Shown: one piece after another, positions 1-64,000 of the stretch
Position numbering within the stretch: position 1 is the first letter of the stretch
Layout: each line of letters opens with the position of its first letter
DNA from: Dermatophagoides farinae
Taxonomy: Eukaryota; Arthropoda; Arachnida; Sarcoptiformes; Pyroglyphidae
Assembly: GCF_024713945.1 (NCBI RefSeq)
Contig: NW_027461520.1
Location: 124,001 to 188,000, forward strand
Direction of reading: 5' to 3'
Length of the DNA: 64,000 bases
Made by a program: the position numbers and the translations under genes
Notes under the pieces: generated by a model
What the model saw: only the letters and a program-made list of their open reading frames with translations
Database searches by the model: none
What the model was told of the DNA's origin: nothing

Positions 1-1098
1 GCGTTCGTCATACTTTCCAGCTAACAAGTTATTGAATAGCGTGCAAAAATCGTTTACACAAGTCCAGACAATGTGTGAGTTATTTTGTTTGTCAATAGGT
101 ACTTCGTTGCCTAGCAAAGCTAATTCACTTCGTGCTTCACGCAGTTCGGTTTGAATCTCTGCCTTGATATCCGGTAAAAATAACTTAATGTGACTGAAAA
201 GAACTTTCGTCAGTTTGTCAATCAGTGCCTGAGTTCCCAACATATCTTTAGATAATTTTTTGTATTCAGGTTTAGTCGAAAAAAAAGTCTTTTCCAGCTC
301 TAACGCTTTGTCAATAGACAAACCTTTTTGATTATCGAGCTGTGACCTGTTTTTTACGGCAATAAACCCGAGTTTTAGCGGGACCAACTCTCCTTGTAAT
401 ATTGAAACTGCGTTCGTGCCTTTGTCCATTAAATCTAATTTTGTTACAACCCCTATGGTTCTGTTGCCTTCTGGGTCTACTTTTCTCGCGAGTTGCAAAG
501 CGTCTGAAGTAGAAATGTCTTGATTAGCTGGTATCACTGCTAGTATTATTGTCTTTTCGTCTTTCACGTAGTTATATGACATTTCTCGCGTCAACTGCTC
601 TATTTCTTCCGTTTGATCGCTGTTCTTTATTGGTACACGCGTGATACCAGGCAAATCAATTAAAGACAAATCAGGACATTCGGGGCCAGAAATATTTAAG
701 ACCAAGGGTTCAGATACAATTCCCTTGTTTTTACCTGCTATTTCATCCGTATACTGCTGAATTTTATTTTTAACTTGGGCTAGATCAGAAAATTTTTCTG
801 GTGAATTATTAGGAAACGAGGCGGTGAGAACTGTATTGGGTCTGTGGGCCAGTCTTAGCTCCAAAGGTCTGCGAGTTACAACGCCGTCTCCTCGTGGAAG
901 AAAATCATACCCAACAATAGATTCTATAACTGAAGATTTTCCAGCACTTTGAGTCCCCACCACAACAATTCTAGGTAAGGTTATGTATTTGTTTATGCCT
1001 GCATCAGACAAATTATCAATCAGATTGATTACGTTTCTGATGTTGTTGTACAAACTGGTTGTTGACTGCGTGTTATTTACGGTTTCCTGTGTTGTCAT
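1..1098 (-). CDS. Dynamin-related GTPase, N-terminal part (runs off the window)
   Basis: An open frame on the minus strand starts at an ATG (1098) and stays open to the window edge, so only the first 366 residues are seen. It begins with about 40 polar residues, then the dynamin GTPase domain: P-loop GTQSAGKSS (about residues 48-56), the switch I region with RGDGVVTRRP, the G3 motif in LIDLPGITRVP, and the G4 motif in VVTKLDLMDKG. Dynamin-family GTPases polymerise on membranes and drive scission; in apicomplexans they act in secretory organelle biogenesis, apicoplast division or mitochondrial fission. The C-terminal stalk and GED lie outside the window, so the subfamily cannot be chosen. The neighbour at 1175 is divergent with a 76-nt gap. 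Confidence 0.93.
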   Translation of the reverse strand, partial: MTTQETVNNTQSTTSLYNNIRNVINLIDNLSDAGINKYITLPRIVVVGTQSAGKSSVIESIVGYDFLPRGDGVVTRRPLELRLAHRPNTVLTASFPNNSPEKFSDLAQVKNKIQQYTDEIAGKNKGIVSEPLVLNISGPECPDLSLIDLPGITRVPIKNSDQTEEIEQLTREMSYNYVKDEKTIILAVIPANQDISTSDALQLARKVDPEGNRTIGVVTKLDLMDKGTNAVSILQGELVPLKLGFIAVKNRSQLDNQKGLSIDKALELEKTFFSTKPEYKKLSKDMLGTQALIDKLTKVLFSHIKLFLPDIKAEIQTELREARSELALLGNEVPIDKQNNSHIVWTCVNDFCTLFNNLLAGKYDER

Positions 1099-1174
1099 AT
1101 TAATTTATTATTAAATGTTCGGTTTAATATAAATTAAAAAAAATTTTAAGAGAGCGTAAAAGAGTGTCTCTTTT

Positions 1175-1870
1175 ATGGAAAATGTCACGTGCGATGCCAG
1201 TGAAAAAGAGACTCTGGTTTTGAGCTTGTTTCGAGGTTTGGAAAATGATCTAAGTGAATTTTGGAATACATTGCTTGCTGTTCTCAACAGCATACGATCA
1301 AGTGGTTTTTTCAAAACTCACTTTTTGCTCAAAGAAAAAAAATCTTGTTCTTTAAGTTTGTTTTACAAACTAAAGCCTAGCTTTGACAGTGCTAGTCAAA
1401 GTGCTTTGATCATAGAAAGGGATGGAAATAATGCCGTCAGAATAAGCTTCAACTTTGACACAAACGACCTCGAGAAAGATTTTATGCTGCGGTCAATTAT
1501 ACATTACTTGTACCAAAATCTTGAGCTACTTAGGTTTCAAGTTAAGACAAATCCAGCTTACGAGAAAAAAAATGAGCTAGAATTAGACTGCGAGTCCAGT
1601 TTCTACAGTTGCCAAGACAGGTCTGTAGACGAAATGCAGATATTGAAATGTTCAATGATCTGCGAGCCGTTTTCGGACTACACTTTGGGCTGTTTGATCA
1701 CAAAAGAAAACATGTTGTATTATTCTTCTGAGTTTATAATAGAAACAACCAAAGAGATTCTAGCAAACCTGGCTCGGGAAATCGAAAGTTCAAGCAAGAC
1801 GGCTTTTGAGCTGCGCGAAAGTTTAGTTGATAAGTATTTTAATATGATTAACGATTATGTAGACTGGTAA
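1175..1870 (+). CDS. Hypothetical protein, 231 aa
   Basis: I do not recognise this protein. It is an uninterrupted ATG-to-TAA frame of 231 codons with ordinary composition, no signal peptide and no membrane segment, which fits a small soluble protein of mixed alpha/beta structure. Hydrophobic stretches alternate with charged ones (for example around residues 90-120 and 160-220), and the tail is Tyr/Asp/Trp-rich (YVDW). It diverges from the dynamin gene and converges with the beta-propeller gene, whose stop lies only 16 nt away, so the two 3' UTRs must overlap. The opposite-strand frame at 1111-1314 is a shadow. Confidence reflects that it is a gene, not any function. Confidence 0.7.
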   Translation: MENVTCDASEKETLVLSLFRGLENDLSEFWNTLLAVLNSIRSSGFFKTHFLLKEKKSCSLSLFYKLKPSFDSASQSALIIERDGNNAVRISFNFDTNDLEKDFMLRSIIHYLYQNLELLRFQVKTNPAYEKKNELELDCESSFYSCQDRSVDEMQILKCSMICEPFSDYTLGCLITKENMLYYSSEFIIETTKEILANLAREIESSSKTAFELRESLVDKYFNMINDYVDW

Positions 1871-1886
1871 ATTAAACAAGACCAAA

Positions 1887-3008
1887 TTAATAGTGGAACG
1901 CCCAGATTCCGTGCAGTCGACTAGACTCAGCTAACAAGTTGTAACTGTGGTTGAAAGATACGATGTAAGGCAAGCTACTTGTATTGGTATAACCAATTTT
2001 CCGTGTTTTCGAAGACAAGTCCCACAGCACAACTTGGCCTTTGCCTTCAATCGAAACGCCACACGCTATAAAGCGGCCGTCAGGAGAACAGTCTGGGAGT
2101 CCAAAACCAATAAGGTGAAAAGCTAGTGAGTCTGAAGCTTCACAGTGCTGGACAAGGGAAGACAGCTTCGAGATCGGTTCGGAAATAACTGTTGGAAGAA
2201 ACTTCTCCCAAATTGCTTTCCCAGTCGACCTGTCGATAATCATAATAAGACCAGTGTGCAAGCTGATGAGCAAGTTGTTTTTTGTGGGAATACATTTTAT
2301 TGAACGGATGAAACCTTTTTGTTTGCTTTCGACTTCAATTTGCTGTATGGGGCCATCTGCGATGTTTTTAATGTCGTACGTTTGAATAGTATATTCGTTG
2401 ACTGCGATATACAAGTAGCCGTCACTAGAAATAGTAGCAACTGAAACGAAATTTCTGTGCCATACTGAGTTCAACGCGAGCGTTGAGTTGGACACTTCCG
2501 TGGTAAATACGTGTATGCGTTTAAACGCGAGACCAGAGTTTCCAGCGTTCATCTGATAATTTCTGTTTGCATTCGTTTTTACAATTTGGTATAGGTGTAG
2601 TTCTGAATTAATGCCAATGACCAGAACGTAGTTCTGGTAGATTATTATACCATTACCTCTTAATACCTTGACAGAACACTTTACGTCACAAAGGACTTGT
2701 TTGGTCATAACGTCCGTCAAAATGAGCTTCGTTGGGCCGTTGTTCATGTACGAAGAGGCAATCAAGATGTGAGGCGTGAAAAGCGTGTTGTTTAGATAAA
2801 CCCAAAGCACTTGGTCGCACCCGTGAGATTTACAAGAAAGTTCCTTGAGCCTCCAAATGTCTAATGACGTGTTTTCAAGAATGCCAATTGTGGAGTCATT
2901 GTATGCAATCAATAGTGCTTGACCGTCAGCTCTCCATATTAGATATTGAATAACTGCTTTATGATATGTAATTTGGTTTAGTAATTCTAGCTTGATATCA
3001 CTTTTCAT
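1887..3008 (-). CDS. WD40-like beta-propeller protein, possibly RBBP5/Swd1-like
   Basis: This 373-aa protein has repeated hydrophobic beta-strand blocks typical of a WD40 propeller. Examples are IWRADGQALLIAYNDSTIGI near the N-terminus, SSDGYLYIAVNEYTIQTYDI in the middle and SPDGRFIACGVS followed by GQVVLWDLSS near the C-terminus. The order of the last blades resembles RBBP5/Swd1, a scaffold of COMPASS histone H3K4 methyltransferase complexes: a VYD-like strand, a basic linker, then SxDGxxIxxG and a final blade ending with a Trp-containing strand. That assignment rests on remembered pattern similarity only and is weak. It lacks the long acidic tail of animal RBBP5. The start ATG is at 3008; the 3' end nearly touches the convergent gene at 1870. 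Confidence 0.6.
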   Translation of the reverse strand: MKSDIKLELLNQITYHKAVIQYLIWRADGQALLIAYNDSTIGILENTSLDIWRLKELSCKSHGCDQVLWVYLNNTLFTPHILIASSYMNNGPTKLILTDVMTKQVLCDVKCSVKVLRGNGIIIYQNYVLVIGINSELHLYQIVKTNANRNYQMNAGNSGLAFKRIHVFTTEVSNSTLALNSVWHRNFVSVATISSDGYLYIAVNEYTIQTYDIKNIADGPIQQIEVESKQKGFIRSIKCIPTKNNLLISLHTGLIMIIDRSTGKAIWEKFLPTVISEPISKLSSLVQHCEASDSLAFHLIGFGLPDCSPDGRFIACGVSIEGKGQVVLWDLSSKTRKIGYTNTSSLPYIVSFNHSYNLLAESSRLHGIWAFHY

Positions 3009-3232
3009 GACATGCTTATTTAGCCGCGGTCATTTATTAATTATTTAAATCTTCAATTCTAATTAATGTAATTATTCTCGCGAGACAATTGGTTAAAATT
3101 CCTTACGACGTTAAATTTTAAAATAAATACGCGGCTGTTTGAATATATATAAGGACGGTTTTTGAAGAGACCACGAATTTGTGAACAAAATAATTTGTAA
3201 AAGCCCAACTGTTTATTTATAGTGGCGTTACC

Positions 3233-5032
3233 ATGCCAGGCAGGTCTAAAAGTAAGCAAAATAAAACTGTTGTTCACAAAAAAACCAAGCAAGATACAAT
3301 ACAATCAGTTAAAAAGGCCAATGAAGACAAAAACCCATCGAAGAAAGCAGTCAGAGGTAAAAACAGACCCTCATACGATGTTTTGACAAAGCAATTGAAG
3401 ACTAGTATTGCGAAACGAAATTTTGGAGAAGCCGTGTCTAATTTTTATGCGATATCTCGCTATAATTACAACTACACAAGTGGAAACTTTGTTGACATGA
3501 TTAATATATCGTTGCGAGCAGGAGACTATCAACTTGCATTGAAATTCACGAAGTCGTTTTTAAGTTTCGCAGAAGAAAATACTAAGGTCAATACTTCTTT
3601 ACTTCTTGGCTGTTGGATGAAAATTGGAAAGCACAATTTCGCGTTGTCCTATTCACTGTTTCGAGCTTCCTTGTTACCAAAAATAGATATTTTGAAGTTT
3701 CTTACCGATCTTCTGAACGACCCTAACACCGATGCTGTAAACTACGTCATAGGCGAAGATGCTGAAGAGCAGATTTCTGTCAAGATTAGAAACATTCGAG
3801 CTTTGATTAAGAGTGCTAACAACACAGGCTATGTTGCAGAATGTGTGGCCATTTGTGTAGCGTTCTCCAATTTGCTGGATCTTTTCAACATTCAAAACTT
3901 GATAGCTTTACTGTGCACGGCTGAGATGATTGAGGAAGCAGTAAGTTGGTATGAAAAAATAGTCAATTACGATGAAGTGGCTGTTTATGGGTTGGACAAG
4001 GTCGGGGTCATTTTGTTCCACGTGAAAATGTTGCTTAGCATTGTAGTTTGGCGACCCAAACTAAACGGGTATTCTGAAAAACTGAAACAGCTGTTCTCAG
4101 ATATAGAAAAGCTTTCCAGTGAAAATAAAACAAAATCGCTAGAGTCAGACAGTATTAAAATGTTTTGCTCCCACCAATTAGATCTAATTAAAGAGCGATT
4201 GAATGAGGTAGGACTCGAACATTCCGGTATCATCGAACAAAATTTTTATTATTTAGCTAATAAAGCTGATACCGATTTATTCAACCAAAACCTACACAAT
4301 CTACGTTCTTTGCATAGCTATTACACCAAACTATTTATACCTAAGCTGTTAGACGCTAAAGGCACGCTGTCTTTGTTAACAGAGCTGCAGGAACTGTTGG
4401 TGAATAATGTTAATGTTCCTGAACTTGAAAAAAAAGCTGAGCAACACAAACAACAATTTTTCAGTTCAATAGTAGATATTGAATATTTAGAAATAGGAGC
4501 TGGCTACGGCAAAAATGCTTATAATGTAGAAAAATCTTGCAACGGCGCCAAAAAAATTTTGGTCAACGAATTAAGGTGGAATCGAAGCATGGACATTGCT
4601 TTAAGACTGGGCAACTTTCCTAATGCTTATGTTTTGGGCGGAGACATCAATTTGCTTTTTGAACAAAACGTCAAATTTAAAAATCTGAAGGAAATCTTCA
4701 TCGGGTTCCCTGAGCCCCTAATGATTATAGAAGATACTTACTTGAATGCTAAACTCATTTCCAACTTATTCAATGAACTACAAGTCAACGGAAAGTTCCA
4801 TTTAGTTTCAGACAATCTACGTTTCGCCAAATGGTTCAGTGCCTGTGTTGTAAAAGAACTATTGACAATTTATTCCGATGCAATTAATGTGACTACAAGT
4901 ACTAATCACTGGTATTACTCCACTCTTTCGCTCAAGGAAAACGAACCCTTTTGCCAATCTTATTTTGGAAGCATGTGGTTGAAAACACAAGAAAATATTT
5001 ATAGTTTTGAAATAATAAAAGTTCATGGTTGA
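3233..5032 (+). CDS. Helical-repeat (PPR/TPR-like) protein fused to a TrmB-like methyltransferase domain
   Basis: The 599-aa product begins with about 45 basic, Lys-rich residues. A long helical region follows (about 46-400) whose helix pairs resemble PPR/TPR repeats. The C-terminal Rossmann domain has motif I EIGAGYGKN at about 420-428, an acidic strand ending NELRWNRS, a GGDINLLF segment and IFIGFPEP at about 488-495, followed by GKFHLVSDNLRFAKWF. This order is that of tRNA (guanine-46-N7) methyltransferase, TrmB/Trm8. However, the family's FPDPWxKxRHxKRR motif is reduced to FPEPLMIIEDTYL, so the tryptophan and basic substrate-binding residues are missing. It may bind organelle or cytosolic RNA with altered or no catalysis. 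The N-terminus could act as a targeting peptide, but none is clear. An unusual fusion. Confidence 0.7.
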   Translation: MPGRSKSKQNKTVVHKKTKQDTIQSVKKANEDKNPSKKAVRGKNRPSYDVLTKQLKTSIAKRNFGEAVSNFYAISRYNYNYTSGNFVDMINISLRAGDYQLALKFTKSFLSFAEENTKVNTSLLLGCWMKIGKHNFALSYSLFRASLLPKIDILKFLTDLLNDPNTDAVNYVIGEDAEEQISVKIRNIRALIKSANNTGYVAECVAICVAFSNLLDLFNIQNLIALLCTAEMIEEAVSWYEKIVNYDEVAVYGLDKVGVILFHVKMLLSIVVWRPKLNGYSEKLKQLFSDIEKLSSENKTKSLESDSIKMFCSHQLDLIKERLNEVGLEHSGIIEQNFYYLANKADTDLFNQNLHNLRSLHSYYTKLFIPKLLDAKGTLSLLTELQELLVNNVNVPELEKKAEQHKQQFFSSIVDIEYLEIGAGYGKNAYNVEKSCNGAKKILVNELRWNRSMDIALRLGNFPNAYVLGGDINLLFEQNVKFKNLKEIFIGFPEPLMIIEDTYLNAKLISNLFNELQVNGKFHLVSDNLRFAKWFSACVVKELLTIYSDAINVTTSTNHWYYSTLSLKENEPFCQSYFGSMWLKTQENIYSFEIIKVHG

Positions 5033-5169
5033 AGCGAAAAAAATTAAGTTAGATTATTAAGATGCAGTTGACTTCTTAAAATCGTTTTTGGAGCCGTGCT
5101 GCCTTTTCAAATTTTTTATATGATTTATGTTGTTAAGGTAATTGCCATACTATATTAATTTTTTATAAA

Positions 5170-7164
5170 ATGAAAGAATGGCTTTGTTCTTCATGTACTA
5201 CGCCAAATTCTCGTGAATTGAAGGAATGTGTAACTTGCAATGCAAAACAGCTCAGCGGTTCCTCAGAAAATATACAAACACCTAATCAAGAAGCTTGTAA
5301 TTTGGAAGACAGTTCCGTTAACTCAGACTTTTTGTTAAATAAGTCGCGAAAATCAATTGAGAATTTTTTACCAAGTTTTGGCGATGCTGATGAAACAGAT
5401 GTGATTGCAATCATAGAAACAGAAACTACTGATACTCTTGCAGCAAGAGTCACGTTTGGAAGCTCTAACCCCACCAGTGTTACAGACGAGCAAAAATCCG
5501 ATGCAAGCGAGGACCTCAGTAAGAGTTTGACGGTACAACCGGTTGAACGAATTCCAAGTTATTTGACAAGTTTTTTATTTTGTGACAAATTGAGGAAGCT
5601 TGTCTACGTTCATGATTTCAATATTAAAGAGGAACTGGGCAACTTGTACACGTGGGGGTCAAACGAATGCGATCAACTCGCGCTCAAAAGTGACTTGCTC
5701 GATGAAAACAACTGTCGAGTGAAGCCTCATATAATTAAGATGTTTTCAGATGAAAATGTGGTGAAGGTCCGCGCGTCTTCAATGGCTTCGTTCGCCATAG
5801 TGAAAATAAACGGTAAACTAAAGGTATTTAGTTGGGGTTGTAGCGACCTTGGAATGCTGTGCCGTCCTTCTTCAAAGACAGGTGAAGTACGAAACGAGTG
5901 GTCAGAGTTTTTGTCAAAACATCCAGACTACAATATTTATTCAGATCGTGTTCCAACTCAAGTTTGCATCGATTTCACAGACGACCCAGTCAGCATTTCT
6001 GCAGGAGACTGTCATGTAACTGTGCTAACAACTGCGGGCTATTTGTATCTCTGGGGTACTTACAGAGATTACTCTGGCAATTTGGGAATACTATCCGAAA
6101 ATGGAAAAGTTTTAGCCAACTCGAAAAAACCAATTATGTACAAGTTCGTGGATCCGATCGTTAAGATTGTTTCGGGAGAGAACCACACTATAGCGCTCGT
6201 TAAGGGTTCGTCCACAAACTATTTATATGTTTGGGGTTCTAGCGAGTTTGGTCAATGTTTCCAAGAACCGCAAAATCGGGATGCTGACGACTTTGAAACC
6301 GAGGTTGCGAAATATTTAAAGCCAAGAAAACTACTATTGGCCGATATTTTCTATCAGAAAGTTTTTGACGCTCACAAAGATGCGTTCAAGAACTTATCAT
6401 ACGTGACTCTCTTAACCGAGTCGAAGATAGTTGATGTTTTCGCAGGAAGTTGTTCTACTTTCGTTGTGGTTAAGTATAAAGAAAATATAATCGTACTGGC
6501 AGCTGGTCGAAATTTCTATGGTGAGCTTGGGATTGCAAGCACAACTCAAATTGTCACCAACGCGCAGCCCGTATTTTTGCCGAAAAAAGTGCAGATTGCT
6601 GACATTTGTGTTTCAGATTTTAGCAATTACCTTTTGACTAAAAGCGGAGACATCTACGCGTGTGGTAAAAGCATATTGACAGGACTGCATAAAGTCAAGA
6701 GCGAAAATGTGCCTTATTACAAACCTTTAAAGATAAAGTCTGAAAAGGCCAAGAAAATATTCACGTATTGCAAAACAACTTTCTTGCTCACCAAATCGGA
6801 CAACGTTTATATTTGGGGAGACAATTCGTGTTTCCAAGCAATCGACGTAGATGTGCCTGAAGAAATTATTGAACCACTTCAGATAAATTTAGTCGACAAA
6901 AAGCAGCAAACCATTGCGTGTATAAGTCCTGGAGCGCAGCACGTATTGATGAAAGTTTTGGAAAAACCGAGCAAGGCTGCGTCTGTTAAGAAAACGTCGA
7001 CTCAAGAACTCATGGGTGTAAGCAACAAACGTAGACGGGTCGTTTACGGGCTCGAGATTGATGAGCGCGTTTTGTATTCTGCAAACTCAGAGACGTTTGA
7101 AAGAGTAACACGGAAAAAGTCACGCAAGCTTATTGAAACTCAGTCTCAGTCTTCAACTCAATAG
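5170..7164 (+). CDS. RanBP2-type zinc finger and RCC1-repeat protein
   Basis: This 664-aa protein starts with a RanBP2-type zinc finger. W4, the pair C6/C9, N13 and the pair C20/C23 give the family pattern W-x-C-x2-C-x3-N-x6-C-x2-C. An acidic, Ser-rich linker follows, then RCC1-like propeller blades marked by NLYTWGSNECDQLAL, KVFSWGCSDLGML, YLYLWGTYRD, YLYVWGSSEFGQC, LAAGRNFYGELG and NVYIWGDNS. The C-terminus carries a basic patch (NKRRRVV and RKKSRK), a plausible nuclear localisation signal. RanBP2 fingers bind RanGDP, single-stranded RNA or ubiquitin; RCC1 propellers include the Ran exchange factor and many other scaffolds. A role around Ran or chromatin is inference. Gene end is TAG at 7164. 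Confidence 0.85.
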   Translation: MKEWLCSSCTTPNSRELKECVTCNAKQLSGSSENIQTPNQEACNLEDSSVNSDFLLNKSRKSIENFLPSFGDADETDVIAIIETETTDTLAARVTFGSSNPTSVTDEQKSDASEDLSKSLTVQPVERIPSYLTSFLFCDKLRKLVYVHDFNIKEELGNLYTWGSNECDQLALKSDLLDENNCRVKPHIIKMFSDENVVKVRASSMASFAIVKINGKLKVFSWGCSDLGMLCRPSSKTGEVRNEWSEFLSKHPDYNIYSDRVPTQVCIDFTDDPVSISAGDCHVTVLTTAGYLYLWGTYRDYSGNLGILSENGKVLANSKKPIMYKFVDPIVKIVSGENHTIALVKGSSTNYLYVWGSSEFGQCFQEPQNRDADDFETEVAKYLKPRKLLLADIFYQKVFDAHKDAFKNLSYVTLLTESKIVDVFAGSCSTFVVVKYKENIIVLAAGRNFYGELGIASTTQIVTNAQPVFLPKKVQIADICVSDFSNYLLTKSGDIYACGKSILTGLHKVKSENVPYYKPLKIKSEKAKKIFTYCKTTFLLTKSDNVYIWGDNSCFQAIDVDVPEEIIEPLQINLVDKKQQTIACISPGAQHVLMKVLEKPSKAASVKKTSTQELMGVSNKRRRVVYGLEIDERVLYSANSETFERVTRKKSRKLIETQSQSSTQ

Positions 7165-7552
7165 GGTTTTGAATTATACATTTGTCTGTGTCACACTGTT
7201 GTTATAAAATTCAGTATGTGTTTCTGAAAGCGCAAAATGTCGTCTATGTGTCATTTTGCCATATAACATTTTATGATGTAAAATTACGGGTTTGGTGTCG
7301 GCCTTTATGGTTGAATGATTTTTTAATTTTTTTTCTTTTTTTCATACAATCAAAAAAGTAGTAAAAACTAGTTATAGAGCAGCCAAGTAAAATAAAGAAA
7401 GTGAAAAACTAAAATCGCGCAATAAAAAAAATGGCGACCGATATGGTAAGCCTACGATAAAAATTAATATTTGAATTAATACTAAAAGAATTAGACGTAA
7501 CAAATGCAGTGATAAATCGGTATCTATATTTTTAACAAAAAGTTTATTGCAA
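7165..7552. other. Intergenic region with hairpin and a short upstream ORF
   Basis: No protein gene is seen here. It holds a perfect 8-bp stem hairpin at 7232-7259 and T/A-rich tracts. At 7431-7460 a nine-codon reading frame (ATG GCG ACC GAT ATG ...) precedes the uS10 start. A GTAAG sits inside it, but joining to any downstream AG gives early stops, so it is at most an upstream ORF or part of a spliced 5' UTR. Confidence 0.5.
7232..7259. repeat. Inverted repeat, 8-bp stem, 12-nt loop
   Basis: GCAAAATG at 7232-7239 is matched by CATTTTGC at 7252-7259. It lies 67 nt after the RCC1 gene stop and could form in its 3' UTR. No known family is recognised. Confidence 0.6.
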
Positions 7553-7987
7553 ATGGACTCTAACCGACAAAACAGACATTTCAAAGCCAACTCTGAAGCT
7601 CATCATGAGCAGGGCAAAGCTGTGCAAGTTGCAGCGCCCCCAACAAAAAAAGTGAGACTTTCCTTTCACTCAACCAACGTAAAAGCTCTCGAGGACTTCT
7701 GCTCTAATTTTATAAACACTGTTAAAAAAAACATGATAAAGGTCAAGGGTCCCAGAAGAATGCCTGTGCAACGCATAAACATCACCACCAGAAAATCACC
7801 CTGTGGTCAAGGTACTAACACATGGGACAAATTCGAGATAAGAACCCACAAAACCGTTGTTGACTTTTTCGTAAACGACGAACAACTCAGCAACATTCGT
7901 ACTTTTGGAGTTGTCGATGGAAACATTTCTGTTGACATCAACATCACTCCTTTGAAAAACGTCCCAGTTTCTGCCAAAGCTCAATAA
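7553..7987 (+). CDS. RPS20: 40S ribosomal protein S20 (uS10)
   Basis: The 144-aa product matches eukaryotic uS10 from about residue 36 onward: VRLSFHSTNVKALEDFC, then KVKGPRRMPVQRINITTRKS, the PCGQGTNTWDKFEIRTHKTV core and a closing VDINIT strand. uS10 sits in the head of the small ribosomal subunit near the mRNA entry side. The N-terminal extension of about 35 Gln/His/Lys-rich residues is longer than in animals. The start was set at the first in-frame ATG (7553); an in-frame TTG two codons upstream is not needed. The segment between the THK motif and the terminal strand (VVDFFVNDEQLSNIRTFGV) is divergent but the right length. Confidence 0.95.
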   Translation: MDSNRQNRHFKANSEAHHEQGKAVQVAAPPTKKVRLSFHSTNVKALEDFCSNFINTVKKNMIKVKGPRRMPVQRINITTRKSPCGQGTNTWDKFEIRTHKTVVDFFVNDEQLSNIRTFGVVDGNISVDINITPLKNVPVSAKAQ

Positions 7988-8158
7988 ATACATTTTGTTG
8001 GTAAGCCCAGCGATTTGCTTAGCTACCACTCGCATTTTCTAAATATAATATCTATATATTAGTCTTGTGTCGATGTATCAGGTATATTAATTGTCTGTTT
8101 AATTATATGAATTTTTTGCAAAATGCTAAGTAATGCGAATTTACACGTTTTAATAAAG

Positions 8159-10399
8159 TTATACGTTGAATTTCTGTTTTAGTGCTTCTGCTTCTTTGGG
8201 GCCGTCCGAGCCGAACTCATAGTAGCAAAGCGACCACTCGGATTGTTTGTTTTCATATTCGTAAATTAACGGGTCAACGATTTTCCACTGCACTTCGACC
8301 TCTTCTTCGCTTATGAAGTTGGCATAGTTGCCTTGCAGTGCTTCTGAAAGCAACAATTCGTACGCAGACGGTAGTGGGCCTGAATGCGAAGCTTTTTCTT
8401 CAGTGACTTGTGGGTTTTTGTACTCAATTTTGGCGTACTCATGATGATGTGTGCTCTTGAACCCGCTTAACGGATCTGTCAAAACAACTGGAAACTTGAT
8501 AAACATTTCCGGCTGGATGTTGAACGTAACTACATTTGTGTCCGGAGAGGTGTCGTAGTACTCGAACGCTGTGTTTTCCAAGTACAGATGGATCGAACAT
8601 TCCTGATTTCTCAAACCTTTGCCCGACTCGATTATAATCGGAATCTTGCTACTGTCCAGTCGGCGGAAATATGTTACTGTACAAAGGTACGTTGGAACCT
8701 TTGAATTCTGGCTCACTCCTTCGTGTGACACGTAAGCAGGCCCTAGCTGACTTTCAGTATACTGTCCTAAAATCGAATTCTCCAAGGTGAGTCTTTCAAT
8801 GCGGTTGAGGATGTCTAATTTTGAGTTTTTCAGTCCATGAGGCAACTGGTGCGCTGTAGGTTTGCAAACACTCAGAGCAATTAACTGCAAAACGTGGTTT
8901 TGGACGACGTCTCTGACTACTCCTGTTTGTTCGTAGAACAAACCTCGCGTTTCACAACCTACAACTTCGTTTAGCTTTATGTGAATTTTAGCTATATTTT
9001 TGCAGTCCAGCAAGAAATAATGGTGTTGAAAACTGTAGCGAAAAGCAAGCATGTGTCTAGCAATGATTTTTCCTAAGTAGTGATCTATGAGAAGTAAATT
9101 ATTGTTAGAAAAAGCGATGTCGAGCGAACGTTGAAGGTTTTTGAACGTGATACACGAGTCTCCAAAGGGTTTTTCAGCGATTATTTGAAACAAAAATTCA
9201 TCTTTCGTTTTCAACGCAGCGTGGAACGACGCACTAATGTATGCGTAAGAACTCGGTGGCGTTGCAAGATAAATAAGCAACTTACAGTCACCTTTGTTAG
9301 CACAATCAGCTCGAATACAGTCTAATATGGAATCAACTTGTTTAACATTGCTGTACGAGTCGATAGAATAGTACACAAGCAATTTCATGAACTCGTTGAT
9401 TTTTTCAGTCAATAATTTAGCCTCTGGGGACCTGGTCACGTTAAACACAGATAAGCACGCTGTTAAATACGGTAGAAAAGTATCGTTAGTAACTGTACGT
9501 CTGGAAATACAACGAATTCGAGAAACGTGTTTAAGCTGATTTTTAAGAAACAAGGTGAATAGAGCTGGAAATATTTTAGCCTGCGCCAAATTACCGCTAG
9601 CGCCGAACAGTATGATTTCATGTCGCTCAACAAACTCTAACTGGTCGGCCATTGGATACAACACTAAAGGTCTGTTTTTAATTTGGTTCTGAGACAAGAC
9701 CTGAAGAAGTGGATTTTGTGCCAAGATCTCTACGTCTTTTTCGTACGAACTAAGCAATTTGTGGAACACTCTAGATTTCTCTTTTCCAGAAAAAACAAGG
9801 ATTGTACGCGTGGTTTGTCTCAAAAATTTGAGCGAAACCGTCAACCTCTGTTTTACGGGATGACCGTTATTGCAGACGGTGTGGCAAACGATTTTGTCTC
9901 CATATGCATTTAACAAGTCGAGTGAAGTTAATGGCGGGAACCACGATGCAATGTGCGTATCCGTGCCCATGCCCAGAAGAATCAAATCGAGCCCATCGTT
10001 GTTCAAAATGGTTTCCAACTGTTTTTCATAAACTCTGATACATTCGTCGAGCGGCAAGCTGGTGTTCGGAAAAATGAAAGCGTTTTTCTGAGTTATCCCG
10101 CGTCCTCTTAAAAAGGACAAGTAAATATTGTTGGCATTAGACTCAGGGTCGTTGAACGGAACATAACGCTCATCAATCAGAAAAAATTTCAACGGAGGTA
10201 AGCTGACTCGTAAGGCAGCGTTACTCAAACCTTCATATATTTCTAAAAACGTTTTTCCGCCGCTAAGTCCAATATAGTAGGGCTCTTCGAACGACTTAGA
10301 TTTTGTCAATGCGATGGTTTTGATTTGCTTAATGATTATTTCGACCACGGACTGATTGAAATTCTCACTGTCAATGGGGTGAAGCAAAGGATAAAACAT
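8159..10399 (-). CDS. Bifunctional 6-phosphogluconolactonase / glucose-6-phosphate dehydrogenase
   Basis: This 746-aa fusion performs the first two steps of the oxidative pentose phosphate pathway, making NADPH. Residues 1-235 are 6PGL: GLSGGKT (44-50), DERYVP (76-81) and GMGTDTHIASWFP (143-155). Residues about 260-746 are G6PD: nucleotide-binding GASGNLAQAKIFPALF (266-281), EKPFG (409-413), substrate motif IDHYLGK (438-444) with its catalytic lysine, and RDVVQNH (496-502) with the catalytic histidine. The same domain order is known in Plasmodium, whose protein is longer because of insertions; this version is compact. Oddities are GASGD to GASGN in the G6PD loop and Gly to Thr plus Leu to Trp in the lactonase DGHxASLFP motif. 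It likely acts in the cytosol. Confidence 0.95.
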   Translation of the reverse strand: MFYPLLHPIDSENFNQSVVEIIIKQIKTIALTKSKSFEEPYYIGLSGGKTFLEIYEGLSNAALRVSLPPLKFFLIDERYVPFNDPESNANNIYLSFLRGRGITQKNAFIFPNTSLPLDECIRVYEKQLETILNNDGLDLILLGMGTDTHIASWFPPLTSLDLLNAYGDKIVCHTVCNNGHPVKQRLTVSLKFLRQTTRTILVFSGKEKSRVFHKLLSSYEKDVEILAQNPLLQVLSQNQIKNRPLVLYPMADQLEFVERHEIILFGASGNLAQAKIFPALFTLFLKNQLKHVSRIRCISRRTVTNDTFLPYLTACLSVFNVTRSPEAKLLTEKINEFMKLLVYYSIDSYSNVKQVDSILDCIRADCANKGDCKLLIYLATPPSSYAYISASFHAALKTKDEFLFQIIAEKPFGDSCITFKNLQRSLDIAFSNNNLLLIDHYLGKIIARHMLAFRYSFQHHYFLLDCKNIAKIHIKLNEVVGCETRGLFYEQTGVVRDVVQNHVLQLIALSVCKPTAHQLPHGLKNSKLDILNRIERLTLENSILGQYTESQLGPAYVSHEGVSQNSKVPTYLCTVTYFRRLDSSKIPIIIESGKGLRNQECSIHLYLENTAFEYYDTSPDTNVVTFNIQPEMFIKFPVVLTDPLSGFKSTHHHEYAKIEYKNPQVTEEKASHSGPLPSAYELLLSEALQGNYANFISEEEVEVQWKIVDPLIYEYENKQSEWSLCYYEFGSDGPKEAEALKQKFNV

Positions 10400-10703
10400 A
10401 TTACTTATATATTGAACTTGGGAAGATTATTTTTTAAAAATACGTATTAAGTTCTTTGCCGTCGGTTGCTCGATGAACGGATTAATCTTTTACGTAAAGA
10501 GTGAAATAATATTTACAATTTAAATCGCAATTATTTATTATTTAATTAGTAGATGTTCGAGCCGGCTGGCGTCGTTACCAAAAAATGTCGATCTAGAATT
10601 GTTTGCGTGTTCTCAAATTAGCACCAATAAAATAAGACTTTATTTTGTAAAACTAAAAAAACTGGTTGGTAAACTGTCAAGCTAGGGCTGATGAAAAAAG
10701 ACA
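10400..10703. other. Divergent intergenic region
   Basis: A 304-nt gap separates the start of the 6PGL-G6PD gene (minus) from the start of the small HNH-like gene (plus), so it must hold both promoters. It is AT-rich apart from a GC-richer patch around 10550-10590. No RNA gene or conserved motif was recognised. Confidence 0.5.
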
Positions 10704-11138
10704 ATGTTCAACTGTACAGCTTGTTCTTTTAACCCTTTAAAATATTTTTTTCCAGACGACATAGAAAATGCGGGTGATGCAATCAATCAAGATGACGACA
10801 GAAAATATCAAATTTACTGGAAAAAATGGATTGTTCATTTGCATCCGCGGGCTGAGACGCTGTACCCAAACGTGCCTGAAATTTTGAAGAAGCTGGCAGG
10901 CACACTTAAAACGGCCGGGGACCCTATTTTAGACAACGACGAGTGCGTAATCTGGCCCGGCGAATTTGTAAACGGCTTGCCTACTATAAACGTGAATGGG
11001 CAGTATAAAACCGTGATTTCACTGCTTGTCGAGTTTTTTTCGGACGATGATTCTTTCGAATTAATGCTGAAAAGTTCCGTATCAATGAGCTGCAAGAACA
11101 CTGCGTGTGTTAATATTCACCACATGCTTTTAAACTGA
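10704..11138 (+). CDS. Small protein with a degenerate HNH-like (HNH_3-type) zinc fold
   Basis: The 144-aa protein has CxxC near the start (C4, C7). Its C-terminal half has the outline of HNH_3-type homing-endonuclease domains: ECVIWPGEFVNGLPTINVNG (80-99), a hydrophobic helix (about 103-112), then SMSCKNTACVNIHH (127-140). In the canonical family this reads CWxWxG...G..NGK...HR...H.C.N..CVNPxHL. The cysteines C81, C130 and C135 and the last His are kept, but the two histidines expected for catalysis are not visible. It may therefore be a structural or DNA-binding descendant. No other identity is recognised. It diverges from the 6PGL-G6PD gene and converges with CCT5. Confidence 0.6.
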   Translation: MFNCTACSFNPLKYFFPDDIENAGDAINQDDDRKYQIYWKKWIVHLHPRAETLYPNVPEILKKLAGTLKTAGDPILDNDECVIWPGEFVNGLPTINVNGQYKTVISLLVEFFSDDDSFELMLKSSVSMSCKNTACVNIHHMLLN

Positions 11139-11303
11139 AATAATATCGCAAATTCAAACGGGTAAAAGGTTTAACGGCTTTTTAGTCTGTTTGAAAACAA
11201 AAACAATCTACACTACATAATACAAAAATCTGGATCAATTATGTAATCATATTAGTTGAACGATCCATAAAAATTCTAAACAGACATTTACCGATTAGAA
11301 CAA

Positions 11304-12947
11304 TTAGTAGCCCATCTTTTGAGCTGGTTTGGGTTCTATCACATCGTCAATTCTGAGAATCATTTTAACAATTTGAGTAGCTAAATTGAGTTGATGTACT
11401 TTAGACGCCAATGCTTCATAGACCTTTATTTTGAGCATATCTGAAACCTCTCCATTGTCGCAATCAAAGCCCAGGTGGGGATTTTTTTCCTCTTTTTGCT
11501 TTGCTAGTATTTTTGTGTAACTTTCTATGATGTCGAAGCCAGCGTTCTCGATCAAGGCGGACGGTACTGCTAGCAATGCGTTGGCAAAAGCTTCGTAGAT
11601 AAACTTTTCGCTGGTATTTATGACGTGAAGTAGATCGTGAATACAAGAATTAGCGTAAATTTCAGACGCTCCTCCGGCGGCGATTATTCGGGGGTCGTGA
11701 ATTAGTGTTCTGACAATGCAGAGTGAATCATTCAGAGAACGCTTGGTTTCTTGCGCGAGCATAGCGTTTCCTCCGCAAACTAAAATTGAAACAGCCTTTT
11801 GGCGTGGACATCCTTCAAAATAGATCATTCGTTTGTTTTCAGTTCCAGTCGAAACTTCATGTATTTTTTGAGCGGATCCAAGTTTTTCTGGTGTAAGGTC
11901 TTCAAAACGCGCGACGATTAGCCCGTTGGTTACGAGCGAAAGCATTTCTATTTCTTTGCCGCTTATCCAACGAATGGCGTTTATTCCGTGTGTGAGCAAC
12001 AAATGGTTGGCTTCATCGTCAAAACCCCATTGGCAGCAAACGATGTTGGCTTTTACCTCTAAAAGTTTGTCAATCATTTTTTTGAAGTAGTCTGACTCTT
12101 TATTAACTAGTTCTTGGTAAGCTTGCTTGTCTTTAATAGCGAGCCGGTGCTTGGTTTTAGGCTTAGGTGGTTCGAATGGGCAAGTCAATATGGCGATACG
12201 CGCGTCTTCTACGCATTTTTTCATCTGACAATGCGAAAATTCTTTAGCAATAACTAATCCGTTTACTAGTTCGGTTTTAGATATTGCTTTTCCGGGCTGA
12301 ACCTCAACTACAATTAGCTCGCTCACAACGTCTTTACGTGACAGATCGGCTACATTGAAGGTAGCGTCAACGCAAATTTTTGCCAAATGTTCTTTGTCAT
12401 GATTAACTACCTTGGAGTTAAGTGCGGTCACTGCAGCGTTCACGAAAAATTCGCGGTTTTCATAAGGAACAGGGACAGCGACTTCGGAAATTGCTTTTAC
12501 TGCAATTTCACAAGCTTGCTCATACCCCTTGATAATGGCGATAGGATGGAATTTTTGAGTAATTAGCCTAGCAGCTTCTCTTAACAAAGCCGCAGCTAAT
12601 ATCACGACACCCGTGGTACCGTCTCCGATTTCATTATCTTGGCTTTGGCTCAGTTCGACTAAAAGTCTGGCACATTCGTGCACAATCGGCATTTCTTTCA
12701 TGATGGTAGCGCCATCGTTTGTTACAATAATCGATCCATCGTTCTTGACGATTAGTTTATCCATACCCTTCGGTCCAAAAGAAGTTTTTATAGTATCTGC
12801 TAGTTTGCAGCATGCTTCAATGTTTCTAATAATGGCTTCTGTACTTGTAACTCGAGATTTTGACTCCTGATCTTGAAAAATAACTATAGGAGCTCCTCCT
12901 AACTCAGCGAGTTTCCCAAAATAACCGCTAGGTTTTACACCGTACAT
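11304..12947 (-). CDS. CCT5: T-complex protein 1 subunit epsilon (CCT5)
   Basis: This is one of eight paralogous subunits of the cytosolic CCT/TRiC chaperonin that folds actin, tubulin and other proteins. The 547-aa length is normal. Group II chaperonin motifs are present: SFGPKGMDKLIV (56-67), VTNDGATI (75-82) and the ATPase loop EIGDGTTGVVIL (106-117). Assignment to epsilon rests on the FQDQESKSR N-terminus, HPIAIIKGYEQA, the ETKRSLNDSLCIVRTLI block and the ATQIVKMILRIDDVIEPKP tail, all matching CCT5 better than its paralogues. The C-terminus adds AQKMGY. The N-terminus (MYGVKPSGYFGKLAELGG) is slightly extended and lineage-specific. Confidence 0.95.
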   Translation of the reverse strand: MYGVKPSGYFGKLAELGGAPIVIFQDQESKSRVTSTEAIIRNIEACCKLADTIKTSFGPKGMDKLIVKNDGSIIVTNDGATIMKEMPIVHECARLLVELSQSQDNEIGDGTTGVVILAAALLREAARLITQKFHPIAIIKGYEQACEIAVKAISEVAVPVPYENREFFVNAAVTALNSKVVNHDKEHLAKICVDATFNVADLSRKDVVSELIVVEVQPGKAISKTELVNGLVIAKEFSHCQMKKCVEDARIAILTCPFEPPKPKTKHRLAIKDKQAYQELVNKESDYFKKMIDKLLEVKANIVCCQWGFDDEANHLLLTHGINAIRWISGKEIEMLSLVTNGLIVARFEDLTPEKLGSAQKIHEVSTGTENKRMIYFEGCPRQKAVSILVCGGNAMLAQETKRSLNDSLCIVRTLIHDPRIIAAGGASEIYANSCIHDLLHVINTSEKFIYEAFANALLAVPSALIENAGFDIIESYTKILAKQKEEKNPHLGFDCDNGEVSDMLKIKVYEALASKVHQLNLATQIVKMILRIDDVIEPKPAQKMGY

Positions 12948-13145
12948 TGAATATTACTAACAAATAAATATGATTTATTGATATAATTTTAATGCTTGAG
13001 AAATAGCCAATAATCTATACTTATTTACTTCGAACTGCAAATAATATTTTTTTAAAAATTAAATTTCATAGCGAAATTATCGTATTGCTCGTCACAATGA
13101 CTTCACCTATAGACCAACATCATATTTGAACATAAGCGTTGCTTT

Positions 13146-14797
13146 TTAATTTTTACTTTTTTTTGTGTGACTTAAATCAAAAATAGACTTATAATATTCA
13201 ATAGGCGAAAAACCGATTTTTGAATTACTATATGTAGGAAATTTTATTGAAAAGAACTTTGCACACGCAGACTGAGGTTTATTTTCGGCGCACAGGTTTT
13301 CTATCTGTAGTGTCTCCTCGTCTGGAAGCGAATAACCGTCTAAAACGTGCTTGCGTGTTACCGCATTAGAAAGTGCAAAAGGGCATCCGAAATAAGTTTT
13401 GTTGTCACTAGAAACCTAAAAATTTATTTATCGTTGTAACTTACTGTAAAATCATTAATTATTTTTGCGCAGTTGTAGCAGTTTTTTGGTTGTTTCTGGC
13501 CTTCTAAACCAAAAATATGTCGAATCGAGTACAAATGAGTTTTATCGAACTCGGCAGTGTTTCGCCAATTTTCTCTGCTAAAAGCTATTACGTCTTCTAT
13601 TTTCATTCCACAATCTTTTAAAAAGGGCCAATACAAAAGTCTGCCGCTGTATTTCAAATGTCTGTTATGTTTTAGCATATTAGTGATGTTAAACATGCAA
13701 GGAGGGAAGATACTTTGTACTTTCTGCAGATCATGATACATAAGTCGTTTGAAGTTGGCATTTGTCACGTAATTGAGCGATCTGGAAATTGAGGCTTGCG
13801 ATGATTTTATTTTTTGAAAATTTTTGATCGCGTGAGCTAAGAGCTTGAAAGCGGGTTCGTTGTCGTACAATTCTTTGGCTTTAGTTCCGTACGAACTGAC
13901 AGAAGCAGAGGAATTGTCCGTAAAAGTTATTCTTTTTAAACGGGTTTCAAAGTTTGACTTAATTATGTTAAATAAACATGCATGCCGTACATAGACAATT
14001 CCTCGATATATGATTGCTGAATTAGAACGGATACAATCACTAACTTCATTGCAAAGCGGAAAATGCAAATATGCTTGAGCGTATTCTGTGTGCAAATTGT
14101 TCTTATTGACGGGCAAGTTTGACTCTAGTATATATTCCTTGCAACTAAAAAATTTATTATTATCAACGTAGCCAAACGAAACCAAGCAAAGTCGAATAAC
14201 AAACAGTAATAGTTCTTGTTCTTTCCACCAGTTAAATAAATCATTGCTAGCCTGTGAAAAGACGAATAAAAGAACTAGAAATGACAAGTTATCTTCTTTA
14301 TAATGCTCTTTAACAAGGTTCTCGTTTCTAAAGGACGAGTCATCATTATTAATAGTGTTGGACAACGACATCCTTTTCCGTTTATTAGGCTTATCAAGAA
14401 GATAGGAATCGTAAAAAATGTTGTTTAAATTGTGACTTTCGCTCGGAGTCGTGGTGCCAGCAGTATCGTTTTGGGATATATGTATATAAGTATCAGGTTT
14501 AATACTAAACAGAAACAAGCCGTCTAATAGAAAATTTTCAAACGCTTTCCTAGCATCTTTAAACACATCTTCTCCATGATAAGACAAGTACACATTTGGA
14601 ATCAGCCTTTTCAAGTTATCTGTGTATTTTGATTCATAGATTATGTTTAAGATATTGAGTCGAGTAAAGCAAATAGTGTACAGCTTTTGTTCATTTATTT
14701 CTTTAGGAATAGGAACTTTTTCGTAAAAATTGAAAAAAACTTCAGAACCACCTAATTTATCGTATTTTCGTTCGGGTAACTGAGAAATGTAATTCAT
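13146..14797 (-). CDS. PRI2: DNA primase large subunit (PriL/PRI2), two exons
   Basis: Exon 1 is 14797-13445 and exon 2 is 13415-13146, giving 540 aa. The protein is the non-catalytic primase subunit of the polymerase alpha complex; it carries an Fe-S cluster and helps start RNA primers. Exon 1 contains FPPCMFNITNML, LKYSGRLLYWPFLKDCG and YSIRHIFGLEG, all matching the family. Without splicing the frame ends at YNDK and lacks the last two cluster cysteines. Removing the 29-nt intron adds FGCPF and SACAKFF, so the four cysteines become C367, C443, C462 and C502. The spacings of 76, 19 and 40 residues are close to those I recall for human PRIM2. Exon lengths (1353 and 270 nt) keep frame. A basic NLS-like KRKR patch lies near residue 138. 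Confidence 0.92.
13416..13444 (-). other. 29-nt spliceosomal intron in PRI2
   Basis: Donor GTAAGT and acceptor TTTTTAG bound a 29-nt insert containing in-frame TAA codons. Removing it joins two conserved primase blocks in frame. Confidence 0.9.
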
Positions 14798-14923
14798 CTG
14801 AAAAGTTCAACCGGCATTTTCATCTGATTTTCAAGCCGCTCTCTTGGTAAATTTATTATAATTTTCAAAAAATTTATTTTTAGTCTCCTTTATAAACGAA
14901 ATTATAGCTCTGAAGCAACAATT

Positions 14924-17215
14924 TTAGTAAAATAAACTTTTTGTGTACTGACGCCGATCAAGATAGAATATCCATAAAACCGTCAAAAACAGACACAGTA
15001 GCATCGCAATGACAACATTTAAAACCGATTGGCCCGGTTTGAGTATCAAAGAGATTTTCCAATAACTGGTATTTAAGTTTCCATAAAACAGCAATTCGCT
15101 GTTAGGAATAATATTTTTCCAAACAGTAATGTAAGACAGTTTTTTAATAGTACGCTTGTTTGGCTGGAGAACTTTGGAAATAAAATTCTTTGAAGTTTTT
15201 CCGAGTTCTGAATTTAGGTTCTGGCTTTTGACAAATTGTTCTACTAGAATGGGGTTAATAATGTGATACAAGCGAGAGATGAAATTGCTATTTTCTCCAA
15301 TATTGATGACTAATGGCGAAAAGATCTTTAGAGAGTAGTTGTTTGGTGAACAGTGCGTCACAATAGGCGTTATGCCACGCGATAAATAATTTGGAATTTT
15401 AACACAAACGTTGACTGGAATTATGGAATGCAAGCTAATGTTAGTTGTGTTTGCAGTGTCGATCTGGCTATTGTCAGTTGTGTTGTTTGAACGAGCGTCG
15501 TTAGCTAAATCTAGCGAAAACCCATTTTGTGGATTACCACTCCTGTATTGTATCCTGGTCAAGATCTTGATGGAAAATCCGTTAATATTGATAAACGGAA
15601 TCATGGAATAGCCAATTGAAGTGGAACAGAAAAGAAAGTATTCGTTCGATGATTCGCGGACTATACTAATTAAGTTAATACACTGATCGAATACTTTTGC
15701 TTGTTGATAGTTGAAAGACACAGAATTTGAAACTTCGGATCTAGCGATAACAGGACTGGTTCTCAATATTTGCGTAAACCATCCTATAGTATAATTTTTC
15801 AAAGACTGCATGAATTTCTTTTGGTATGCCCCGGTATTATTGTTCGGCTCTGCCTTTTCAGTAATGAACATATCTACTACAACACCTTGATTCCCTTCTA
15901 AAGTTTGCGCTGCGACAATGTCTACAACTCCGTCATTGTTAACGTCGAGCAGTGCAAATTTGTAAGTAGAAAAGTCTTTAATTGGAAAATTTGCGTTACT
16001 AACGATATGTATGTTTTTAGGATCGTATTTTACATTAACTTTTTCGCACATTTCATTGATAGGTGCGTTACTGGGTTCGAGTCTCATGATAGAAGAACTA
16101 GTTATGAATAAAATATGAGGGACTCCCGACTGGCTAAAATCATTGACAAGAATTTCTACAATGTTATTAGAGATGTAGAAAAAGTTTTCAATGTCTAATT
16201 TGCGGCTGAAAATGTTGTTTTCGTAGACAGTTTCCCAGAATTCAACGCGCAATTTATTTGTGTCAGGCATAGGTGTAACTAGTATAAGGTCGAGTAGACA
16301 GTCGTTATTATAGTCTACGACAAAAGACCATTCATTGAGTTTACGGGCTTCATCCGTGAATATTTTTTGATCTTCATCATGTAATGTGTTGTTTTTATCA
16401 GTGTCATCTTGTTGAGATAGGTTTAAGAATGAAAATTTTTCTGTAAATGTTTTTATTTTTGAATAAACGGCGCTAGCAGCAAAAGAAAACATGTTTTTAC
16501 TGTTCGTGTCTTTAGCCCTATTGTCTTGATCAGTAGTATTCTTTGCAGATGTAATAATTGGTCCGTTAACTAATTTGTTTTTAAGCTTCAAGGCTTTGTT
16601 GAAAGCATCAGACTCTGGTACGGTTAGCAATATTTTCATTTCCTCTAAATTTTTTTTAGAAGAGCTGTTGTAAGAGTAATAATCGTCTCGATGGTAGTTT
16701 TTATGTAGCCAAACAAAAAGTTCGTTGTTACGGTAATACAAAACATCTTCGAACCCATCGAAATCGATGTCTAAAATAGTCGGGGAGATTAAACAGTCAT
16801 GTATTTCACGTATCAAGGGTTCAAAGACGCCTTTCCTCAGTCTAAAAATGTCAAAGTAGCAATCGTCATTGTATAAAACAAAATAGTTGTTCAACGATTT
16901 TAATGGTACTATTTTCTCGGTTTTGCTTAAGTCTACGTCAAAGGTGTTAACCAGTATTAGTTCGTCGCTTTGGTATTCATAGACAAAAAGCTTGTTTGTT
17001 TCCGAAAATATCAGGCCGGGATCCAACGTGATATGAAATTGAAACTGCGTCTCAAACTTATGTGAAGTCGGAATTTGTTTTACCAGCGTTTCGAAATTGA
17101 TCGAATTTTCGGGATTCAATGTTCTGCCAGTTACTCCGCATGTTCCTAAGCTATTAAATATGAAAAATAAAAGTTGAACTATAAGCATAAAGATGATATC
17201 ACATTTATAGCTCAA
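14924..17215 (-). CDS. FG-GAP repeat membrane protein, ITFG1/TIP-like
   Basis: This 763-aa protein has an N-terminal signal peptide (hydrophobic residues about 7-24), a large luminal or extracellular region and one membrane segment near the C-terminus (about 728-750) followed by a short YLDRRQYTKSLFY tail. Calcium-binding FG-GAP/DxDxDG-like loops are visible: DIDFDGFEDVLY (149-160), DYNNDCLLDLILV and DVNNDGVVDIVAA. This architecture matches the T-cell immunomodulatory protein/ITFG1 family (LINKIN), which is widespread in eukaryotes including apicomplexans. A low-complexity insertion (about 200-280) separates the first two loops. Likely a secretory-pathway or plasma-membrane protein whose partner is unknown. 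A 130-nt gap separates its stop from the upstream end of the PRI2 gene. Confidence 0.8.
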   Translation of the reverse strand: MSYKCDIIFMLIVQLLFFIFNSLGTCGVTGRTLNPENSINFETLVKQIPTSHKFETQFQFHITLDPGLIFSETNKLFVYEYQSDELILVNTFDVDLSKTEKIVPLKSLNNYFVLYNDDCYFDIFRLRKGVFEPLIREIHDCLISPTILDIDFDGFEDVLYYRNNELFVWLHKNYHRDDYYSYNSSSKKNLEEMKILLTVPESDAFNKALKLKNKLVNGPIITSAKNTTDQDNRAKDTNSKNMFSFAASAVYSKIKTFTEKFSFLNLSQQDDTDKNNTLHDEDQKIFTDEARKLNEWSFVVDYNNDCLLDLILVTPMPDTNKLRVEFWETVYENNIFSRKLDIENFFYISNNIVEILVNDFSQSGVPHILFITSSSIMRLEPSNAPINEMCEKVNVKYDPKNIHIVSNANFPIKDFSTYKFALLDVNNDGVVDIVAAQTLEGNQGVVVDMFITEKAEPNNNTGAYQKKFMQSLKNYTIGWFTQILRTSPVIARSEVSNSVSFNYQQAKVFDQCINLISIVRESSNEYFLFCSTSIGYSMIPFININGFSIKILTRIQYRSGNPQNGFSLDLANDARSNNTTDNSQIDTANTTNISLHSIIPVNVCVKIPNYLSRGITPIVTHCSPNNYSLKIFSPLVINIGENSNFISRLYHIINPILVEQFVKSQNLNSELGKTSKNFISKVLQPNKRTIKKLSYITVWKNIIPNSELLFYGNLNTSYWKISLILKPGQSVLNVVIAMLLCLFLTVLWIFYLDRRQYTKSLFY

Positions 17216-17443
17216 GTGAATTGCAGTTAATTTATCTTATAACAGTTTAGGAATCTTGAACTCTTAAATTCGATTCATATCTGTTAATTTTCCGAATTTA
17301 AGTATATACACGTTATAATAAAAAATATTTTCGTAACTTACATTATTTAATGATTAAAGCTTTTTCTATAAACTGTAATTTATTAAATTCATTATTCAAC
17401 TCAGATGATCTAAAACTTCGATTTACAATATAAAAGTTAGATC

Positions 17444-18073
17444 ATGAAGAATATTTGGTTGTTGTTGGCTTCAGTGTTGAGCTATTTCAAAAGCAAAGCT
17501 ATAACCTTTAATTTGTCACCAGACGAAACACACTGTCTTAAGTATCTTGCAAATAAAAACACGAATCTAAGTATTCATTACGAATTGTTGCACGATGAAG
17601 ACATAGGAATATCGCATAATATTTTTTACAAACAGCCTAAATCTGAAAAATCCAGCACTCAAAACGTGGTCAGCATATCGAAAAGTGATAACGAAAAAAA
17701 GATAAGTGTAAGCACTGTTTCACCAAAGGATTACTCTACTTTCTATGAAATGTGTTTTGCAAACAAAAATAAAAAAAACGTAGTTCTGGCGTTGCTTATC
17801 TTTGACCAGTCTGTTCCGACAGAGCTTGCCTATGTTCACCAAACAAAATCGCTAGATACGTTATCCAAAGAATTATACGTTCACTCGTTTGAATTAATTA
17901 AAATGCAAACACTGTCGGTTGCTCGGGCGCGAACGCACACGGACTTACTCAGAGTAAGCCACACCAGACTAATAAAATGGAAGATTAGCCAGTTGATCTT
18001 AATCGTAGTAGTTAGTTTGTTAGGAGTTTATTACATTGAACAATTATTCATGAATGGCAAAAGCTTGCTGTAA
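17444..18073 (+). CDS. p24/EMP24/TMED family cargo receptor
   Basis: The 209-aa protein has the p24 layout. It opens with a cleavable signal peptide (about 1-18), followed by a GOLD domain with a Cys pair (HCLKYL near residue 31 and MCFANK near residue 104). A coiled-coil segment (about 140-175) leads to a single membrane span (about 180-200) and a short cytosolic tail, EQLFMNGKSLL. p24 proteins cycle between ER and Golgi and sort cargo, including GPI-anchored proteins, into COPII/COPI vesicles. The tail lacks an obvious KKxx COPI signal; hydrophobic residues in it could serve COPII export. It converges with CDPK. Confidence 0.88.
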   Translation: MKNIWLLLASVLSYFKSKAITFNLSPDETHCLKYLANKNTNLSIHYELLHDEDIGISHNIFYKQPKSEKSSTQNVVSISKSDNEKKISVSTVSPKDYSTFYEMCFANKNKKNVVLALLIFDQSVPTELAYVHQTKSLDTLSKELYVHSFELIKMQTLSVARARTHTDLLRVSHTRLIKWKISQLILIVVVSLLGVYYIEQLFMNGKSLL

Positions 18074-18110
18074 GTTTCTTTCTTTTATAATATTATTTAG
18101 TTCCCGATAA

Positions 18111-18129
18111 AAAGCGAGCAGCTCGCTTT
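18111..18129. repeat. 19-nt near-perfect palindrome between convergent genes
   Basis: AAAGCGAGC, a central A, then GCTCGCTTT. It is GC-richer than its surroundings and lies 38 nt after the p24 stop and 94 nt from the CDPK stop. It may be a protein-binding site or act in 3'-end formation; function unknown. Confidence 0.55.
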
Positions 18130-18222
18130 GGCCTCAAATAGTGGTACTAGCAACTTATCACTGCTTGTAAACGATATTGCAAACTTTTTGTAAAACTCTA
18201 GGTTTATTCGGACACAACCAAG

Positions 18223-19773
18223 TTAAACTTTTTCTTCATCTCGACTGGTGCCGTCTCTAATTTTATGGAGCACAAGCTGTCGGAAAGCATCAAGTGAAAT
18301 TTTTTCCGGATCTATGTTACATTCTCGAACTAGTTTGTCTACGTATTCAGAGTCATGCAACAAGTTGATCAAATCTTTTTTTGACAAGTACTCGCCGCCT
18401 TGCTGATTGATAGCTTTGAACGCTTCTTTTATTTGCGTTTCATTGAGTAAAACTTTTGCGTCAATAGTAGCTGCCAGCCACTCACTTATTTCTATGTATC
18501 CGTCTTGGTTTATATCTATGTTCATAAACACGGCTTTCTGGCAGTCTACTAGGCGTGGAAAAAACAGCTTGACGCCTTCTGCAAACTCTTCTGAATGTAC
18601 CAAACCGTTCATGTCAGTATCGATGCTGTTAAACAAGTTTATGTGCTTCGTAATATCATAAGCGTTTTGAATTCGATAACTAGTGAACAGCATGATTGAT
18701 TTTTGAATTTTGTCATTTTTCTCATAAGCTAGAATATTGTCTTGCATCGCTTCAATCAAAGATTTATCGAACTCTGAAATGCAATTTTGGCAAGTGGGAT
18801 TTATTTGTTTGAGGCTTTCCTCAAATTTGAGTGAGAACCACGGGTGCTGTATACATTGACTAGCAGTATAGCGATCCGCAGGGGGATATACCAACATTTT
18901 CGAAATCAAATCTTTACATTCGTTAGACACATATTTCCAAAACGAACTGGAAAATGAATATTTCTTATTTCTAACTGCTTCGATGATTTCGCTATCTGTG
19001 TTCCCGTAAAACGGCGGCGAACCAGAAATTAATATGTACAGCAACACACCGAGGGACCAAATGTCACAACGATAATCATACGATTTATCCAACACTTCAG
19101 GTGCTATGTAATAGGGCGTACCAACTGTTTCTTTCAGTTTTTCGTCAGTTAACTTGCTGCTCAACCCAAAGTCAACAAGCTTTACGTTCGATATATCGTT
19201 TTTGTATTTTAAAATTATATTTTCTGGTTTTATGTCCCGATGCACAATACCACGCAAGTGTAAATAGCTTACACTGTTCAGTAATTGTTTCATCAAAATC
19301 CTGCTGATAACTTCCAAGTGTTGCGCTGCTTTCTTTGGATTTCCTTTTTTATCAATATCGCCTGTGTAGTTTGGGCTGGTTATGTAATCAAACAATTCTC
19401 CACCGTAACATGCTTCTTCCAGTAAATACAAATATTTCTCATCTTCATAAAACTCGTAAATCTTGGCAATATTCGCGTGGTCACATCTGCGCATCAACTC
19501 AATTTCCAGTCTAAACTTTTCTATGTTTCCCGCCTTGAAGATAGTTTTTAAAATGCATTTGCAAGCCACAACTTCTTTCGTTTCTAAATTTTCAATAAAC
19601 AAAACGGTTCCATAAGCGCCCTTACCAATTGTTTTCAGTTTGCGGTAATTTTTCGTCAACTGGTTTTTTCGCTCTCCATTAAATGCTCTTGTATTAATGG
19701 TAGACCCGAAAAAGAAAGTATCAAGCCTATTTCTTCGGACAAGCGTTGAAGTGTTCGATTCCGGCTGCTCCAT
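18223..19773 (-). CDS. Calcium-dependent protein kinase (CDPK)
   Basis: This 516-aa protein has the CDPK order. The kinase domain spans about 43-313: G-loop GKGAYGTV (50-57), VAIK-type Lys72, HRD 178-180, DFG 201-203 and APE 224-226. A junction follows, then EF-hands. EF1 (DTDMNGLVHSEE, 385-396) and EF2 (DINQDGYIEISE, 420-431) are canonical; EF3 (about 456-467) and EF4 (about 487-498) have lost the calcium ligands. The gatekeeper position aligns to Glu119 in YLYLLEEACYGGELFD. Residue 2 is Glu, so no N-myristoylation is expected, unlike several apicomplexan CDPKs. CDPKs link calcium to motility, secretion, egress or gamete development in Apicomplexa; which role applies here cannot be read from sequence. 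Confidence 0.95.
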   Translation of the reverse strand: MEQPESNTSTLVRRNRLDTFFFGSTINTRAFNGERKNQLTKNYRKLKTIGKGAYGTVLFIENLETKEVVACKCILKTIFKAGNIEKFRLEIELMRRCDHANIAKIYEFYEDEKYLYLLEEACYGGELFDYITSPNYTGDIDKKGNPKKAAQHLEVISRILMKQLLNSVSYLHLRGIVHRDIKPENIILKYKNDISNVKLVDFGLSSKLTDEKLKETVGTPYYIAPEVLDKSYDYRCDIWSLGVLLYILISGSPPFYGNTDSEIIEAVRNKKYSFSSSFWKYVSNECKDLISKMLVYPPADRYTASQCIQHPWFSLKFEESLKQINPTCQNCISEFDKSLIEAMQDNILAYEKNDKIQKSIMLFTSYRIQNAYDITKHINLFNSIDTDMNGLVHSEEFAEGVKLFFPRLVDCQKAVFMNIDINQDGYIEISEWLAATIDAKVLLNETQIKEAFKAINQQGGEYLSKKDLINLLHDSEYVDKLVRECNIDPEKISLDAFRQLVLHKIRDGTSRDEEKV

Positions 19774-20239
19774 ACTTGAATTTTATTTCAGTTTCTTAAT
19801 GAGAAATGCTGCTATCTTGACTTTTTTAAATTACAGTTTATATAAAAAAACACATTTTCTATTAAAGAACAATTCGTTACTTATTGTTTTGCTATACGTG
19901 AACCAAACTTGATTTTTTTACATGCACTAAAAACTAAAATGTAAATTTTATCTAACGCAGGCTTCTTGATAACTTCATAATGAAACTTATTGCTTGATTT
20001 ACGCAGTCATTATTTGATCTGAAAAGCAATCAAGTTTTCTCGAATTTTATAATCAAAAGTAAAAATCATAAATTGTAGAAATTTGTATATGTATACGTTT
20101 GAATGCACCGTGAGCGAATGAATTAAAATTTAATGTTAAAATTTAGCGAAGATTATCCATTATAAGATCTGATATAAAATTTATTTGATTCTGGCAAATT
20201 AGCTCTGCTAACATTAGGAGTTTAAAAAGCAATACAAAA
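19774..20239. other. Intergenic region upstream of CDPK
   Basis: These 466 nt lie between the start of CDPK and the end of the ribonucleotide reductase gene, both on the minus strand. It is AT-rich with a loose inverted pair (CTTGATT near 19993 and AATCAAG near 20028). No gene or RNA was recognised. Confidence 0.5.
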
Positions 20240-22711
20240 TTAGGCACTGCAGGCAAGGCATACCTCGTCGTCTCTTGCATCTGGTTTTTTCAAAGGACAT
20301 GCTGAAACGATTCTAGGACTGTTGTTTTCAGAATTTTCAGCAGACCCTGAGATGGATGTCGAACTAGCTACTCGCACGGTTAAAGGGTCAATTGTAAATT
20401 TGATTGCATCGGCTGCTGATTTTGTACGGAGATAATACAGACCAGTTTTTAATCCGTTTCTCCAAGCGTAAAAATGCATTGACGTCATGTTACTGTAAGT
20501 TGGATTTCTGAGATAGAGTGATAAAGATTGAGACTGGCAGATAAAAGGAGCTCTGCTTATAGATTGGTTGATATATTCTTTTTGCTTAATTTCCCACGTA
20601 GTTTTAAATATAGCTTTAACATAACTAGGGATTTCGTCAATAGCTTGAATTGATCCTTCGTGAGCAATCAATTTTTGTTTCATCTCCTCGTTCCATAAGT
20701 TCAATTGGACTAATTTTTTACACAAATGGGGGTTAACAACTTGAAACTCTCCCGACAAGACTCGTCTAGAAAAAATGTTGGAAATATAAGGTTCGAAACT
20801 TTCACAGTTTCCAAGAATTTGGGAGGTAGACGCCGTGGGCATTGGAGCCACAAGCAAACTGTTGTGTATACCAAACTTTTTGATTTTAGCTCGCAATTCA
20901 TCCCAATCCCAAAGTCCAGAAAGCTGAACCGGTGGCAGATTTTTTTCTGCACGTTCCAAGTTCCACAAATCAAATTGAAGCAATCCTTTGCTCATAGGAG
21001 AATCTTCGTAGGAAGGGTAAGTTCCGAATTTTTCAGCTAATTCACAAGAAGCTGTTAAAGCGGCAAAGTAAATGGTTTCAAAGATTCGTTGATTGATAAT
21101 GTCAGCATCCTTCGTGTCAAAAGGTAGTTCTAACAATTGATACACATCCGCTAAACCTTGCACACCAATTCCAATTGGCCTGTGCAGCATATTGCTTCTT
21201 TTTCCTTCTTCCAAGTGGTAGAAGTTTGTGTCGACCACTTTGTTCAGATTGACGGTAACAACCTTGGTGATTTCATACAAAGATTTGTAGTCAAATGTAA
21301 ATTCTTTTTGGTTTACATATTTTGGAAGTGAAATTGAAGCAAGATTACAAATAGCGATTTCATCAGGAGAAGTGTATTGAATAACTTCAGTACATAAATT
21401 GGAGGACTGGATGGTTCCAAGGTTTTGCTGGTTAGACTTTCGATTTGCGGCATCTTTAAAAACCATATAGGGGTTTCCAGTTTCCATTTGAGTGACTAAA
21501 ATTGCCATCCAAAGTTCACGAGCTTTGATTTGTTTGATGTATCGACCTTCTTTTTCATATGATTCGTAGAGTTTCTCGAAGTTTTTCCCCCAAACCTCGT
21601 GTAGACCGGGTGATTGGTGCGGACACATGAGGCTCCAGTGGCTGTCTTGGTCTACTCTTTTCATAAACAAATCAGGAATCCACAATGCGTAGAACAAATC
21701 CCGAGCACGAGCTTCTTCATTTCCGTGATTTTTTTTTAGTTCTAAGAATTCGAAAATATCCGAATGCCATGGCTCCAGATATACTGCAAAGCCGCCCTTT
21801 CGTCTTCCACCACCTTGGTCGACATAACGAGCGGTTTCATTGAAAACTTTGAGCATAGGTATAACACCGTTGCTAATACCATTTGTACCTTGAATTTCAG
21901 TCCCGTGTGCCCGTATTTTATGTATAGCTAGCCCGACTCCACCTGCGTATTTACTAATAATTGCGCATTGTTTCAACGTATTATAAATTCCGTCAATTGA
22001 ATCCGATTGCATTTGCAACAAATAACAGCTACTCATTTGAGGAAAGCGAGTTGCGGCATTAAACAGCGTGGGAGTTGCGTGAATGAAGTATTTCTGGCTG
22101 AGTAAATTGTATGTCTCAATAACCTTGTCAAGGTCACCAATGTGGATTTGCACAGCAACTCGCATGAACATGTATTGAGGTGTTTCTACAATTTTCTTAC
22201 CAGATCTCAACAAATAAGATTTTTCCATTGTCTTGAAACCAAAGTAAGAGAAATCGAAATCTCTTTCTTTGACTATTGCGTTATCTAAAACTTCGGCGTT
22301 CTCCATTACATATTTATAAATATGATCAGCAATAATGCCTTTTTTTGTAGTGAGTCCTTTGGAATCGTATAGTAGCTCGATAGATTGTGAAAACTTTTTA
22401 ACGACATTCTTGAACAAATTCGAAGCTGCTATTCGAGCTGCCAAAATACTGTAGTCCGGATGAATACCTATCATAGACGCACATTCTTGCGCGGATAGCT
22501 CATCCAGTTCGGTACTACTGATTCCTGAAAACATACCTGCGTAAACCGCGTTGGTTATCCTGGAAGCGTCAATTAGGTCACTCAAACCATACGAGAGAGA
22601 TTTTATTCTATTTAAAATTCTCTCCACAATTACAGGTTCTTGCTTTCCTTTTCTATTGATTATGTACATTCTTTCGTTTGGAAATGAGCACTCTTTATGT
22701 ATAACTGACAA
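20240..22711 (-). CDS. RNR1: Ribonucleoside-diphosphate reductase large subunit (R1)
   Basis: The 823-aa product is the class I R1 subunit, which reduces NDPs to dNDPs for DNA synthesis with a separate R2 radical subunit. An N-terminal ATP-cone is present (INRKGKQEPVIVERILNRIK and onward). The barrel contains ATPTLFNAATRFPQMSSCYLL, GGVGLAIHKIRAHGT, the active-site block NLCTEVIQYTSPDEIAICNLAS and PMPTASTSQILGNCESFEPY. The C-terminal tail keeps the redox-active Cys pair as VCLACSA. Length is typical of eukaryotic R1, and the ATP-cone suggests allosteric dATP control. No R2 gene lies in the window. Confidence 0.97.
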   Translation of the reverse strand: MSVIHKECSFPNERMYIINRKGKQEPVIVERILNRIKSLSYGLSDLIDASRITNAVYAGMFSGISSTELDELSAQECASMIGIHPDYSILAARIAASNLFKNVVKKFSQSIELLYDSKGLTTKKGIIADHIYKYVMENAEVLDNAIVKERDFDFSYFGFKTMEKSYLLRSGKKIVETPQYMFMRVAVQIHIGDLDKVIETYNLLSQKYFIHATPTLFNAATRFPQMSSCYLLQMQSDSIDGIYNTLKQCAIISKYAGGVGLAIHKIRAHGTEIQGTNGISNGVIPMLKVFNETARYVDQGGGRRKGGFAVYLEPWHSDIFEFLELKKNHGNEEARARDLFYALWIPDLFMKRVDQDSHWSLMCPHQSPGLHEVWGKNFEKLYESYEKEGRYIKQIKARELWMAILVTQMETGNPYMVFKDAANRKSNQQNLGTIQSSNLCTEVIQYTSPDEIAICNLASISLPKYVNQKEFTFDYKSLYEITKVVTVNLNKVVDTNFYHLEEGKRSNMLHRPIGIGVQGLADVYQLLELPFDTKDADIINQRIFETIYFAALTASCELAEKFGTYPSYEDSPMSKGLLQFDLWNLERAEKNLPPVQLSGLWDWDELRAKIKKFGIHNSLLVAPMPTASTSQILGNCESFEPYISNIFSRRVLSGEFQVVNPHLCKKLVQLNLWNEEMKQKLIAHEGSIQAIDEIPSYVKAIFKTTWEIKQKEYINQSISRAPFICQSQSLSLYLRNPTYSNMTSMHFYAWRNGLKTGLYYLRTKSAADAIKFTIDPLTVRVASSTSISGSAENSENNSPRIVSACPLKKPDARDDEVCLACSA

Positions 22712-23083
22712 AATTTTCGGATCGAAATTATTTCTGCGTTAATAAGTTAAATGTTTCATACGTTTTTATAATGCCTCAAAAAAAAACATATAATGTTTAT
22801 ATTTTCGTATTCAAATTTCACGTCTATTTGCAGTTTATTCCTTCAATAAATCAATGAATTAGTTCCCAGCTGTTTATAATCGGCTAAAAATCAGTCAAGC
22901 ACTTTTTTTTTCGTTTTCTCTAGCCTATCTTTTGACGTTAAAATGCCTAGAAATTATCTTACAATCTGAAATCGAGTAAAACTCAGTGTAAATTAGATTA
23001 TTTTCATACAGATAGTTTGTCATTCGCTAAAATTGAATGCACACAAACATTCGCGCACTACGATTTGTACTTTAAAAAATGTC
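22712..23083. other. Intergenic region upstream of ribonucleotide reductase
   Basis: These 372 nt separate two minus-strand genes. They hold AT-rich sequence with a nine-T run near 22900. I see no coding, tRNA-like or repeat signal. Confidence 0.5.
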
Positions 23084-24797
23084 TTACTTTTTTGACTCGC
23101 CGGAAATTCTCTGGATAATGTCCACAATATCTGTTAGAGAGTTTTCATTCCTGTTTGTATTCGAATTATTGGTCAAATTAGCTAGTAGTTTTGCAAACTG
23201 TAATGGTTTAATAGATTTTGGCACATCGGCTTCGTCACCTTCAGGTGATTCTTTTTTTGGAGCGTCAGTGGTTATTTTATATTCCCAACGAGCATTTCCT
23301 TCAGTGGTTTCTTCCGTTTCATTTTTTTTTATAATGCATTCACACAAGGCGTTGTTGATACCTTTCTGTGGCACAATTAACTTGTTTCTATACAAGACTA
23401 AGTCATCAGTTTCCCTAACCATAACTCCACATCTTTCTTTATCAGATTTTCCGTAATAAACGGATGTAACACAGAGGTTATCAGAGTTGCTTACGTACAC
23501 GACTCTACAACTTTCAATATCTTCGTGGTTATTCAAAAATGGATGACGTCTTTGCCAATCGTTTATTCGTGGAATACAACAAGTCATCCCCTCGCTGTGA
23601 CATATAACGGTTGGTGAAGCTAGTCCTTTAGGAGGAGCAGTCCTAACTGCTGTAGAGTTTTTTTTTCCACCTCCTCCAATGTTAACTTTTCGGTGTCCAT
23701 GCATAGTAGTTAAAGCTGATAGCTCTTTTAATGGTAGCGCATTCATCAATTGAGAACTAGTTGTCAGGATGTTACTTGCAGCTTGAATGGTTTGACCGAT
23801 ATTTAACGCAGATCCTCCACCACTTAGCAATCCACCCAAACCTGAACCGCTAAGAAGGTTTCGAAATAAACCTATATCAAGCAACTTAATGCCTTCGGCT
23901 TGTTTGAAACTCCGTAATTCTCCAGAAGGATCGCTTTCATTAGTCATTGCCGATCTGTCTTTGTTTGTAATCGCATCGTTATTCTCAGAGTCATTTTTGT
24001 CTTTTCTATCTTCTTCAGAACAATATTTAGGAGCAGTTATAGCAATTTTCGAACTTTTCAGCGTGCTAATAGATGAGTAATGATAACATAATTCTTGATC
24101 ACTTACATATGTACAGTACTCGCAACTTTTATTTTTTTGACATAATGCTTGACATGCCTGTACAGATTTTGATCTCACTACTAAATCTTCTTCACCATTG
24201 ACCTGAATAGCATTCAAATAGCAACCATCAAGTTTTATTACTGTATCATCTTTTTCTGATTTTTGCCCTTTATCTATCAATAACACCTCCTCAACTTCAG
24301 ACAACACACGTGTTGCACGATTTTGATTATTTGATTGTTCGTCAACGCCAATAAGATTAGAAATAGCAGGAAAACCACTTTGGAATAAGTTTCTTATAGT
24401 GCCCCCACCGGTTAAATTTTGTAGCCTTTTCAATAAGTCAGCTGGATTTCCTAAATTAATAGCTTCTTTTTGTTCAGCTAAACTTTGAGAAAATTTAGTA
24501 AGATCAGTGGGTTTTTTCTTATCAACACCTCTTATTTCATGATATAAAGGTATTTCTTCCACCACTTCTTCAGTTGCTACAGAATCTTGAATGTCTTTTT
24601 TAGTTGAGACATTTGATGGAGCAGAGCCATTCTTAAGCTTTGAAATACTATTGATAATCTGTGTAGAAGACGAAAACAAATCTGTAACATATATTTCAGA
24701 TATACTTACTAACGAAGCTATCTAACAAATTTGGCTCACATTGAACTAATTTAGTCGACCAAAGCAATGATAAGCTCAATCTCAACATTAATTTCAT
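23084..24797 (-). CDS. Secreted cysteine-rich protein with PAN/Apple-like domain, two exons
   Basis: Exon 1 is 24797-24710 (88 nt) and exon 2 is 24681-23084, giving 561 aa. The short first exon supplies a signal peptide (MKLMLRLSLSLLWSTKLVQC) followed by EPNLLDSF; the exon 2 frame alone has no signal. A PAN/Apple-like module lies in the first half: GCYLNAIQVNG, then ACQALCQKNKSCEYCTYV, then LCYHYSS and PKYC. A glycine-rich stretch (GSGLGGLLSGGGS) and a second Cys-containing region (HSEGMTCCIPRINDW to NALCECII) follow. Apple domains in apicomplexan micronemal proteins bind host glycans or proteins, so a surface or microneme role is possible but inferred. No transmembrane segment or GPI signal is seen at the C-terminus. 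Confidence 0.8.
24682..24709 (-). other. 28-nt intron in the PAN/Apple gene
   Basis: Donor GTAAGT, acceptor TTACAG. Splicing rebuilds an AAT codon across the junction and attaches a signal-peptide exon. Confidence 0.85.
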
Positions 24798-24938
24798 AAA
24801 ACTAATAACTTTTTTTAAACTTGTTGTTAGATATATTATGATATTCAACTATTAGTTGCGCATCGAACAAATAAAAATAATATCACAATTTTTTGGGGTT
24901 GATCAATTATGTGTACATATAAAAAAAGTCTGCCAAAA

Positions 24939-26579
24939 TTACGAATATTGCAGATAATATTCAAAAATATTATCACAAGCGTCGAGTGATTCAAGTGATT
25001 TATTTTTAACATTAGAATTACGATATTCTTTTATTGTTTCTCTAACCTTGTTAGCCAAAACTTTTCCTAATTCAACACCCCATTGGTCGAAAGAATTAAT
25101 GTTAAACAAGAAACCTTGAATTGCAACTTTATGCTCATATATTCCCAACAAGAAACCGGTAGTATAAGCATTTAAAGTATTTTTGAACAGAATTGAGAGA
25201 CTTGGTCGATTTCCAGTGAAAGCTTTATGCAAATAAAGTTCAGGTTTTTCGTTGTTTTCCTTTAAACTTTCCACGGATCGTCCTTCAGCTAGTGCATCAG
25301 CCTGTGCAAAAAAATTACACATCAACTCATCGTGATTAGAGATAGGGTGAGAATCTACTTTGACGTTGGCTTGGGACTTGCAAAATCCAATAAATTCACA
25401 AGGAATAATTCTACCTTGATGAATTAATTGAAAGAAAGAATGTTGAGCATTGGTTCCAGGTTCCCCAAAAATTATTTCTCCCGTCATGTTAGCGTTGCTT
25501 ATCAATTCACCGTTAATTTGGACAGCTTTACCGTTTGACTCCATGGATAGTTGCTGAATGTGTGCTGGGAATCGTGACAAGGCTTGGCTATAAGGAATTA
25601 TAGCAGTAGCATTATACTTGCAATAAACGGTGTGCCAGAACGAAATCATGGCTAGTAAAGCTGAAATTGAATTTTTTTTGTTTTTAATTACGTCAGTATC
25701 TGCTTCTTGAGCACCAGCCAAAAACGATCTACAAATCTCAGAACCAAAATGAAGAGCCAGTGGTAAAATTCCAACGGCCGAAGTAACACTATATCTACCA
25801 CCTACCCAGTCCCAAAAAGCGAAAATACGACTTTCTAATATTCCATAACGTACACATTTGTCAACTGCTGTTGATACTGCGCAGAAATGATATTTGATGG
25901 TGTTTTCGTTGTTTTTGTAATGCTTTAAAAACCAATCTCGAACAGTTTTAGCATTAAGCATCGTTTCAGCAGTTGTAAATGTTTTGCTGATTATAATGGC
26001 TAGTGTTTCTTCAGGGTTCAGGCCTTTGACACAAGAATGAAAATCAACTGGATCTACGTTTGCAATTATTCTTAAATTTCTTCCGAACGTAGCTTGTTCA
26101 CATTCTGGAGAAGATTTAAGAGCATTGTATACGAAGTCTAGACCTAAATAAGATCCACCAATTCCAATACACAATATGTTTTTCAGTTTTTTGTTGGTGT
26201 AGCCTAATATTTTTCCTTCTCGAACACCATCAGCAAACTCAAACATGTTTATTTTAACTTTTGTAATGGTTGAGCAAACCGGCTCATTGTCTATTTTCAT
26301 GTACGTCCCTCTTAAAGCCATGTGCCCAACACCTCTGTTTTCGGTGATATTTATTCTATCGCCTGAAAACATGGCGCTTATTTTGTTATCAACTTCCATA
26401 TTTTTATAATATCGTTCCATTTCGTTAATATCATCTATGGTCATTTGGTTTCTTGTACCATCAACCAAACAAAGTTTGTGATTTCTAATCAGTTTTCTAT
26501 TACGATGAGCATCCTTAATAAGTTCTTTAATATTCGGTTGTTTAGATAAGTTAAATAAGGCAGATAGATCACTACTCAT
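24939..26579 (-). CDS. GPI: Glucose-6-phosphate isomerase
   Basis: The enzyme interconverts glucose-6-phosphate and fructose-6-phosphate, linking glycolysis with the pentose phosphate pathway served by the 6PGL-G6PD fusion about 15 kb away. The 546-aa product has the family signatures: IGIGGSYLGLDFVY (phosphate-binding), ISKTFTTAETM, WVGGRYSVTSAVG and EPGTNAQHSFFQLIHQG. The active-site base Glu and the later Lys region (FDQWGVELGK) are present. The start was set at ATG 26579 (MSSDLSALFNL); the longer open frame upstream has no ATG. Length is normal, and no organelle-targeting peptide is evident. Confidence 0.97.
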   Translation of the reverse strand: MSSDLSALFNLSKQPNIKELIKDAHRNRKLIRNHKLCLVDGTRNQMTIDDINEMERYYKNMEVDNKISAMFSGDRINITENRGVGHMALRGTYMKIDNEPVCSTITKVKINMFEFADGVREGKILGYTNKKLKNILCIGIGGSYLGLDFVYNALKSSPECEQATFGRNLRIIANVDPVDFHSCVKGLNPEETLAIIISKTFTTAETMLNAKTVRDWFLKHYKNNENTIKYHFCAVSTAVDKCVRYGILESRIFAFWDWVGGRYSVTSAVGILPLALHFGSEICRSFLAGAQEADTDVIKNKKNSISALLAMISFWHTVYCKYNATAIIPYSQALSRFPAHIQQLSMESNGKAVQINGELISNANMTGEIIFGEPGTNAQHSFFQLIHQGRIIPCEFIGFCKSQANVKVDSHPISNHDELMCNFFAQADALAEGRSVESLKENNEKPELYLHKAFTGNRPSLSILFKNTLNAYTTGFLLGIYEHKVAIQGFLFNINSFDQWGVELGKVLANKVRETIKEYRNSNVKNKSLESLDACDNIFEYYLQYS

Positions 26580-26835
26580 AATATTTATTTTTAACTGATA
26601 AATATTTAATATAACCAACACTATACACAAAAAAAAATTTAATTATCGCTGATAAACTTTGTATAAGTAGTATTGCCATAACTTCTGTGCTGAATGTACG
26701 ATACTTAAATATATTCACAGTTATGGCTAGATTCTTTTCTGTTCCGTAGTTGGTGCAACTTTTTTTCTGTTTTCTTGTTCTTTGCTAGTTATATAAAACT
26801 AATAAGAAGAAATAAATTTTTTGGACAAAGATTCA

Positions 26836-29800
26836 ATGCGGTGTAATAACAATAACCGCTCAGATTGTTCTAGAAATAACCTTAGGGATCGGCAAAATAT
26901 TCTTGAAAAATACAAACAAAACAGACAAGAGCCAGTATTATTGAGTGCCAAATATATCACAACATTATCTGCTTGTAATTGCGACGAACAAAATATATTG
27001 AATTATGATCAGCGTAAATGTCCATATGAGAATTGCAAATATAATAAGCAGTTTGCTACTGCGGAAGCACAAGAATCAGAGAAACAAAAAAAAAATTTAG
27101 TCACCCAGAAAATAAAACTTCCTTTAGTCGAGGTTACTGATAATCTTTATAAAATTGACTGTTTATCTCATCATTTGTGGAATAATACAAAAAGAATTGC
27201 ACAAGATATAAAACTTTCCAATGATGACGTGTCAACACAAACGATAGTAGAAGATGGCATAACTAAACCCACAGACGAGGAAATTGAAGAAGGATTAAAA
27301 TATTTGTTAAGTTCAGGTGACTTATTTAATCACGAAAATGACAGTGACATTTTTAAAGATGCGCACTTTTCCGATTTTGATACTGATAATGAAAAATCAA
27401 ATTATGATAACGCTGAAAAAAATAAATCATGCCACGAATCTGAAATCATTAAAAATGACGAAACGCAAACAAAACAAAAATATGAACCATTAAACGACGA
27501 GTTTGAAAAATATAAAAATATTTCCCATCACAGCACGGTAGCTAAAAATCTTCCATACAAATGGAAAACCGAACTACAACGCAAAAATTTATCTCGTTCT
27601 AATTCTAGGGTTCTTTCTGACGAGCAGGTCGAGGAATTAGAAAAAAAACTTTTAGAACGTCGAAAACAGCGTGAAAATTCAAAAAAAGATAAATTCGCCT
27701 ATAAAAAATTGTTTTCACAATCCAAGTTATTTGAAAATAAGCAGCGCTATGAAAATGCATTTAAGAACATTATAGATAGCCCAGATTCGTCTTGCCAAGT
27801 TATCAATCCTCCGAAAAAAATCGATAAGACTTTAATTAGTAAACTTTCAGGAGAATTTGATGTTAAGAAAACAGATACGCACAGATTTAGTTCAAATTTA
27901 ACTAATACCAATGAATCTAGCGATATTTTGAACCATGCTAGCGTATCATCGATAAGTTACGAAAATCTTTTACAGCTTTCATCAAAAGAACCTTTTTCAA
28001 CTATGAATATTTTAGAAAATCAGGGTTCATTTGAACAGTGTAATAAAACTATAAATCATTTGTTAAATCGATTAAATTCAAAATCTGAAGAAGCTAAAAA
28101 AAATACACAAAGTGACAAAACTTCGCTTCCTATTGGTTTCGTAAAACCTGATGTGGATAAAATTTTCAAAAATGAGAACGTTAACAAAACTGCAAATCTC
28201 TCTACTGCAAAAAAGAATATTCTTAATATGGTATGTTCACCAAAAATTATGAGTACAACAAATGCGAAAATTATAAACAAAGGTCATAAGCCTAGTTCAA
28301 TGGCAGAAAAATTAGACAATTTTAAACAATCTAGTGAGCCAATCGACCAAAAAAAAAATTCAGTATCAACTGAGGCTAACATAAATGAAATCGACGAAGG
28401 TAAGTAAAATATAAAAATAACTATAAACAGTTAAATTATCATAACCTACTTCTTGATACTTATCGCAATTTATTTATAGATTTAAATAATCAAGCAAAAT
28501 CAACGAACAAGTATTATAGCGTACATACTAATTATCACCCATATTTTAAACGTAACAAATTTCATGTTAGCAGCAAAATAGACGGTCACAATGCTAATTC
28601 TGCTTTAGGAGTTGAAACAAAAAATTATCAAACATTTAAGTCAGGAAATAATGTTCATCAATGTAAATCAAACATTAGTCCTGTAGTAAAACTTACCTTT
28701 AACGCTAAGAAATCAAAAACATCGACAAAATTAAGAAAATTAGAATTTTCAAGACATGATACTGATAATAACAACAAGAATGAAAATTCAACTACGCGTG
28801 CTACATCTAATATTGGTTGTCCTGAGTCCATGAACAAAAGTAAAAAGTTAACAAATCCCACCAATGATAAAAATTCTGAGATACATATTGTGAAAGTCAA
28901 GCCAAAGACTTTTACAAAAAAAGTATATAACATCAAAATTGATCAGCCTATAATTTCAGCTGCAAAGGATAAACAAATCTTAACTGTTTCTTCTAATTTA
29001 AAACATAAACCAACGTTAGTTACTTCAAACAGAAAACTTTTAAACTTATTAACGCCCTGCGAACAATTAAAATCATCGACCATAAATGATAGTGTTTTAT
29101 CTTTACACACTCACCAACAATTAACTAATAATATGACTAAATTTCCTATTACAGAAAATACAAAAAATGATTTTAAAACTTGTGAGCATTTAAAGAAAAA
29201 TTCATTACACGAACCGGAAGAAGCACCAAGAAGGAAACAAAAGAAAAATTTTAATCTAAAAAAAAAAAACTTGTATGAAACTCAACCGGTCCATGATCAC
29301 TGTAATAAGCACATTAAATTTAGAAATAGTTACTCTATATCTATTACTGAAGCAGTTCCTGTTGCATCACAAACCGCTTCTATTGAAACAGCTGAAGAAA
29401 GCAAATCTAATGACGAACTACCGATAGATTTAATAAAGAAACTGTTTTCGACAAGGTATTTGAATAATATTAATAAATTTAACTCGGTTAAATACCCACT
29501 TTTGAGTTTAGAAGAGAAGCATTTATTAACAAAATTTCTGGATAAAGGAACTAAAAAATGTAAATCCATCGGAGAAAGACTATTAGATTTGAAAAAGCAA
29601 CATTCTTTGTCAAAGAGTCTCTATAAAGAGATTAGAAAATCAAAATTAATTAAAAAATTACTATTAGGTTTGGAAAAAGAACATTCTTTATCAAAGAATC
29701 TAGATGATATAGCTGATAAATCCGAAGTTTTTAAAAAACCACTCGTAAGTCTAGAAGGGCAGTATTTCTTAAAAAAATGTTCCGATGAAATAATTAAAAA

Positions 29801-32800
29801 ATCAAACTCAAATGAAGAACCATCAATTTTACAAAAAAATGACTTTTTAAAGAACATTAATAATCATAAAACCGCTGGTATCGACACGTTTAATAAATTC
29901 AAAGTGAGTGTCAAAAGAAACATAAATATCGATTCTAATTTAATCAACATTACTCAAGACCCTAGAGCCACAAACTACGATCAAAATCATCTTACCGATG
30001 AAAACGAACAAAATATACAAACTAATTTGGAAACTATTACTTCGATGACTGACAACGGTTTAGAGCCTACAATTAAAACAGATGATAATTTTTTAGTCAG
30101 CAGAAATAGTTTAAAACAGCCAACATTAATTAAAAAAACTGAAAATCTAGATAAAACAAAAGTGCTTATAAAAAGCAATGCTAATAAATTAAAAGATGAT
30201 ACCATAATAAAAGTTGATAAATTTGAAAATCCACACAGGGTTCTATCTTCCAAATCGTTAGTCAAAACAAAATATTCCAAAGATGTCATTGGTATTTTTA
30301 AACAATCTTCTAATTCATCATTAAAATCTAACAATACTAATCGAGTTAAAAATCAGGATAACAAAAAAAATAGTTTTTCAGCTACATCAATTAAACCAAA
30401 ACTAGTGAAAAACTCTGAAGAAGCTACAGGATTGAAATCATTAGTTAATCTTAACGATCGAAGGTTTACCGATATTAAAAGCAATGATGAGGAAAAGAAT
30501 TTTTCAGTATTAAAGACAAAAGATCAGCCAGTAAATATAAAACAAGCTAAATGCGTAAACGTACTTTCCAACGTATCGAAAATACCATTCAAACCTTCTT
30601 ACAATGCTACAAATATTGTAAAGCTCCAGTCACAAACAGGTTCAAATAAGAAAAAATCCGCAAGATTTTCCAATGAGCTATTTAAATTAAAAATGAATGA
30701 AACATCTGAATCGAACATTCGTGATATAAATAAAGTTAAGTTAGTTGATACAAAGGAAAAAACAAGCTTAAATTATAAAAGTTCTAATTCTTTATTACCC
30801 AATTCAGGCATAGCGTGTTTTGTTAAAAAAAATTCGTTGCAACAAACTGAAAAAAAGAACGATCCTTTTTATACTTTGAATTTGAAAGTCCGTTCGCATG
30901 ACATTCAAACTCAAACTAACCAATCAATCCCTATCATTACTTGTACAAAAGAAAATAAAAATATTGAAGCCAACTCGACGGATTTAATTTTAGAAAATGT
31001 TTCGAACATCAAGGCTAAACGCCTACCAAAAACTATTGACGAAAAGAAACGTTTTAACTTTTTAGAAAATAATACTAGGAAGTCGTCAAAAAAGACGAAT
31101 ACACTTAAAAAAATAAAATTACGGAATCACGGTACGAAAAACTTAAAAAATCTTCGATATAAAATAGTTAATAAGCTTAAAACTAAATTGGCGCCTAATG
31201 AAAATCGTCAAATGAATGTATCAAATAAAAAAGATGAATCAAAATCGACTATATTCCATAACTTAAAAACTTCTAATGATGTTGTTAGTCAAAAAGAATA
31301 TATAAAGAAAACTAATTTAGTCAAATGTTATAATAAACATTATCAGGCATCATCACATAAAAACATAAATTCTATAAATAGATTAGTAAATATTCCTCTC
31401 AGGTTGAAATCATCACATAAAAGAGCACTTATTGTTAATAATTCTAACGGGTTTTTTGATACCAGCGTTGAATCCTCAAATTTAGCACGAATTCATACAA
31501 ATACTAAACATACGAACGAGAAAGAAAACAATAACAACAACAGTTTGGACCTAATAAATAGTTTAGAAGAAATTGTAAGTTACAAAACGACTTCTGACAG
31601 CATGATAAACTGCGTAGAAGAATTGCTTAAATATGAAAAACCTAGTGAAGACTTAATAATTGAATCTTTTACGGATCTTACTGAATCAATATCTGATATT
31701 GGCATTCAAGAAAAATTACAGGAACCCAAATTGCCAGATCCATGTGAAGTCGAATCCGCCAAAGAAAACTCAGATGCAAAAAAAATGGAATTACAAATTG
31801 ACTTTAAAAAATTCAAGAATAACAGTAATGAAACAATAAAAAATGGTAGTTATAACAAACTTGAAAGGGACAATTATAAGACATATAGCGTTTCTGACCA
31901 ACCGGTTTTGCTAATAAGTAATAGAAATGCTTTATCAAAATCTAATACCAACGCATCTATGATTGATGGAGTGCAAAAAACAGGATCAGCCAATGCTTCT
32001 ACTTCAAACATAAAATTAAATAAGTCAATGTCTGTGAAAGAAGTTCAAACAGTCAAAGTTCACAATTGTGCCATAAATATTAATATGCCTGAGACCACTC
32101 CTTCTTTCAACAATCAATTTGATAAAGAAGTTATTTTGTCTCTCGTAGAAAAAAATCAAGCAAGCAAAGTCAATAGTGCAAACCTCAAACTTAAGAATTA
32201 CTCAACTAAAAAACTTTCTTCTTTGTCTCAAATAAAACAAAATGCAGTTAAAATTAATAATAAGGAGCAAACTGACAAAACTGTCGCTAATATTGGAGCT
32301 AAACCTTTTTTCAAAATTCCTAGTCAGAAACTTATTTGTACAAAACTTTATAATAAAAAAGAAAGTATAACTGATTTATTAAATAACAAGCTTGAAAACG
32401 AAGTTGAAGACAATATTGCACAAGAAAATACGGTTTTAAATATCGAAAACAGGAAAATTTCATCTCCTATTAAGAAAAGCAATCCATTACTAATAAAAAA
32501 TTATGCAATATCAAATTTCCAAAAACTACCTACTAACCTTACAGAAAACACTTTGCGAAATGAATCCACTACAAATGGACACGTTACTAACCCCGATACT
32601 TTTTCTCTAAATATATCTAAACTCTCAGTTGCTAATACTACAGAGAAAAATCCGGAGGTCGATCTTTTAGCAAAGTTACCGTCAGCAAACGGAGATAACT
32701 TAGTCAATGGAGAAAATCAAAATGAAAATTTATTAAAAATCGTTTTAATTCATTTACTTCATAATGAAAAAAAGCTAAATCTTCAATTGATTTTTGATAC

Positions 32801-35054
32801 TGAAAAACTAAGTTCAAATTTGTTTAGAACTTATGCAGGCAACAAAAGATTTAACACTTCCGTTGTTCATTGCAACAAACTCATAGAAGAAAATGAAACT
32901 CAAACTCAAATTCTAAATCCTATGCCTATATCAAGTAATAAATCCGACTCATCAATAAATAAAACTTTTACGAAACTGGAGCCGCACATTTCTGTCAATC
33001 TAAAAGCAGAAGTTAGAAAATCGCTACAAAAAAATTTATTATATCACTTCGGTAAAGCAAAATCTTCTTTCTCAAAAAAGAATAGTGATATATTTTCCTT
33101 GCTAACAAATACTAATGAGGAAGCTATAAACGCAATAACAACCATTGATGAAATTGATATATCAACTAGTACATGTGCTCCAGTAACTGTAGAGCAAGAC
33201 TATAATGCAGATACTGGTATTAAAAATAATGATATAACAGTGAAACTAAAAAACGCTAAAATTGATAACTCAAATACCGATAGTACTTTTAATAAATCTA
33301 AAATACAGGAACCATCGTATTTTGAAGATAAAAAACAAATAGAAAGCTCGGCTAATGCAACAAATATTTCTACACATCAAGCCTTGCGTCCAATAAATAT
33401 ATCCGTCGATACGCGTTCAAAAAATTTCATGAAAAATATTTTAAGGACTTCAGTGAATAAAACTTTTAACCAGCTGGAACCAATTTCGATCCATGCTGAT
33501 TTAAATGTAACAACTTTACCCATTACGCATGACGCTAATTTTAGCACAATTGACAACAAAAATAACGACGCAAACTCTTTAGATTTAAAAAAAAACTATC
33601 AAAACACACAGAAATACAATCTTTTTACGTCTAAAAAGTTTCCTTTGTTGAAATGCACAAATAAAAATTTAGTATCATTCCGTGTGAAAAAAAAAATTGC
33701 AACCGCGGTTCCGTTAGCCTCGCCTTCAGAAACTAACAAATCCGAAGAAGAAATTTTGAAAGAAGTTAATTTGAACGCTACATCAACACTAAAACCCAAA
33801 AAGATTTTTACTAAGAAGAACCTACTTAAATTATCGAAAACAGATTCATCAATGTCACCCGAAGGAAAATCTGTGGTTGTCTCTTATAGCAGTAATCGAA
33901 GTTTGGATGCTCAGCAGGATAAACAAAAACGTTCTGAAACAAATGACAATTTAGATTTTATCAAGCTAACAAATGTGTTAAATGAAAAAAGCGTTATTAT
34001 CTCAAATAGTCTTTTTGACAAATCTTATGAAGATCTTGTAAATCATCAGACTTCGCAAGTAAATCCGCAAAGTTCAGTTTTCACAGGAGAAAAGACTAAA
34101 AACGCTACAGACCTTACTATATCTTGTAACGGACGACAAGATCTCTACAACTCTACAAATTTTTTTAAAAATATAGATAGCAACTTGACGCGCATAAATG
34201 AATCAATTCTTGTTGAAATACCGAAAGAAAAATCGGGATCTGTCTCTTTCACAAAAGCTGCGTCATCTGAAACAGATGAAGCGCAAACAAATACAATCAA
34301 TAAAGACGTAAAAAGTTTTGGATCGGTGTCTTGGCAACATTCACAAGCTAAGCCATTAAAAGATGCTGTTATAAACAAAAAATTTGAACAAAATTCGTTG
34401 CACGAGAGTGGTGGTAACATAGAGCACGATGAGATTGACCAACCATTAGCTAGTTTGAATAATAGTTTCAAAGATACACACAAATTCTCATTGTTAAGAC
34501 GCGGATTATCGGCTGAACAAAAGAATAACAACCACCTTGCAATGAAAAAAAACAAAATAAATAAAAAAGGCACTACACGCAAAATCAGTCTAGCTATTAG
34601 TTCAGAAAAGTTTACTGACCCATCTTTAAACGAAGGGTCTCATTCTATTCACACTGCGTCCAGCAAGGTTAACCAAAAGATAAACGCAGAGTCAAAACAT
34701 TATTTAAACGAAAATAGTCCAACACGTGGTGTTAGCACCGAAACTAAAACATCGTTGGAATTAGGCAAAACCAGGTTTAATAAAAAAATATCGTTAAATA
34801 CAAAGCCAAGCATAGTGAAATTCAGCGTTTCGACTTCGCAGGGGCTTCAACATCCAGGGCTTAATGACAAACTGGCGAATTCAAAAGTAGAAACGTCAAG
34901 TTCGTTAAGTAGTTTTACTGATCAAGAGTTTGCAGGAGCTGGTTTAAGGAAGTTGAAACTATATTCTCCGAAAACATTCCCGAACAAGTCTGGTTTCGTC
35001 ATGAGCCACAGAATAAGCAACAATTTTTTTGAGGATGACGAAAACCCTTTTTAA
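26836..35054 (+). CDS. Giant Asn/Lys/Ser-rich low-complexity protein, two exons
   Basis: Exon 1 (26836-28399) and exon 2 (28480-35054) join in frame to give about 2,712 aa. I recognise no catalytic domain. Composition is dominated by Asn, Lys, Ser, Thr and Ile, with predicted disorder over most of the length and no signal peptide or membrane segment. Four TQT motifs are seen: residues about 134-136, 210-212, 1332-1334 and 1995-1997. TQT is the core of dynein light chain LC8-binding sites. Near residues 862-969 there are four 27-residue repeats. A related pair, NKTFTKLEPHISVN and NKTFNQLEPISIHA, lies further on. The C-terminus is NNFFEDDENPF. A cytoskeletal or scaffold role is inference. Confidence is for the gene and its splicing. 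Confidence 0.8.
28400..28479 (+). other. 80-nt intron in the giant gene
   Basis: Donor GTAAGT and acceptor TTTATAG. A nearer AG at 28430 leads to a stop within five codons, whereas the distal acceptor opens a frame that runs into the 2,074-codon downstream ORF. Confidence 0.85.
29499..29822 (+). repeat. Four tandem 81-nt (27-aa) degenerate repeats
   Basis: Within the giant protein, units begin LLSLEEKHLL, LLDLKKQHSL, LLGLEKEHSL and LVSLEGQYFL at exact 27-residue spacing. Each unit ends in Lys/Ser-rich sequence. The heptad-like Leu pattern suggests helices. Confidence 0.75.
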
Positions 35055-35119
35055 TGGCGAGGCTCAAACAGTTTTATGCGACTGAAAGCCAGAACTGCTT
35101 CCTGAAATTTAAAAATAAT

Positions 35120-36010
35120 TTAACGGGGCATACAGCTAGTTGTTGTTTTTCCCAATGTAAGCTCGAGAAAAGACCATGCCAAGATCCACCTAGGGTGTCT
35201 TCCTGAAGTTTGGCCTATTATTTTACAAAATTTAATATCTTGGAATTTTCTAGCTTTTAATAGTAATAGATCGATATTTTTTTTTTTAGAAACTAGGCAC
35301 GTATACAGTTTTACAGCGAAATCGCTCTCCGCCAAACAATTATAAGCTTTGGCTGACTCCGTTAATAGATTGGATATGAAACGAAGCTCGCCCCCCGGGT
35401 AGAACATTTCGTTTTTTGTTCCAATGTTTATGTCTTTTATTAGATCAGTGACTCCTTCAGTGAAAGCGTCAGAATCGTGAAAAGGCGGATTGCACACTAA
35501 TATATCGTACTGTCCGCTCAGTTCGGCGAGAATCTGAGCTTGTGAAACTTGTTGAAGGATAATTAAATCCGAAATCTCTGGGTTCATCGATAGAATACGC
35601 TTAAAATGAATAACACTATTTTCGTCGATTTCTGTGGCGCGAACGACTCCCAATTTTAGCCCTGCTATGATCAAAGCATAAATTCCACTTGCCCCAGTAC
35701 CAATGTCGATCCATTTAAGTTTTTCTTTGAGCATATTCGTGAGCTCGTTTTGTTTAAAAAATTTATAAGCAATTTCGATGTATTTCATTCTATTAAAATA
35801 AAAAGGAACTAAATGATTTGGCGGAACAGTCCAGTGATCTACGTTACAACACACACTCAAGCAAGCTTCGGTCAGACGAGTACATTCTGCTTGGTTGATA
35901 TTTTTTTTTATATAAAAAGAGCTTCTTTTTTGCAAAATAATATTAGACAAAGAAGGAAAATGCGACAGAATGGCATTCCATGGTATGGTGAAATAAGAAC
36001 GTTTTTTCAT
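35120..36010 (-). CDS. METTL16: METTL16-type RNA N6-adenosine methyltransferase
   Basis: The 296-aa product has the METTL16/RlmF class-I fold: SAM-binding DIGTGASGIYALI (102-114), an acidic motif RATEIDENSV (124-133) and the catalytic NPPF box in LVCNPPFHDSDAF (171-183). The later PGGELRFISNLLTES, KLYTCLVSKKKN and RHPRWILAWSF blocks match METTL16. In animals the enzyme modifies U6 snRNA at the adenosine that pairs with the 5' splice site, so it is relevant to the short GTAAG-type introns seen here. It lacks the C-terminal vertebrate conserved regions, as expected outside animals. An N-terminal extension of about 55 residues carries several cysteines. Confidence 0.88.
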   Translation of the reverse strand: MKKRSYFTIPWNAILSHFPSLSNIILQKRSSFYIKKNINQAECTRLTEACLSVCCNVDHWTVPPNHLVPFYFNRMKYIEIAYKFFKQNELTNMLKEKLKWIDIGTGASGIYALIIAGLKLGVVRATEIDENSVIHFKRILSMNPEISDLIILQQVSQAQILAELSGQYDILVCNPPFHDSDAFTEGVTDLIKDINIGTKNEMFYPGGELRFISNLLTESAKAYNCLAESDFAVKLYTCLVSKKKNIDLLLLKARKFQDIKFCKIIGQTSGRHPRWILAWSFLELTLGKTTTSCMPR

Positions 36011-36325
36011 AATTTACCTAAAATAATTGGTTAAAACTAAAACTAAAGAAATCTAATATAGATAAAACTAAAATAATTAAAAACGTGATATCGAAATTGA
36101 TTCGATCAATAAACTAAAAGTATCTAAAATAATATTTGAAATAATTATTAGTAAATAAATTTGTTGTAAAGTAAGGCCATTGGTAGGCTAATTGTTTTAC
36201 TTTACGATCTTGTGAGTTGTGTAATTACTGATACGCGTTTTATCAAACAAGCGCAGAGTATATAAAGTGGTTTGTTTTGCAACAGTAGTTAGCAGTAGAA
36301 AGCAAGAGAAACGCGATGCTAGGAA
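36011..36325. promoter_or_regulatory. Intergenic region upstream of METTL16
   Basis: These 315 nt between two minus-strand genes are A-rich near METTL16 (repeated AAACTAAA words). A TATATAAA box lies at 36259-36266 on the plus strand, in a GC-richer patch. Downstream of it, an ATG near 36316 opens only a six-codon frame, so any plus-strand transcript would be non-coding or antisense. Confidence 0.3.
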
Positions 36326-37606
36326 TCAATTCATAATAGATTCGTATTCTCTTTGGAGTTTTAAGACCTGATCTACGCCCCATTTGGTGGGAGTAGAGAT
36401 AGGTTCATTTGTGGGTAAATAATATGGATTTCCATAATATGAACTTCGACTATTACTTGTGTAATTGTAGAATAGGTTCTCGACGTGTTTGTGCGAGTTG
36501 TAGATCGAGAAGCAGTACTTTTGAACTTTTTGTTCGACTTTGATAGGTGTTTCAAATGTGACTTTTTCTAAATAAATATGTCTGTTTTTATGTCTGATAA
36601 GACAACAGACATGGCTGAATTTGTTAAGCAGTAGCATGCTCAGTTTGCTGTATCCGTAACGCAGCGGTTTGATATCAAAAGAAAATTTGTTGAGCAGCAA
36701 GGGTCGTATCTGCAACATTAATATTCTATTATGTTCGTCGAGGATAGTTGAGATCATCGTTTCCAATTGTTTGAGCTCAGCTTCAATGACTTTTGGGTCG
36801 ATCTCATTTTCATTTGAGTTTTGTTTCAAATTTTCGCATTGCTTGTCACCTGACTCCGCCGACGTTGAACAAGAGTCAGAAAGGTTGGGTTCATAGACGT
36901 ATTTACGATTGATTCGGTCTAAGAAACCGTATTTGCAGTAGTATTCAGGTGAAATTAAAGCATAAATTTTGCTTTTTTCAGTTTCGTCGAAATTAAGCGT
37001 GTAATTACCGTAGTAAAAAGACTCTAGTGAAAGAGTGCAAGGAATAATATTGGTTTTATCATATCTTAAAATTTCTTGCTGAATAGCTAGCTGAATTAAA
37101 TGGGCGATTTCGCCAATTGCGAGTGATTTTAAGTTAGGCCCTCCGTTTTTCTTAATATATTTCGATAACGAGTATCGAGTGTGATTGAAAATGGAATTAT
37201 CCGGGTATGTAAACTCATTTTTTGAATTGGGGATTTTATGTTCTAATAAGCTGATTTCGGCCGTAATTAGATCGATAAATTCGGTCCAAACGGCCGAAGA
37301 GTAGCGATTGACGGGGGATTTCAAATCCACCCAATATTTAAACCATTTTGGTTCTTTTTTTAAATATACAACTAAGTTGTTGTTTTGTCCGGTTACGGTG
37401 TAGTATTGGGGTGTGCTACAATAGTGTTCAATCGCCTCGGAAATTAAATTTTCGCTCGGATTTAAATGACGCAATTTGAACGCGATTTCTGCGTGTCCAG
37501 GTTCGACGCATTCTTCATATAGCAGTATGATTACTATATAGAATAAAAATATTTTATCTTCTGAAAATGCATTATCGTTCATGCTTGGATATATAGAATC
37601 TGTCAT
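36326..37606 (-). CDS. Hypothetical protein with probable OST-HTH/LOTUS-like winged helix
   Basis: This 426-aa protein has a C-terminal segment (about 277-350) resembling an OST-HTH/LOTUS domain: ETMISTILDEHNRI, then LRYGYSKLSMLLLNKFSHVCCL and a closing strand RHIYLEKVTF. The LGYSKLxxLL core is the family hallmark. An N-terminal stretch (about 19-85: GHAEIAFKLRHL and QYYTVTGQNNNLVVYL) may be a second winged helix. Between them, KKNGGPNLKSLAIGEIAHLI looks like an associated helical region. LOTUS domains bind RNA G-quadruplexes or DEAD-box helicases in RNA granules. The C-terminus is Tyr/Asn-rich. Assignment is by eye and moderate at best; a general winged-helix protein is the alternative. Confidence 0.55.
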   Translation of the reverse strand: MTDSIYPSMNDNAFSEDKIFLFYIVIILLYEECVEPGHAEIAFKLRHLNPSENLISEAIEHYCSTPQYYTVTGQNNNLVVYLKKEPKWFKYWVDLKSPVNRYSSAVWTEFIDLITAEISLLEHKIPNSKNEFTYPDNSIFNHTRYSLSKYIKKNGGPNLKSLAIGEIAHLIQLAIQQEILRYDKTNIIPCTLSLESFYYGNYTLNFDETEKSKIYALISPEYYCKYGFLDRINRKYVYEPNLSDSCSTSAESGDKQCENLKQNSNENEIDPKVIEAELKQLETMISTILDEHNRILMLQIRPLLLNKFSFDIKPLRYGYSKLSMLLLNKFSHVCCLIRHKNRHIYLEKVTFETPIKVEQKVQKYCFSIYNSHKHVENLFYNYTSNSRSSYYGNPYYLPTNEPISTPTKWGVDQVLKLQREYESIMN

Positions 37607-39106
37607 GACGTTAAAGGTTCTAAATGATATACTATTTAGTCTAGAAGTGTTGTTATTATATGCTTTATCTAAGCTAACCTAAATTTAACTAATGAATTTA
37701 TGAAGAGACGTTGACAATATTTATTGTTTTGTTCGCTTAAAAGAGTGCTTGACGTTTTTACGTTTTTGAATGAAGCTGCTTATAACCAGCTTGCACTTAA
37801 CTTCTAAAAACTTACAGTTAAAACTAACTAAAAACTAATATTCTTTGATATGTAAGAAACGTTTTCTTCGTTGTGTCAAATATCTATTTTATACCAAAAA
37901 AATTTATTACGATGATCTAATAATCGTATCTATTAGCAATTGCAAACTATATTTTCCTAGTACTTCTAATAAAATTAAGTTCAATTGCTAGCATTCTATT
38001 TTTTAATCTTCGAATTAATATATTATTTATCGATCAATAAATTTTAGATTAGATCGAAATTACTCTTATTATTAACAATTTTGATTATAAAATTTCAATT
38101 AATGAATTAAAATTCTATACCTAATAAGAATAACTAGTATTATATATTGACCTAAAATTATAACGGTTAAATTGTTGTTTAAAATCGAGTATTTCGCGGA
38201 AAATCTAAGATCTATGGAATAGTCGATTTGATGCTTTTGTTATTACGAGTTATTAAAATATTTAAATTATTAATTAATGTGAAATAAGATATGTATCTTA
38301 AAAATGGATATTAGTCTTGCTAATTAAGTCCTAGATCAAAGCGGTACTGCAATCATAAGTTGTACCGTGCTGTATAAATCTATTTTTTTTTATAAAAAAA
38401 TATTTTTTCAATCAGATGTAGCTGTGAAATTAAGTAATTGACGGAAAGTGTTGTTTGCGCAATTAATTCACATCAAAGTTTTTGTATCTTTGTTATGTTT
38501 TAACATACCAATGAGATAAGAAAATGAAGATTACAAATCTTAACATAACATAATCATTATTTGATTGTGTGACTTATGTTGTAAAGGTGTAGATCGGGAC
38601 GCCAAAGTTTATTTTTTTTTCAAATAGATTTGTTTAATACATTCCGTGTCATAAACGAAAAGTATTTTAACACATTTCAATTGCAATAGTAAAATAATTT
38701 ATGAAATTTCAAAATCAATGAAACAAGTCTATTTAAGTATCTCATACGAAATTAATAAAACACTTAATTTGTATCTTATAATACAGCTAATAGCTCTTTT
38801 GAGAGTTTGTAATTGAAATATGCCGTAATGAAATGTTAGTTTTGTTTAACAATTAACGATAGTGAGGATTTTCTAATTTGTGTTTAGATAAGCAATATTT
38901 CAAGAAGTAGAACTATATATTCTGCTTGCAATTTTCATGAATTAAAGTAGATGCACGCGTTGACGCTCACGCAACTTTGTATACTAATAAAAAAAAAAAT
39001 TTTTCTATTTGATTTTATAAACAAAGTTCACTATTTGTATAAACGGATATGATAGTAGAGAAAAGTAAAAATATTGGACTTCACCATTGCATAGTGAGCA
39101 AATAAT
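37607..39106. other. 1.5-kb gene-free, very AT-rich tract
   Basis: This is the largest gap in the window and holds no frame of 60 codons on either strand. It contains many A/T runs, a hairpin followed by a T-run at 38340-38391, a TATGTTTTAACATA near-palindrome around 38492 and a GC-richer patch around 38590-38612, again followed by a run of nine Ts. I recognise no tRNA, snRNA or SRP RNA. It separates the 5' end of the OST-HTH gene from the 3' end of Snu66. Confidence 0.5.
38340..38391 (+). ncRNA. Hairpin followed by T-run; possible Pol III-type RNA 3' end
   Basis: GGTAC (38343-38347) pairs with GTACC (38362-38366). The stem extends through AGC/GCT (38340-38342 and 38369-38371) with a two-base bulge. 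Nine Ts follow at 38383-38391. This is the shape of an RNA polymerase III terminator region, but no RNA family is recognised. Confidence 0.2.
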
Positions 39107-39550
39107 TTACTTATCCGTTTTTTTATTTGATTTAATGTTTGTTCTAAGTGCCGCTTTTAATTGTTTTGCTCGTTTTTTCATTTTAGGTTTGTTACCGTGA
39201 AACGCGTAAGATAACATCTTGTAAGCTTGTTTTAAATCAATATCTCTGTCATGTTTGTCAATTCGAACAATGCTTTTAATATTTTCTTTTTTATTGATAT
39301 ATCCCTTAGCTCGTAACTTAAGCAATAGACTAGCCACAGACATGTTATTTGCAGACTTATTGTTAGTAATAATTTTTGTGTTTTTTTCTTCGATTTTATT
39401 GTCTATTTTTACCTGAGATTCACTATTAGGTGTTACCTTGATTTTATAGATAGTGTAATTTTTTAGTTCATCATAAGCAAAACCAAACTTGAAATTGTTT
39501 GTTATTGCATCTGTGTCATTATCACTTAGTGACTCTGAGTGGTCACTCAT
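39107..39550 (-). CDS. SNU66: Minimal SART1/Snu66-like tri-snRNP protein
   Basis: The 147-aa product matches the C-terminal signature of Snu66/SART1, a U4/U6.U5 tri-snRNP protein needed for pre-mRNA splicing. SVASLLLKLRAKGYI corresponds to the AAAL..LR.KG helix. DIDLKQAYKMLSYAFHGNKP with KMKKRAKQLKA corresponds to the LTPKEAFRxLSHxFHGKxPGKxKxEKR block. Yeast and human proteins are several times longer; here only about 90 acidic and polar residues precede the signature. The ATG at 39550 is only 77 nt from the TTC27 start, leaving no space for a large upstream exon. Recognition rests on the C-terminal block. Confidence 0.75.
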   Translation of the reverse strand: MSDHSESLSDNDTDAITNNFKFGFAYDELKNYTIYKIKVTPNSESQVKIDNKIEEKNTKIITNNKSANNMSVASLLLKLRAKGYINKKENIKSIVRIDKHDRDIDLKQAYKMLSYAFHGNKPKMKKRAKQLKAALRTNIKSNKKTDK

Positions 39551-39627
39551 TTTCTGTTGTACTCAGAGGATTAAATATTAATAAAAATATTTAAAAAATG
39601 CCATTCAAGTTATAGTAATTTTACAAA
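39551..39627. promoter_or_regulatory. 77-nt divergent intergenic (bidirectional promoter)
   Basis: Both flanking genes start here in opposite directions, so the two 5' UTRs and promoters share 77 AT-rich bases. No specific motif was recognised. Confidence 0.5.
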
Positions 39628-42405
39628 ATGATGCCAAATAATAACATATTTGGCTTTTACTTATATGTATTTTATGGACTTAAGCTCGAAACAAGTCAAC
39701 CAAAGTTAAAAGAAAAACACATTAAACTTTTTGAATTAGTATATTTAAGTAAAAACCAAGGCTTTTATATTTTAGAGTTAGAAAAAAATGAATTCTTAAC
39801 AATAGAAAAAGTGAGGCAAACTTTAATTTCATTAGAAAGTGATTTTCAAAAAAAAAGTGTTGCCAATATATTTGACGACATCCTTCATGTGATACTACTT
39901 CAAACTATTTATTTGAATTGTTTTGTCAACGCAAACTTTTTGCAAAATACTGGCAGGAATTATCGCGATTTGTACAATGATAAGGTTGAAGAGATAAGTG
40001 TTAATGGTTTGACATTGCACAAAACAATTAGGTTTTCGAACTTAATTTATTTGGCTAGTTTTTGCATGAAAACCCTGCTAGATATCTTGCCTGAATTAAT
40101 TTGTGATATCAAACAAAATTCTACTCTTATAGTAGGAATTTTACATTTGGCTTTTCGAACTTCTTGGGTTTTGTTAAAATGTTACGATAACGATGATTCG
40201 AGTTTGATTAATATTGTAAAGTCTCAGTCTATTTTAATTACATGTTTATTAATTAATATGATCAAAATAGACAGACAAAGTTATTCAGAATTTTCGCTCT
40301 TTGAAAAGACTTACGATGAACTAAAACTCTGTTTTGACTTCGATGTTATAGACACTTACCATGTTTCTATTAGTAAGATTTTTTTGAAAAATTGCAAAAG
40401 GTTATTTGAAGCTTTGTTGCAAATAAACATTGAAATGGATAGTAACTTAAATTCGTATTTGTCCCTTTTAAAAATTGAACTAGCTTACTATTTTACTCGC
40501 ATAACTGAATTTGATTTCGCATTAGTCCTTGTCGAAAATTTAACTTCAATGTCTGGAATTTATTTAAGTGGTAGCTTCGGAAAAGGAAGAAAGTTTCAAG
40601 AAATCCAGAACGTCATGCTTACGGTTGAAAAAAACCTCGTGGCAAATCAAAACACATACGACGAATTGTTTAAATCGTCAAATAATTCAATTAATGATAT
40701 TAAATATGTGGCTCTAGACGAATATTATCCCGAATCTGATTTATTAGAAATTAACAGTGCCAACTTAAAGTTAAAAGAAACAGAGCTTACTAGAATTGAT
40801 TTGTTGATAATTATGTGCTGGGCATTTTATTATTTTGTCTGTGGCAACTGTGACGACGAGATTAACAATAACCTTGTTAAAATTCTATCAGCTTTTTGCG
40901 TAGAAAAGGGAAAATTATTTAGTGACTTAAGCTGGCTAATTAGGTTTGTTTTTCTTTATTACCGTTCTCTTGCCGAGAAAAATTCAAGTATACGTAAAGC
41001 TAGAGTGCTTGGCCAGTTAAATGAGTTAGAAATCTTTTTGTTCAACGCAGAAAACCAGCGGGAGTTTTCAAATGCATTTTGGCTTGTTGACTTTCCTACT
41101 CTTTGGGAGTTGTCAAAAAACGCAGCTCAGATTCAACTCGAGTATAACAATTATATCAGTGCCAGTGATAACTTCAAACGCATGAAAGCGTGGAAGCAAG
41201 CAGTTGACTGTTTATTAAAAGGTGGGCGTCGTAAAGCAGCATTAGCTTTAATTGATAATGTAAAAATCGAGGATGAACCGATTTATTACTGTTTATTGGG
41301 AGAAATCAATAACGATATTACTTTATTTGTTAAGGCGTGGGAGTTGTCAAAAAAAAAATTTTTCAAAGCAGCAGCCAATATTGCAGATCATTATAGTCAG
41401 TTGTGTTTACGCGGGGAATCAAGCGATCATCAATTAGCAATTGACTGGTTAAATGCAGCTTTATACTTACAGCCCAAATGCACACCGTTGCAATACAATT
41501 TAGGAGTGATTTGTTTGAAATCGGAATTCTATACTTCCGCAAAGCGAGCATTTCAAATGGTTGTTTATTTCAATTCAGACTGTGCTTCAGCATGGGCTAA
41601 TTTAGCATCAGTGGAGATAGCTCTGAAAAATTATCTTGGAGCTTTGCAGCTTATCGAAACCGCCATCAAGTACGAGAGATCCTCTCCATACCTTTATTAT
41701 CAATTATTTTCATTGAGCTTAGAATTGGGTAAAATTAATACTAGCGTTTACGCTTTTATTAAATTAGTTGAAATCAGAGAAACTCATATATTACCATTGT
41801 CTTTACTAAAAAAGTTTGTTTTATTCTTTTTAATTGAGGAAGATCAAAATATTATTAACAACATAAAACTAAAAACGGTTAAGAGTGCTGTTTCTTATAT
41901 CAATCAAACTAAGGTTATGCTGCCTAGCGAAATTAATAATTTAAGAAGTAACTTTATTTCATCAAATAGTTATAAAAATTCTGCACAGATGAATGAACCT
42001 ATTTATTCATATCACATTAGATTTATTCTAATAGCGATTCTTTTAATAAGACTTGACTTTATAGCAAAAGCCTATGAGATTTTGATAAAAGGCTTGCATT
42101 TTCTGTGTGATGTAATAAAGGATTATTCAATGAACGGTAGTTACACTGCTAGCACTAATGGAAAAGATCATTATTTGCAAACTATAAAAACATTAATAAG
42201 TTCGTTTTCAGAATACATTATTGTGCTGAGAACGACTTATGAAATTCATCCCCTCAAAACAATTACTCATCAGTTTGAGAATTTGCTGTCAAACCAATTA
42301 AATAATTTAATAAACGCGAAAAAAGCAATCATTAAACTTTATTTTGAAAAAAGCGTTTTGCTGGAGGACTCAAATCGACAACTACTATTGAATCTTTTAG
42401 ATTAA
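39628..42405 (+). CDS. TTC27: TTC27/Emw1-like tetratricopeptide repeat protein
   Basis: The 925-aa protein has a helical N-terminal half and a TPR array in about residues 500-730. Matches to TTC27 include KRMKAWKQAVDCLLKGGRRK followed by ALALID, the EPIYYCLLGEINND segment (family: SLYCLLGDVxxD), KAWELSKKKFFKAA, and TPR units LQYNLGVICLKSEFYTSAKR and AWANLASVEIALKNYLGAL. TTC27/Emw1 is a conserved eukaryotic protein; the yeast homologue is essential and linked to cell-wall and RNA-related phenotypes, with no settled biochemical activity. The stop lies 23 nt from the stop of the convergent next gene. Confidence 0.8.
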   Translation: MMPNNNIFGFYLYVFYGLKLETSQPKLKEKHIKLFELVYLSKNQGFYILELEKNEFLTIEKVRQTLISLESDFQKKSVANIFDDILHVILLQTIYLNCFVNANFLQNTGRNYRDLYNDKVEEISVNGLTLHKTIRFSNLIYLASFCMKTLLDILPELICDIKQNSTLIVGILHLAFRTSWVLLKCYDNDDSSLINIVKSQSILITCLLINMIKIDRQSYSEFSLFEKTYDELKLCFDFDVIDTYHVSISKIFLKNCKRLFEALLQINIEMDSNLNSYLSLLKIELAYYFTRITEFDFALVLVENLTSMSGIYLSGSFGKGRKFQEIQNVMLTVEKNLVANQNTYDELFKSSNNSINDIKYVALDEYYPESDLLEINSANLKLKETELTRIDLLIIMCWAFYYFVCGNCDDEINNNLVKILSAFCVEKGKLFSDLSWLIRFVFLYYRSLAEKNSSIRKARVLGQLNELEIFLFNAENQREFSNAFWLVDFPTLWELSKNAAQIQLEYNNYISASDNFKRMKAWKQAVDCLLKGGRRKAALALIDNVKIEDEPIYYCLLGEINNDITLFVKAWELSKKKFFKAAANIADHYSQLCLRGESSDHQLAIDWLNAALYLQPKCTPLQYNLGVICLKSEFYTSAKRAFQMVVYFNSDCASAWANLASVEIALKNYLGALQLIETAIKYERSSPYLYYQLFSLSLELGKINTSVYAFIKLVEIRETHILPLSLLKKFVLFFLIEEDQNIINNIKLKTVKSAVSYINQTKVMLPSEINNLRSNFISSNSYKNSAQMNEPIYSYHIRFILIAILLIRLDFIAKAYEILIKGLHFLCDVIKDYSMNGSYTASTNGKDHYLQTIKTLISSFSEYIIVLRTTYEIHPLKTITHQFENLLSNQLNNLINAKKAIIKLYFEKSVLLEDSNRQLLLNLLD

Positions 42406-42428
42406 CGATTTTGATGGTGTTAGTATCT

Positions 42429-45203
42429 TCAGTTAAACTTTTTAGTTTTTTTTTTTTTGTTGAAGAGTGGGTTTTCTAAAAGAGGAGATTTGTTTTGTTC
42501 TTGTGGTTCTGTTTTTATATGTGCATCAATTGGAGCACTTTTAATTACATCTGTATGGGATGATTCATTATTGTTTAATAAAAATTCTGATTGATTTTCT
42601 TTTGCTTCATCATAAACTGACCATAAACTGTTATTAAATTCGGACTGGTTGTCTGAATTTGGTGAATATTTGTCGTGAATTTTTTGTTTTTCACTTCTGA
42701 CATCGGTATGAGGCACCACGTTTTTTAGTAAAAAAGATTCACTTGGGGGTATTGTTAGTAAAGTTTCTTCTACGATATCGTTGCTATTTTCTTTTGTGAA
42801 GACTAAAGACGAAGGAGTTTTGAAAATTTTTGTATTTTCTAATTGGCAGAACGAACTAAATGACGATTGACTAACTACCAAAAGTTCGATTGCTTCTTTA
42901 ATCGATAGCAACGAATTTATTTCGAGCGTGCTATAATCACGGACAATCAATTGATTGTTTACTTCGTGAGGATTTACTTTAACTAAACTGTTCTTATTGC
43001 ACGTGTTGTTGTTGACTTTTTCTGAATTGATGAACAACGCACTACGAGTGGAAATGGTAGTATTTGTTGTGATTTCCGTATTATTGGCTTGTATTAACAT
43101 CGTTGATCGTTCTTCAATATCAATTAAATTAGAAATAAAGATATTGTTTCCGTTAAGGGATATTTTACTGTTTGTATAACTGTTTATATTATTTATTACT
43201 AGTTTTTCGGCAAAGCTAAAGTATAATTTTGCATTCAGTATGACTTTTGCTAAATCTAAAATTAATTGATTTGCTTTCAAAATATTAATAAAACTACCTG
43301 TCAAAGACTCAATTATAGGTATTTTCGACAGATTAGTTTTATAAGTTATGTCAAGGTTGGAATTATCTCTGGCTATCAAAGTTGTGTTACCTTTAATAAC
43401 TGTAATTTTAGCTCTAGATTTTGATTCGAGTAATATTATATTATCAATAGGAACTTCTTTCGATATATTTGTACTTTCTTGCATTTTAGTGGTGCTATTT
43501 TCAATAGCTAAGTTTAAAATATCTAGTTCACTGTTTGTACTCGCGAATATTGTTACTCTATCACATATTTCCGCATCAATAATTGTTAATTCTTTGACTT
43601 CGGTTTTAACTTTGTTACTTAAAGCAAGTAAACATCCTTTCATTATTATAGAATTAGCATTTATCATTGCATTGTTTTTAAACACAATTTTATCCGAAGA
43701 AATCAGTTTATTAAGTTGAGCAACTACGTTTTCCAAATGAAGATTTTCGTGAATAATTAATTGATGATCAACTTCCATTTTTTGAATACCATCAATTATA
43801 AAGTTAGTATTTACAGTCAGGTCTTTGACTTTAAATGAGTCAGCGTTTTCAATCTCTATTAATTCAGCCAAAATAGCGCAATGACATTTGAAAACCGTAA
43901 AGTTTGACATAAATAAATGAGTACTAATCTCGACACAATATTTAGATGTAGTTAAGGTATGGTTATTGCTTTCTAATATTGTGATTTTGCTTCCTAATCC
44001 GATTTCCAGCATATCTGCTTTCATGCGTCCGAGCAAAACAAGTTCTGAATTTTTGTTGATCGATAAAATCTTATTGATATTCATATCACCTTGATGTCTC
44101 ACAACTGAACCGTGATCTATAGAAAGCTCATTTGAAATTACACTAGTTTGAAGTAAATATAATTTAGAGCTACCAATCAGTGCGACGTTTAAGTTTTTTT
44201 TAGAGTTTCCAGAGTATATTGTTCCACAAGCAGAATGGATGTACGACGCATGATCTACCAAAATAAGTCCACTTTTAATGTCTCCGTAATTTATGAGAGA
44301 ACTACTATTTTGTATTACCATACCTCCTTTTTTTATTGTTATATTGTTAATGGATCTATTCGGGCATGTAATATCAATCATAGTTATTTCGCTAAGTACA
44401 TCTTCTTTTAACAGAGGGTGATTAAAATGATTCTTTAAAAAGTCTGCGTTTTCTTTGTTTTTACCAAAACCCACTTGGACCTGTGAACCGTAATCAATAT
44501 TCATTCCTTGAGCAGCTGAAATTGATCCGTAAACCTTTAGTAATCCACTTCCAATTAAGACACTGGCATTTTGAACTTTGAGATTTCCTTTTATAACAGC
44601 TTCTTTTTGGTCACAAATATTGGCTGAGAACAAATCTAATTTCCGTTTTTTTGTTTTAACAACAGATTTATCATCGTTTTCATCAGAAATTATTTCCAAT
44701 TCTTCGTACTCATGAATATTTGTACCAGACAATACGTATATTTTGCCGTCTACATACATATTTCCGTGAACTATTAAAGTATCAGTAACTAAAAAAAGCA
44801 AGCATTGTGGATTCGACCACAATTTGACGTCGTCGTCTTTTGCTGTGTTTTCCGCTGAAATTTCGTTTTTAACAAAATCAGCTACAAAAGTATCAAATTG
44901 ATTTTGATTTACTGTGTCAGCTGAGTTGAGAAAAAACGTTTCGTTTTTAGATTGGGTATTCAAAAGGACATGTTCTTCCAACGTTGTATTTTGCAAAACA
45001 TCTGATAAATTGTTTTGATCTTTTTTCTTTTTAGGAATATGTCCAGCGATTTTAATATTGTTGTGTTTGTTATCATTGTTAGTTGATGAATCATTTGAAT
45101 GGTTTTGAAAAGCAGATTTTTGATTGATGCTAGACGTAGAATCGTGCGTATTTAGTCTGGCAATAGCATACGCAAACAAAAAAGATATGTATAATCGAAT
45201 CAT
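42429..45203 (-). CDS. Secreted beta-solenoid-like repetitive protein
   Basis: I do not recognise this 924-aa protein. It begins with a signal peptide (MIRLYISFLFAYAIA), then about 110 polar Asn/Ser-rich residues. A long central region (about 130-760) is built of short beta-strand units with the rhythm of a parallel beta-helix: GNLKVQNASVLIGSGLLKVY, GSISAAQGMNIDYGSQVQVG, MVIQNSSSLINYGDIKSGLI and similar. The last 140 residues are polar and end in a basic KKKKTKKFN. There is no membrane span and there are few cysteines. A large secreted or surface repeat protein is likely; beta-helix folds often bind glycans or form filaments, but that role is inference. Many NxS/T sequons are present, and ALG7 for N-glycan synthesis is encoded at 62 kb. 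Confidence 0.75.
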   Translation of the reverse strand: MIRLYISFLFAYAIARLNTHDSTSSINQKSAFQNHSNDSSTNNDNKHNNIKIAGHIPKKKKDQNNLSDVLQNTTLEEHVLLNTQSKNETFFLNSADTVNQNQFDTFVADFVKNEISAENTAKDDDVKLWSNPQCLLFLVTDTLIVHGNMYVDGKIYVLSGTNIHEYEELEIISDENDDKSVVKTKKRKLDLFSANICDQKEAVIKGNLKVQNASVLIGSGLLKVYGSISAAQGMNIDYGSQVQVGFGKNKENADFLKNHFNHPLLKEDVLSEITMIDITCPNRSINNITIKKGGMVIQNSSSLINYGDIKSGLILVDHASYIHSACGTIYSGNSKKNLNVALIGSSKLYLLQTSVISNELSIDHGSVVRHQGDMNINKILSINKNSELVLLGRMKADMLEIGLGSKITILESNNHTLTTSKYCVEISTHLFMSNFTVFKCHCAILAELIEIENADSFKVKDLTVNTNFIIDGIQKMEVDHQLIIHENLHLENVVAQLNKLISSDKIVFKNNAMINANSIIMKGCLLALSNKVKTEVKELTIIDAEICDRVTIFASTNSELDILNLAIENSTTKMQESTNISKEVPIDNIILLESKSRAKITVIKGNTTLIARDNSNLDITYKTNLSKIPIIESLTGSFINILKANQLILDLAKVILNAKLYFSFAEKLVINNINSYTNSKISLNGNNIFISNLIDIEERSTMLIQANNTEITTNTTISTRSALFINSEKVNNNTCNKNSLVKVNPHEVNNQLIVRDYSTLEINSLLSIKEAIELLVVSQSSFSSFCQLENTKIFKTPSSLVFTKENSNDIVEETLLTIPPSESFLLKNVVPHTDVRSEKQKIHDKYSPNSDNQSEFNNSLWSVYDEAKENQSEFLLNNNESSHTDVIKSAPIDAHIKTEPQEQNKSPLLENPLFNKKKKTKKFN

Positions 45204-45255
45204 TGCAAATGTTTATTCAATTTTCGATAAATAAGACGCTGCGCAATAAAAAAAA

Positions 45256-47127
45256 TTATGGCGGTAAAACAAAAATTAGATCATTTCCACTATAAAGTTC
45301 TTCTAGTTTATTGTCATTGTTGCGTTTATTTAGTTGTAAATAGAGAAACCTACTTCTGATTTCTCTCGATCTTAGTAGAATTCTTATATTTGCGAAAGTT
45401 AACATGTTAATGTAGAATTTGCAAAAGATAAAGGTTAAAACAATCCCGACATAAACAGAATTGCTTGTAAATAATATACCTATCAATAAAAGTATTGCTT
45501 TCCAAATTATAATATAGTTCACCTTAACGAGATATGCGTCTATGAAGCAAGACACAAGAAAATTAAACTTACTAGTATTGTAAGTTTTGTCACTGTCGCA
45601 TGGAACAAAGAAGTTTGCAACACTTCTGGGTAGGCTAATTTCATGTGCGATCTCAGCGTATATTTTTGCTCTAGCAAAATAATCTACTTTTTTTGAATAT
45701 ATGTGTAACGTTAATTGAAATAATAAGATTGTTAGATTATAGATCTGCAATACGACAAAAAAGTAATAGAAGTAAAGCCAGAAAGAGAACGCATAAAAAT
45801 CGTATTGATAATCTAGATAAAATTGTATTAAAAGAGAAATCATATTATCGATGGCGATAATGAAAACTTCTATGACTGAACTACTACATCTTCCTACTAA
45901 TACAATGGTGAATATGTAAGACAAAGCGAACTGACTTGCAACAATTAAAGTCCTGTTTTTTTTACACCATAGTTTTTCTCTTCCATAAAAATAACAAGCC
46001 AGCGATACAACATTAAGTAACTTCAAAATTAAAACCAACATTGCACAAGATATGAACTGTAAATGCATGTTTAGTAAAAAACAAGAGTCCTTTGTTTTGA
46101 TCTGTGCTTGATGGGACAGTTTCTTAAAAAAAGTTGGACATTCCTTTACAAGTAACGTATAGTACTGGCGCAAAGAAATAACTTTTTTGCGTTTTCGTTC
46201 ATGCGTCTTTCGGTTTTTTTCACGAAGCCTTTTTTTTTTCTTCCGTTTAAAATAAAAATAAAAACTTTGCAGCTCAATGATGATCATGATCGCATTTTTG
46301 ACCAACATATAAAACTTACCTTCAAAGGATTGATTAATGTAGACTGAATAGGCTCGAAATATAAGCTGTGGTAAGTCGATGGTCAGGAAAGATACGAGGA
46401 AAAACATGTTGTTAAAACTAAAATACATATTTTCCGTTGGAAAAGAAAAAGCAAGTAAGTAAACACCAAAGCTTGCGCCGACTCCATTAGTTATAAAAAA
46501 AAATGATGGAGTAAATGAACGGAATTGGTTTTCTTTGAAATTAAGAAATGCCAGCATTAAATCATATACCTGAAACGTCGTAAGAATGATTAAATCGATG
46601 TAAGAACATAGGTTAATAACTTCATTAGAGATGTTATAGTGCCAAAGCGTTTTATTCTTGGAATTGCTCACTTCGCCATTTTTGTTTCTATTTCGATTTA
46701 TCAACGAAATATTAGTACGATTTAAATGGTTTTTCACGAACAGTTGATGTACGAATGGGAAAGATAAACAAAGGTAAATTCCGCAAACTGCAAATGACAA
46801 GCTTTTCCAATTCAAAATAACATTCTGGAATAATTCGTCATAAATTAGCGTGATAGGTTGATTTATAAGCTCAGTGTAATAAATTATTTCTTGGCGTAGT
46901 AATGTGAACCAGCAAAAAAAACTCCATACAAATGCTCTCCCTTTAATAGAACGATCAATAAATAAAAAAAATGCCAGTAAAAAAACGAAAATTTGGTCGA
47001 GCAAAGAGAAAAAGAGACTATATTGTGTCCACTTATTCAGAATGATGTTGCTTAGAGTAACACTGACTGAGTACGCCAAATATAAAAATACAGCATCAAA
47101 CAGTGTATGAATTATTTTATTGAACAT
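45256..47127 (-). CDS. Polytopic membrane protein, unknown family
   Basis: The 623-aa product is dominated by Phe/Tyr/Ile/Leu-rich hydrophobic segments, roughly ten to twelve likely transmembrane helices. A strongly basic loop interrupts them near residues 294-317 (KRKKKKRLREKNRKTHERKR). The N-terminus itself is hydrophobic and may be the first helix. The C-terminal tail is hydrophilic (RNNDNKLEELYSGND) and ends IFVLPP. I see no transporter signature or conserved charged residues within helices, so function is unknown. It lies head-to-tail with the secreted beta-solenoid gene (52-nt gap) and the V-ATPase d gene, all on the minus strand. Confidence 0.75.
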   Translation of the reverse strand: MFNKIIHTLFDAVFLYLAYSVSVTLSNIILNKWTQYSLFFSLLDQIFVFLLAFFLFIDRSIKGRAFVWSFFCWFTLLRQEIIYYTELINQPITLIYDELFQNVILNWKSLSFAVCGIYLCLSFPFVHQLFVKNHLNRTNISLINRNRNKNGEVSNSKNKTLWHYNISNEVINLCSYIDLIILTTFQVYDLMLAFLNFKENQFRSFTPSFFFITNGVGASFGVYLLAFSFPTENMYFSFNNMFFLVSFLTIDLPQLIFRAYSVYINQSFEGKFYMLVKNAIMIIIELQSFYFYFKRKKKKRLREKNRKTHERKRKKVISLRQYYTLLVKECPTFFKKLSHQAQIKTKDSCFLLNMHLQFISCAMLVLILKLLNVVSLACYFYGREKLWCKKNRTLIVASQFALSYIFTIVLVGRCSSSVIEVFIIAIDNMISLLIQFYLDYQYDFYAFSFWLYFYYFFVVLQIYNLTILLFQLTLHIYSKKVDYFARAKIYAEIAHEISLPRSVANFFVPCDSDKTYNTSKFNFLVSCFIDAYLVKVNYIIIWKAILLLIGILFTSNSVYVGIVLTFIFCKFYINMLTFANIRILLRSREIRSRFLYLQLNKRNNDNKLEELYSGNDLIFVLPP

Positions 47128-47254
47128 TCTTGCAAAGCCATAAGTAAAGTGGAATGATGCTTATAATTTTTCAGATCTACTATATTAGATTTTATTACCA
47201 AAAAAAGTTGAATTACGTTAATAAAAAAAGCTAGAATAATTGTCGCGACCAAAA

Positions 47255-48413
47255 TTATTCTTCAGGAATGGGAATAATGTATTTGGCTATCTTTTCTTTA
47301 TTGTTTATTAATACCTAAAAAATGACTGGATGATATACTTACCATTTCAGCAGCCCAGAGAATGTTTCTAGATTCTTGTTCTCTTATGCGCTTGTACGCG
47401 TGAAAAATACCAAAGTTCATTTGGTAAGAAAACGCCTCGTCATAAACGTTGAGCATGTTTTTGTACATGATATCTTCAAACGAGTAGTTCGCACTGTTAT
47501 TATTTTTTTTGTTTTGGTACTGAGCACAACCGGCTAAAAACGCTTCTTTATATTCAGGGTATGTCGTGAGCAATTTGGGGAGCATGGAGTCGATGTGGAA
47601 CTTTCTTGCTTCGTTGGTTATATCTGGGTACAAATAGCCGAAATTAGCAAAGAGCTGTTCTCGTCGAGAGATGTCGTTCTTATTTGTTCCGTGTAAGGTG
47701 TTGAGCGTCACATTAAGCAAAAGGTAATCGGCTTCTTTCTTCAGCACATCTGACAAATATTGCCGTGTCGTAGCTTGAGCACCGTTTGAGTTTAAAGAAC
47801 AGACAAAATTATAATAATCTTCAAGCCAAAATCGAATTAAGCAAACTCTCATTAGTTCAAAATCAATTTGATCCAATGTGAAGTTCAATTCAGAATTTCC
47901 GTCTCGTAGGAGTTCTAAATATCGTTCAAAATACGGGCCAACAGGTGTGTCAAAAAGCACTATGCGAAATAGCTCTGTCAGCTCTCCGTTGAAATGTAAA
48001 AGCAGTTCTAGATCGTTGTTCCATCCCAGCGGATCTAGCATGTTGATGACATCTGGTTTAGAACGTTCTTCGACAGAAAATTGCAACAACAGAATGATAT
48101 TGTCAATAATTGACTCGTACGACAGATAGTCGATGAATTTGTGAGCCAGTGGACTGGCGTAGCGATAAAAAAGCTTATAATCTTCTGCTAAAGCCCGTTT
48201 AAACTGTATGACAAAAGATTTGATATCGGTGAATTTTTGTTCGTCTTCGAAATATTTTTCGTAAACTGTGTCATCTAGACATGCAATTATGTCGTCTAAA
48301 CGTTCACATTCTTGAAATTTTTTATAAGTGTCTTTCTTTAGTAGTTTTGAATAAAACCCTCGCAAAAAAGCGTCTAATTGGCCATTTTCTCGGTTGTAGC
48401 AAAGCAAATCCAT
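47255..48413 (-). CDS. VMA6: V-type proton ATPase subunit d (V0), two exons
   Basis: Exon 1 is 48413-47343 and exon 2 is 47314-47255, giving 376 aa. Subunit d (Vma6/ATP6V0D) couples the proteolipid ring to the central stalk of the V-ATPase that acidifies vacuolar compartments. The N-terminal NRENGQLDAFLRGF, CERLDDIIACL, YESIIDNIILLLQ and LVDTP-like LFDTPVGPYFERYL blocks match the family. So does YPEYKEAFLAG and, near the C-terminus, NFGIFHAYKRIREQESRNILWAAEM. Splicing out 28 nt adds VLINNKEKIAKYIIPIPEE, restoring the family tail (IxxYIPIP); the unspliced frame ends in unrelated sequence. The start is the ATG at 48413; an upstream TTG is not needed. Confidence 0.93.
47315..47342 (-). other. 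28-nt intron in V-ATPase d
   Basis: Donor GTAAGT, acceptor TTTTTTAG. Splicing falls between codons and restores the conserved C-terminal tail. Confidence 0.9.
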
Positions 48414-48627
48414 CAAGAACCAAACAGAATAAAACTAAACCTGTTTTCAGCCGATCTGATCTGGACTTTGTATATTTAATAGAATTATAATTATATTTAT
48501 AATTTATGGATTATTTATTATGGTTAATAATAACTGCAGTTCAATTCTATTTACGTGGTTGTGGCAAATCAAACGAAGTGTGAAATCACAGAATTTGGAC
48601 AGGAACATCTTTAGTAGATGATTCATT

Positions 48628-49262
48628 TTAAGTTTTGTTTGCGTCGCTATCTAGCGAACTGTAATAACCTTTTATTTTATAACCATAGATTTTAGGTTCG
48701 TGTTTTTTGAGCGGAGCGTCTACGTTAAGTTGAGAATATTTTTGTAAAATTTTTAAATGTATTCCAGGACCGAAAAAAGACTCGTCGATTTGGGGCGACA
48801 GAGAATTGGAAGTGTTCTTAACCTTGTTTATTTTTTCAGATCGAGAGTACGACTGTTTACACCAAGGACAGTAAAGTCGGAGTCTAGACCGCTCGTTGTT
48901 GTTCTCTTTGCAATACGGCAAAACGGTGGTTTTGTCGCACAAAACTCGAGGGCAATAACCGAATTCGCCATCCAAAACTTTTTGACAAAGCTCATCTAAG
49001 CCTTCGTTTTGCACATAATATTGATGTATAAACATATATGCTTGTAGTAGTGACCGAATTACCGTTTTTGAATAAGGTGGAGACATCGTCAGCAACATGT
49101 TTACAATTTTTTCAATGTCAGGAATTTTCTGAAATCAATAGGGTGGCAAGAACTTACTTGTTGCAACTCAGTATTTTCGACAGCTGACTTGATAAATTCA
49201 TTTGGAACTTCTAGTAAAAGATTTGATATTGAACAGATATATTTAGCAAACTTTGCCGTCAT
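48628..49262 (-). CDS. CSNK2B: Casein kinase 2 beta (regulatory subunit), two exons
   Basis: Exon 1 is 49262-49158 and exon 2 is 49128-48628, giving 201 aa. CK2 beta dimerises through a zinc ribbon and directs the catalytic alpha subunit to substrates. The family features are VPNEFI (family EVDEDYI), AYMFIHQYYVQNEGLDEL and the GEFGYCPRVLC box. The second Cys pair is LYCPWC; FFGPGIHLKIL and PKIYGYKIKGYY follow. Exon 1 supplies the N-terminal helix region that the single ORF lacks. Sequence just upstream of the ATG (TTTATTTTAG|GG) resembles another acceptor, so a further short 5' exon is possible, although the present start already gives a normal N-terminus. The usual acidic loop is not evident. 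Confidence 0.92.
49129..49157 (-). other. 29-nt intron in CK2 beta
   Basis: Donor GTAAGT, acceptor GATTTCAG. It splits the gene after codon 35; joining gives a continuous CK2 beta N-terminal domain. Confidence 0.88.
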
Positions 49263-49500
49263 AAATCCCTAAAATAAACAAATTAAATGATAAAGTTGTG
49301 GGCTGAGTTGCTTAAGGAGCAGGTAATGCTTTTCCAAATTAAAAGTTATATAAGAAACCCTTTATTTTTATTAAAGAGTTTGTAAATTCAAATGAATTTT
49401 TAAATATTTCATAAACGGCAAAAAAAGATAAAGGCGTCAACTTCATTTTTGCATTATTTAAATTGTAGTACTATGGACGAAATGTTGTGAATTTTTTTCA

Positions 49501-52500
49501 ATGGAAAAATGTTTGAGTAATCAGTATCCGTATCAAATTCAGCTGATATTTGAGTCGCGAGTACCTGTAATTGACTTTTCAACCTCTGAATACACAATTG
49601 ATGACTGTAGAGTGACCAAAAAAAATACTTGGCTGGTCGTGAGCCAAAACAAGTTACTTTTGCAAACGCATTTTTTGCGGGTTTTCAAAGTGATTGACGA
49701 GCGCGTCGAGCCAGACTCGTTCATTTTAGTAGACGAAACGTCAGACGCTTTCAATATTTTATTGATTTCTAAAGTCAGAGCTCGCATACTTTCTGTTACT
49801 TTTAAGAACAAAGTAATCGTCAACGAGCTATTCAGTTACGAGCTGCCTACAACGATACTTTCAGTCCAGAAAATATGCGATTTCTCTGCTATTGTCATTT
49901 ACTCCAATAAGAAAATGGATACTTTTTCTTTTTTTCAGCCTTACGTTCGTGAATCAGTCTCAGGTTTGCTAGCGAGTCAGAACAGTTTCTATTTTTCGAT
50001 ATTAAATTTTTTTCTGAAATCAAAGAACCAGGTTGAGGTGGTTTGCAACAGTAGTTGTACTCGTTTCAGCGTTTTTGTTTTATTTGATGGTTCTTTTGTT
50101 ATTTATGATCGAGAATTCAACCTTCAAATTTTAAAAATGACTTTAGCTGAACTATCAGCTCAGTTAAACGCGTCGTCATCAAACTCGATCAAAGTTATAG
50201 AATCAGCCAATATCAATATGAGAAACGTTACATCGTTAAAAATCCAAGAAGTTCTAAAAATAGACCATTGCTATGAAAGTACAAAAAACGAGTTAGTTAT
50301 ATACATGGTTACTGGCTGTAATTCGTATTTGGAATTTATAGTGACGAACGACTTAAAAGTGCAAAAAATGGTCGCTATCAGCTGCTCGATTTACATTGAC
50401 GATGTCTCAATTGACTTAAAAGTAAATTTTTACTTGTTTGACTGTTTTCGCTGCTTGTTGCTAAGTCCTTCGGTTGAGCTCGTTCGTAAAGCGTTGTCCT
50501 ACGTTTTGATTATTGTCGACTTCAATTGTTACCAAATTTGCGTAAAAGATCAAATTAATCGTATTATTACGCCTGACAAAAGATTTTTAAAAACTTGCAA
50601 ACCGGTGGATTTGTTTTTGACAAACTATTTCAGCGCGGAAGATCCGTCTCAACTGTCTGACGTCATTTCATATACCATTTTTTTACAGTCTGATCTTGTT
50701 ATTTACAAGCTATACTGCTACACAAGCTGTACTAATACTCAACTGAACAGTGTGTTTTCCGAATGCAACAATTTTTACGAAAATTGTTGCGCTCGATTAG
50801 ACGTCATCGAAGGTACTTACAAATTCTACGAAGACACCAAAATACAAAGCTATCTTGACATGCTGAAAGAACATTCTCTTCAACAAAAGGTTTATTGCGC
50901 ATTGTCTAAGTACAACCAACAGACAAATAACAATTATAGCTGTTATCCTGCTTTTAACGACTCTACTAAAATAATCAATCCGGTTTTCATTGCTTCCGTA
51001 AGAAAAATGGCTATCACGTCGTACATATTGTTTTATATGTCTGAAGCGATTTTTCAGCACGAGCAGCCAGTTGTAACTTCGCAGCATCTATCTTATTTGA
51101 AAAAAATTTATTCTTTCTCCAACTTAATGGTTGTACTAATACACAAAGGTTTATGCGTTCTACTAAGCAGCAATTTAACATTTGATACATTTGTCAATGC
51201 TCAGCCGTTAGATCTATTGCCTTTGAACAATGGCACAATAACTCAAATTTTAGCTTTCATCACTTATTTACATTTTTTTAATGTGGCTAGTATCGAAGAA
51301 CTGTTCAGTAACGTTTTTAATCACGTGAAACATAAAGTTGCTAATCTCAAAGAGTTTGCTGTTGAATTAACGGACTTTATGTTGCACTTTGTCTCTGTTA
51401 TATTATGGAGCGTATTCATGTTTCAAAACTATTCTTTGGACTTTTCGAAAAATACAGCATTAAGTGATTCCATCTGTTATTATATGACGTCAATCTTAGA
51501 TATTCTATTAGCACGTAAAGAATACATCATGATACTTGAAATTCTGTGCGCTCTCGAACAAAACAAGTTCCACGACAATCTGTTTTATAACACAGCTAGA
51601 ATCCTCATGCATAAAAACGTAGCAAATGCAATCAATAAAATGGTTCCTAGTTTAATTAATGATAAAAATGTTTCAGAATTTGAACGCATGTATACCAAAT
51701 TTTACGAATATTCAAAGAGTTTGCGGTATTTATTACTACCGTTGCTCTTTCGGTACACTTATGTTCAAGAATATGTTGATTTGCTAGTTGCAAAATCGCT
51801 GCTTGAGCTCGAGTCCAAGATTGTAACGTCGTCTTGTTTTGGAAGTATTAGTAATATTGATACAATTAGCGCATTAACAAGCGATATTGCAAATATTTTT
51901 TCGCTCGACGACGTAAAACAAGATAACCCTCCGTCTTTAACTCTAGATTTCCTCGTTGAAAATATTGATTTCACGTTCAATCAATTGTCTTACACTCAAG
52001 TTCCAGCGACCATTTGGCTAAACTTGTTTTACATTATATCTCTAAAATTCAACTACGCAGCTAAAAATATTCAGTTTGAATGTGATCCAAAATTACATAC
52101 CAGATCTATGTTATGTTTAGGTGCTATTATATTGTTTCCTGAATTACTTTCAAATAACCTAATAATAACGACTAATTCAGAGTTTTACGCAATTTGCAAA
52201 GTGCTATCCACATATGTATCGGAATGTGAAAACAGTGATAGCAGTTCTTTACGTCAATTGTATCGCTATCCAGACATGTTTAAATTACTTCCCAAACATT
52301 TTAAGAACGGCTATTACTCAATAAATTTTTTACAACTACTGCTTGAGGTCAATCGAGTTTGCAACATTCATAAGAACATAATAACGACGTTTAATTTGTT
52401 ACCTAGAAACAAAGATTTAATTTTAAATAACACGACTCAATCAAACTCTATTTTAGACGAAATATCTAAATATGGGCTGCACTATAAACCCGCTCTATTA

Positions 52501-52929
52501 AAAGAATATGCAATAATATACAAACTTCGACTAGAGGAAGGTTACGCGATTATATATTCTTACGACTTGCATCAATACACTCCCTTGCCGTACGAATTAG
52601 TCTTAAGTTTATGTTTATATTTGATCAAACATGCAATTCTTTGCGAGGAGTTCCACTATGTCACATCAATAATTAGCGAAATGTTAAGTATTATGCCGCC
52701 TAACGTCTACTTACAGTTTAAAGATTCAGGAGCTCTATTCATTCCATACGATATTATTAAAAAATATGCAATTTCAATTGGTTTCAAAAACTCGAACTTT
52801 TTACTAAAACTGGCAGAAGTATTTGAAAATATTCAAAAAATCGAATACGAAGATCAAGATGATCGTGCTAAATTCGAATACACTTTAACTATTTGTAATC
52901 AATATGTGCAGTCATTGCTCAAAAAATAA
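49501..52929 (+). CDS. Large propeller plus alpha-solenoid protein, Nup155-like candidate
   Basis: This 1,142-aa protein has a beta-strand-rich N-terminal half (about 1-420) and a helix-rich C-terminal half (about 480-1142), the layout of scaffold nucleoporins and vesicle-coat proteins. Local order resembles Nup155/Nup170: an early TWLVVSQNKLLLQ strand pair (family AWLTIDSDIFMW), later SILNFFLKSKNQVEVVCNSS then FVLFDGSFVIYDREF (family QIxxDxxRxxLYTRSExGxIxVYDL), followed by a helical segment and another strand pair. The similarity is faint and unverified; Nup133 or an HOPS/CORVET subunit are alternatives. If correct, it would be an inner-ring nuclear pore component. No signal peptide or membrane span. 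Confidence 0.6.
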   Translation: MEKCLSNQYPYQIQLIFESRVPVIDFSTSEYTIDDCRVTKKNTWLVVSQNKLLLQTHFLRVFKVIDERVEPDSFILVDETSDAFNILLISKVRARILSVTFKNKVIVNELFSYELPTTILSVQKICDFSAIVIYSNKKMDTFSFFQPYVRESVSGLLASQNSFYFSILNFFLKSKNQVEVVCNSSCTRFSVFVLFDGSFVIYDREFNLQILKMTLAELSAQLNASSSNSIKVIESANINMRNVTSLKIQEVLKIDHCYESTKNELVIYMVTGCNSYLEFIVTNDLKVQKMVAISCSIYIDDVSIDLKVNFYLFDCFRCLLLSPSVELVRKALSYVLIIVDFNCYQICVKDQINRIITPDKRFLKTCKPVDLFLTNYFSAEDPSQLSDVISYTIFLQSDLVIYKLYCYTSCTNTQLNSVFSECNNFYENCCARLDVIEGTYKFYEDTKIQSYLDMLKEHSLQQKVYCALSKYNQQTNNNYSCYPAFNDSTKIINPVFIASVRKMAITSYILFYMSEAIFQHEQPVVTSQHLSYLKKIYSFSNLMVVLIHKGLCVLLSSNLTFDTFVNAQPLDLLPLNNGTITQILAFITYLHFFNVASIEELFSNVFNHVKHKVANLKEFAVELTDFMLHFVSVILWSVFMFQNYSLDFSKNTALSDSICYYMTSILDILLARKEYIMILEILCALEQNKFHDNLFYNTARILMHKNVANAINKMVPSLINDKNVSEFERMYTKFYEYSKSLRYLLLPLLFRYTYVQEYVDLLVAKSLLELESKIVTSSCFGSISNIDTISALTSDIANIFSLDDVKQDNPPSLTLDFLVENIDFTFNQLSYTQVPATIWLNLFYIISLKFNYAAKNIQFECDPKLHTRSMLCLGAIILFPELLSNNLIITTNSEFYAICKVLSTYVSECENSDSSSLRQLYRYPDMFKLLPKHFKNGYYSINFLQLLLEVNRVCNIHKNIITTFNLLPRNKDLILNNTTQSNSILDEISKYGLHYKPALLKEYAIIYKLRLEEGYAIIYSYDLHQYTPLPYELVLSLCLYLIKHAILCEEFHYVTSIISEMLSIMPPNVYLQFKDSGALFIPYDIIKKYAISIGFKNSNFLLKLAEVFENIQKIEYEDQDDRAKFEYTLTICNQYVQSLLKK

Positions 52930-53043
52930 AAAATATAAATTTATCACTTATTTCAGATCATTTTATCAATAATTAATATATTTTTTTAATAATGAGATTT
53001 ACTTATTTTAGATTTTTCTATGTCAATTATGGAGAGTTAATTT

Positions 53044-54281
53044 ATGGATATTACAAAAAAGATTGTACCTCGTTTCACTAAATGTGACATTAAAGTTATT
53101 GACCCAACACTTGACAAATATTATTACATTGTATGTTTATTTAGACTATTATAAAATTTTGTAGCTGGAACTGATTTCAAATGCTTTAAGAGAATTGAAT
53201 TTTTTCACTCCTATTCCAATCAAATACCAACGCTTAAATTCCAAAAAAAACGGAATATTAAGTAAATTTAATTTTGATGTGTGTAAAAAATATGCAGAAG
53301 ATGATGCATCAGAAATTAAGACAGCTACCAAACGTTATCTGGTTTTTTACACTGCTATTGTTGAAGCAATAAATTTGCACATAAAAGCGTTAGATTCGTA
53401 CAAAAATGACGAAAAAGAATATCATAGTTCAATCTTACAAATTTTATCGCAACAGCTTTCAGAATTGAGTATGTTTTACGATGAATACACTATTTTTAAA
53501 CTTAATGCGCAAACTGCTCCTGATTTGTTAAAAACGAAATCTATCAATAAGATCAACTCGGTATTTGAACAATTATCATGTGACAAGCCTGAATGGAAAC
53601 CATTAATTTGTGATCTTGTAGAAAAAAAAATCGAAAAATTGATCGAACCAAATAGTCAGTGCGATGAAACAATAATAACTGATATTTATAATTTATATTA
53701 TAAAATAGATAAATTCGATTTTAATAAAGATGCAGATAACGATGAATTTACGTTAAAACACCCACCCCTAGTTATTTCTACTAAAACTCGTAAAAATATC
53801 AATTTGATGTATCACAATACGGAGAATTTCGAATGTTCAAAAGAAGAAAAAATAAATGCTTTAAATAATAAATTTGGTAAAGCGATGATCAATATGCAGA
53901 GTAAAAATCGCGAATCAGAGTTAATTGAGTAAGTACTATAAGCGAGTAAAATATACTATGAAAAATAGACTTAAATTTCATGTTTCTTCAGGGAGATTGA
54001 TCAAAAACTTGAACAAATATCTGTTATTACAACAAAAATTTTAACTGAAGTTCAACTGCAAAAAGAAAAAACTGAGAATAGTAAGTTCAAAATTCAAAAA
54101 ACCGTGCTTAGTATTAGTTTCAACTGAACTATCGACGCAACATTTGAAAAAAGCTAATCAAGATTTGGACAAAGCAATAAAATCAAAGGTTTCCACAGTA
54201 ATAATATTAAGTTATTTTTACTTATTACTTGGAATAATGTTAATTGTTGTAGATTTAAGTAAACTCAAAAGCTGGTATTAA
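53044..54281 (+). CDS. STX18: Syntaxin-18/Ufe1-like ER SNARE, four exons
   Basis: Exons 53044-53130, 53165-53928, 53992-54080 and 54112-54281 join in frame to give 369 aa. The N-terminus MDITKKIVPRFTKC resembles the syntaxin-18 start (VDIT..F), followed by a helical N-terminal domain. The SNARE motif (about 283-340) contains KLEQISVITTKILTEVQLQK and TELSTQHLKKANQDLDKAIK, with a Gln at the expected central layer. A single C-terminal membrane anchor follows (about 343-361), ending DLSKLKSWY. Syntaxin 18/Ufe1 is the Qa-SNARE for retrograde Golgi-to-ER fusion. The SNARE and anchor lie in exons 3-4, which are outside any long ORF. A Qc SNARE such as Use1 is the main alternative. Confidence 0.75.
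53131..53164 (+). other. 34-nt intron 1 of the syntaxin-18-like gene
   Basis: Donor GTATGT, acceptor TTTGTAG. Splicing between codons joins an ATG exon of 29 codons to the long exon 2. Confidence 0.75.
53929..53991 (+). other. 63-nt intron 2 of the syntaxin-18-like gene
   Basis: Donor GTAAGT, acceptor TTCTTCAG. A closer AG near 53968 does not keep the SNARE frame; this one does. Confidence 0.8.
54081..54111 (+). other. 31-nt intron 3 of the syntaxin-18-like gene
   Basis: Donor GTAAGT, acceptor GCTTAG. Splicing rebuilds an ATA codon and continues the SNARE helix into the membrane anchor. Confidence 0.8.
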
Positions 54282-54320
54282 ATATCATCATTTTTGAGAC
54301 AATGTTTATGGCATTAAGGT

Positions 54321-54346
54321 ATAATAATTGTTAACACAATTATTAT
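54321..54346. repeat. Inverted repeat, 10-bp stem, 6-nt loop
   Basis: ATAATAATTG (54321-54330), loop TTAACA, CAATTATTAT (54337-54346). It lies 40 nt after the SNARE gene stop. Confidence 0.65.
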
Positions 54347-54369
54347 ATTAAAAAATAATTACAAATATT

Positions 54370-54387
54370 GGGACGTAATTACGTCCC
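54370..54387. repeat. 18-bp perfect palindrome
   Basis: GGGACGTAATTACGTCCC is its own reverse complement. It sits in very AT-rich sequence, so the GC-containing arms are unlikely to be composition-driven. A dimeric protein-binding site is possible; no known factor is claimed. Confidence 0.7.
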
Positions 54388-54647
54388 TTAATTTACAATT
54401 AATAAGTCAAAATCATTGTATATTAAGAAACTTAATAGCATTAATCTACTACGACTAATTTCTAGCACATATCGTCAGGTTTTCCGAGGCTAATTATCAT
54501 TGTTGGATTTTAGCTTGACTGCATTATTAATGTGTTGTAATTAATTTTTACTGTGTTGAAATAGTTAGAAAGCGACAAACGACATTCGAAAATAAATCTT
54601 ACAATAAACTTAAGTTAGAAGTAATTAAGTAGTTTTTTTAATTTATT

Positions 54648-55853
54648 ATGTACTCAAATGACCGGAGACAAGCAATAAAACAAGATTTAATGGTGGAAGA
54701 TTTGAATGTGCACCAAAATGGATGTATGGACCAAAGCAGTGATGGAATGAGAGATTATTATCACAATTCGAATTTTATCGAAGGAAATATGCAGAAAATG
54801 GATCCAATGATGGGTAAAAATAACACTTATTATCAACCTCATCCTAAGCAAGGTTACGATTCGTCCATTGAACTCGCTGAACAGCCGGTCAATGTATATT
54901 GTCAAAAATTCATACACGAGCCAGCATATAAGATGAATGCCCCAATACCTAACTATTATAAAAGTGATTATCCGAACAGAATGGAAATGCAATACCGTAT
55001 GACTGCTTCGTCGACCAATCAATTATTTAGGTCGACACCAATAGAGAAGTGCAATAACAGGTATTACAATGAACATCAAGCGAATATGGTTAAAAACATT
55101 TATCCACCTGTAAAGGTACGCGAAATGATGGAAAAAGCATTTATGAATAACTTCGGCAACGGAGCGCATTCCAAAAACGTGAGAATGGTTCCTAACACGT
55201 GTGACAATATGCAGTACTCGACTGAAATAAAATACGATCAATTAAATGAACATCAATCACAACAACCAAAAATGTCATACTCACCAATGAATCAAATGAT
55301 GCAGATGAACAGTGCTGAGCAAGGTTCATACATGGTAAATATGCAAAGTCCAAAGTCAATTCATATGAATAAGCACCAAAACATGTCTGTGATGAGAGGC
55401 ATTCCTTCAAACGTATCAATTAGCCCGGAAAGCGTACCGTCCTACATGCACAGAAAGCCCATGCCAATGCATTATAAGAGTGAGTCACAGTTTGTTCAAG
55501 CTTCAACTGCAAATAAAATGAACCAATTCAACGTAGTTCCAAATCAACTAAATCAATATACTAATGTCCCTATGGATATGCAACAACCCCTTCAATCTGA
55601 TTATATGATCAATACAAATCAAATCCCCATAAGAAATATTGGTAAGCACACATACTACAACAATAATACATATAATTACGAAAATTCCTCTGTCGTTAAT
55701 AAACCAGATGTCTCAAAAACTAAACCAATGCAACCTTTTATCACTTTACTCACTCCTTCTAGTAAAAAAGATATTCCTAATGCACAAACTGCTGTAAATA
55801 CCTCAGCCATAGATTTCTACAATACAATTAAAAAGTTTATGGTACAAAGTTAA
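54648..55853 (+). CDS. Met/Asn/Gln/Tyr-rich low-complexity protein
   Basis: I do not recognise this 401-aa protein. It is rich in Met, Asn, Gln, Tyr and Ser throughout (for example MNQMMQMNSAEQ and NQLNQYTNVPMDM), a composition typical of prion-like, condensate-forming proteins. There is no signal peptide, membrane segment or cysteine pattern. Short hydrophobic or basic segments (VKVREMMEKAFMNNF near residue 155, and the C-terminal AIDFYNTIKKFMVQS) may be the only folded or binding pieces. It could be a transcriptional or RNA-granule regulator; that is speculation. The start ATG at 54648 follows a stop-rich leader. Confidence 0.6.
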   Translation: MYSNDRRQAIKQDLMVEDLNVHQNGCMDQSSDGMRDYYHNSNFIEGNMQKMDPMMGKNNTYYQPHPKQGYDSSIELAEQPVNVYCQKFIHEPAYKMNAPIPNYYKSDYPNRMEMQYRMTASSTNQLFRSTPIEKCNNRYYNEHQANMVKNIYPPVKVREMMEKAFMNNFGNGAHSKNVRMVPNTCDNMQYSTEIKYDQLNEHQSQQPKMSYSPMNQMMQMNSAEQGSYMVNMQSPKSIHMNKHQNMSVMRGIPSNVSISPESVPSYMHRKPMPMHYKSESQFVQASTANKMNQFNVVPNQLNQYTNVPMDMQQPLQSDYMINTNQIPIRNIGKHTYYNNNTYNYENSSVVNKPDVSKTKPMQPFITLLTPSSKKDIPNAQTAVNTSAIDFYNTIKKFMVQS

Positions 55854-56144
55854 ATAATTTGATTCTGTAAAATATATAACTAAACAAAATATCAACTCGA
55901 TTAATCAAAATGTATCGGAAATGAAAACAGAAAAATAAATCACTATATAACGAAGTAGTTCTTATTCATTCAGAAGAAACCTTTCTTGAAGGAATGTAAA
56001 ACAGACGGAAAATAAATAATTTTAAATTAACGATTTATCTTAAATATAACGTTATTTGAAACTCTCATAAAAGATACTTTTGTAAATTTCGTTTACTTTA
56101 AAAATAAGCTAAATAAGTTACTATTTGAAGCATAATAATTTATA

Positions 56145-59017
56145 ATGCTAGACTCGTATCAACCAGATATTATTGAACGTAAGTTTTGTCTAAAGATAAC
56201 GTGTTAGCAAAATGGATATCAACCTGGGAAAAGTCGGGCGTTCAGTTCGGTTCGAACAAAGAAGATGACAAAAGACCAACATTTTCTATGGTTATGCCTC
56301 CTCCGAACATCACGGGGCACCTTCACTTAGGTCATACTTTAATGATAGCAATTGAGGATTTGCTAACTAGATATAAACGAATGAAAGGTTTCAACGTCTG
56401 TTGGGTTCCAGGTACTGATCATGCCGGAATTGCTACTCAATCAGTGGTCGAACGTAATTTGGCGAAACAAGGAATCAGTAAGCATGAATTGGGCCGTGAG
56501 CAATTTATCGAAAAAGTTTGGGATTGGAAAAACCAAAAAGGCCAAGTCATTTTAGACCAGCTGCGTAGGCTTGGCTCTTCCTGTGATTGGTCTCGAAAAG
56601 CCTTCACTTTATCTCCCGCTTTGTCAAAAGCAGTAGTAAAGGCTTTTATTGAACTGTATAACAAAAAATTAATATATCGCGATAAGCGATTAGTGTTTTG
56701 GTCGCCATATTTGAATACTGCCTTGAGTGATATTGAAGTAGATTCTCTGGAGCTTTCCGAACCAAGAAAAATTTTTATTCCAGGTTATTCGAGACAAGTT
56801 GAAGTTGGTTATTTGTGGACTTTTTACTACGCTGTAGAAAACTCGGAGGAAAAAATTCCTATTTCAACCACGCGTCCAGAAACAATGTTAGGGGATGTTG
56901 CAGTTGCTGTAAACCCTACTGACAAAAGATATAAGCATTTGGTAGGACGTAGGTTGATTCATCCTTTTATTTCTAATCGAAAAATGATTGTTGTCGCAGA
57001 CAATCATTGTGATGTTGACTTCGGGACTGGAGCAGTTAAAATCACACCGGCACATGACAAAAACGATTATGAAATAGCTTGCAGACACAATTTAGAAATT
57101 ATCAACATTTTTACCACTGATGGAAAAATGAATTCCAATTGTGGAGAGTTCTGTGGAATGCATAGATTCGAAGCTCGATATATGGTTGAAAAACGCCTAA
57201 CGGAACTCGGTCTTTTTATAGAAAAAACAAAAAATCCGAAAAAAATGGTTGTTCCCATTTGCAGTCGTTCTGGAGATATAATTGAACCTCTTCTGATTCC
57301 TCAATGGTATGTTAACTGCAAGGACATGGCGGAGCGAGCAATACAAACCGTAAAATCTTCGGAACTGAAAATTTATCCAGCATCTGGAGAGAAACAATGG
57401 AATCATTGGCTTTCAAACATTAAGGACTGGTGCATCAGCAGACAGCTTTGGTGGGGTCATCAAATTCCTGCTTATCGTGTAACTGAATCTTTGAAAGGAA
57501 ATAAACAGTGCGATTTTGAAAACGAGCAATGGGTCGTTGCTGAGTCTTTCGATGAAGCTTTAAAGCAAGCCAAAAAAAAATACGGTGAAAACATCGTTAT
57601 TGAACGCGATAGCGATGTTCTCGATACGTGGTTTTCTTCAGGTTTGTTCCCTTTCAGCGTTTTTGGATGGCCAAATGAGACTGCAGATCTAAAGAAATTT
57701 TTCCCAACTGACGTTCTGGAAACTGGAAGTGACATTCTCTTTTTCTGGGTTGCAAGAATGGTTATGCTTTCTTTAGAACTCACAGACAAGTTACCTTTCC
57801 ACATAATTTTATTGCATCCTATTGTGCGTGATGCTCATGGCCGGAAAATGTCGAAGTCTCTTGGAAATATAATTGACCCAGTGGACGTTATAAACGGTAT
57901 TTCTCTCGATAAACTTATTGATAATATCAAGTCAGGAAATGTCAGAGAGTCTGAAATGAAGCAAGCTATTCAAGCCGTTAAGAAAGAGTATCCAAAAGGC
58001 ATCATGCAGTGCGGTTCTGATGCGTTACGCTTCTGCCTCCTCAGTTATTTACGAGCAGGAAAAGATATAAACTTAGACGTTAATCGAATTGTAGGTTACC
58101 GTCACTTCTGCAACAAGATATGGCAAGCTGCGAAATTTGTTTTGTCCATTGGAAAAAAACAAGATTTCAGTTTGTCAAACAACGAAATTTTGATTCCGCT
58201 TCAAAAACTTCGTCCGTTCGACAAGTGGATTTTGAGTCATCTGATGAAGTTAATATCTACTGTGGAGCAGAGTATAGAAGAATTCGACTTTTACAGCGCT
58301 GTTTCGAGCATTTACTCGTTTTTCTTAAGCAAATTCTGCGACGTTTACATCGAATACTCCAAGCATTCTCAAAAACAGTCATTTCCAATCTTGTTCAACG
58401 TTTTGGAAATGTTTATTAGACTCAGCCATCCATTTTTACCTTTTGTAACTGAGGAAATATGGCAGTCGCTCTACCACGACTTAAACATCGCAAGCCCATT
58501 CAAATTACTTATCTCCAGCGACTTCCCCATATCGAACGACCAGTTGAAGTTCGATGTAGACGACGAAATTAATCTTGTTATTGACGCTCAGTCCGGTTTT
58601 AGATCTTTCATCAGCAAATTCGAGTTTACAACAACGTCAGAGCTTGTCTCATACATAGTTGGCGATTCGCTTATGCCATACTCTGAATACATCCAAAAGT
58701 CAGTCAGACTAGGTGACGTCATTTTCGTTAAACAGCTTCCGGCAAATGTAATTAACTACATTACTCCTGCTGGAAGGATTATTGGTATACAATACAACGC
58801 TAACATGGATTTACTCAAAGTTAAGGTGAAATCTGTCAAGCGCCAGGAACTTCTCGAAAGCTTAATAAAAAAGATTCAAGATAAGATGCAATCTCCGCAA
58901 TATTCTGAAAAGGTACCAATCGCTGTTCAAGAATCAAATAGCGAAAATTTGACAAACTATAAATCCGAACAAAAAGAATTAGAAAAGACTATTGAAATTA
59001 TAAATTCATTTTTATAA
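56145..59017 (+). CDS. VARS: Valyl-tRNA synthetase, two exons
   Basis: Exon 1 (56145-56178) and exon 2 (56208-59017) join to give 947 aa. The class I enzyme charges tRNA-Val. Splicing yields the start MLDSYQPDIIEPKWISTWEK, matching the family opening (YxPxxVExKWxxxWE); the unspliced frame lacks it. The HIGH motif is HLGH in PPPNITGHLHLGHTL (42-56), and the KMSKS motif is at 558-562. Editing-domain blocks (ISTTRPETMLGDVAVAVNP, DFGTGAVKITPAHDKNDYE) are present for removing mischarged threonine. FLPFVTEEIWQ-type anticodon-binding sequence and a C-terminal helical arm complete the protein. No targeting peptide is seen, so a cytosolic enzyme is likely. Confidence 0.96.
56179..56207 (+). other. 29-nt intron in the ValRS gene
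   Basis: Donor GTAAGT, acceptor GTGTTAG. It rebuilds a CCA (Pro) codon and links the 11-codon first exon to the conserved KW tryptophan. Confidence 0.92.
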
Positions 59018-59122
59018 TAAACTTTGATGGAATTTCATCAATAAACTGCAGTGTATTACACAGCTTTAGCTTTATTTTCAAGAGGCTAAATTAACTAATT
59101 TAACAAATGGTCCAGGTTGATT

Positions 59123-60652
59123 TTAATGCGTAGATTTGGTGGTTGTTTCTACTAAAAGCTTAGGGTTGAAAAGAGATCGCATGGCGGGCGCTATTTCGTT
59201 GACGTTTCCGTTCCTCTTAAAAATTTGATCAAGCATAATAGCGGGCATCCCAGTGTTTTTGGGGTTGAAAGGTAACGGCACGGGACCTGACAGCGACTCC
59301 TTATGGATGTCTTTATGCTCTCTCATGAAAGGAGGAATTTCAATGGACGGGAATGGCATGTATTGGTGGATTTCGCAAGCATGTAAAACCATACTTTTTG
59401 GTTCGAGTGAACCAGCATACACTGGTGGTTCTGTTGTGCATCCGGCATATATTATTGAAGGTTTAAGAGGCGCTTCAGCGTCACTGTCTACAGTTTCGCT
59501 GTTAGTATCGTCTACTTTTTCCCACATGTATCCTCCGATGTCTTCTCTATCAAGAAATTCTTCCAGCTTATCTGAATTTTGGAATGTGAGTTCCATATGC
59601 GGTTGCGCATCTGCTTCGTCGGCGTTTGATCGGAATTTGTTTTTGATTTTATTGATGATCGATTCTTTCTCAAAGTCCGTCAAAATTGCATTTATAGCAT
59701 TGTTGTTTTCGTTCAACAGTTCAGTCTCCATTCTCTTACGTTCAGCAGCGGCAACTTCATTAGTTGTGATGTAATGGAGCACTTGCGGTTGCTCATGGTC
59801 GCCACTTTGTACCAAATCAGTCAAGCCACGGCTAAACCCAGTGAATTCGTTCACTTCAGGTATAATGTTGCTTGCAATTTTAATTTTTGTGTCTAGTTTG
59901 TGACCAATGTTGTTTTTGATACTCTGCAGTTTTTCTTTACTTTTGTTTTTGAATCTATTTTCAAACTGGTTAGCCTCGTTTGATATTTTTTTCAACACAT
60001 CTCGTTTATTTGCTTCTTTATCAACGATTTTTGGTTGTACTCGGTTTCTTGGAATAGTTGAAGCGTATCCTTGTTCTAACACTTCAAAGTGTGAATCGTC
60101 CGAATTGTCGGCTAAATCGTCACTTTGAAACATCCCGTTTTTGACCACATTGAAATCCACTGGTTTGTCGGATTGATAAACATGAACCATACTGTTCGGA
60201 ATTGTCGCATTATTGATGTTAACAATGCTGCTTGATTTCCGCAATAAAGAAGTTGACTGTGATTCAGCCGCTGTGTCGTTTGACAGTTCTTTATAGTGCT
60301 TATTCTGTTCAGGAATAAGATGTATTTCGCGACTCTTTTGGTCAATCGTTATTTTTTGTCCATCTACCTCAATGACGTGCTTTTTCTGGCTTTCGTTTTC
60401 AGGACGTTTTGTAACTACGATTTTAAGAGCAACTAGTTTGGATTTAGAGTCTAATATCGGATCTTCGACCAGAATCGTGGGGTCTACCTCGAGATTTTGC
60501 GAAAAAGGAGCTTTATTTGTGTTTGCATAAGATAATAGTTTCTGTTGATTTACTACACAAGGGTAAGTATCATTGAGCTCTAAATTTTCTTCACTAGAGT
60601 TTGAATCTTCCTCTTTAGGTTTAACTGGAATTTGCCCTGAAAAGCCCAACAT
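59123..60652 (-). CDS. Hypothetical protein, 509 aa
   Basis: Not recognised. The N-terminal two thirds are polar and probably disordered, apart from a helical, Lys-rich middle (about 205-260: KRDVLKKISNEANQFENRFK). A second helical segment (about 290-340) contains RKRMETELLNENNNAINAIL. The C-terminal 120 residues look conserved and proline-rich: PSIIYAGCTTEPPVYAG, HQYMPFPSIEIPPFM and SGPVPLPFNPKNTGMPAIML. There is no signal peptide or membrane segment. It could be a cytoskeletal or pellicle-associated protein, but nothing in the sequence settles this. The ATG at 60652 opens the frame; the neighbour at 61084 is divergent. Confidence 0.65.
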   Translation of the reverse strand: MLGFSGQIPVKPKEEDSNSSEENLELNDTYPCVVNQQKLLSYANTNKAPFSQNLEVDPTILVEDPILDSKSKLVALKIVVTKRPENESQKKHVIEVDGQKITIDQKSREIHLIPEQNKHYKELSNDTAAESQSTSLLRKSSSIVNINNATIPNSMVHVYQSDKPVDFNVVKNGMFQSDDLADNSDDSHFEVLEQGYASTIPRNRVQPKIVDKEANKRDVLKKISNEANQFENRFKNKSKEKLQSIKNNIGHKLDTKIKIASNIIPEVNEFTGFSRGLTDLVQSGDHEQPQVLHYITTNEVAAAERKRMETELLNENNNAINAILTDFEKESIINKIKNKFRSNADEADAQPHMELTFQNSDKLEEFLDREDIGGYMWEKVDDTNSETVDSDAEAPLKPSIIYAGCTTEPPVYAGSLEPKSMVLHACEIHQYMPFPSIEIPPFMREHKDIHKESLSGPVPLPFNPKNTGMPAIMLDQIFKRNGNVNEIAPAMRSLFNPKLLVETTTKSTH

Positions 60653-61083
60653 TGCATGTATTATTTAAACAATACCTTATAGTATAGATTGAGCTGGTGC
60701 AAGTTAAAACATGCACGACATGTACATTAAAAAAATTTAACTACCATTTGTATTACAGATAAAAACTATTCAACAGTCATAACGTGGGTATCAGGTTACT
60801 AACATGGAGAAATTTTTCCTTTGTTTTGTAAAATTTAGTATGTCTTGAAAATGCGTAGCTCGTAATTAAAACGTGTCATTTCTCAATTAATAACAATTCT
60901 ATGGATTATCATTTAGTAACTGCATGCTTTAATAAGAATGTTTATTGCGTTAAACTTGTGGTGTTTCAAAATCAACAAAACTTTACCGGACAGTACAAGA
61001 GAGATTTATAAGTAGTTATTATCAGTCAACTAAACGTAGTTACTAAGTAAAATAAGAGGAAAAAACTTTGCCACCTTTGTAAA
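60653..61083. other. Divergent intergenic region
   Basis: These 431 nt separate two genes that start away from each other, so they should carry both promoters. AT-rich with no RNA gene or striking repeat; TTATAAG near 61006 is TATA-like for the rightward gene. Confidence 0.4.
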
Positions 61084-62034
61084 ATGAAAATTGAAGAAAT
61101 ACGCACAGCCGATAATCCGCAAAACCAAGACAAATCTTTTCAAAATAAAAATACTGACAGCATCAAAAAAGCAGACTTCTCGGAAAACAACAACAATTAC
61201 ACTGCATCGGGCTCAGTTTATAAAGTGGACGACAATAAGAAATCTTACCATGCCAAAAAAATACAATATTATGCTGAAGCAAAAACCGATGGCTCTACAC
61301 ATAGTGCTATGCGTTTAAAAATTTTTCAGGTTTCCGCTCAAGGCGAGTCAGCATTAAATTTAGAACAGTTGAAGCACTATTCTATATCTAACGAATCGAT
61401 TCATACTCCTGCACAGCCAGAAGTCACGCTGGTTGAAAATAATAATAATAATTTGAAATTAGAGGATGGGAACACGACAAGCACAGAACAATTTAGAAAC
61501 AAGTATCTAAAGCAAGAAGAACCGAGAAAGAAATATATACTTCATACTAATTCAGATTCGATGTCTGATTTGACCGGGAGTTACACTCCATTAAGTCAGT
61601 CAAAAGAGATATTAGACATTTACAGTCAATCGTTGAACAATGTTCATAACAAAAAAGAAAGAAGCGAAAATTTGAACGATTTTGAGACGCTTCAAAATTT
61701 ATCGCCATCTATGATATCTGCAACGGGGGCAGGCTATTCAGTTGCTAAAATTAACTCAGCTCGATCTCCAACTTTAGAGATGCACAACAGTCCACTCCGT
61801 ATCAAACCTGCCGCCCCACCCGCTAGTCCAAAATTACCGGAGACTGAAAAAATTAATTCAAAGGTAGCTAACAACAAACCAAATGTGTCACTGCCTAAAA
61901 TAATTGCGAACAATCAATACGTAAACTCTAAGACGTGCTCGTTCGGCAGCTTTAAAAACGGAAATTCAGGAAGAAGGTTTCCTTCGTTAAGCCAAAAAGG
62001 TAAATACATTGATATACACGATAATATTAGTTAA
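61084..62034 (+). CDS. Hypothetical disordered protein with SP motifs, 316 aa
   Basis: Not recognised. The protein is rich in Asn, Lys, Ser and Glu with no hydrophobic segment. The C-terminal half has several Ser-Pro sites (LSPSM, ARSPTLE, HNSPLRIKP, PPASPKLPE), possible targets of proline-directed kinases such as CDKs or MAPKs. A Tyr/Lys-rich stretch (KKSYHAKKIQYYAEAK) near residue 55 may be structured. It shares a 431-nt divergent promoter region with the 509-aa hypothetical gene and converges with ALG7 (40-nt gap). Function cannot be inferred. Confidence 0.6.
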   Translation: MKIEEIRTADNPQNQDKSFQNKNTDSIKKADFSENNNNYTASGSVYKVDDNKKSYHAKKIQYYAEAKTDGSTHSAMRLKIFQVSAQGESALNLEQLKHYSISNESIHTPAQPEVTLVENNNNNLKLEDGNTTSTEQFRNKYLKQEEPRKKYILHTNSDSMSDLTGSYTPLSQSKEILDIYSQSLNNVHNKKERSENLNDFETLQNLSPSMISATGAGYSVAKINSARSPTLEMHNSPLRIKPAAPPASPKLPETEKINSKVANNKPNVSLPKIIANNQYVNSKTCSFGSFKNGNSGRRFPSLSQKGKYIDIHDNIS

Positions 62035-62074
62035 TTTTTAAGTAACGGATAAATAGTTTAAAAATTTACTATTT

Positions 62075-63229
62075 TTAACTTGCCTGTTTATGGTAAATGT
62101 ACAAACCCAATGCACCAGTGACGCATTGTAATACCATTAGTTCACGAAAGAGCTGTAATTCGCTCAAATGCGATCTTATTCGAAGCCAGTAATTAATCAA
62201 AGTGTGATTGTTAGACGGTTCAAGACAGTTAGTTTTTTTGTTAATCAAAGGTATACGATGTATTGGACAGTGAATTATGCCTATTAGTTGTGGAATACTA
62301 ACAATGAAATTGAGTATTTGTGGCATTGAAATTAAAAACAGCAGACTGAGCGAACGAGACAACATAGCTTGAGTAAATAAAAAAAATGTGCAATAATAAG
62401 TGTAAATGTTTCCAATGAAGCAAAGTGCTGGGTATTTATTCTTGGAGTATAGAAAGAGAGAAAGTGTTATAAATGTCAGGTACGACCAAAGTTGATGAAC
62501 AGTGAAGTTGTCGTCAATGTTTAAAGAGAAAGCCGTGTATAACTTATTCAAGAATAAAATGATCGCTATCACGATAGCTTGACCCACTTCCAAACCGTTT
62601 ATTCCTGCATAAATGTTAACGGAGTTGCAAAATACGACCGTCATTGTAGCAACACACGCTAGTTCGATAAGTTTTAACATTATGGGAAATTTGATGAGCG
62701 GTAGAAAGAATTTTTGAATATATGCAACTTCGTTTATTTCGCTAAACTCATTAGTACTAGAACTTTTAACACTCGATCTAATCCACAATCCAAACAACAA
62801 CGTTAAGAAAAACTTAACCTTTTTTGAAATACACACGATGTCATCAACGAACCCCAGAAATGCACCCAATAACATAGAAAATGACAATATTATATAATTA
62901 ATTTCGGCATTCTTGTCAGTTATATATTCGAAGATGAAATATATGCCACAAACCAGCAAATGATTCGCGATTACGACAATTCCTAACGTTTCAGGCAACA
63001 TTGTAGAAGTTAGTTCACTGACTTTATGATAGTTCCGACCTGTAATTCCTTTTTGCAGCATTACGCATGAAATGTACTCAAAGTAAGAATAGAAAAAATT
63101 ACTCGAAAAAATCAAAAGTACAATGGTGAGTCCAAGCAATCCATAGTGCTGGAAGACCCCAAGATATACGACGAAACTAATATTTAGTAGTATAATCAGT
63201 AGTCTCAATCGTTTATCTTGTATAATCAT
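62075..63229 (-). CDS. ALG7: UDP-GlcNAc:dolichyl-phosphate GlcNAc-1-phosphotransferase (ALG7/GPT)
   Basis: The 384-aa polytopic ER enzyme makes dolichyl-PP-GlcNAc, the first step of N-glycan precursor synthesis. Family motifs are KGITGRNYHK (60-69; usually GLxGxDxxK), MLPETLG (77-83), LGFVDDIV (125-132) with the catalytic Asp pair, and CNSVNIYAGINGLEVGQ (201-217). SMPQILNFIVSIPQLIGII (301-319) and CPIHRIP (321-327) follow. The normally conserved FVGDT is FIGNI at 271-275, replacing the aspartate thought to help bind magnesium. About ten hydrophobic spans are visible. It supports the glycosylation of secreted proteins such as the sequon-rich 924-aa protein at 42-45 kb. Confidence 0.92.
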   Translation of the reverse strand: MIIQDKRLRLLIILLNISFVVYLGVFQHYGLLGLTIVLLIFSSNFFYSYFEYISCVMLQKGITGRNYHKVSELTSTMLPETLGIVVIANHLLVCGIYFIFEYITDKNAEINYIILSFSMLLGAFLGFVDDIVCISKKVKFFLTLLFGLWIRSSVKSSSTNEFSEINEVAYIQKFFLPLIKFPIMLKLIELACVATMTVVFCNSVNIYAGINGLEVGQAIVIAIILFLNKLYTAFSLNIDDNFTVHQLWSYLTFITLSLFLYSKNKYPALCFIGNIYTYYCTFFLFTQAMLSRSLSLLFLISMPQILNFIVSIPQLIGIIHCPIHRIPLINKKTNCLEPSNNHTLINYWLRIRSHLSELQLFRELMVLQCVTGALGLYIYHKQAS

Positions 63230-63774
63230 TTAGAACTAATTTTAGATTTCTAGTAAATTATAATTTTTCTTTTTGAGATCATTTAATTTATTGAACTAAT
63301 TTAAAAATCTTCTCCAATAATATTAATTGCTTTGTTCGTTCAAGTCTTTTTTTATCTTGTACTTTTTAGTTATTTTTTAATATTTCCATTGTCGACAGAA
63401 ATTAAGTACAACTTAATTTTTTCGGTGTCCATACAAGTCAAATAGATTCACAACAAATTTAGTATTGGTTTGGCATATCTGTAATGTTTAAGCAACTTTT
63501 CTACTTTATTTTTTTTATATTACTTAAGCTATAAGTCAATTTAATTAGTTATTTTTCCAAATAAGAAAGTCGCGCTTTTAGCAGAGCTGTTCATAAAATT
63601 ATACACAATAAGGTTGTTTAATCTTATATTGTATAGCCGAGTTTTTTTTTAGATTTTGATGTCAATGAATCTGTGCAACTTAAACGAAAATTAGATACCT
63701 GAAAATCGATGTGTGTGAAATATATTAATCAAACAATAAAATTCTGTAATATACAATATACAAAAAATGAGTTT
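63230..63774. other. Intergenic region upstream of ALG7
   Basis: These 545 nt lie between the ALG7 start (minus) and a possible gene start at 63775 (plus). Strongly AT-rich with several T-runs. No frame of note and no structured RNA was recognised. Confidence 0.5.
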
Positions 63775-64000
63775 ATGCTCAACTCGTTAATTGCATCGTT
63801 CGAACAAGCCGAATTGCATAAAATAAGTTGCTCTTTAAAAAAATCACATCAAAATCGTTTGCTAAATGTGCTGATGTTCTACTGAAATATCATAAACTAG
63901 CTAACGGAGCAGATGATATTTTTTTGAACTCATTGATCACACTACAGTGGATATGCAAAAATGAATTATCATTAGCTCTAGACTATAGAAATGAAGAACT
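63775..64000 (+). pseudogene. Start of a gene with an apparent frame break, partial
   Basis: An ATG at 63775 opens MLNSLIASFEQAELHKISCS, which stops about 36 codons later. A second frame, one base displaced, carries coding-like sequence to the window edge (FAKCADVLLKYHKLANG, then LITLQWICKNELSLALDY). The frames can be bridged at a run of seven A (63837-63843) if one A were added or the ribosome slipped by -1. An intron with a non-GTAAG donor (GTTTGC ... ACTAG) is another way to join them. Product not recognised; it may be a helical-repeat protein. A homopolymer sequencing error is the simplest explanation, so the pseudogene label is provisional. Confidence 0.4.

What the first reader, a model, noticed from the sequence alone, without database searches (positions are those of the whole stretch)
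13416..56207. A class of 28-34-nt spliceosomal introns in conserved genes
Seven junctions were rebuilt by eye at 13416-13444 (29 nt), 24682-24709 (28), 47315-47342 (28), 49129-49157 (29), 53131-53164 (34), 54081-54111 (31) and 56179-56207 (29). Six of seven have GTAAGT donors and short pyrimidine-containing acceptors. Each restores a family-conserved end, a signal peptide or the SNARE frame. Longer introns of 63 and 80 nt coexist, giving two size classes. Tiny introns are known in few eukaryotes (heterotrichous ciliates, nucleomorphs, and as I recall Porospora gregarines and Babesia microti). They imply steric adaptation of the spliceosome.
Basis: partly seen in the sequence, partly recalled or inferred. 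Interest (0 to 1): 0.72.

Follow-up and report, generated by a model that had tools for sequence, protein, structure and literature searches.

The report
Tiny 28-letter introns in mite parasite
The window comes from an apicomplexan parasite whose DNA sits inside a dust-mite-sized genome assembly, and most of the introns detected on its contig are only about 25-34 bases long, close to the small introns already reported from one marine gregarine.

Summary
All seven junctions are at the stated coordinates and lengths, six GTAAGT and one GTATGT. On the whole 319,858-base contig the GTAAGT-to-YAG spacing peaks at 28 nt: 41 at 27-29 nt against about 13 expected. A home-made gene finder with no preferred intron length finds 61 introns of 25-34 nt against 11 with decoy signals, and includes 7 of 7 junctions, one of them with very weak support. 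Splicing completes the Pfam domains of primase large subunit, V-ATPase d and CK2-beta; two further tiny introns lie inside a Kelch-phosphatase catalytic domain. The same signature is on C11, C12, C14-C16, and flat in length on C1-C9.

Corrected: the host is an apicomplexan cobiont inside a 62.4 Mb assembly that matches published Dermatophagoides farinae; longer introns form a thin tail, not a visible second mode; and 28-nt introns are already reported as the main class in Porospora (PMC9250747). Its strongly conserved adenine near the acceptor is absent here. Best reading: ordinary GT-AG introns shrunk towards a minimum and recognised by intron definition. No transcript evidence was available.

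The parts
13416..13444 (-). 29-nt intron in DNA primase large subunit gene (about 13146-14797, - strand)
   Evidence: GTAAGT..TAG; Pfam DNA_primase_lrg goes from profile 9-194 (110.3 bits) unspliced to 9-266/266 (143.1 bits) spliced; PDB primase chains align past the junction into YFGCPF with a 2-residue gap near it; retained reading stops after 6 codons; gain 7.9 nats
24682..24709 (-). 28-nt intron candidate before the PAN-domain gene (ORF 23084-24679)
   Evidence: GTAAGT..CAG; gene finder at the lax penalty only, gain only 0.3 nats; the protein was not tested joined
47315..47342 (-). 28-nt intron in V-ATPase subunit d gene (about 47255-48413, - strand)
   Evidence: Pfam vATP-synt_AC39 3-327/339 (158.6 bits) to 3-339/339 (162.0 bits) after splicing; ungapped PDB alignment across the junction; gain 2.9 nats
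49129..49157 (-). 29-nt intron in casein kinase II beta gene (about 48628-49262, - strand)
   Evidence: Pfam CK_II_beta 61-182 (90.9 bits) to 12-182 (111.6 bits) after splicing; ungapped over the junction against CK2-beta chains; gain 7.2 nats
53131..53164 (+). 34-nt intron, GTATGT donor, in a SNARE-like (syntaxin-18-like, recalled) gene, about 53044-54281
   Evidence: gain 2.8 nats; no Pfam family at E 0.001
53929..53991 (+). 63-nt intron of the same SNARE-like gene (longer tail)
   Evidence: GTAAGT..CAG, gain 7.1 nats
54081..54111 (+). 31-nt intron of the same SNARE-like gene
   Evidence: gain 3.0 nats
56179..56207 (+). 29-nt intron in valyl-tRNA synthetase gene (about 56145-59017)
   Evidence: gain 4.8 nats; the spliced model has an ATG start where the unspliced ORF begins with TTG; retained reading stops after 9 codons; Pfam does not decide
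28400..28479 (+). 80-nt candidate intron, with a 31-nt alternative ending at 28430
   Evidence: gain 4.9 nats, 31-nt alternative seen; uncertain

Best explanation
The window is nuclear DNA of an apicomplexan (perhaps a gregarine or a close relative; not tested by a tree) co-sequenced with a mite. Its genes carry few introns, and most of those detected on this contig are GT-AG spliceosomal introns of 25-34 nt (median 28-29), with a thin tail of longer ones. Proposed mechanism: the spliceosome recognises the whole intron as one unit (intron definition). Shown: a strong donor, mostly GTAAGT followed by T; an A-rich segment about 9-14 nt before the intron end; and T in about two thirds of introns at each of positions -4 to -6, then TAG or CAG. 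Inferred: U1 pairs with the donor, the branch adenosine is one of the A-rich positions and is not fixed, and the narrow spread of length reflects the shortest donor-to-branch and branch-to-acceptor distances that a mostly conventional spliceosome tolerates.
For: Sequence at 7 of 7 junctions. Contig-wide spacing peak at 28 nt. Length-agnostic gene finder against decoys: 61 against 11 at 25-34 nt; with gain of at least 3 nats 37 against 1. Of 53 tiny introns with gain of at least 1 nat: 35 GTAAGT, 9 GTATGT; 41 TAG, 11 CAG, 1 AAG. Domain completion in three window genes; in 7 of the 8 spliced proteins that match Pfam at least one tiny-intron junction lies inside the matched stretch (ValRS is the exception); two introns inside the phosphatase domain of a Kelch phosphatase, one directly before VFGDIHGQ, aligned without a gap at either junction to BSU1. 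Other contigs: the motif at 26-30 nt spacing has, among 100 listed hits of 126, 41 on C1-C9 with flat lengths (9, 7, 8, 6, 11) and 59 on C11-C17 peaking at 28-29 (1, 8, 23, 18, 9), 53 of the 59 with GTAAGTT against 8 of 41; the same motif at 41-45 nt gives 29 on C1-C10 and 9 on C11-C22 (recounted). Apicomplexan: CDPK nearest to Cryptosporidium and Toxoplasma CDPKs, 6PGL-G6PD fusion, DHFR-TS fusion, AP2 domains on C11 (weak), C14, C16 and C19 only (organism names of PDB chains and the lineage meaning of the fusions are recalled).
Against: No transcript was seen, so removal from RNA is inferred. U6 and U2 searches found genes only on C3, C10 and C6, so no spliceosomal RNA is assigned to the cobiont, though only 48 of 7910 and 46 of 3769 candidates were scored. 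No branch motif was found; the highest A frequency at one position is 60%. One of the seven junctions has a gain of only 0.3 nats and two are just under 3. The tool's own control for the pattern searches, the pattern read backwards, has more hits over the whole assembly than the pattern itself (182 + 185 against 73 + 53; 197 + 229 against 19 + 19); it differs in word content and is not split by contig, so I rely on the contrast between contigs and spacings. The gene finder is home-made and not trained on transcripts, and some of its models appear to merge neighbouring genes. Gregarine placement is not tested; the chaperonin search does not place the organism.
Confidence: 0.9

Rival explanations
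1. The interruptions are sequencing or assembly indels, or programmed frameshifts, mistaken for introns.
For: The matching published assembly is long-read based and no RNA was available.
Against: The breaks carry GT..AG ends at a preferred spacing; decoy signals give 1 against 37 at gain of at least 3 nats; extra segments of 25-34 nt are not the few-base errors expected of long reads (recalled).
Confidence: 0.03
2. Two distinct size classes of introns coexist (tiny, and about 60 nt and more).
For: Of 14 candidates of 35-160 nt with gain of at least 3 nats, 10 have an exact GTAAGT (35, 40, 41, 43, 45, 49, 57, 63, 80, 157 nt), against 1 of 12 decoys.
Against: Bins of 40 nt and more are at decoy level at penalties -3 and -6; at -9 the 40-59 bin is 7 against 3. 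With gain of at least 3 nats, 60-160 nt has 6 real against 10 decoy. The ten spread from 35 to 157 nt without a mode.
Confidence: 0.18
3. The tiny introns belong to the mite genome itself.
For: The contig lies in the mite-sized assembly.
Against: Apicomplexan gene content; AP2 hits only on C11, C14, C16 and C19; the spacing peak is on C11-C17 and flat on C1-C9.
Confidence: 0.03
4. The class is the same inherited feature as in Porospora, i.e. an ancestral gregarine trait.
For: Same mode (28), a similar range (25-30 there, 25-34 here) and a similar share (71-72% there; 37 of the 52 candidates up to 160 nt with gain of at least 3 nats here). Gregarine 18S was once amplified from Caparinia, a scab mite (PMC6321676, passage), so gregarines do occur in mites.
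Against: No strongly conserved adenine near the acceptor here: at most 60% A at any position from -4 to -20. Gregarina niphandrodes has a median of 95 and a mode of 37. Relationship untested.
Confidence: 0.35

Closest known systems
Small introns of Porospora cf. gigantea (gregarine; PMC9250747, passages seen)
   Same: Apicomplexan; mode 28 nt; compact, gene-dense genome
   Different: There a strongly conserved adenine 6 bp upstream of the acceptor; here an A-rich stretch without a fixed position. GC 54% there, about 33% on this contig
Babesia microti small introns (as mentioned in PMC9250747; original not read)
   Same: Apicomplexan, tiny introns
   Different: About 20 bp there, 28 here
Paramecium and Nyctotherus introns of about 25 bp (start of the abstract of PMC5014332)
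   Same: Ultra-short introns in one narrow range
   Different: Ciliates; only ultra-short introns there, a thin tail of longer ones here
Stentor coeruleus 15-16-nt introns (PMC9505925, abstract and passages)
   Same: Tiny, A+U-rich, no strong branch consensus
   Different: About half the length; branch A nearly fixed at position 10 or 11; Isy1 N-terminus reported non-conserved, whereas a C18 Isy1 match here starts at profile position 1

Membership tests
U2-type GT-AG spliceosomal intron | GT donor and AG acceptor ends | tested here: met
   7 of 7 window junctions; the 53 supported tiny introns all start GT and end AG, but the finder allows no other ends
U2-type GT-AG spliceosomal intron | Removal restores a conserved reading frame | tested here: met
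   Three window genes by Pfam, plus a Kelch phosphatase
U2-type GT-AG spliceosomal intron | Removal from RNA | not testable with these tools
   No transcript data
U2-type GT-AG spliceosomal intron | snRNAs encoded by the same organism | tested here: inconclusive
   U6 on C3 and C10, U2 on C6 only; only part of the candidates scored
Porospora-type small introns | Length mode 28 nt, about 25-30 nt | tested here: met
   Mode 28; median 28 (37 introns with gain of at least 3 nats, range 25-33) or 29 (53 with gain of at least 1 nat, range 25-34)
Porospora-type small introns | Strongly conserved adenine 6 bp upstream of the acceptor | tested here: not met
   A 9% at -6, 34% at -7, 36% at -8, 45% at -9, at most 60% (at -12) anywhere from -4 to -20
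Porospora-type small introns | Host organism a gregarine | not tested
   No tree; no rRNA obtained for the cobiont (unanswered; one search hits only C1, C4, C5, C8)
Apicomplexa | Lineage gene set (CDPK, AP2, fused DHFR-TS, fused 6PGL-G6PD) | tested here: met
   the lineage meaning is recalled; AP2 also rang in 1 of 14 control genomes

The most novel reading that the evidence does not exclude
Most introns of this apicomplexan belong to one 25-34-nt class without a fixed branch adenosine, so the spliceosome selects them by a strong donor plus a length ruler and A-then-U composition; and this small-intron state arose in a mite-associated lineage independently of the fixed-adenine type of Porospora.
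Probability: 0.28. Interest if true: 0.62.

Novelty: new member of a known kind. Interest (0 to 1): 0.45.

Why it matters
It adds a further apicomplexan with introns peaking at 28 nt, with a different signal layout from Porospora, so the question of what sets the lower size limit of introns can be compared between relatives. Gene predictors with a larger minimum intron would break many of its genes (inference). It also shows that a dust-mite-sized assembly contains several contigs of an apicomplexan, which matters for mite annotation and allergen work.

Tried and rejected
Fixed branch motif: k-mer enrichment in 53 introns gave only A runs and AACG (9 introns against 2.0 expected, z 5.3, many words tested); no motif claimed. 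Other donors: no hexamer except GTAAGT had a clear excess (GTATGT z 2.4, seventh in rank). An eighth tiny intron called in the window, 45540-45572 (33 nt, gain 1.1), lies in a frame that stays open without it and is doubted. snRNAs of the cobiont: not found. Cwc25 N-terminal domain (Cir_N): hits only on C8 and C1, none on C11-C22; with 37 positions this is a weak negative and is not used. Window Rfam and tRNA scans were empty. The first pattern search (81 + 81 hits, reversed-pattern control 1545 + 1565) mixed mite and cobiont and was not used. The tblastn of ValRS against plasmids and the chaperonin search were uninformative. Pfam gave nothing for the SNARE-like protein and for the N-terminal part of the g278012 protein. 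Literature: 10 searches. Those aimed at an apicomplexan or gregarine with Dermatophagoides or a mite genome: searches list none; one search lists 3 papers, whose gregarine passages I saw (of PMC8595220 only the first 300,000 characters are held): none reports one in Dermatophagoides, one reports a gregarine 18S from the mite Caparinia; one search holds 58 papers with 2 of 3 terms, and none of the 10 listed has the word apicomplexan. In the held text of two D. farinae genome papers the word apicomplexa has 0 occurrences. Most subscription papers are not in that library.
Full report
What was checked. The seven junctions were read directly. All have the stated ends and lengths; those at 13416, 24682, 47315 and 49129 lie on the - strand, the others on the + strand. 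Six start GTAAGT, one GTATGT; five end TAG and two CAG.

Where the window lies. It is positions 124001-188000 of contig C17 (319,858 nt) of a 62,435,336-base assembly with 22 contigs. That size agrees with the published D. farinae assembly of 62.43 Mb with 10 pseudochromosomes (abstract and passages of PMC11074847); that this is the same assembly is my inference. The paper says that microbial sequence was removed by BLAST against microbial RefSeq, and the word apicomplexa does not occur in its held text. The window itself encodes a 6PGL-G6PD fusion, a CDPK and a PAN-domain protein; the best PDB matches of the CDPK are Cryptosporidium and Toxoplasma CDPKs (organism names recalled); C17 also has a DHFR-TS fusion. 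AP2 domains occur in 4 places, on C19, C16, C14 and (below the cut-off) C11, none on C1-C10 (1 of 14 control genomes also rang). So C17 and several of C11-C22 most likely belong to an apicomplexan cobiont.

Is there a class? On C17, both strands, 187 GTAAGT sites were paired with every YAG at 12-149 nt: 10, 20 and 11 at 27, 28 and 29 nt and 10, 9 and 7 at 31-33, against a mean of 4.5 per length at 40-149 nt. Of all 256 GTNNNN hexamers GTAAGT has by far the largest excess at 26-33 nt (z 6.9; next 3.0). The excess is mainly with TAG (16 at 28 nt against 2.6), weak with CAG (4 against 1.9) and absent with AAG and GAG.

Gene-finder test. A Viterbi model with phase-specific coding statistics trained on 115 long ORFs, a weak generic donor profile and no preferred intron length was run on both strands. 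At intron penalty -3 it placed 61 introns of 25-34 nt against 11 with complemented decoy signals; at -6, 38 against 4; at -9, 19 against 4. With true donors and decoy acceptors the figure at -6 is 2, and with decoy donors and true acceptors 6. In the bins of 40 nt and more real and decoy counts are similar at -3 and -6 (at -6: 40-59 nt 11 against 8; 60-99 nt 6 against 6; 100-199 nt 13 against 10; 200-999 nt 12 against 22); at -9 the 40-59 bin is 7 against 3. Per-intron gains were computed for introns up to 160 nt (131 real and 92 decoy): with gain of at least 3 nats, 37 real against 1 decoy at 25-34 nt, 8 against 2 at 35-59, 6 against 10 at 60-160, and 1 real below 25. Donor quality separates the longer ones better: 10 of the 14 real candidates of 35-160 nt have an exact GTAAGT, 1 of the 12 decoys has the equivalent exact motif. 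So a tail of longer introns (35-63 nt, and perhaps 80 and 157) is likely real, without a second mode.

Homology. Unspliced against spliced Pfam matches: primase large subunit 9-194 at 110.3 bits to 9-266 of 266 at 143.1; V-ATPase d 3-327 at 158.6 to 3-339 of 339 at 162.0; CK2-beta 61-182 at 90.9 to 12-182 at 111.6. The two best PDB alignments seen for each run over the junction without a gap in CK2-beta and V-ATPase d, and with a 2-residue gap near it in primase (the V-ATPase piece had two mistyped residues at its N end). Elsewhere on C17 a Kelch-phosphatase gene (198574-200997) has introns of 28 and 29 nt inside the catalytic domain, the first directly before VFGDIHGQ; the spliced catalytic part matches BSU1 at 304.9 bits with no gap at either junction, and retained readings end after 12 and 19 codons. 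Of 10 spliced models or model parts scanned, out of 18 printed, 8 had a Pfam match and 2 had none; in 7 of the 8 at least one tiny-intron junction lies inside the matched stretch (primase, V-ATPase d, CK2-beta, Kelch phosphatase, DHFR, an actin-family protein, a protein matching RPN2_N); of these seven only the three window genes were also scanned unspliced. ValRS is not decided by Pfam.

Spread over the assembly. The motif GTAWGTT-N13..17-TTTTAG has 126 hits, of which 100 are listed: 41 on C1-C9 and 59 on C11, C12 and C14-C17; the 26 unlisted ones should lie after C17:232869 if the listing order holds. Lengths 26, 27, 28, 29, 30 number 9, 7, 8, 6, 11 on C1-C9 and 1, 8, 23, 18, 9 on C11-C17; GTAAGTT makes 8 of 41 and 53 of 59. 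With N28..32 there are 38 hits, all listed: 29 on C1-C10 and 9 on C11-C22. The tool's reversed-pattern controls are larger than the pattern counts in both searches (182 + 185 and 197 + 229) and are not split by contig; my inference rests on contig and spacing contrasts. C10 and C13 have no listed hit; the origin of C13 is open.

Anatomy. Of 53 introns (25-34 nt, gain of at least 1 nat) 35 have GTAAGT, 9 GTATGT; 41 TAG, 11 CAG, 1 AAG. Positions -4 to -6 are 66-72% T; A is 43-60% at -9 to -14 with a maximum of 60% at -12; A is only 9% at -6 and 34% at -7. Position 7 of the intron is T in 67% of the 61 introns, and the exon side shows no strong consensus (G at -1 is 28%). 51 of 53 would break the frame if retained, but the gene finder selects for that. 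Of the 37 introns with gain of at least 3 nats, 31 are in the stricter gene models: 12 in the first 15% of the coding sequence, 14 in the middle, 5 in the last 15%; 26 of 158 model genes carry one, and 79% of the contig is coding in that model.

How it most likely works. Intron definition by a near-conventional spliceosome, with a strong donor and a short A-then-U 3' part, is the simplest reading. Isy1, which in Stentor has a non-conserved N-terminus (passages of PMC9505925), has a match from profile position 1 on C18 besides the one on C3; that C18 belongs to the cobiont is inferred. Branch position, U1 pairing and the length ruler are inferred.

What is known. Porospora cf. gigantea: median and mode 28 nt, 71-72% of introns at about 25-30 bp, strongly conserved adenine 6 bp upstream of the acceptor (passages of PMC9250747). 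The same paper mentions 20-bp introns in Babesia microti. Paramecium and Nyctotherus have only introns of about 25 bp (start of the abstract of PMC5014332). So tiny introns, and even the 28-nt mode in an apicomplexan, are known; this is a new member with a different signal layout. A gregarine 18S sequence from the mite Caparinia is mentioned in PMC6321676 (passage), so a gregarine in a mite would not be odd.

Limits. No RNA, no tree, no snRNA or rRNA of the cobiont, and the sequence of the other cobiont contigs could not be fetched.

Noticed in passing
Contigs C11-C22 of the assembly (C17 holds the window): Several contigs of a mite-sized assembly carry apicomplexan genes or the tiny-intron signature (AP2: C11, C14, C16, C19; introns: C11, C12, C14-C17); a cobiont genome not mentioned in the passages seen of the matching paper seems to be deposited with the mite.
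   Followed up: partly
window 8159-10399, - strand: 6-phosphogluconolactonase fused to glucose-6-phosphate dehydrogenase in one ORF.
   Followed up: no
window 23084-24679, - strand: PAN-domain protein gene next to a tiny intron candidate; looks like a secreted protein of the micronemal type (recalled resemblance).
   Followed up: no
window 45540-45572, - strand: 33-nt intron candidate inside an ORF that stays open without it; doubtful.
   Followed up: partly
C17:198574-200997, + strand: Kelch-repeat phosphatase of the plant BSU1 (PPKL) type with two tiny introns in its catalytic domain.
   Followed up: yes
C17, 31 supported introns: Tiny introns lean to the 5' part of genes: 12 of 31 in the first 15% of the coding sequence.
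   Followed up: no
C8 and C1 (Cir_N hits), C11-C22 (none): The Cwc25 N-terminal domain was found only on C8 and C1; possible loss or divergence in the cobiont, or a missed short match.
   Followed up: no
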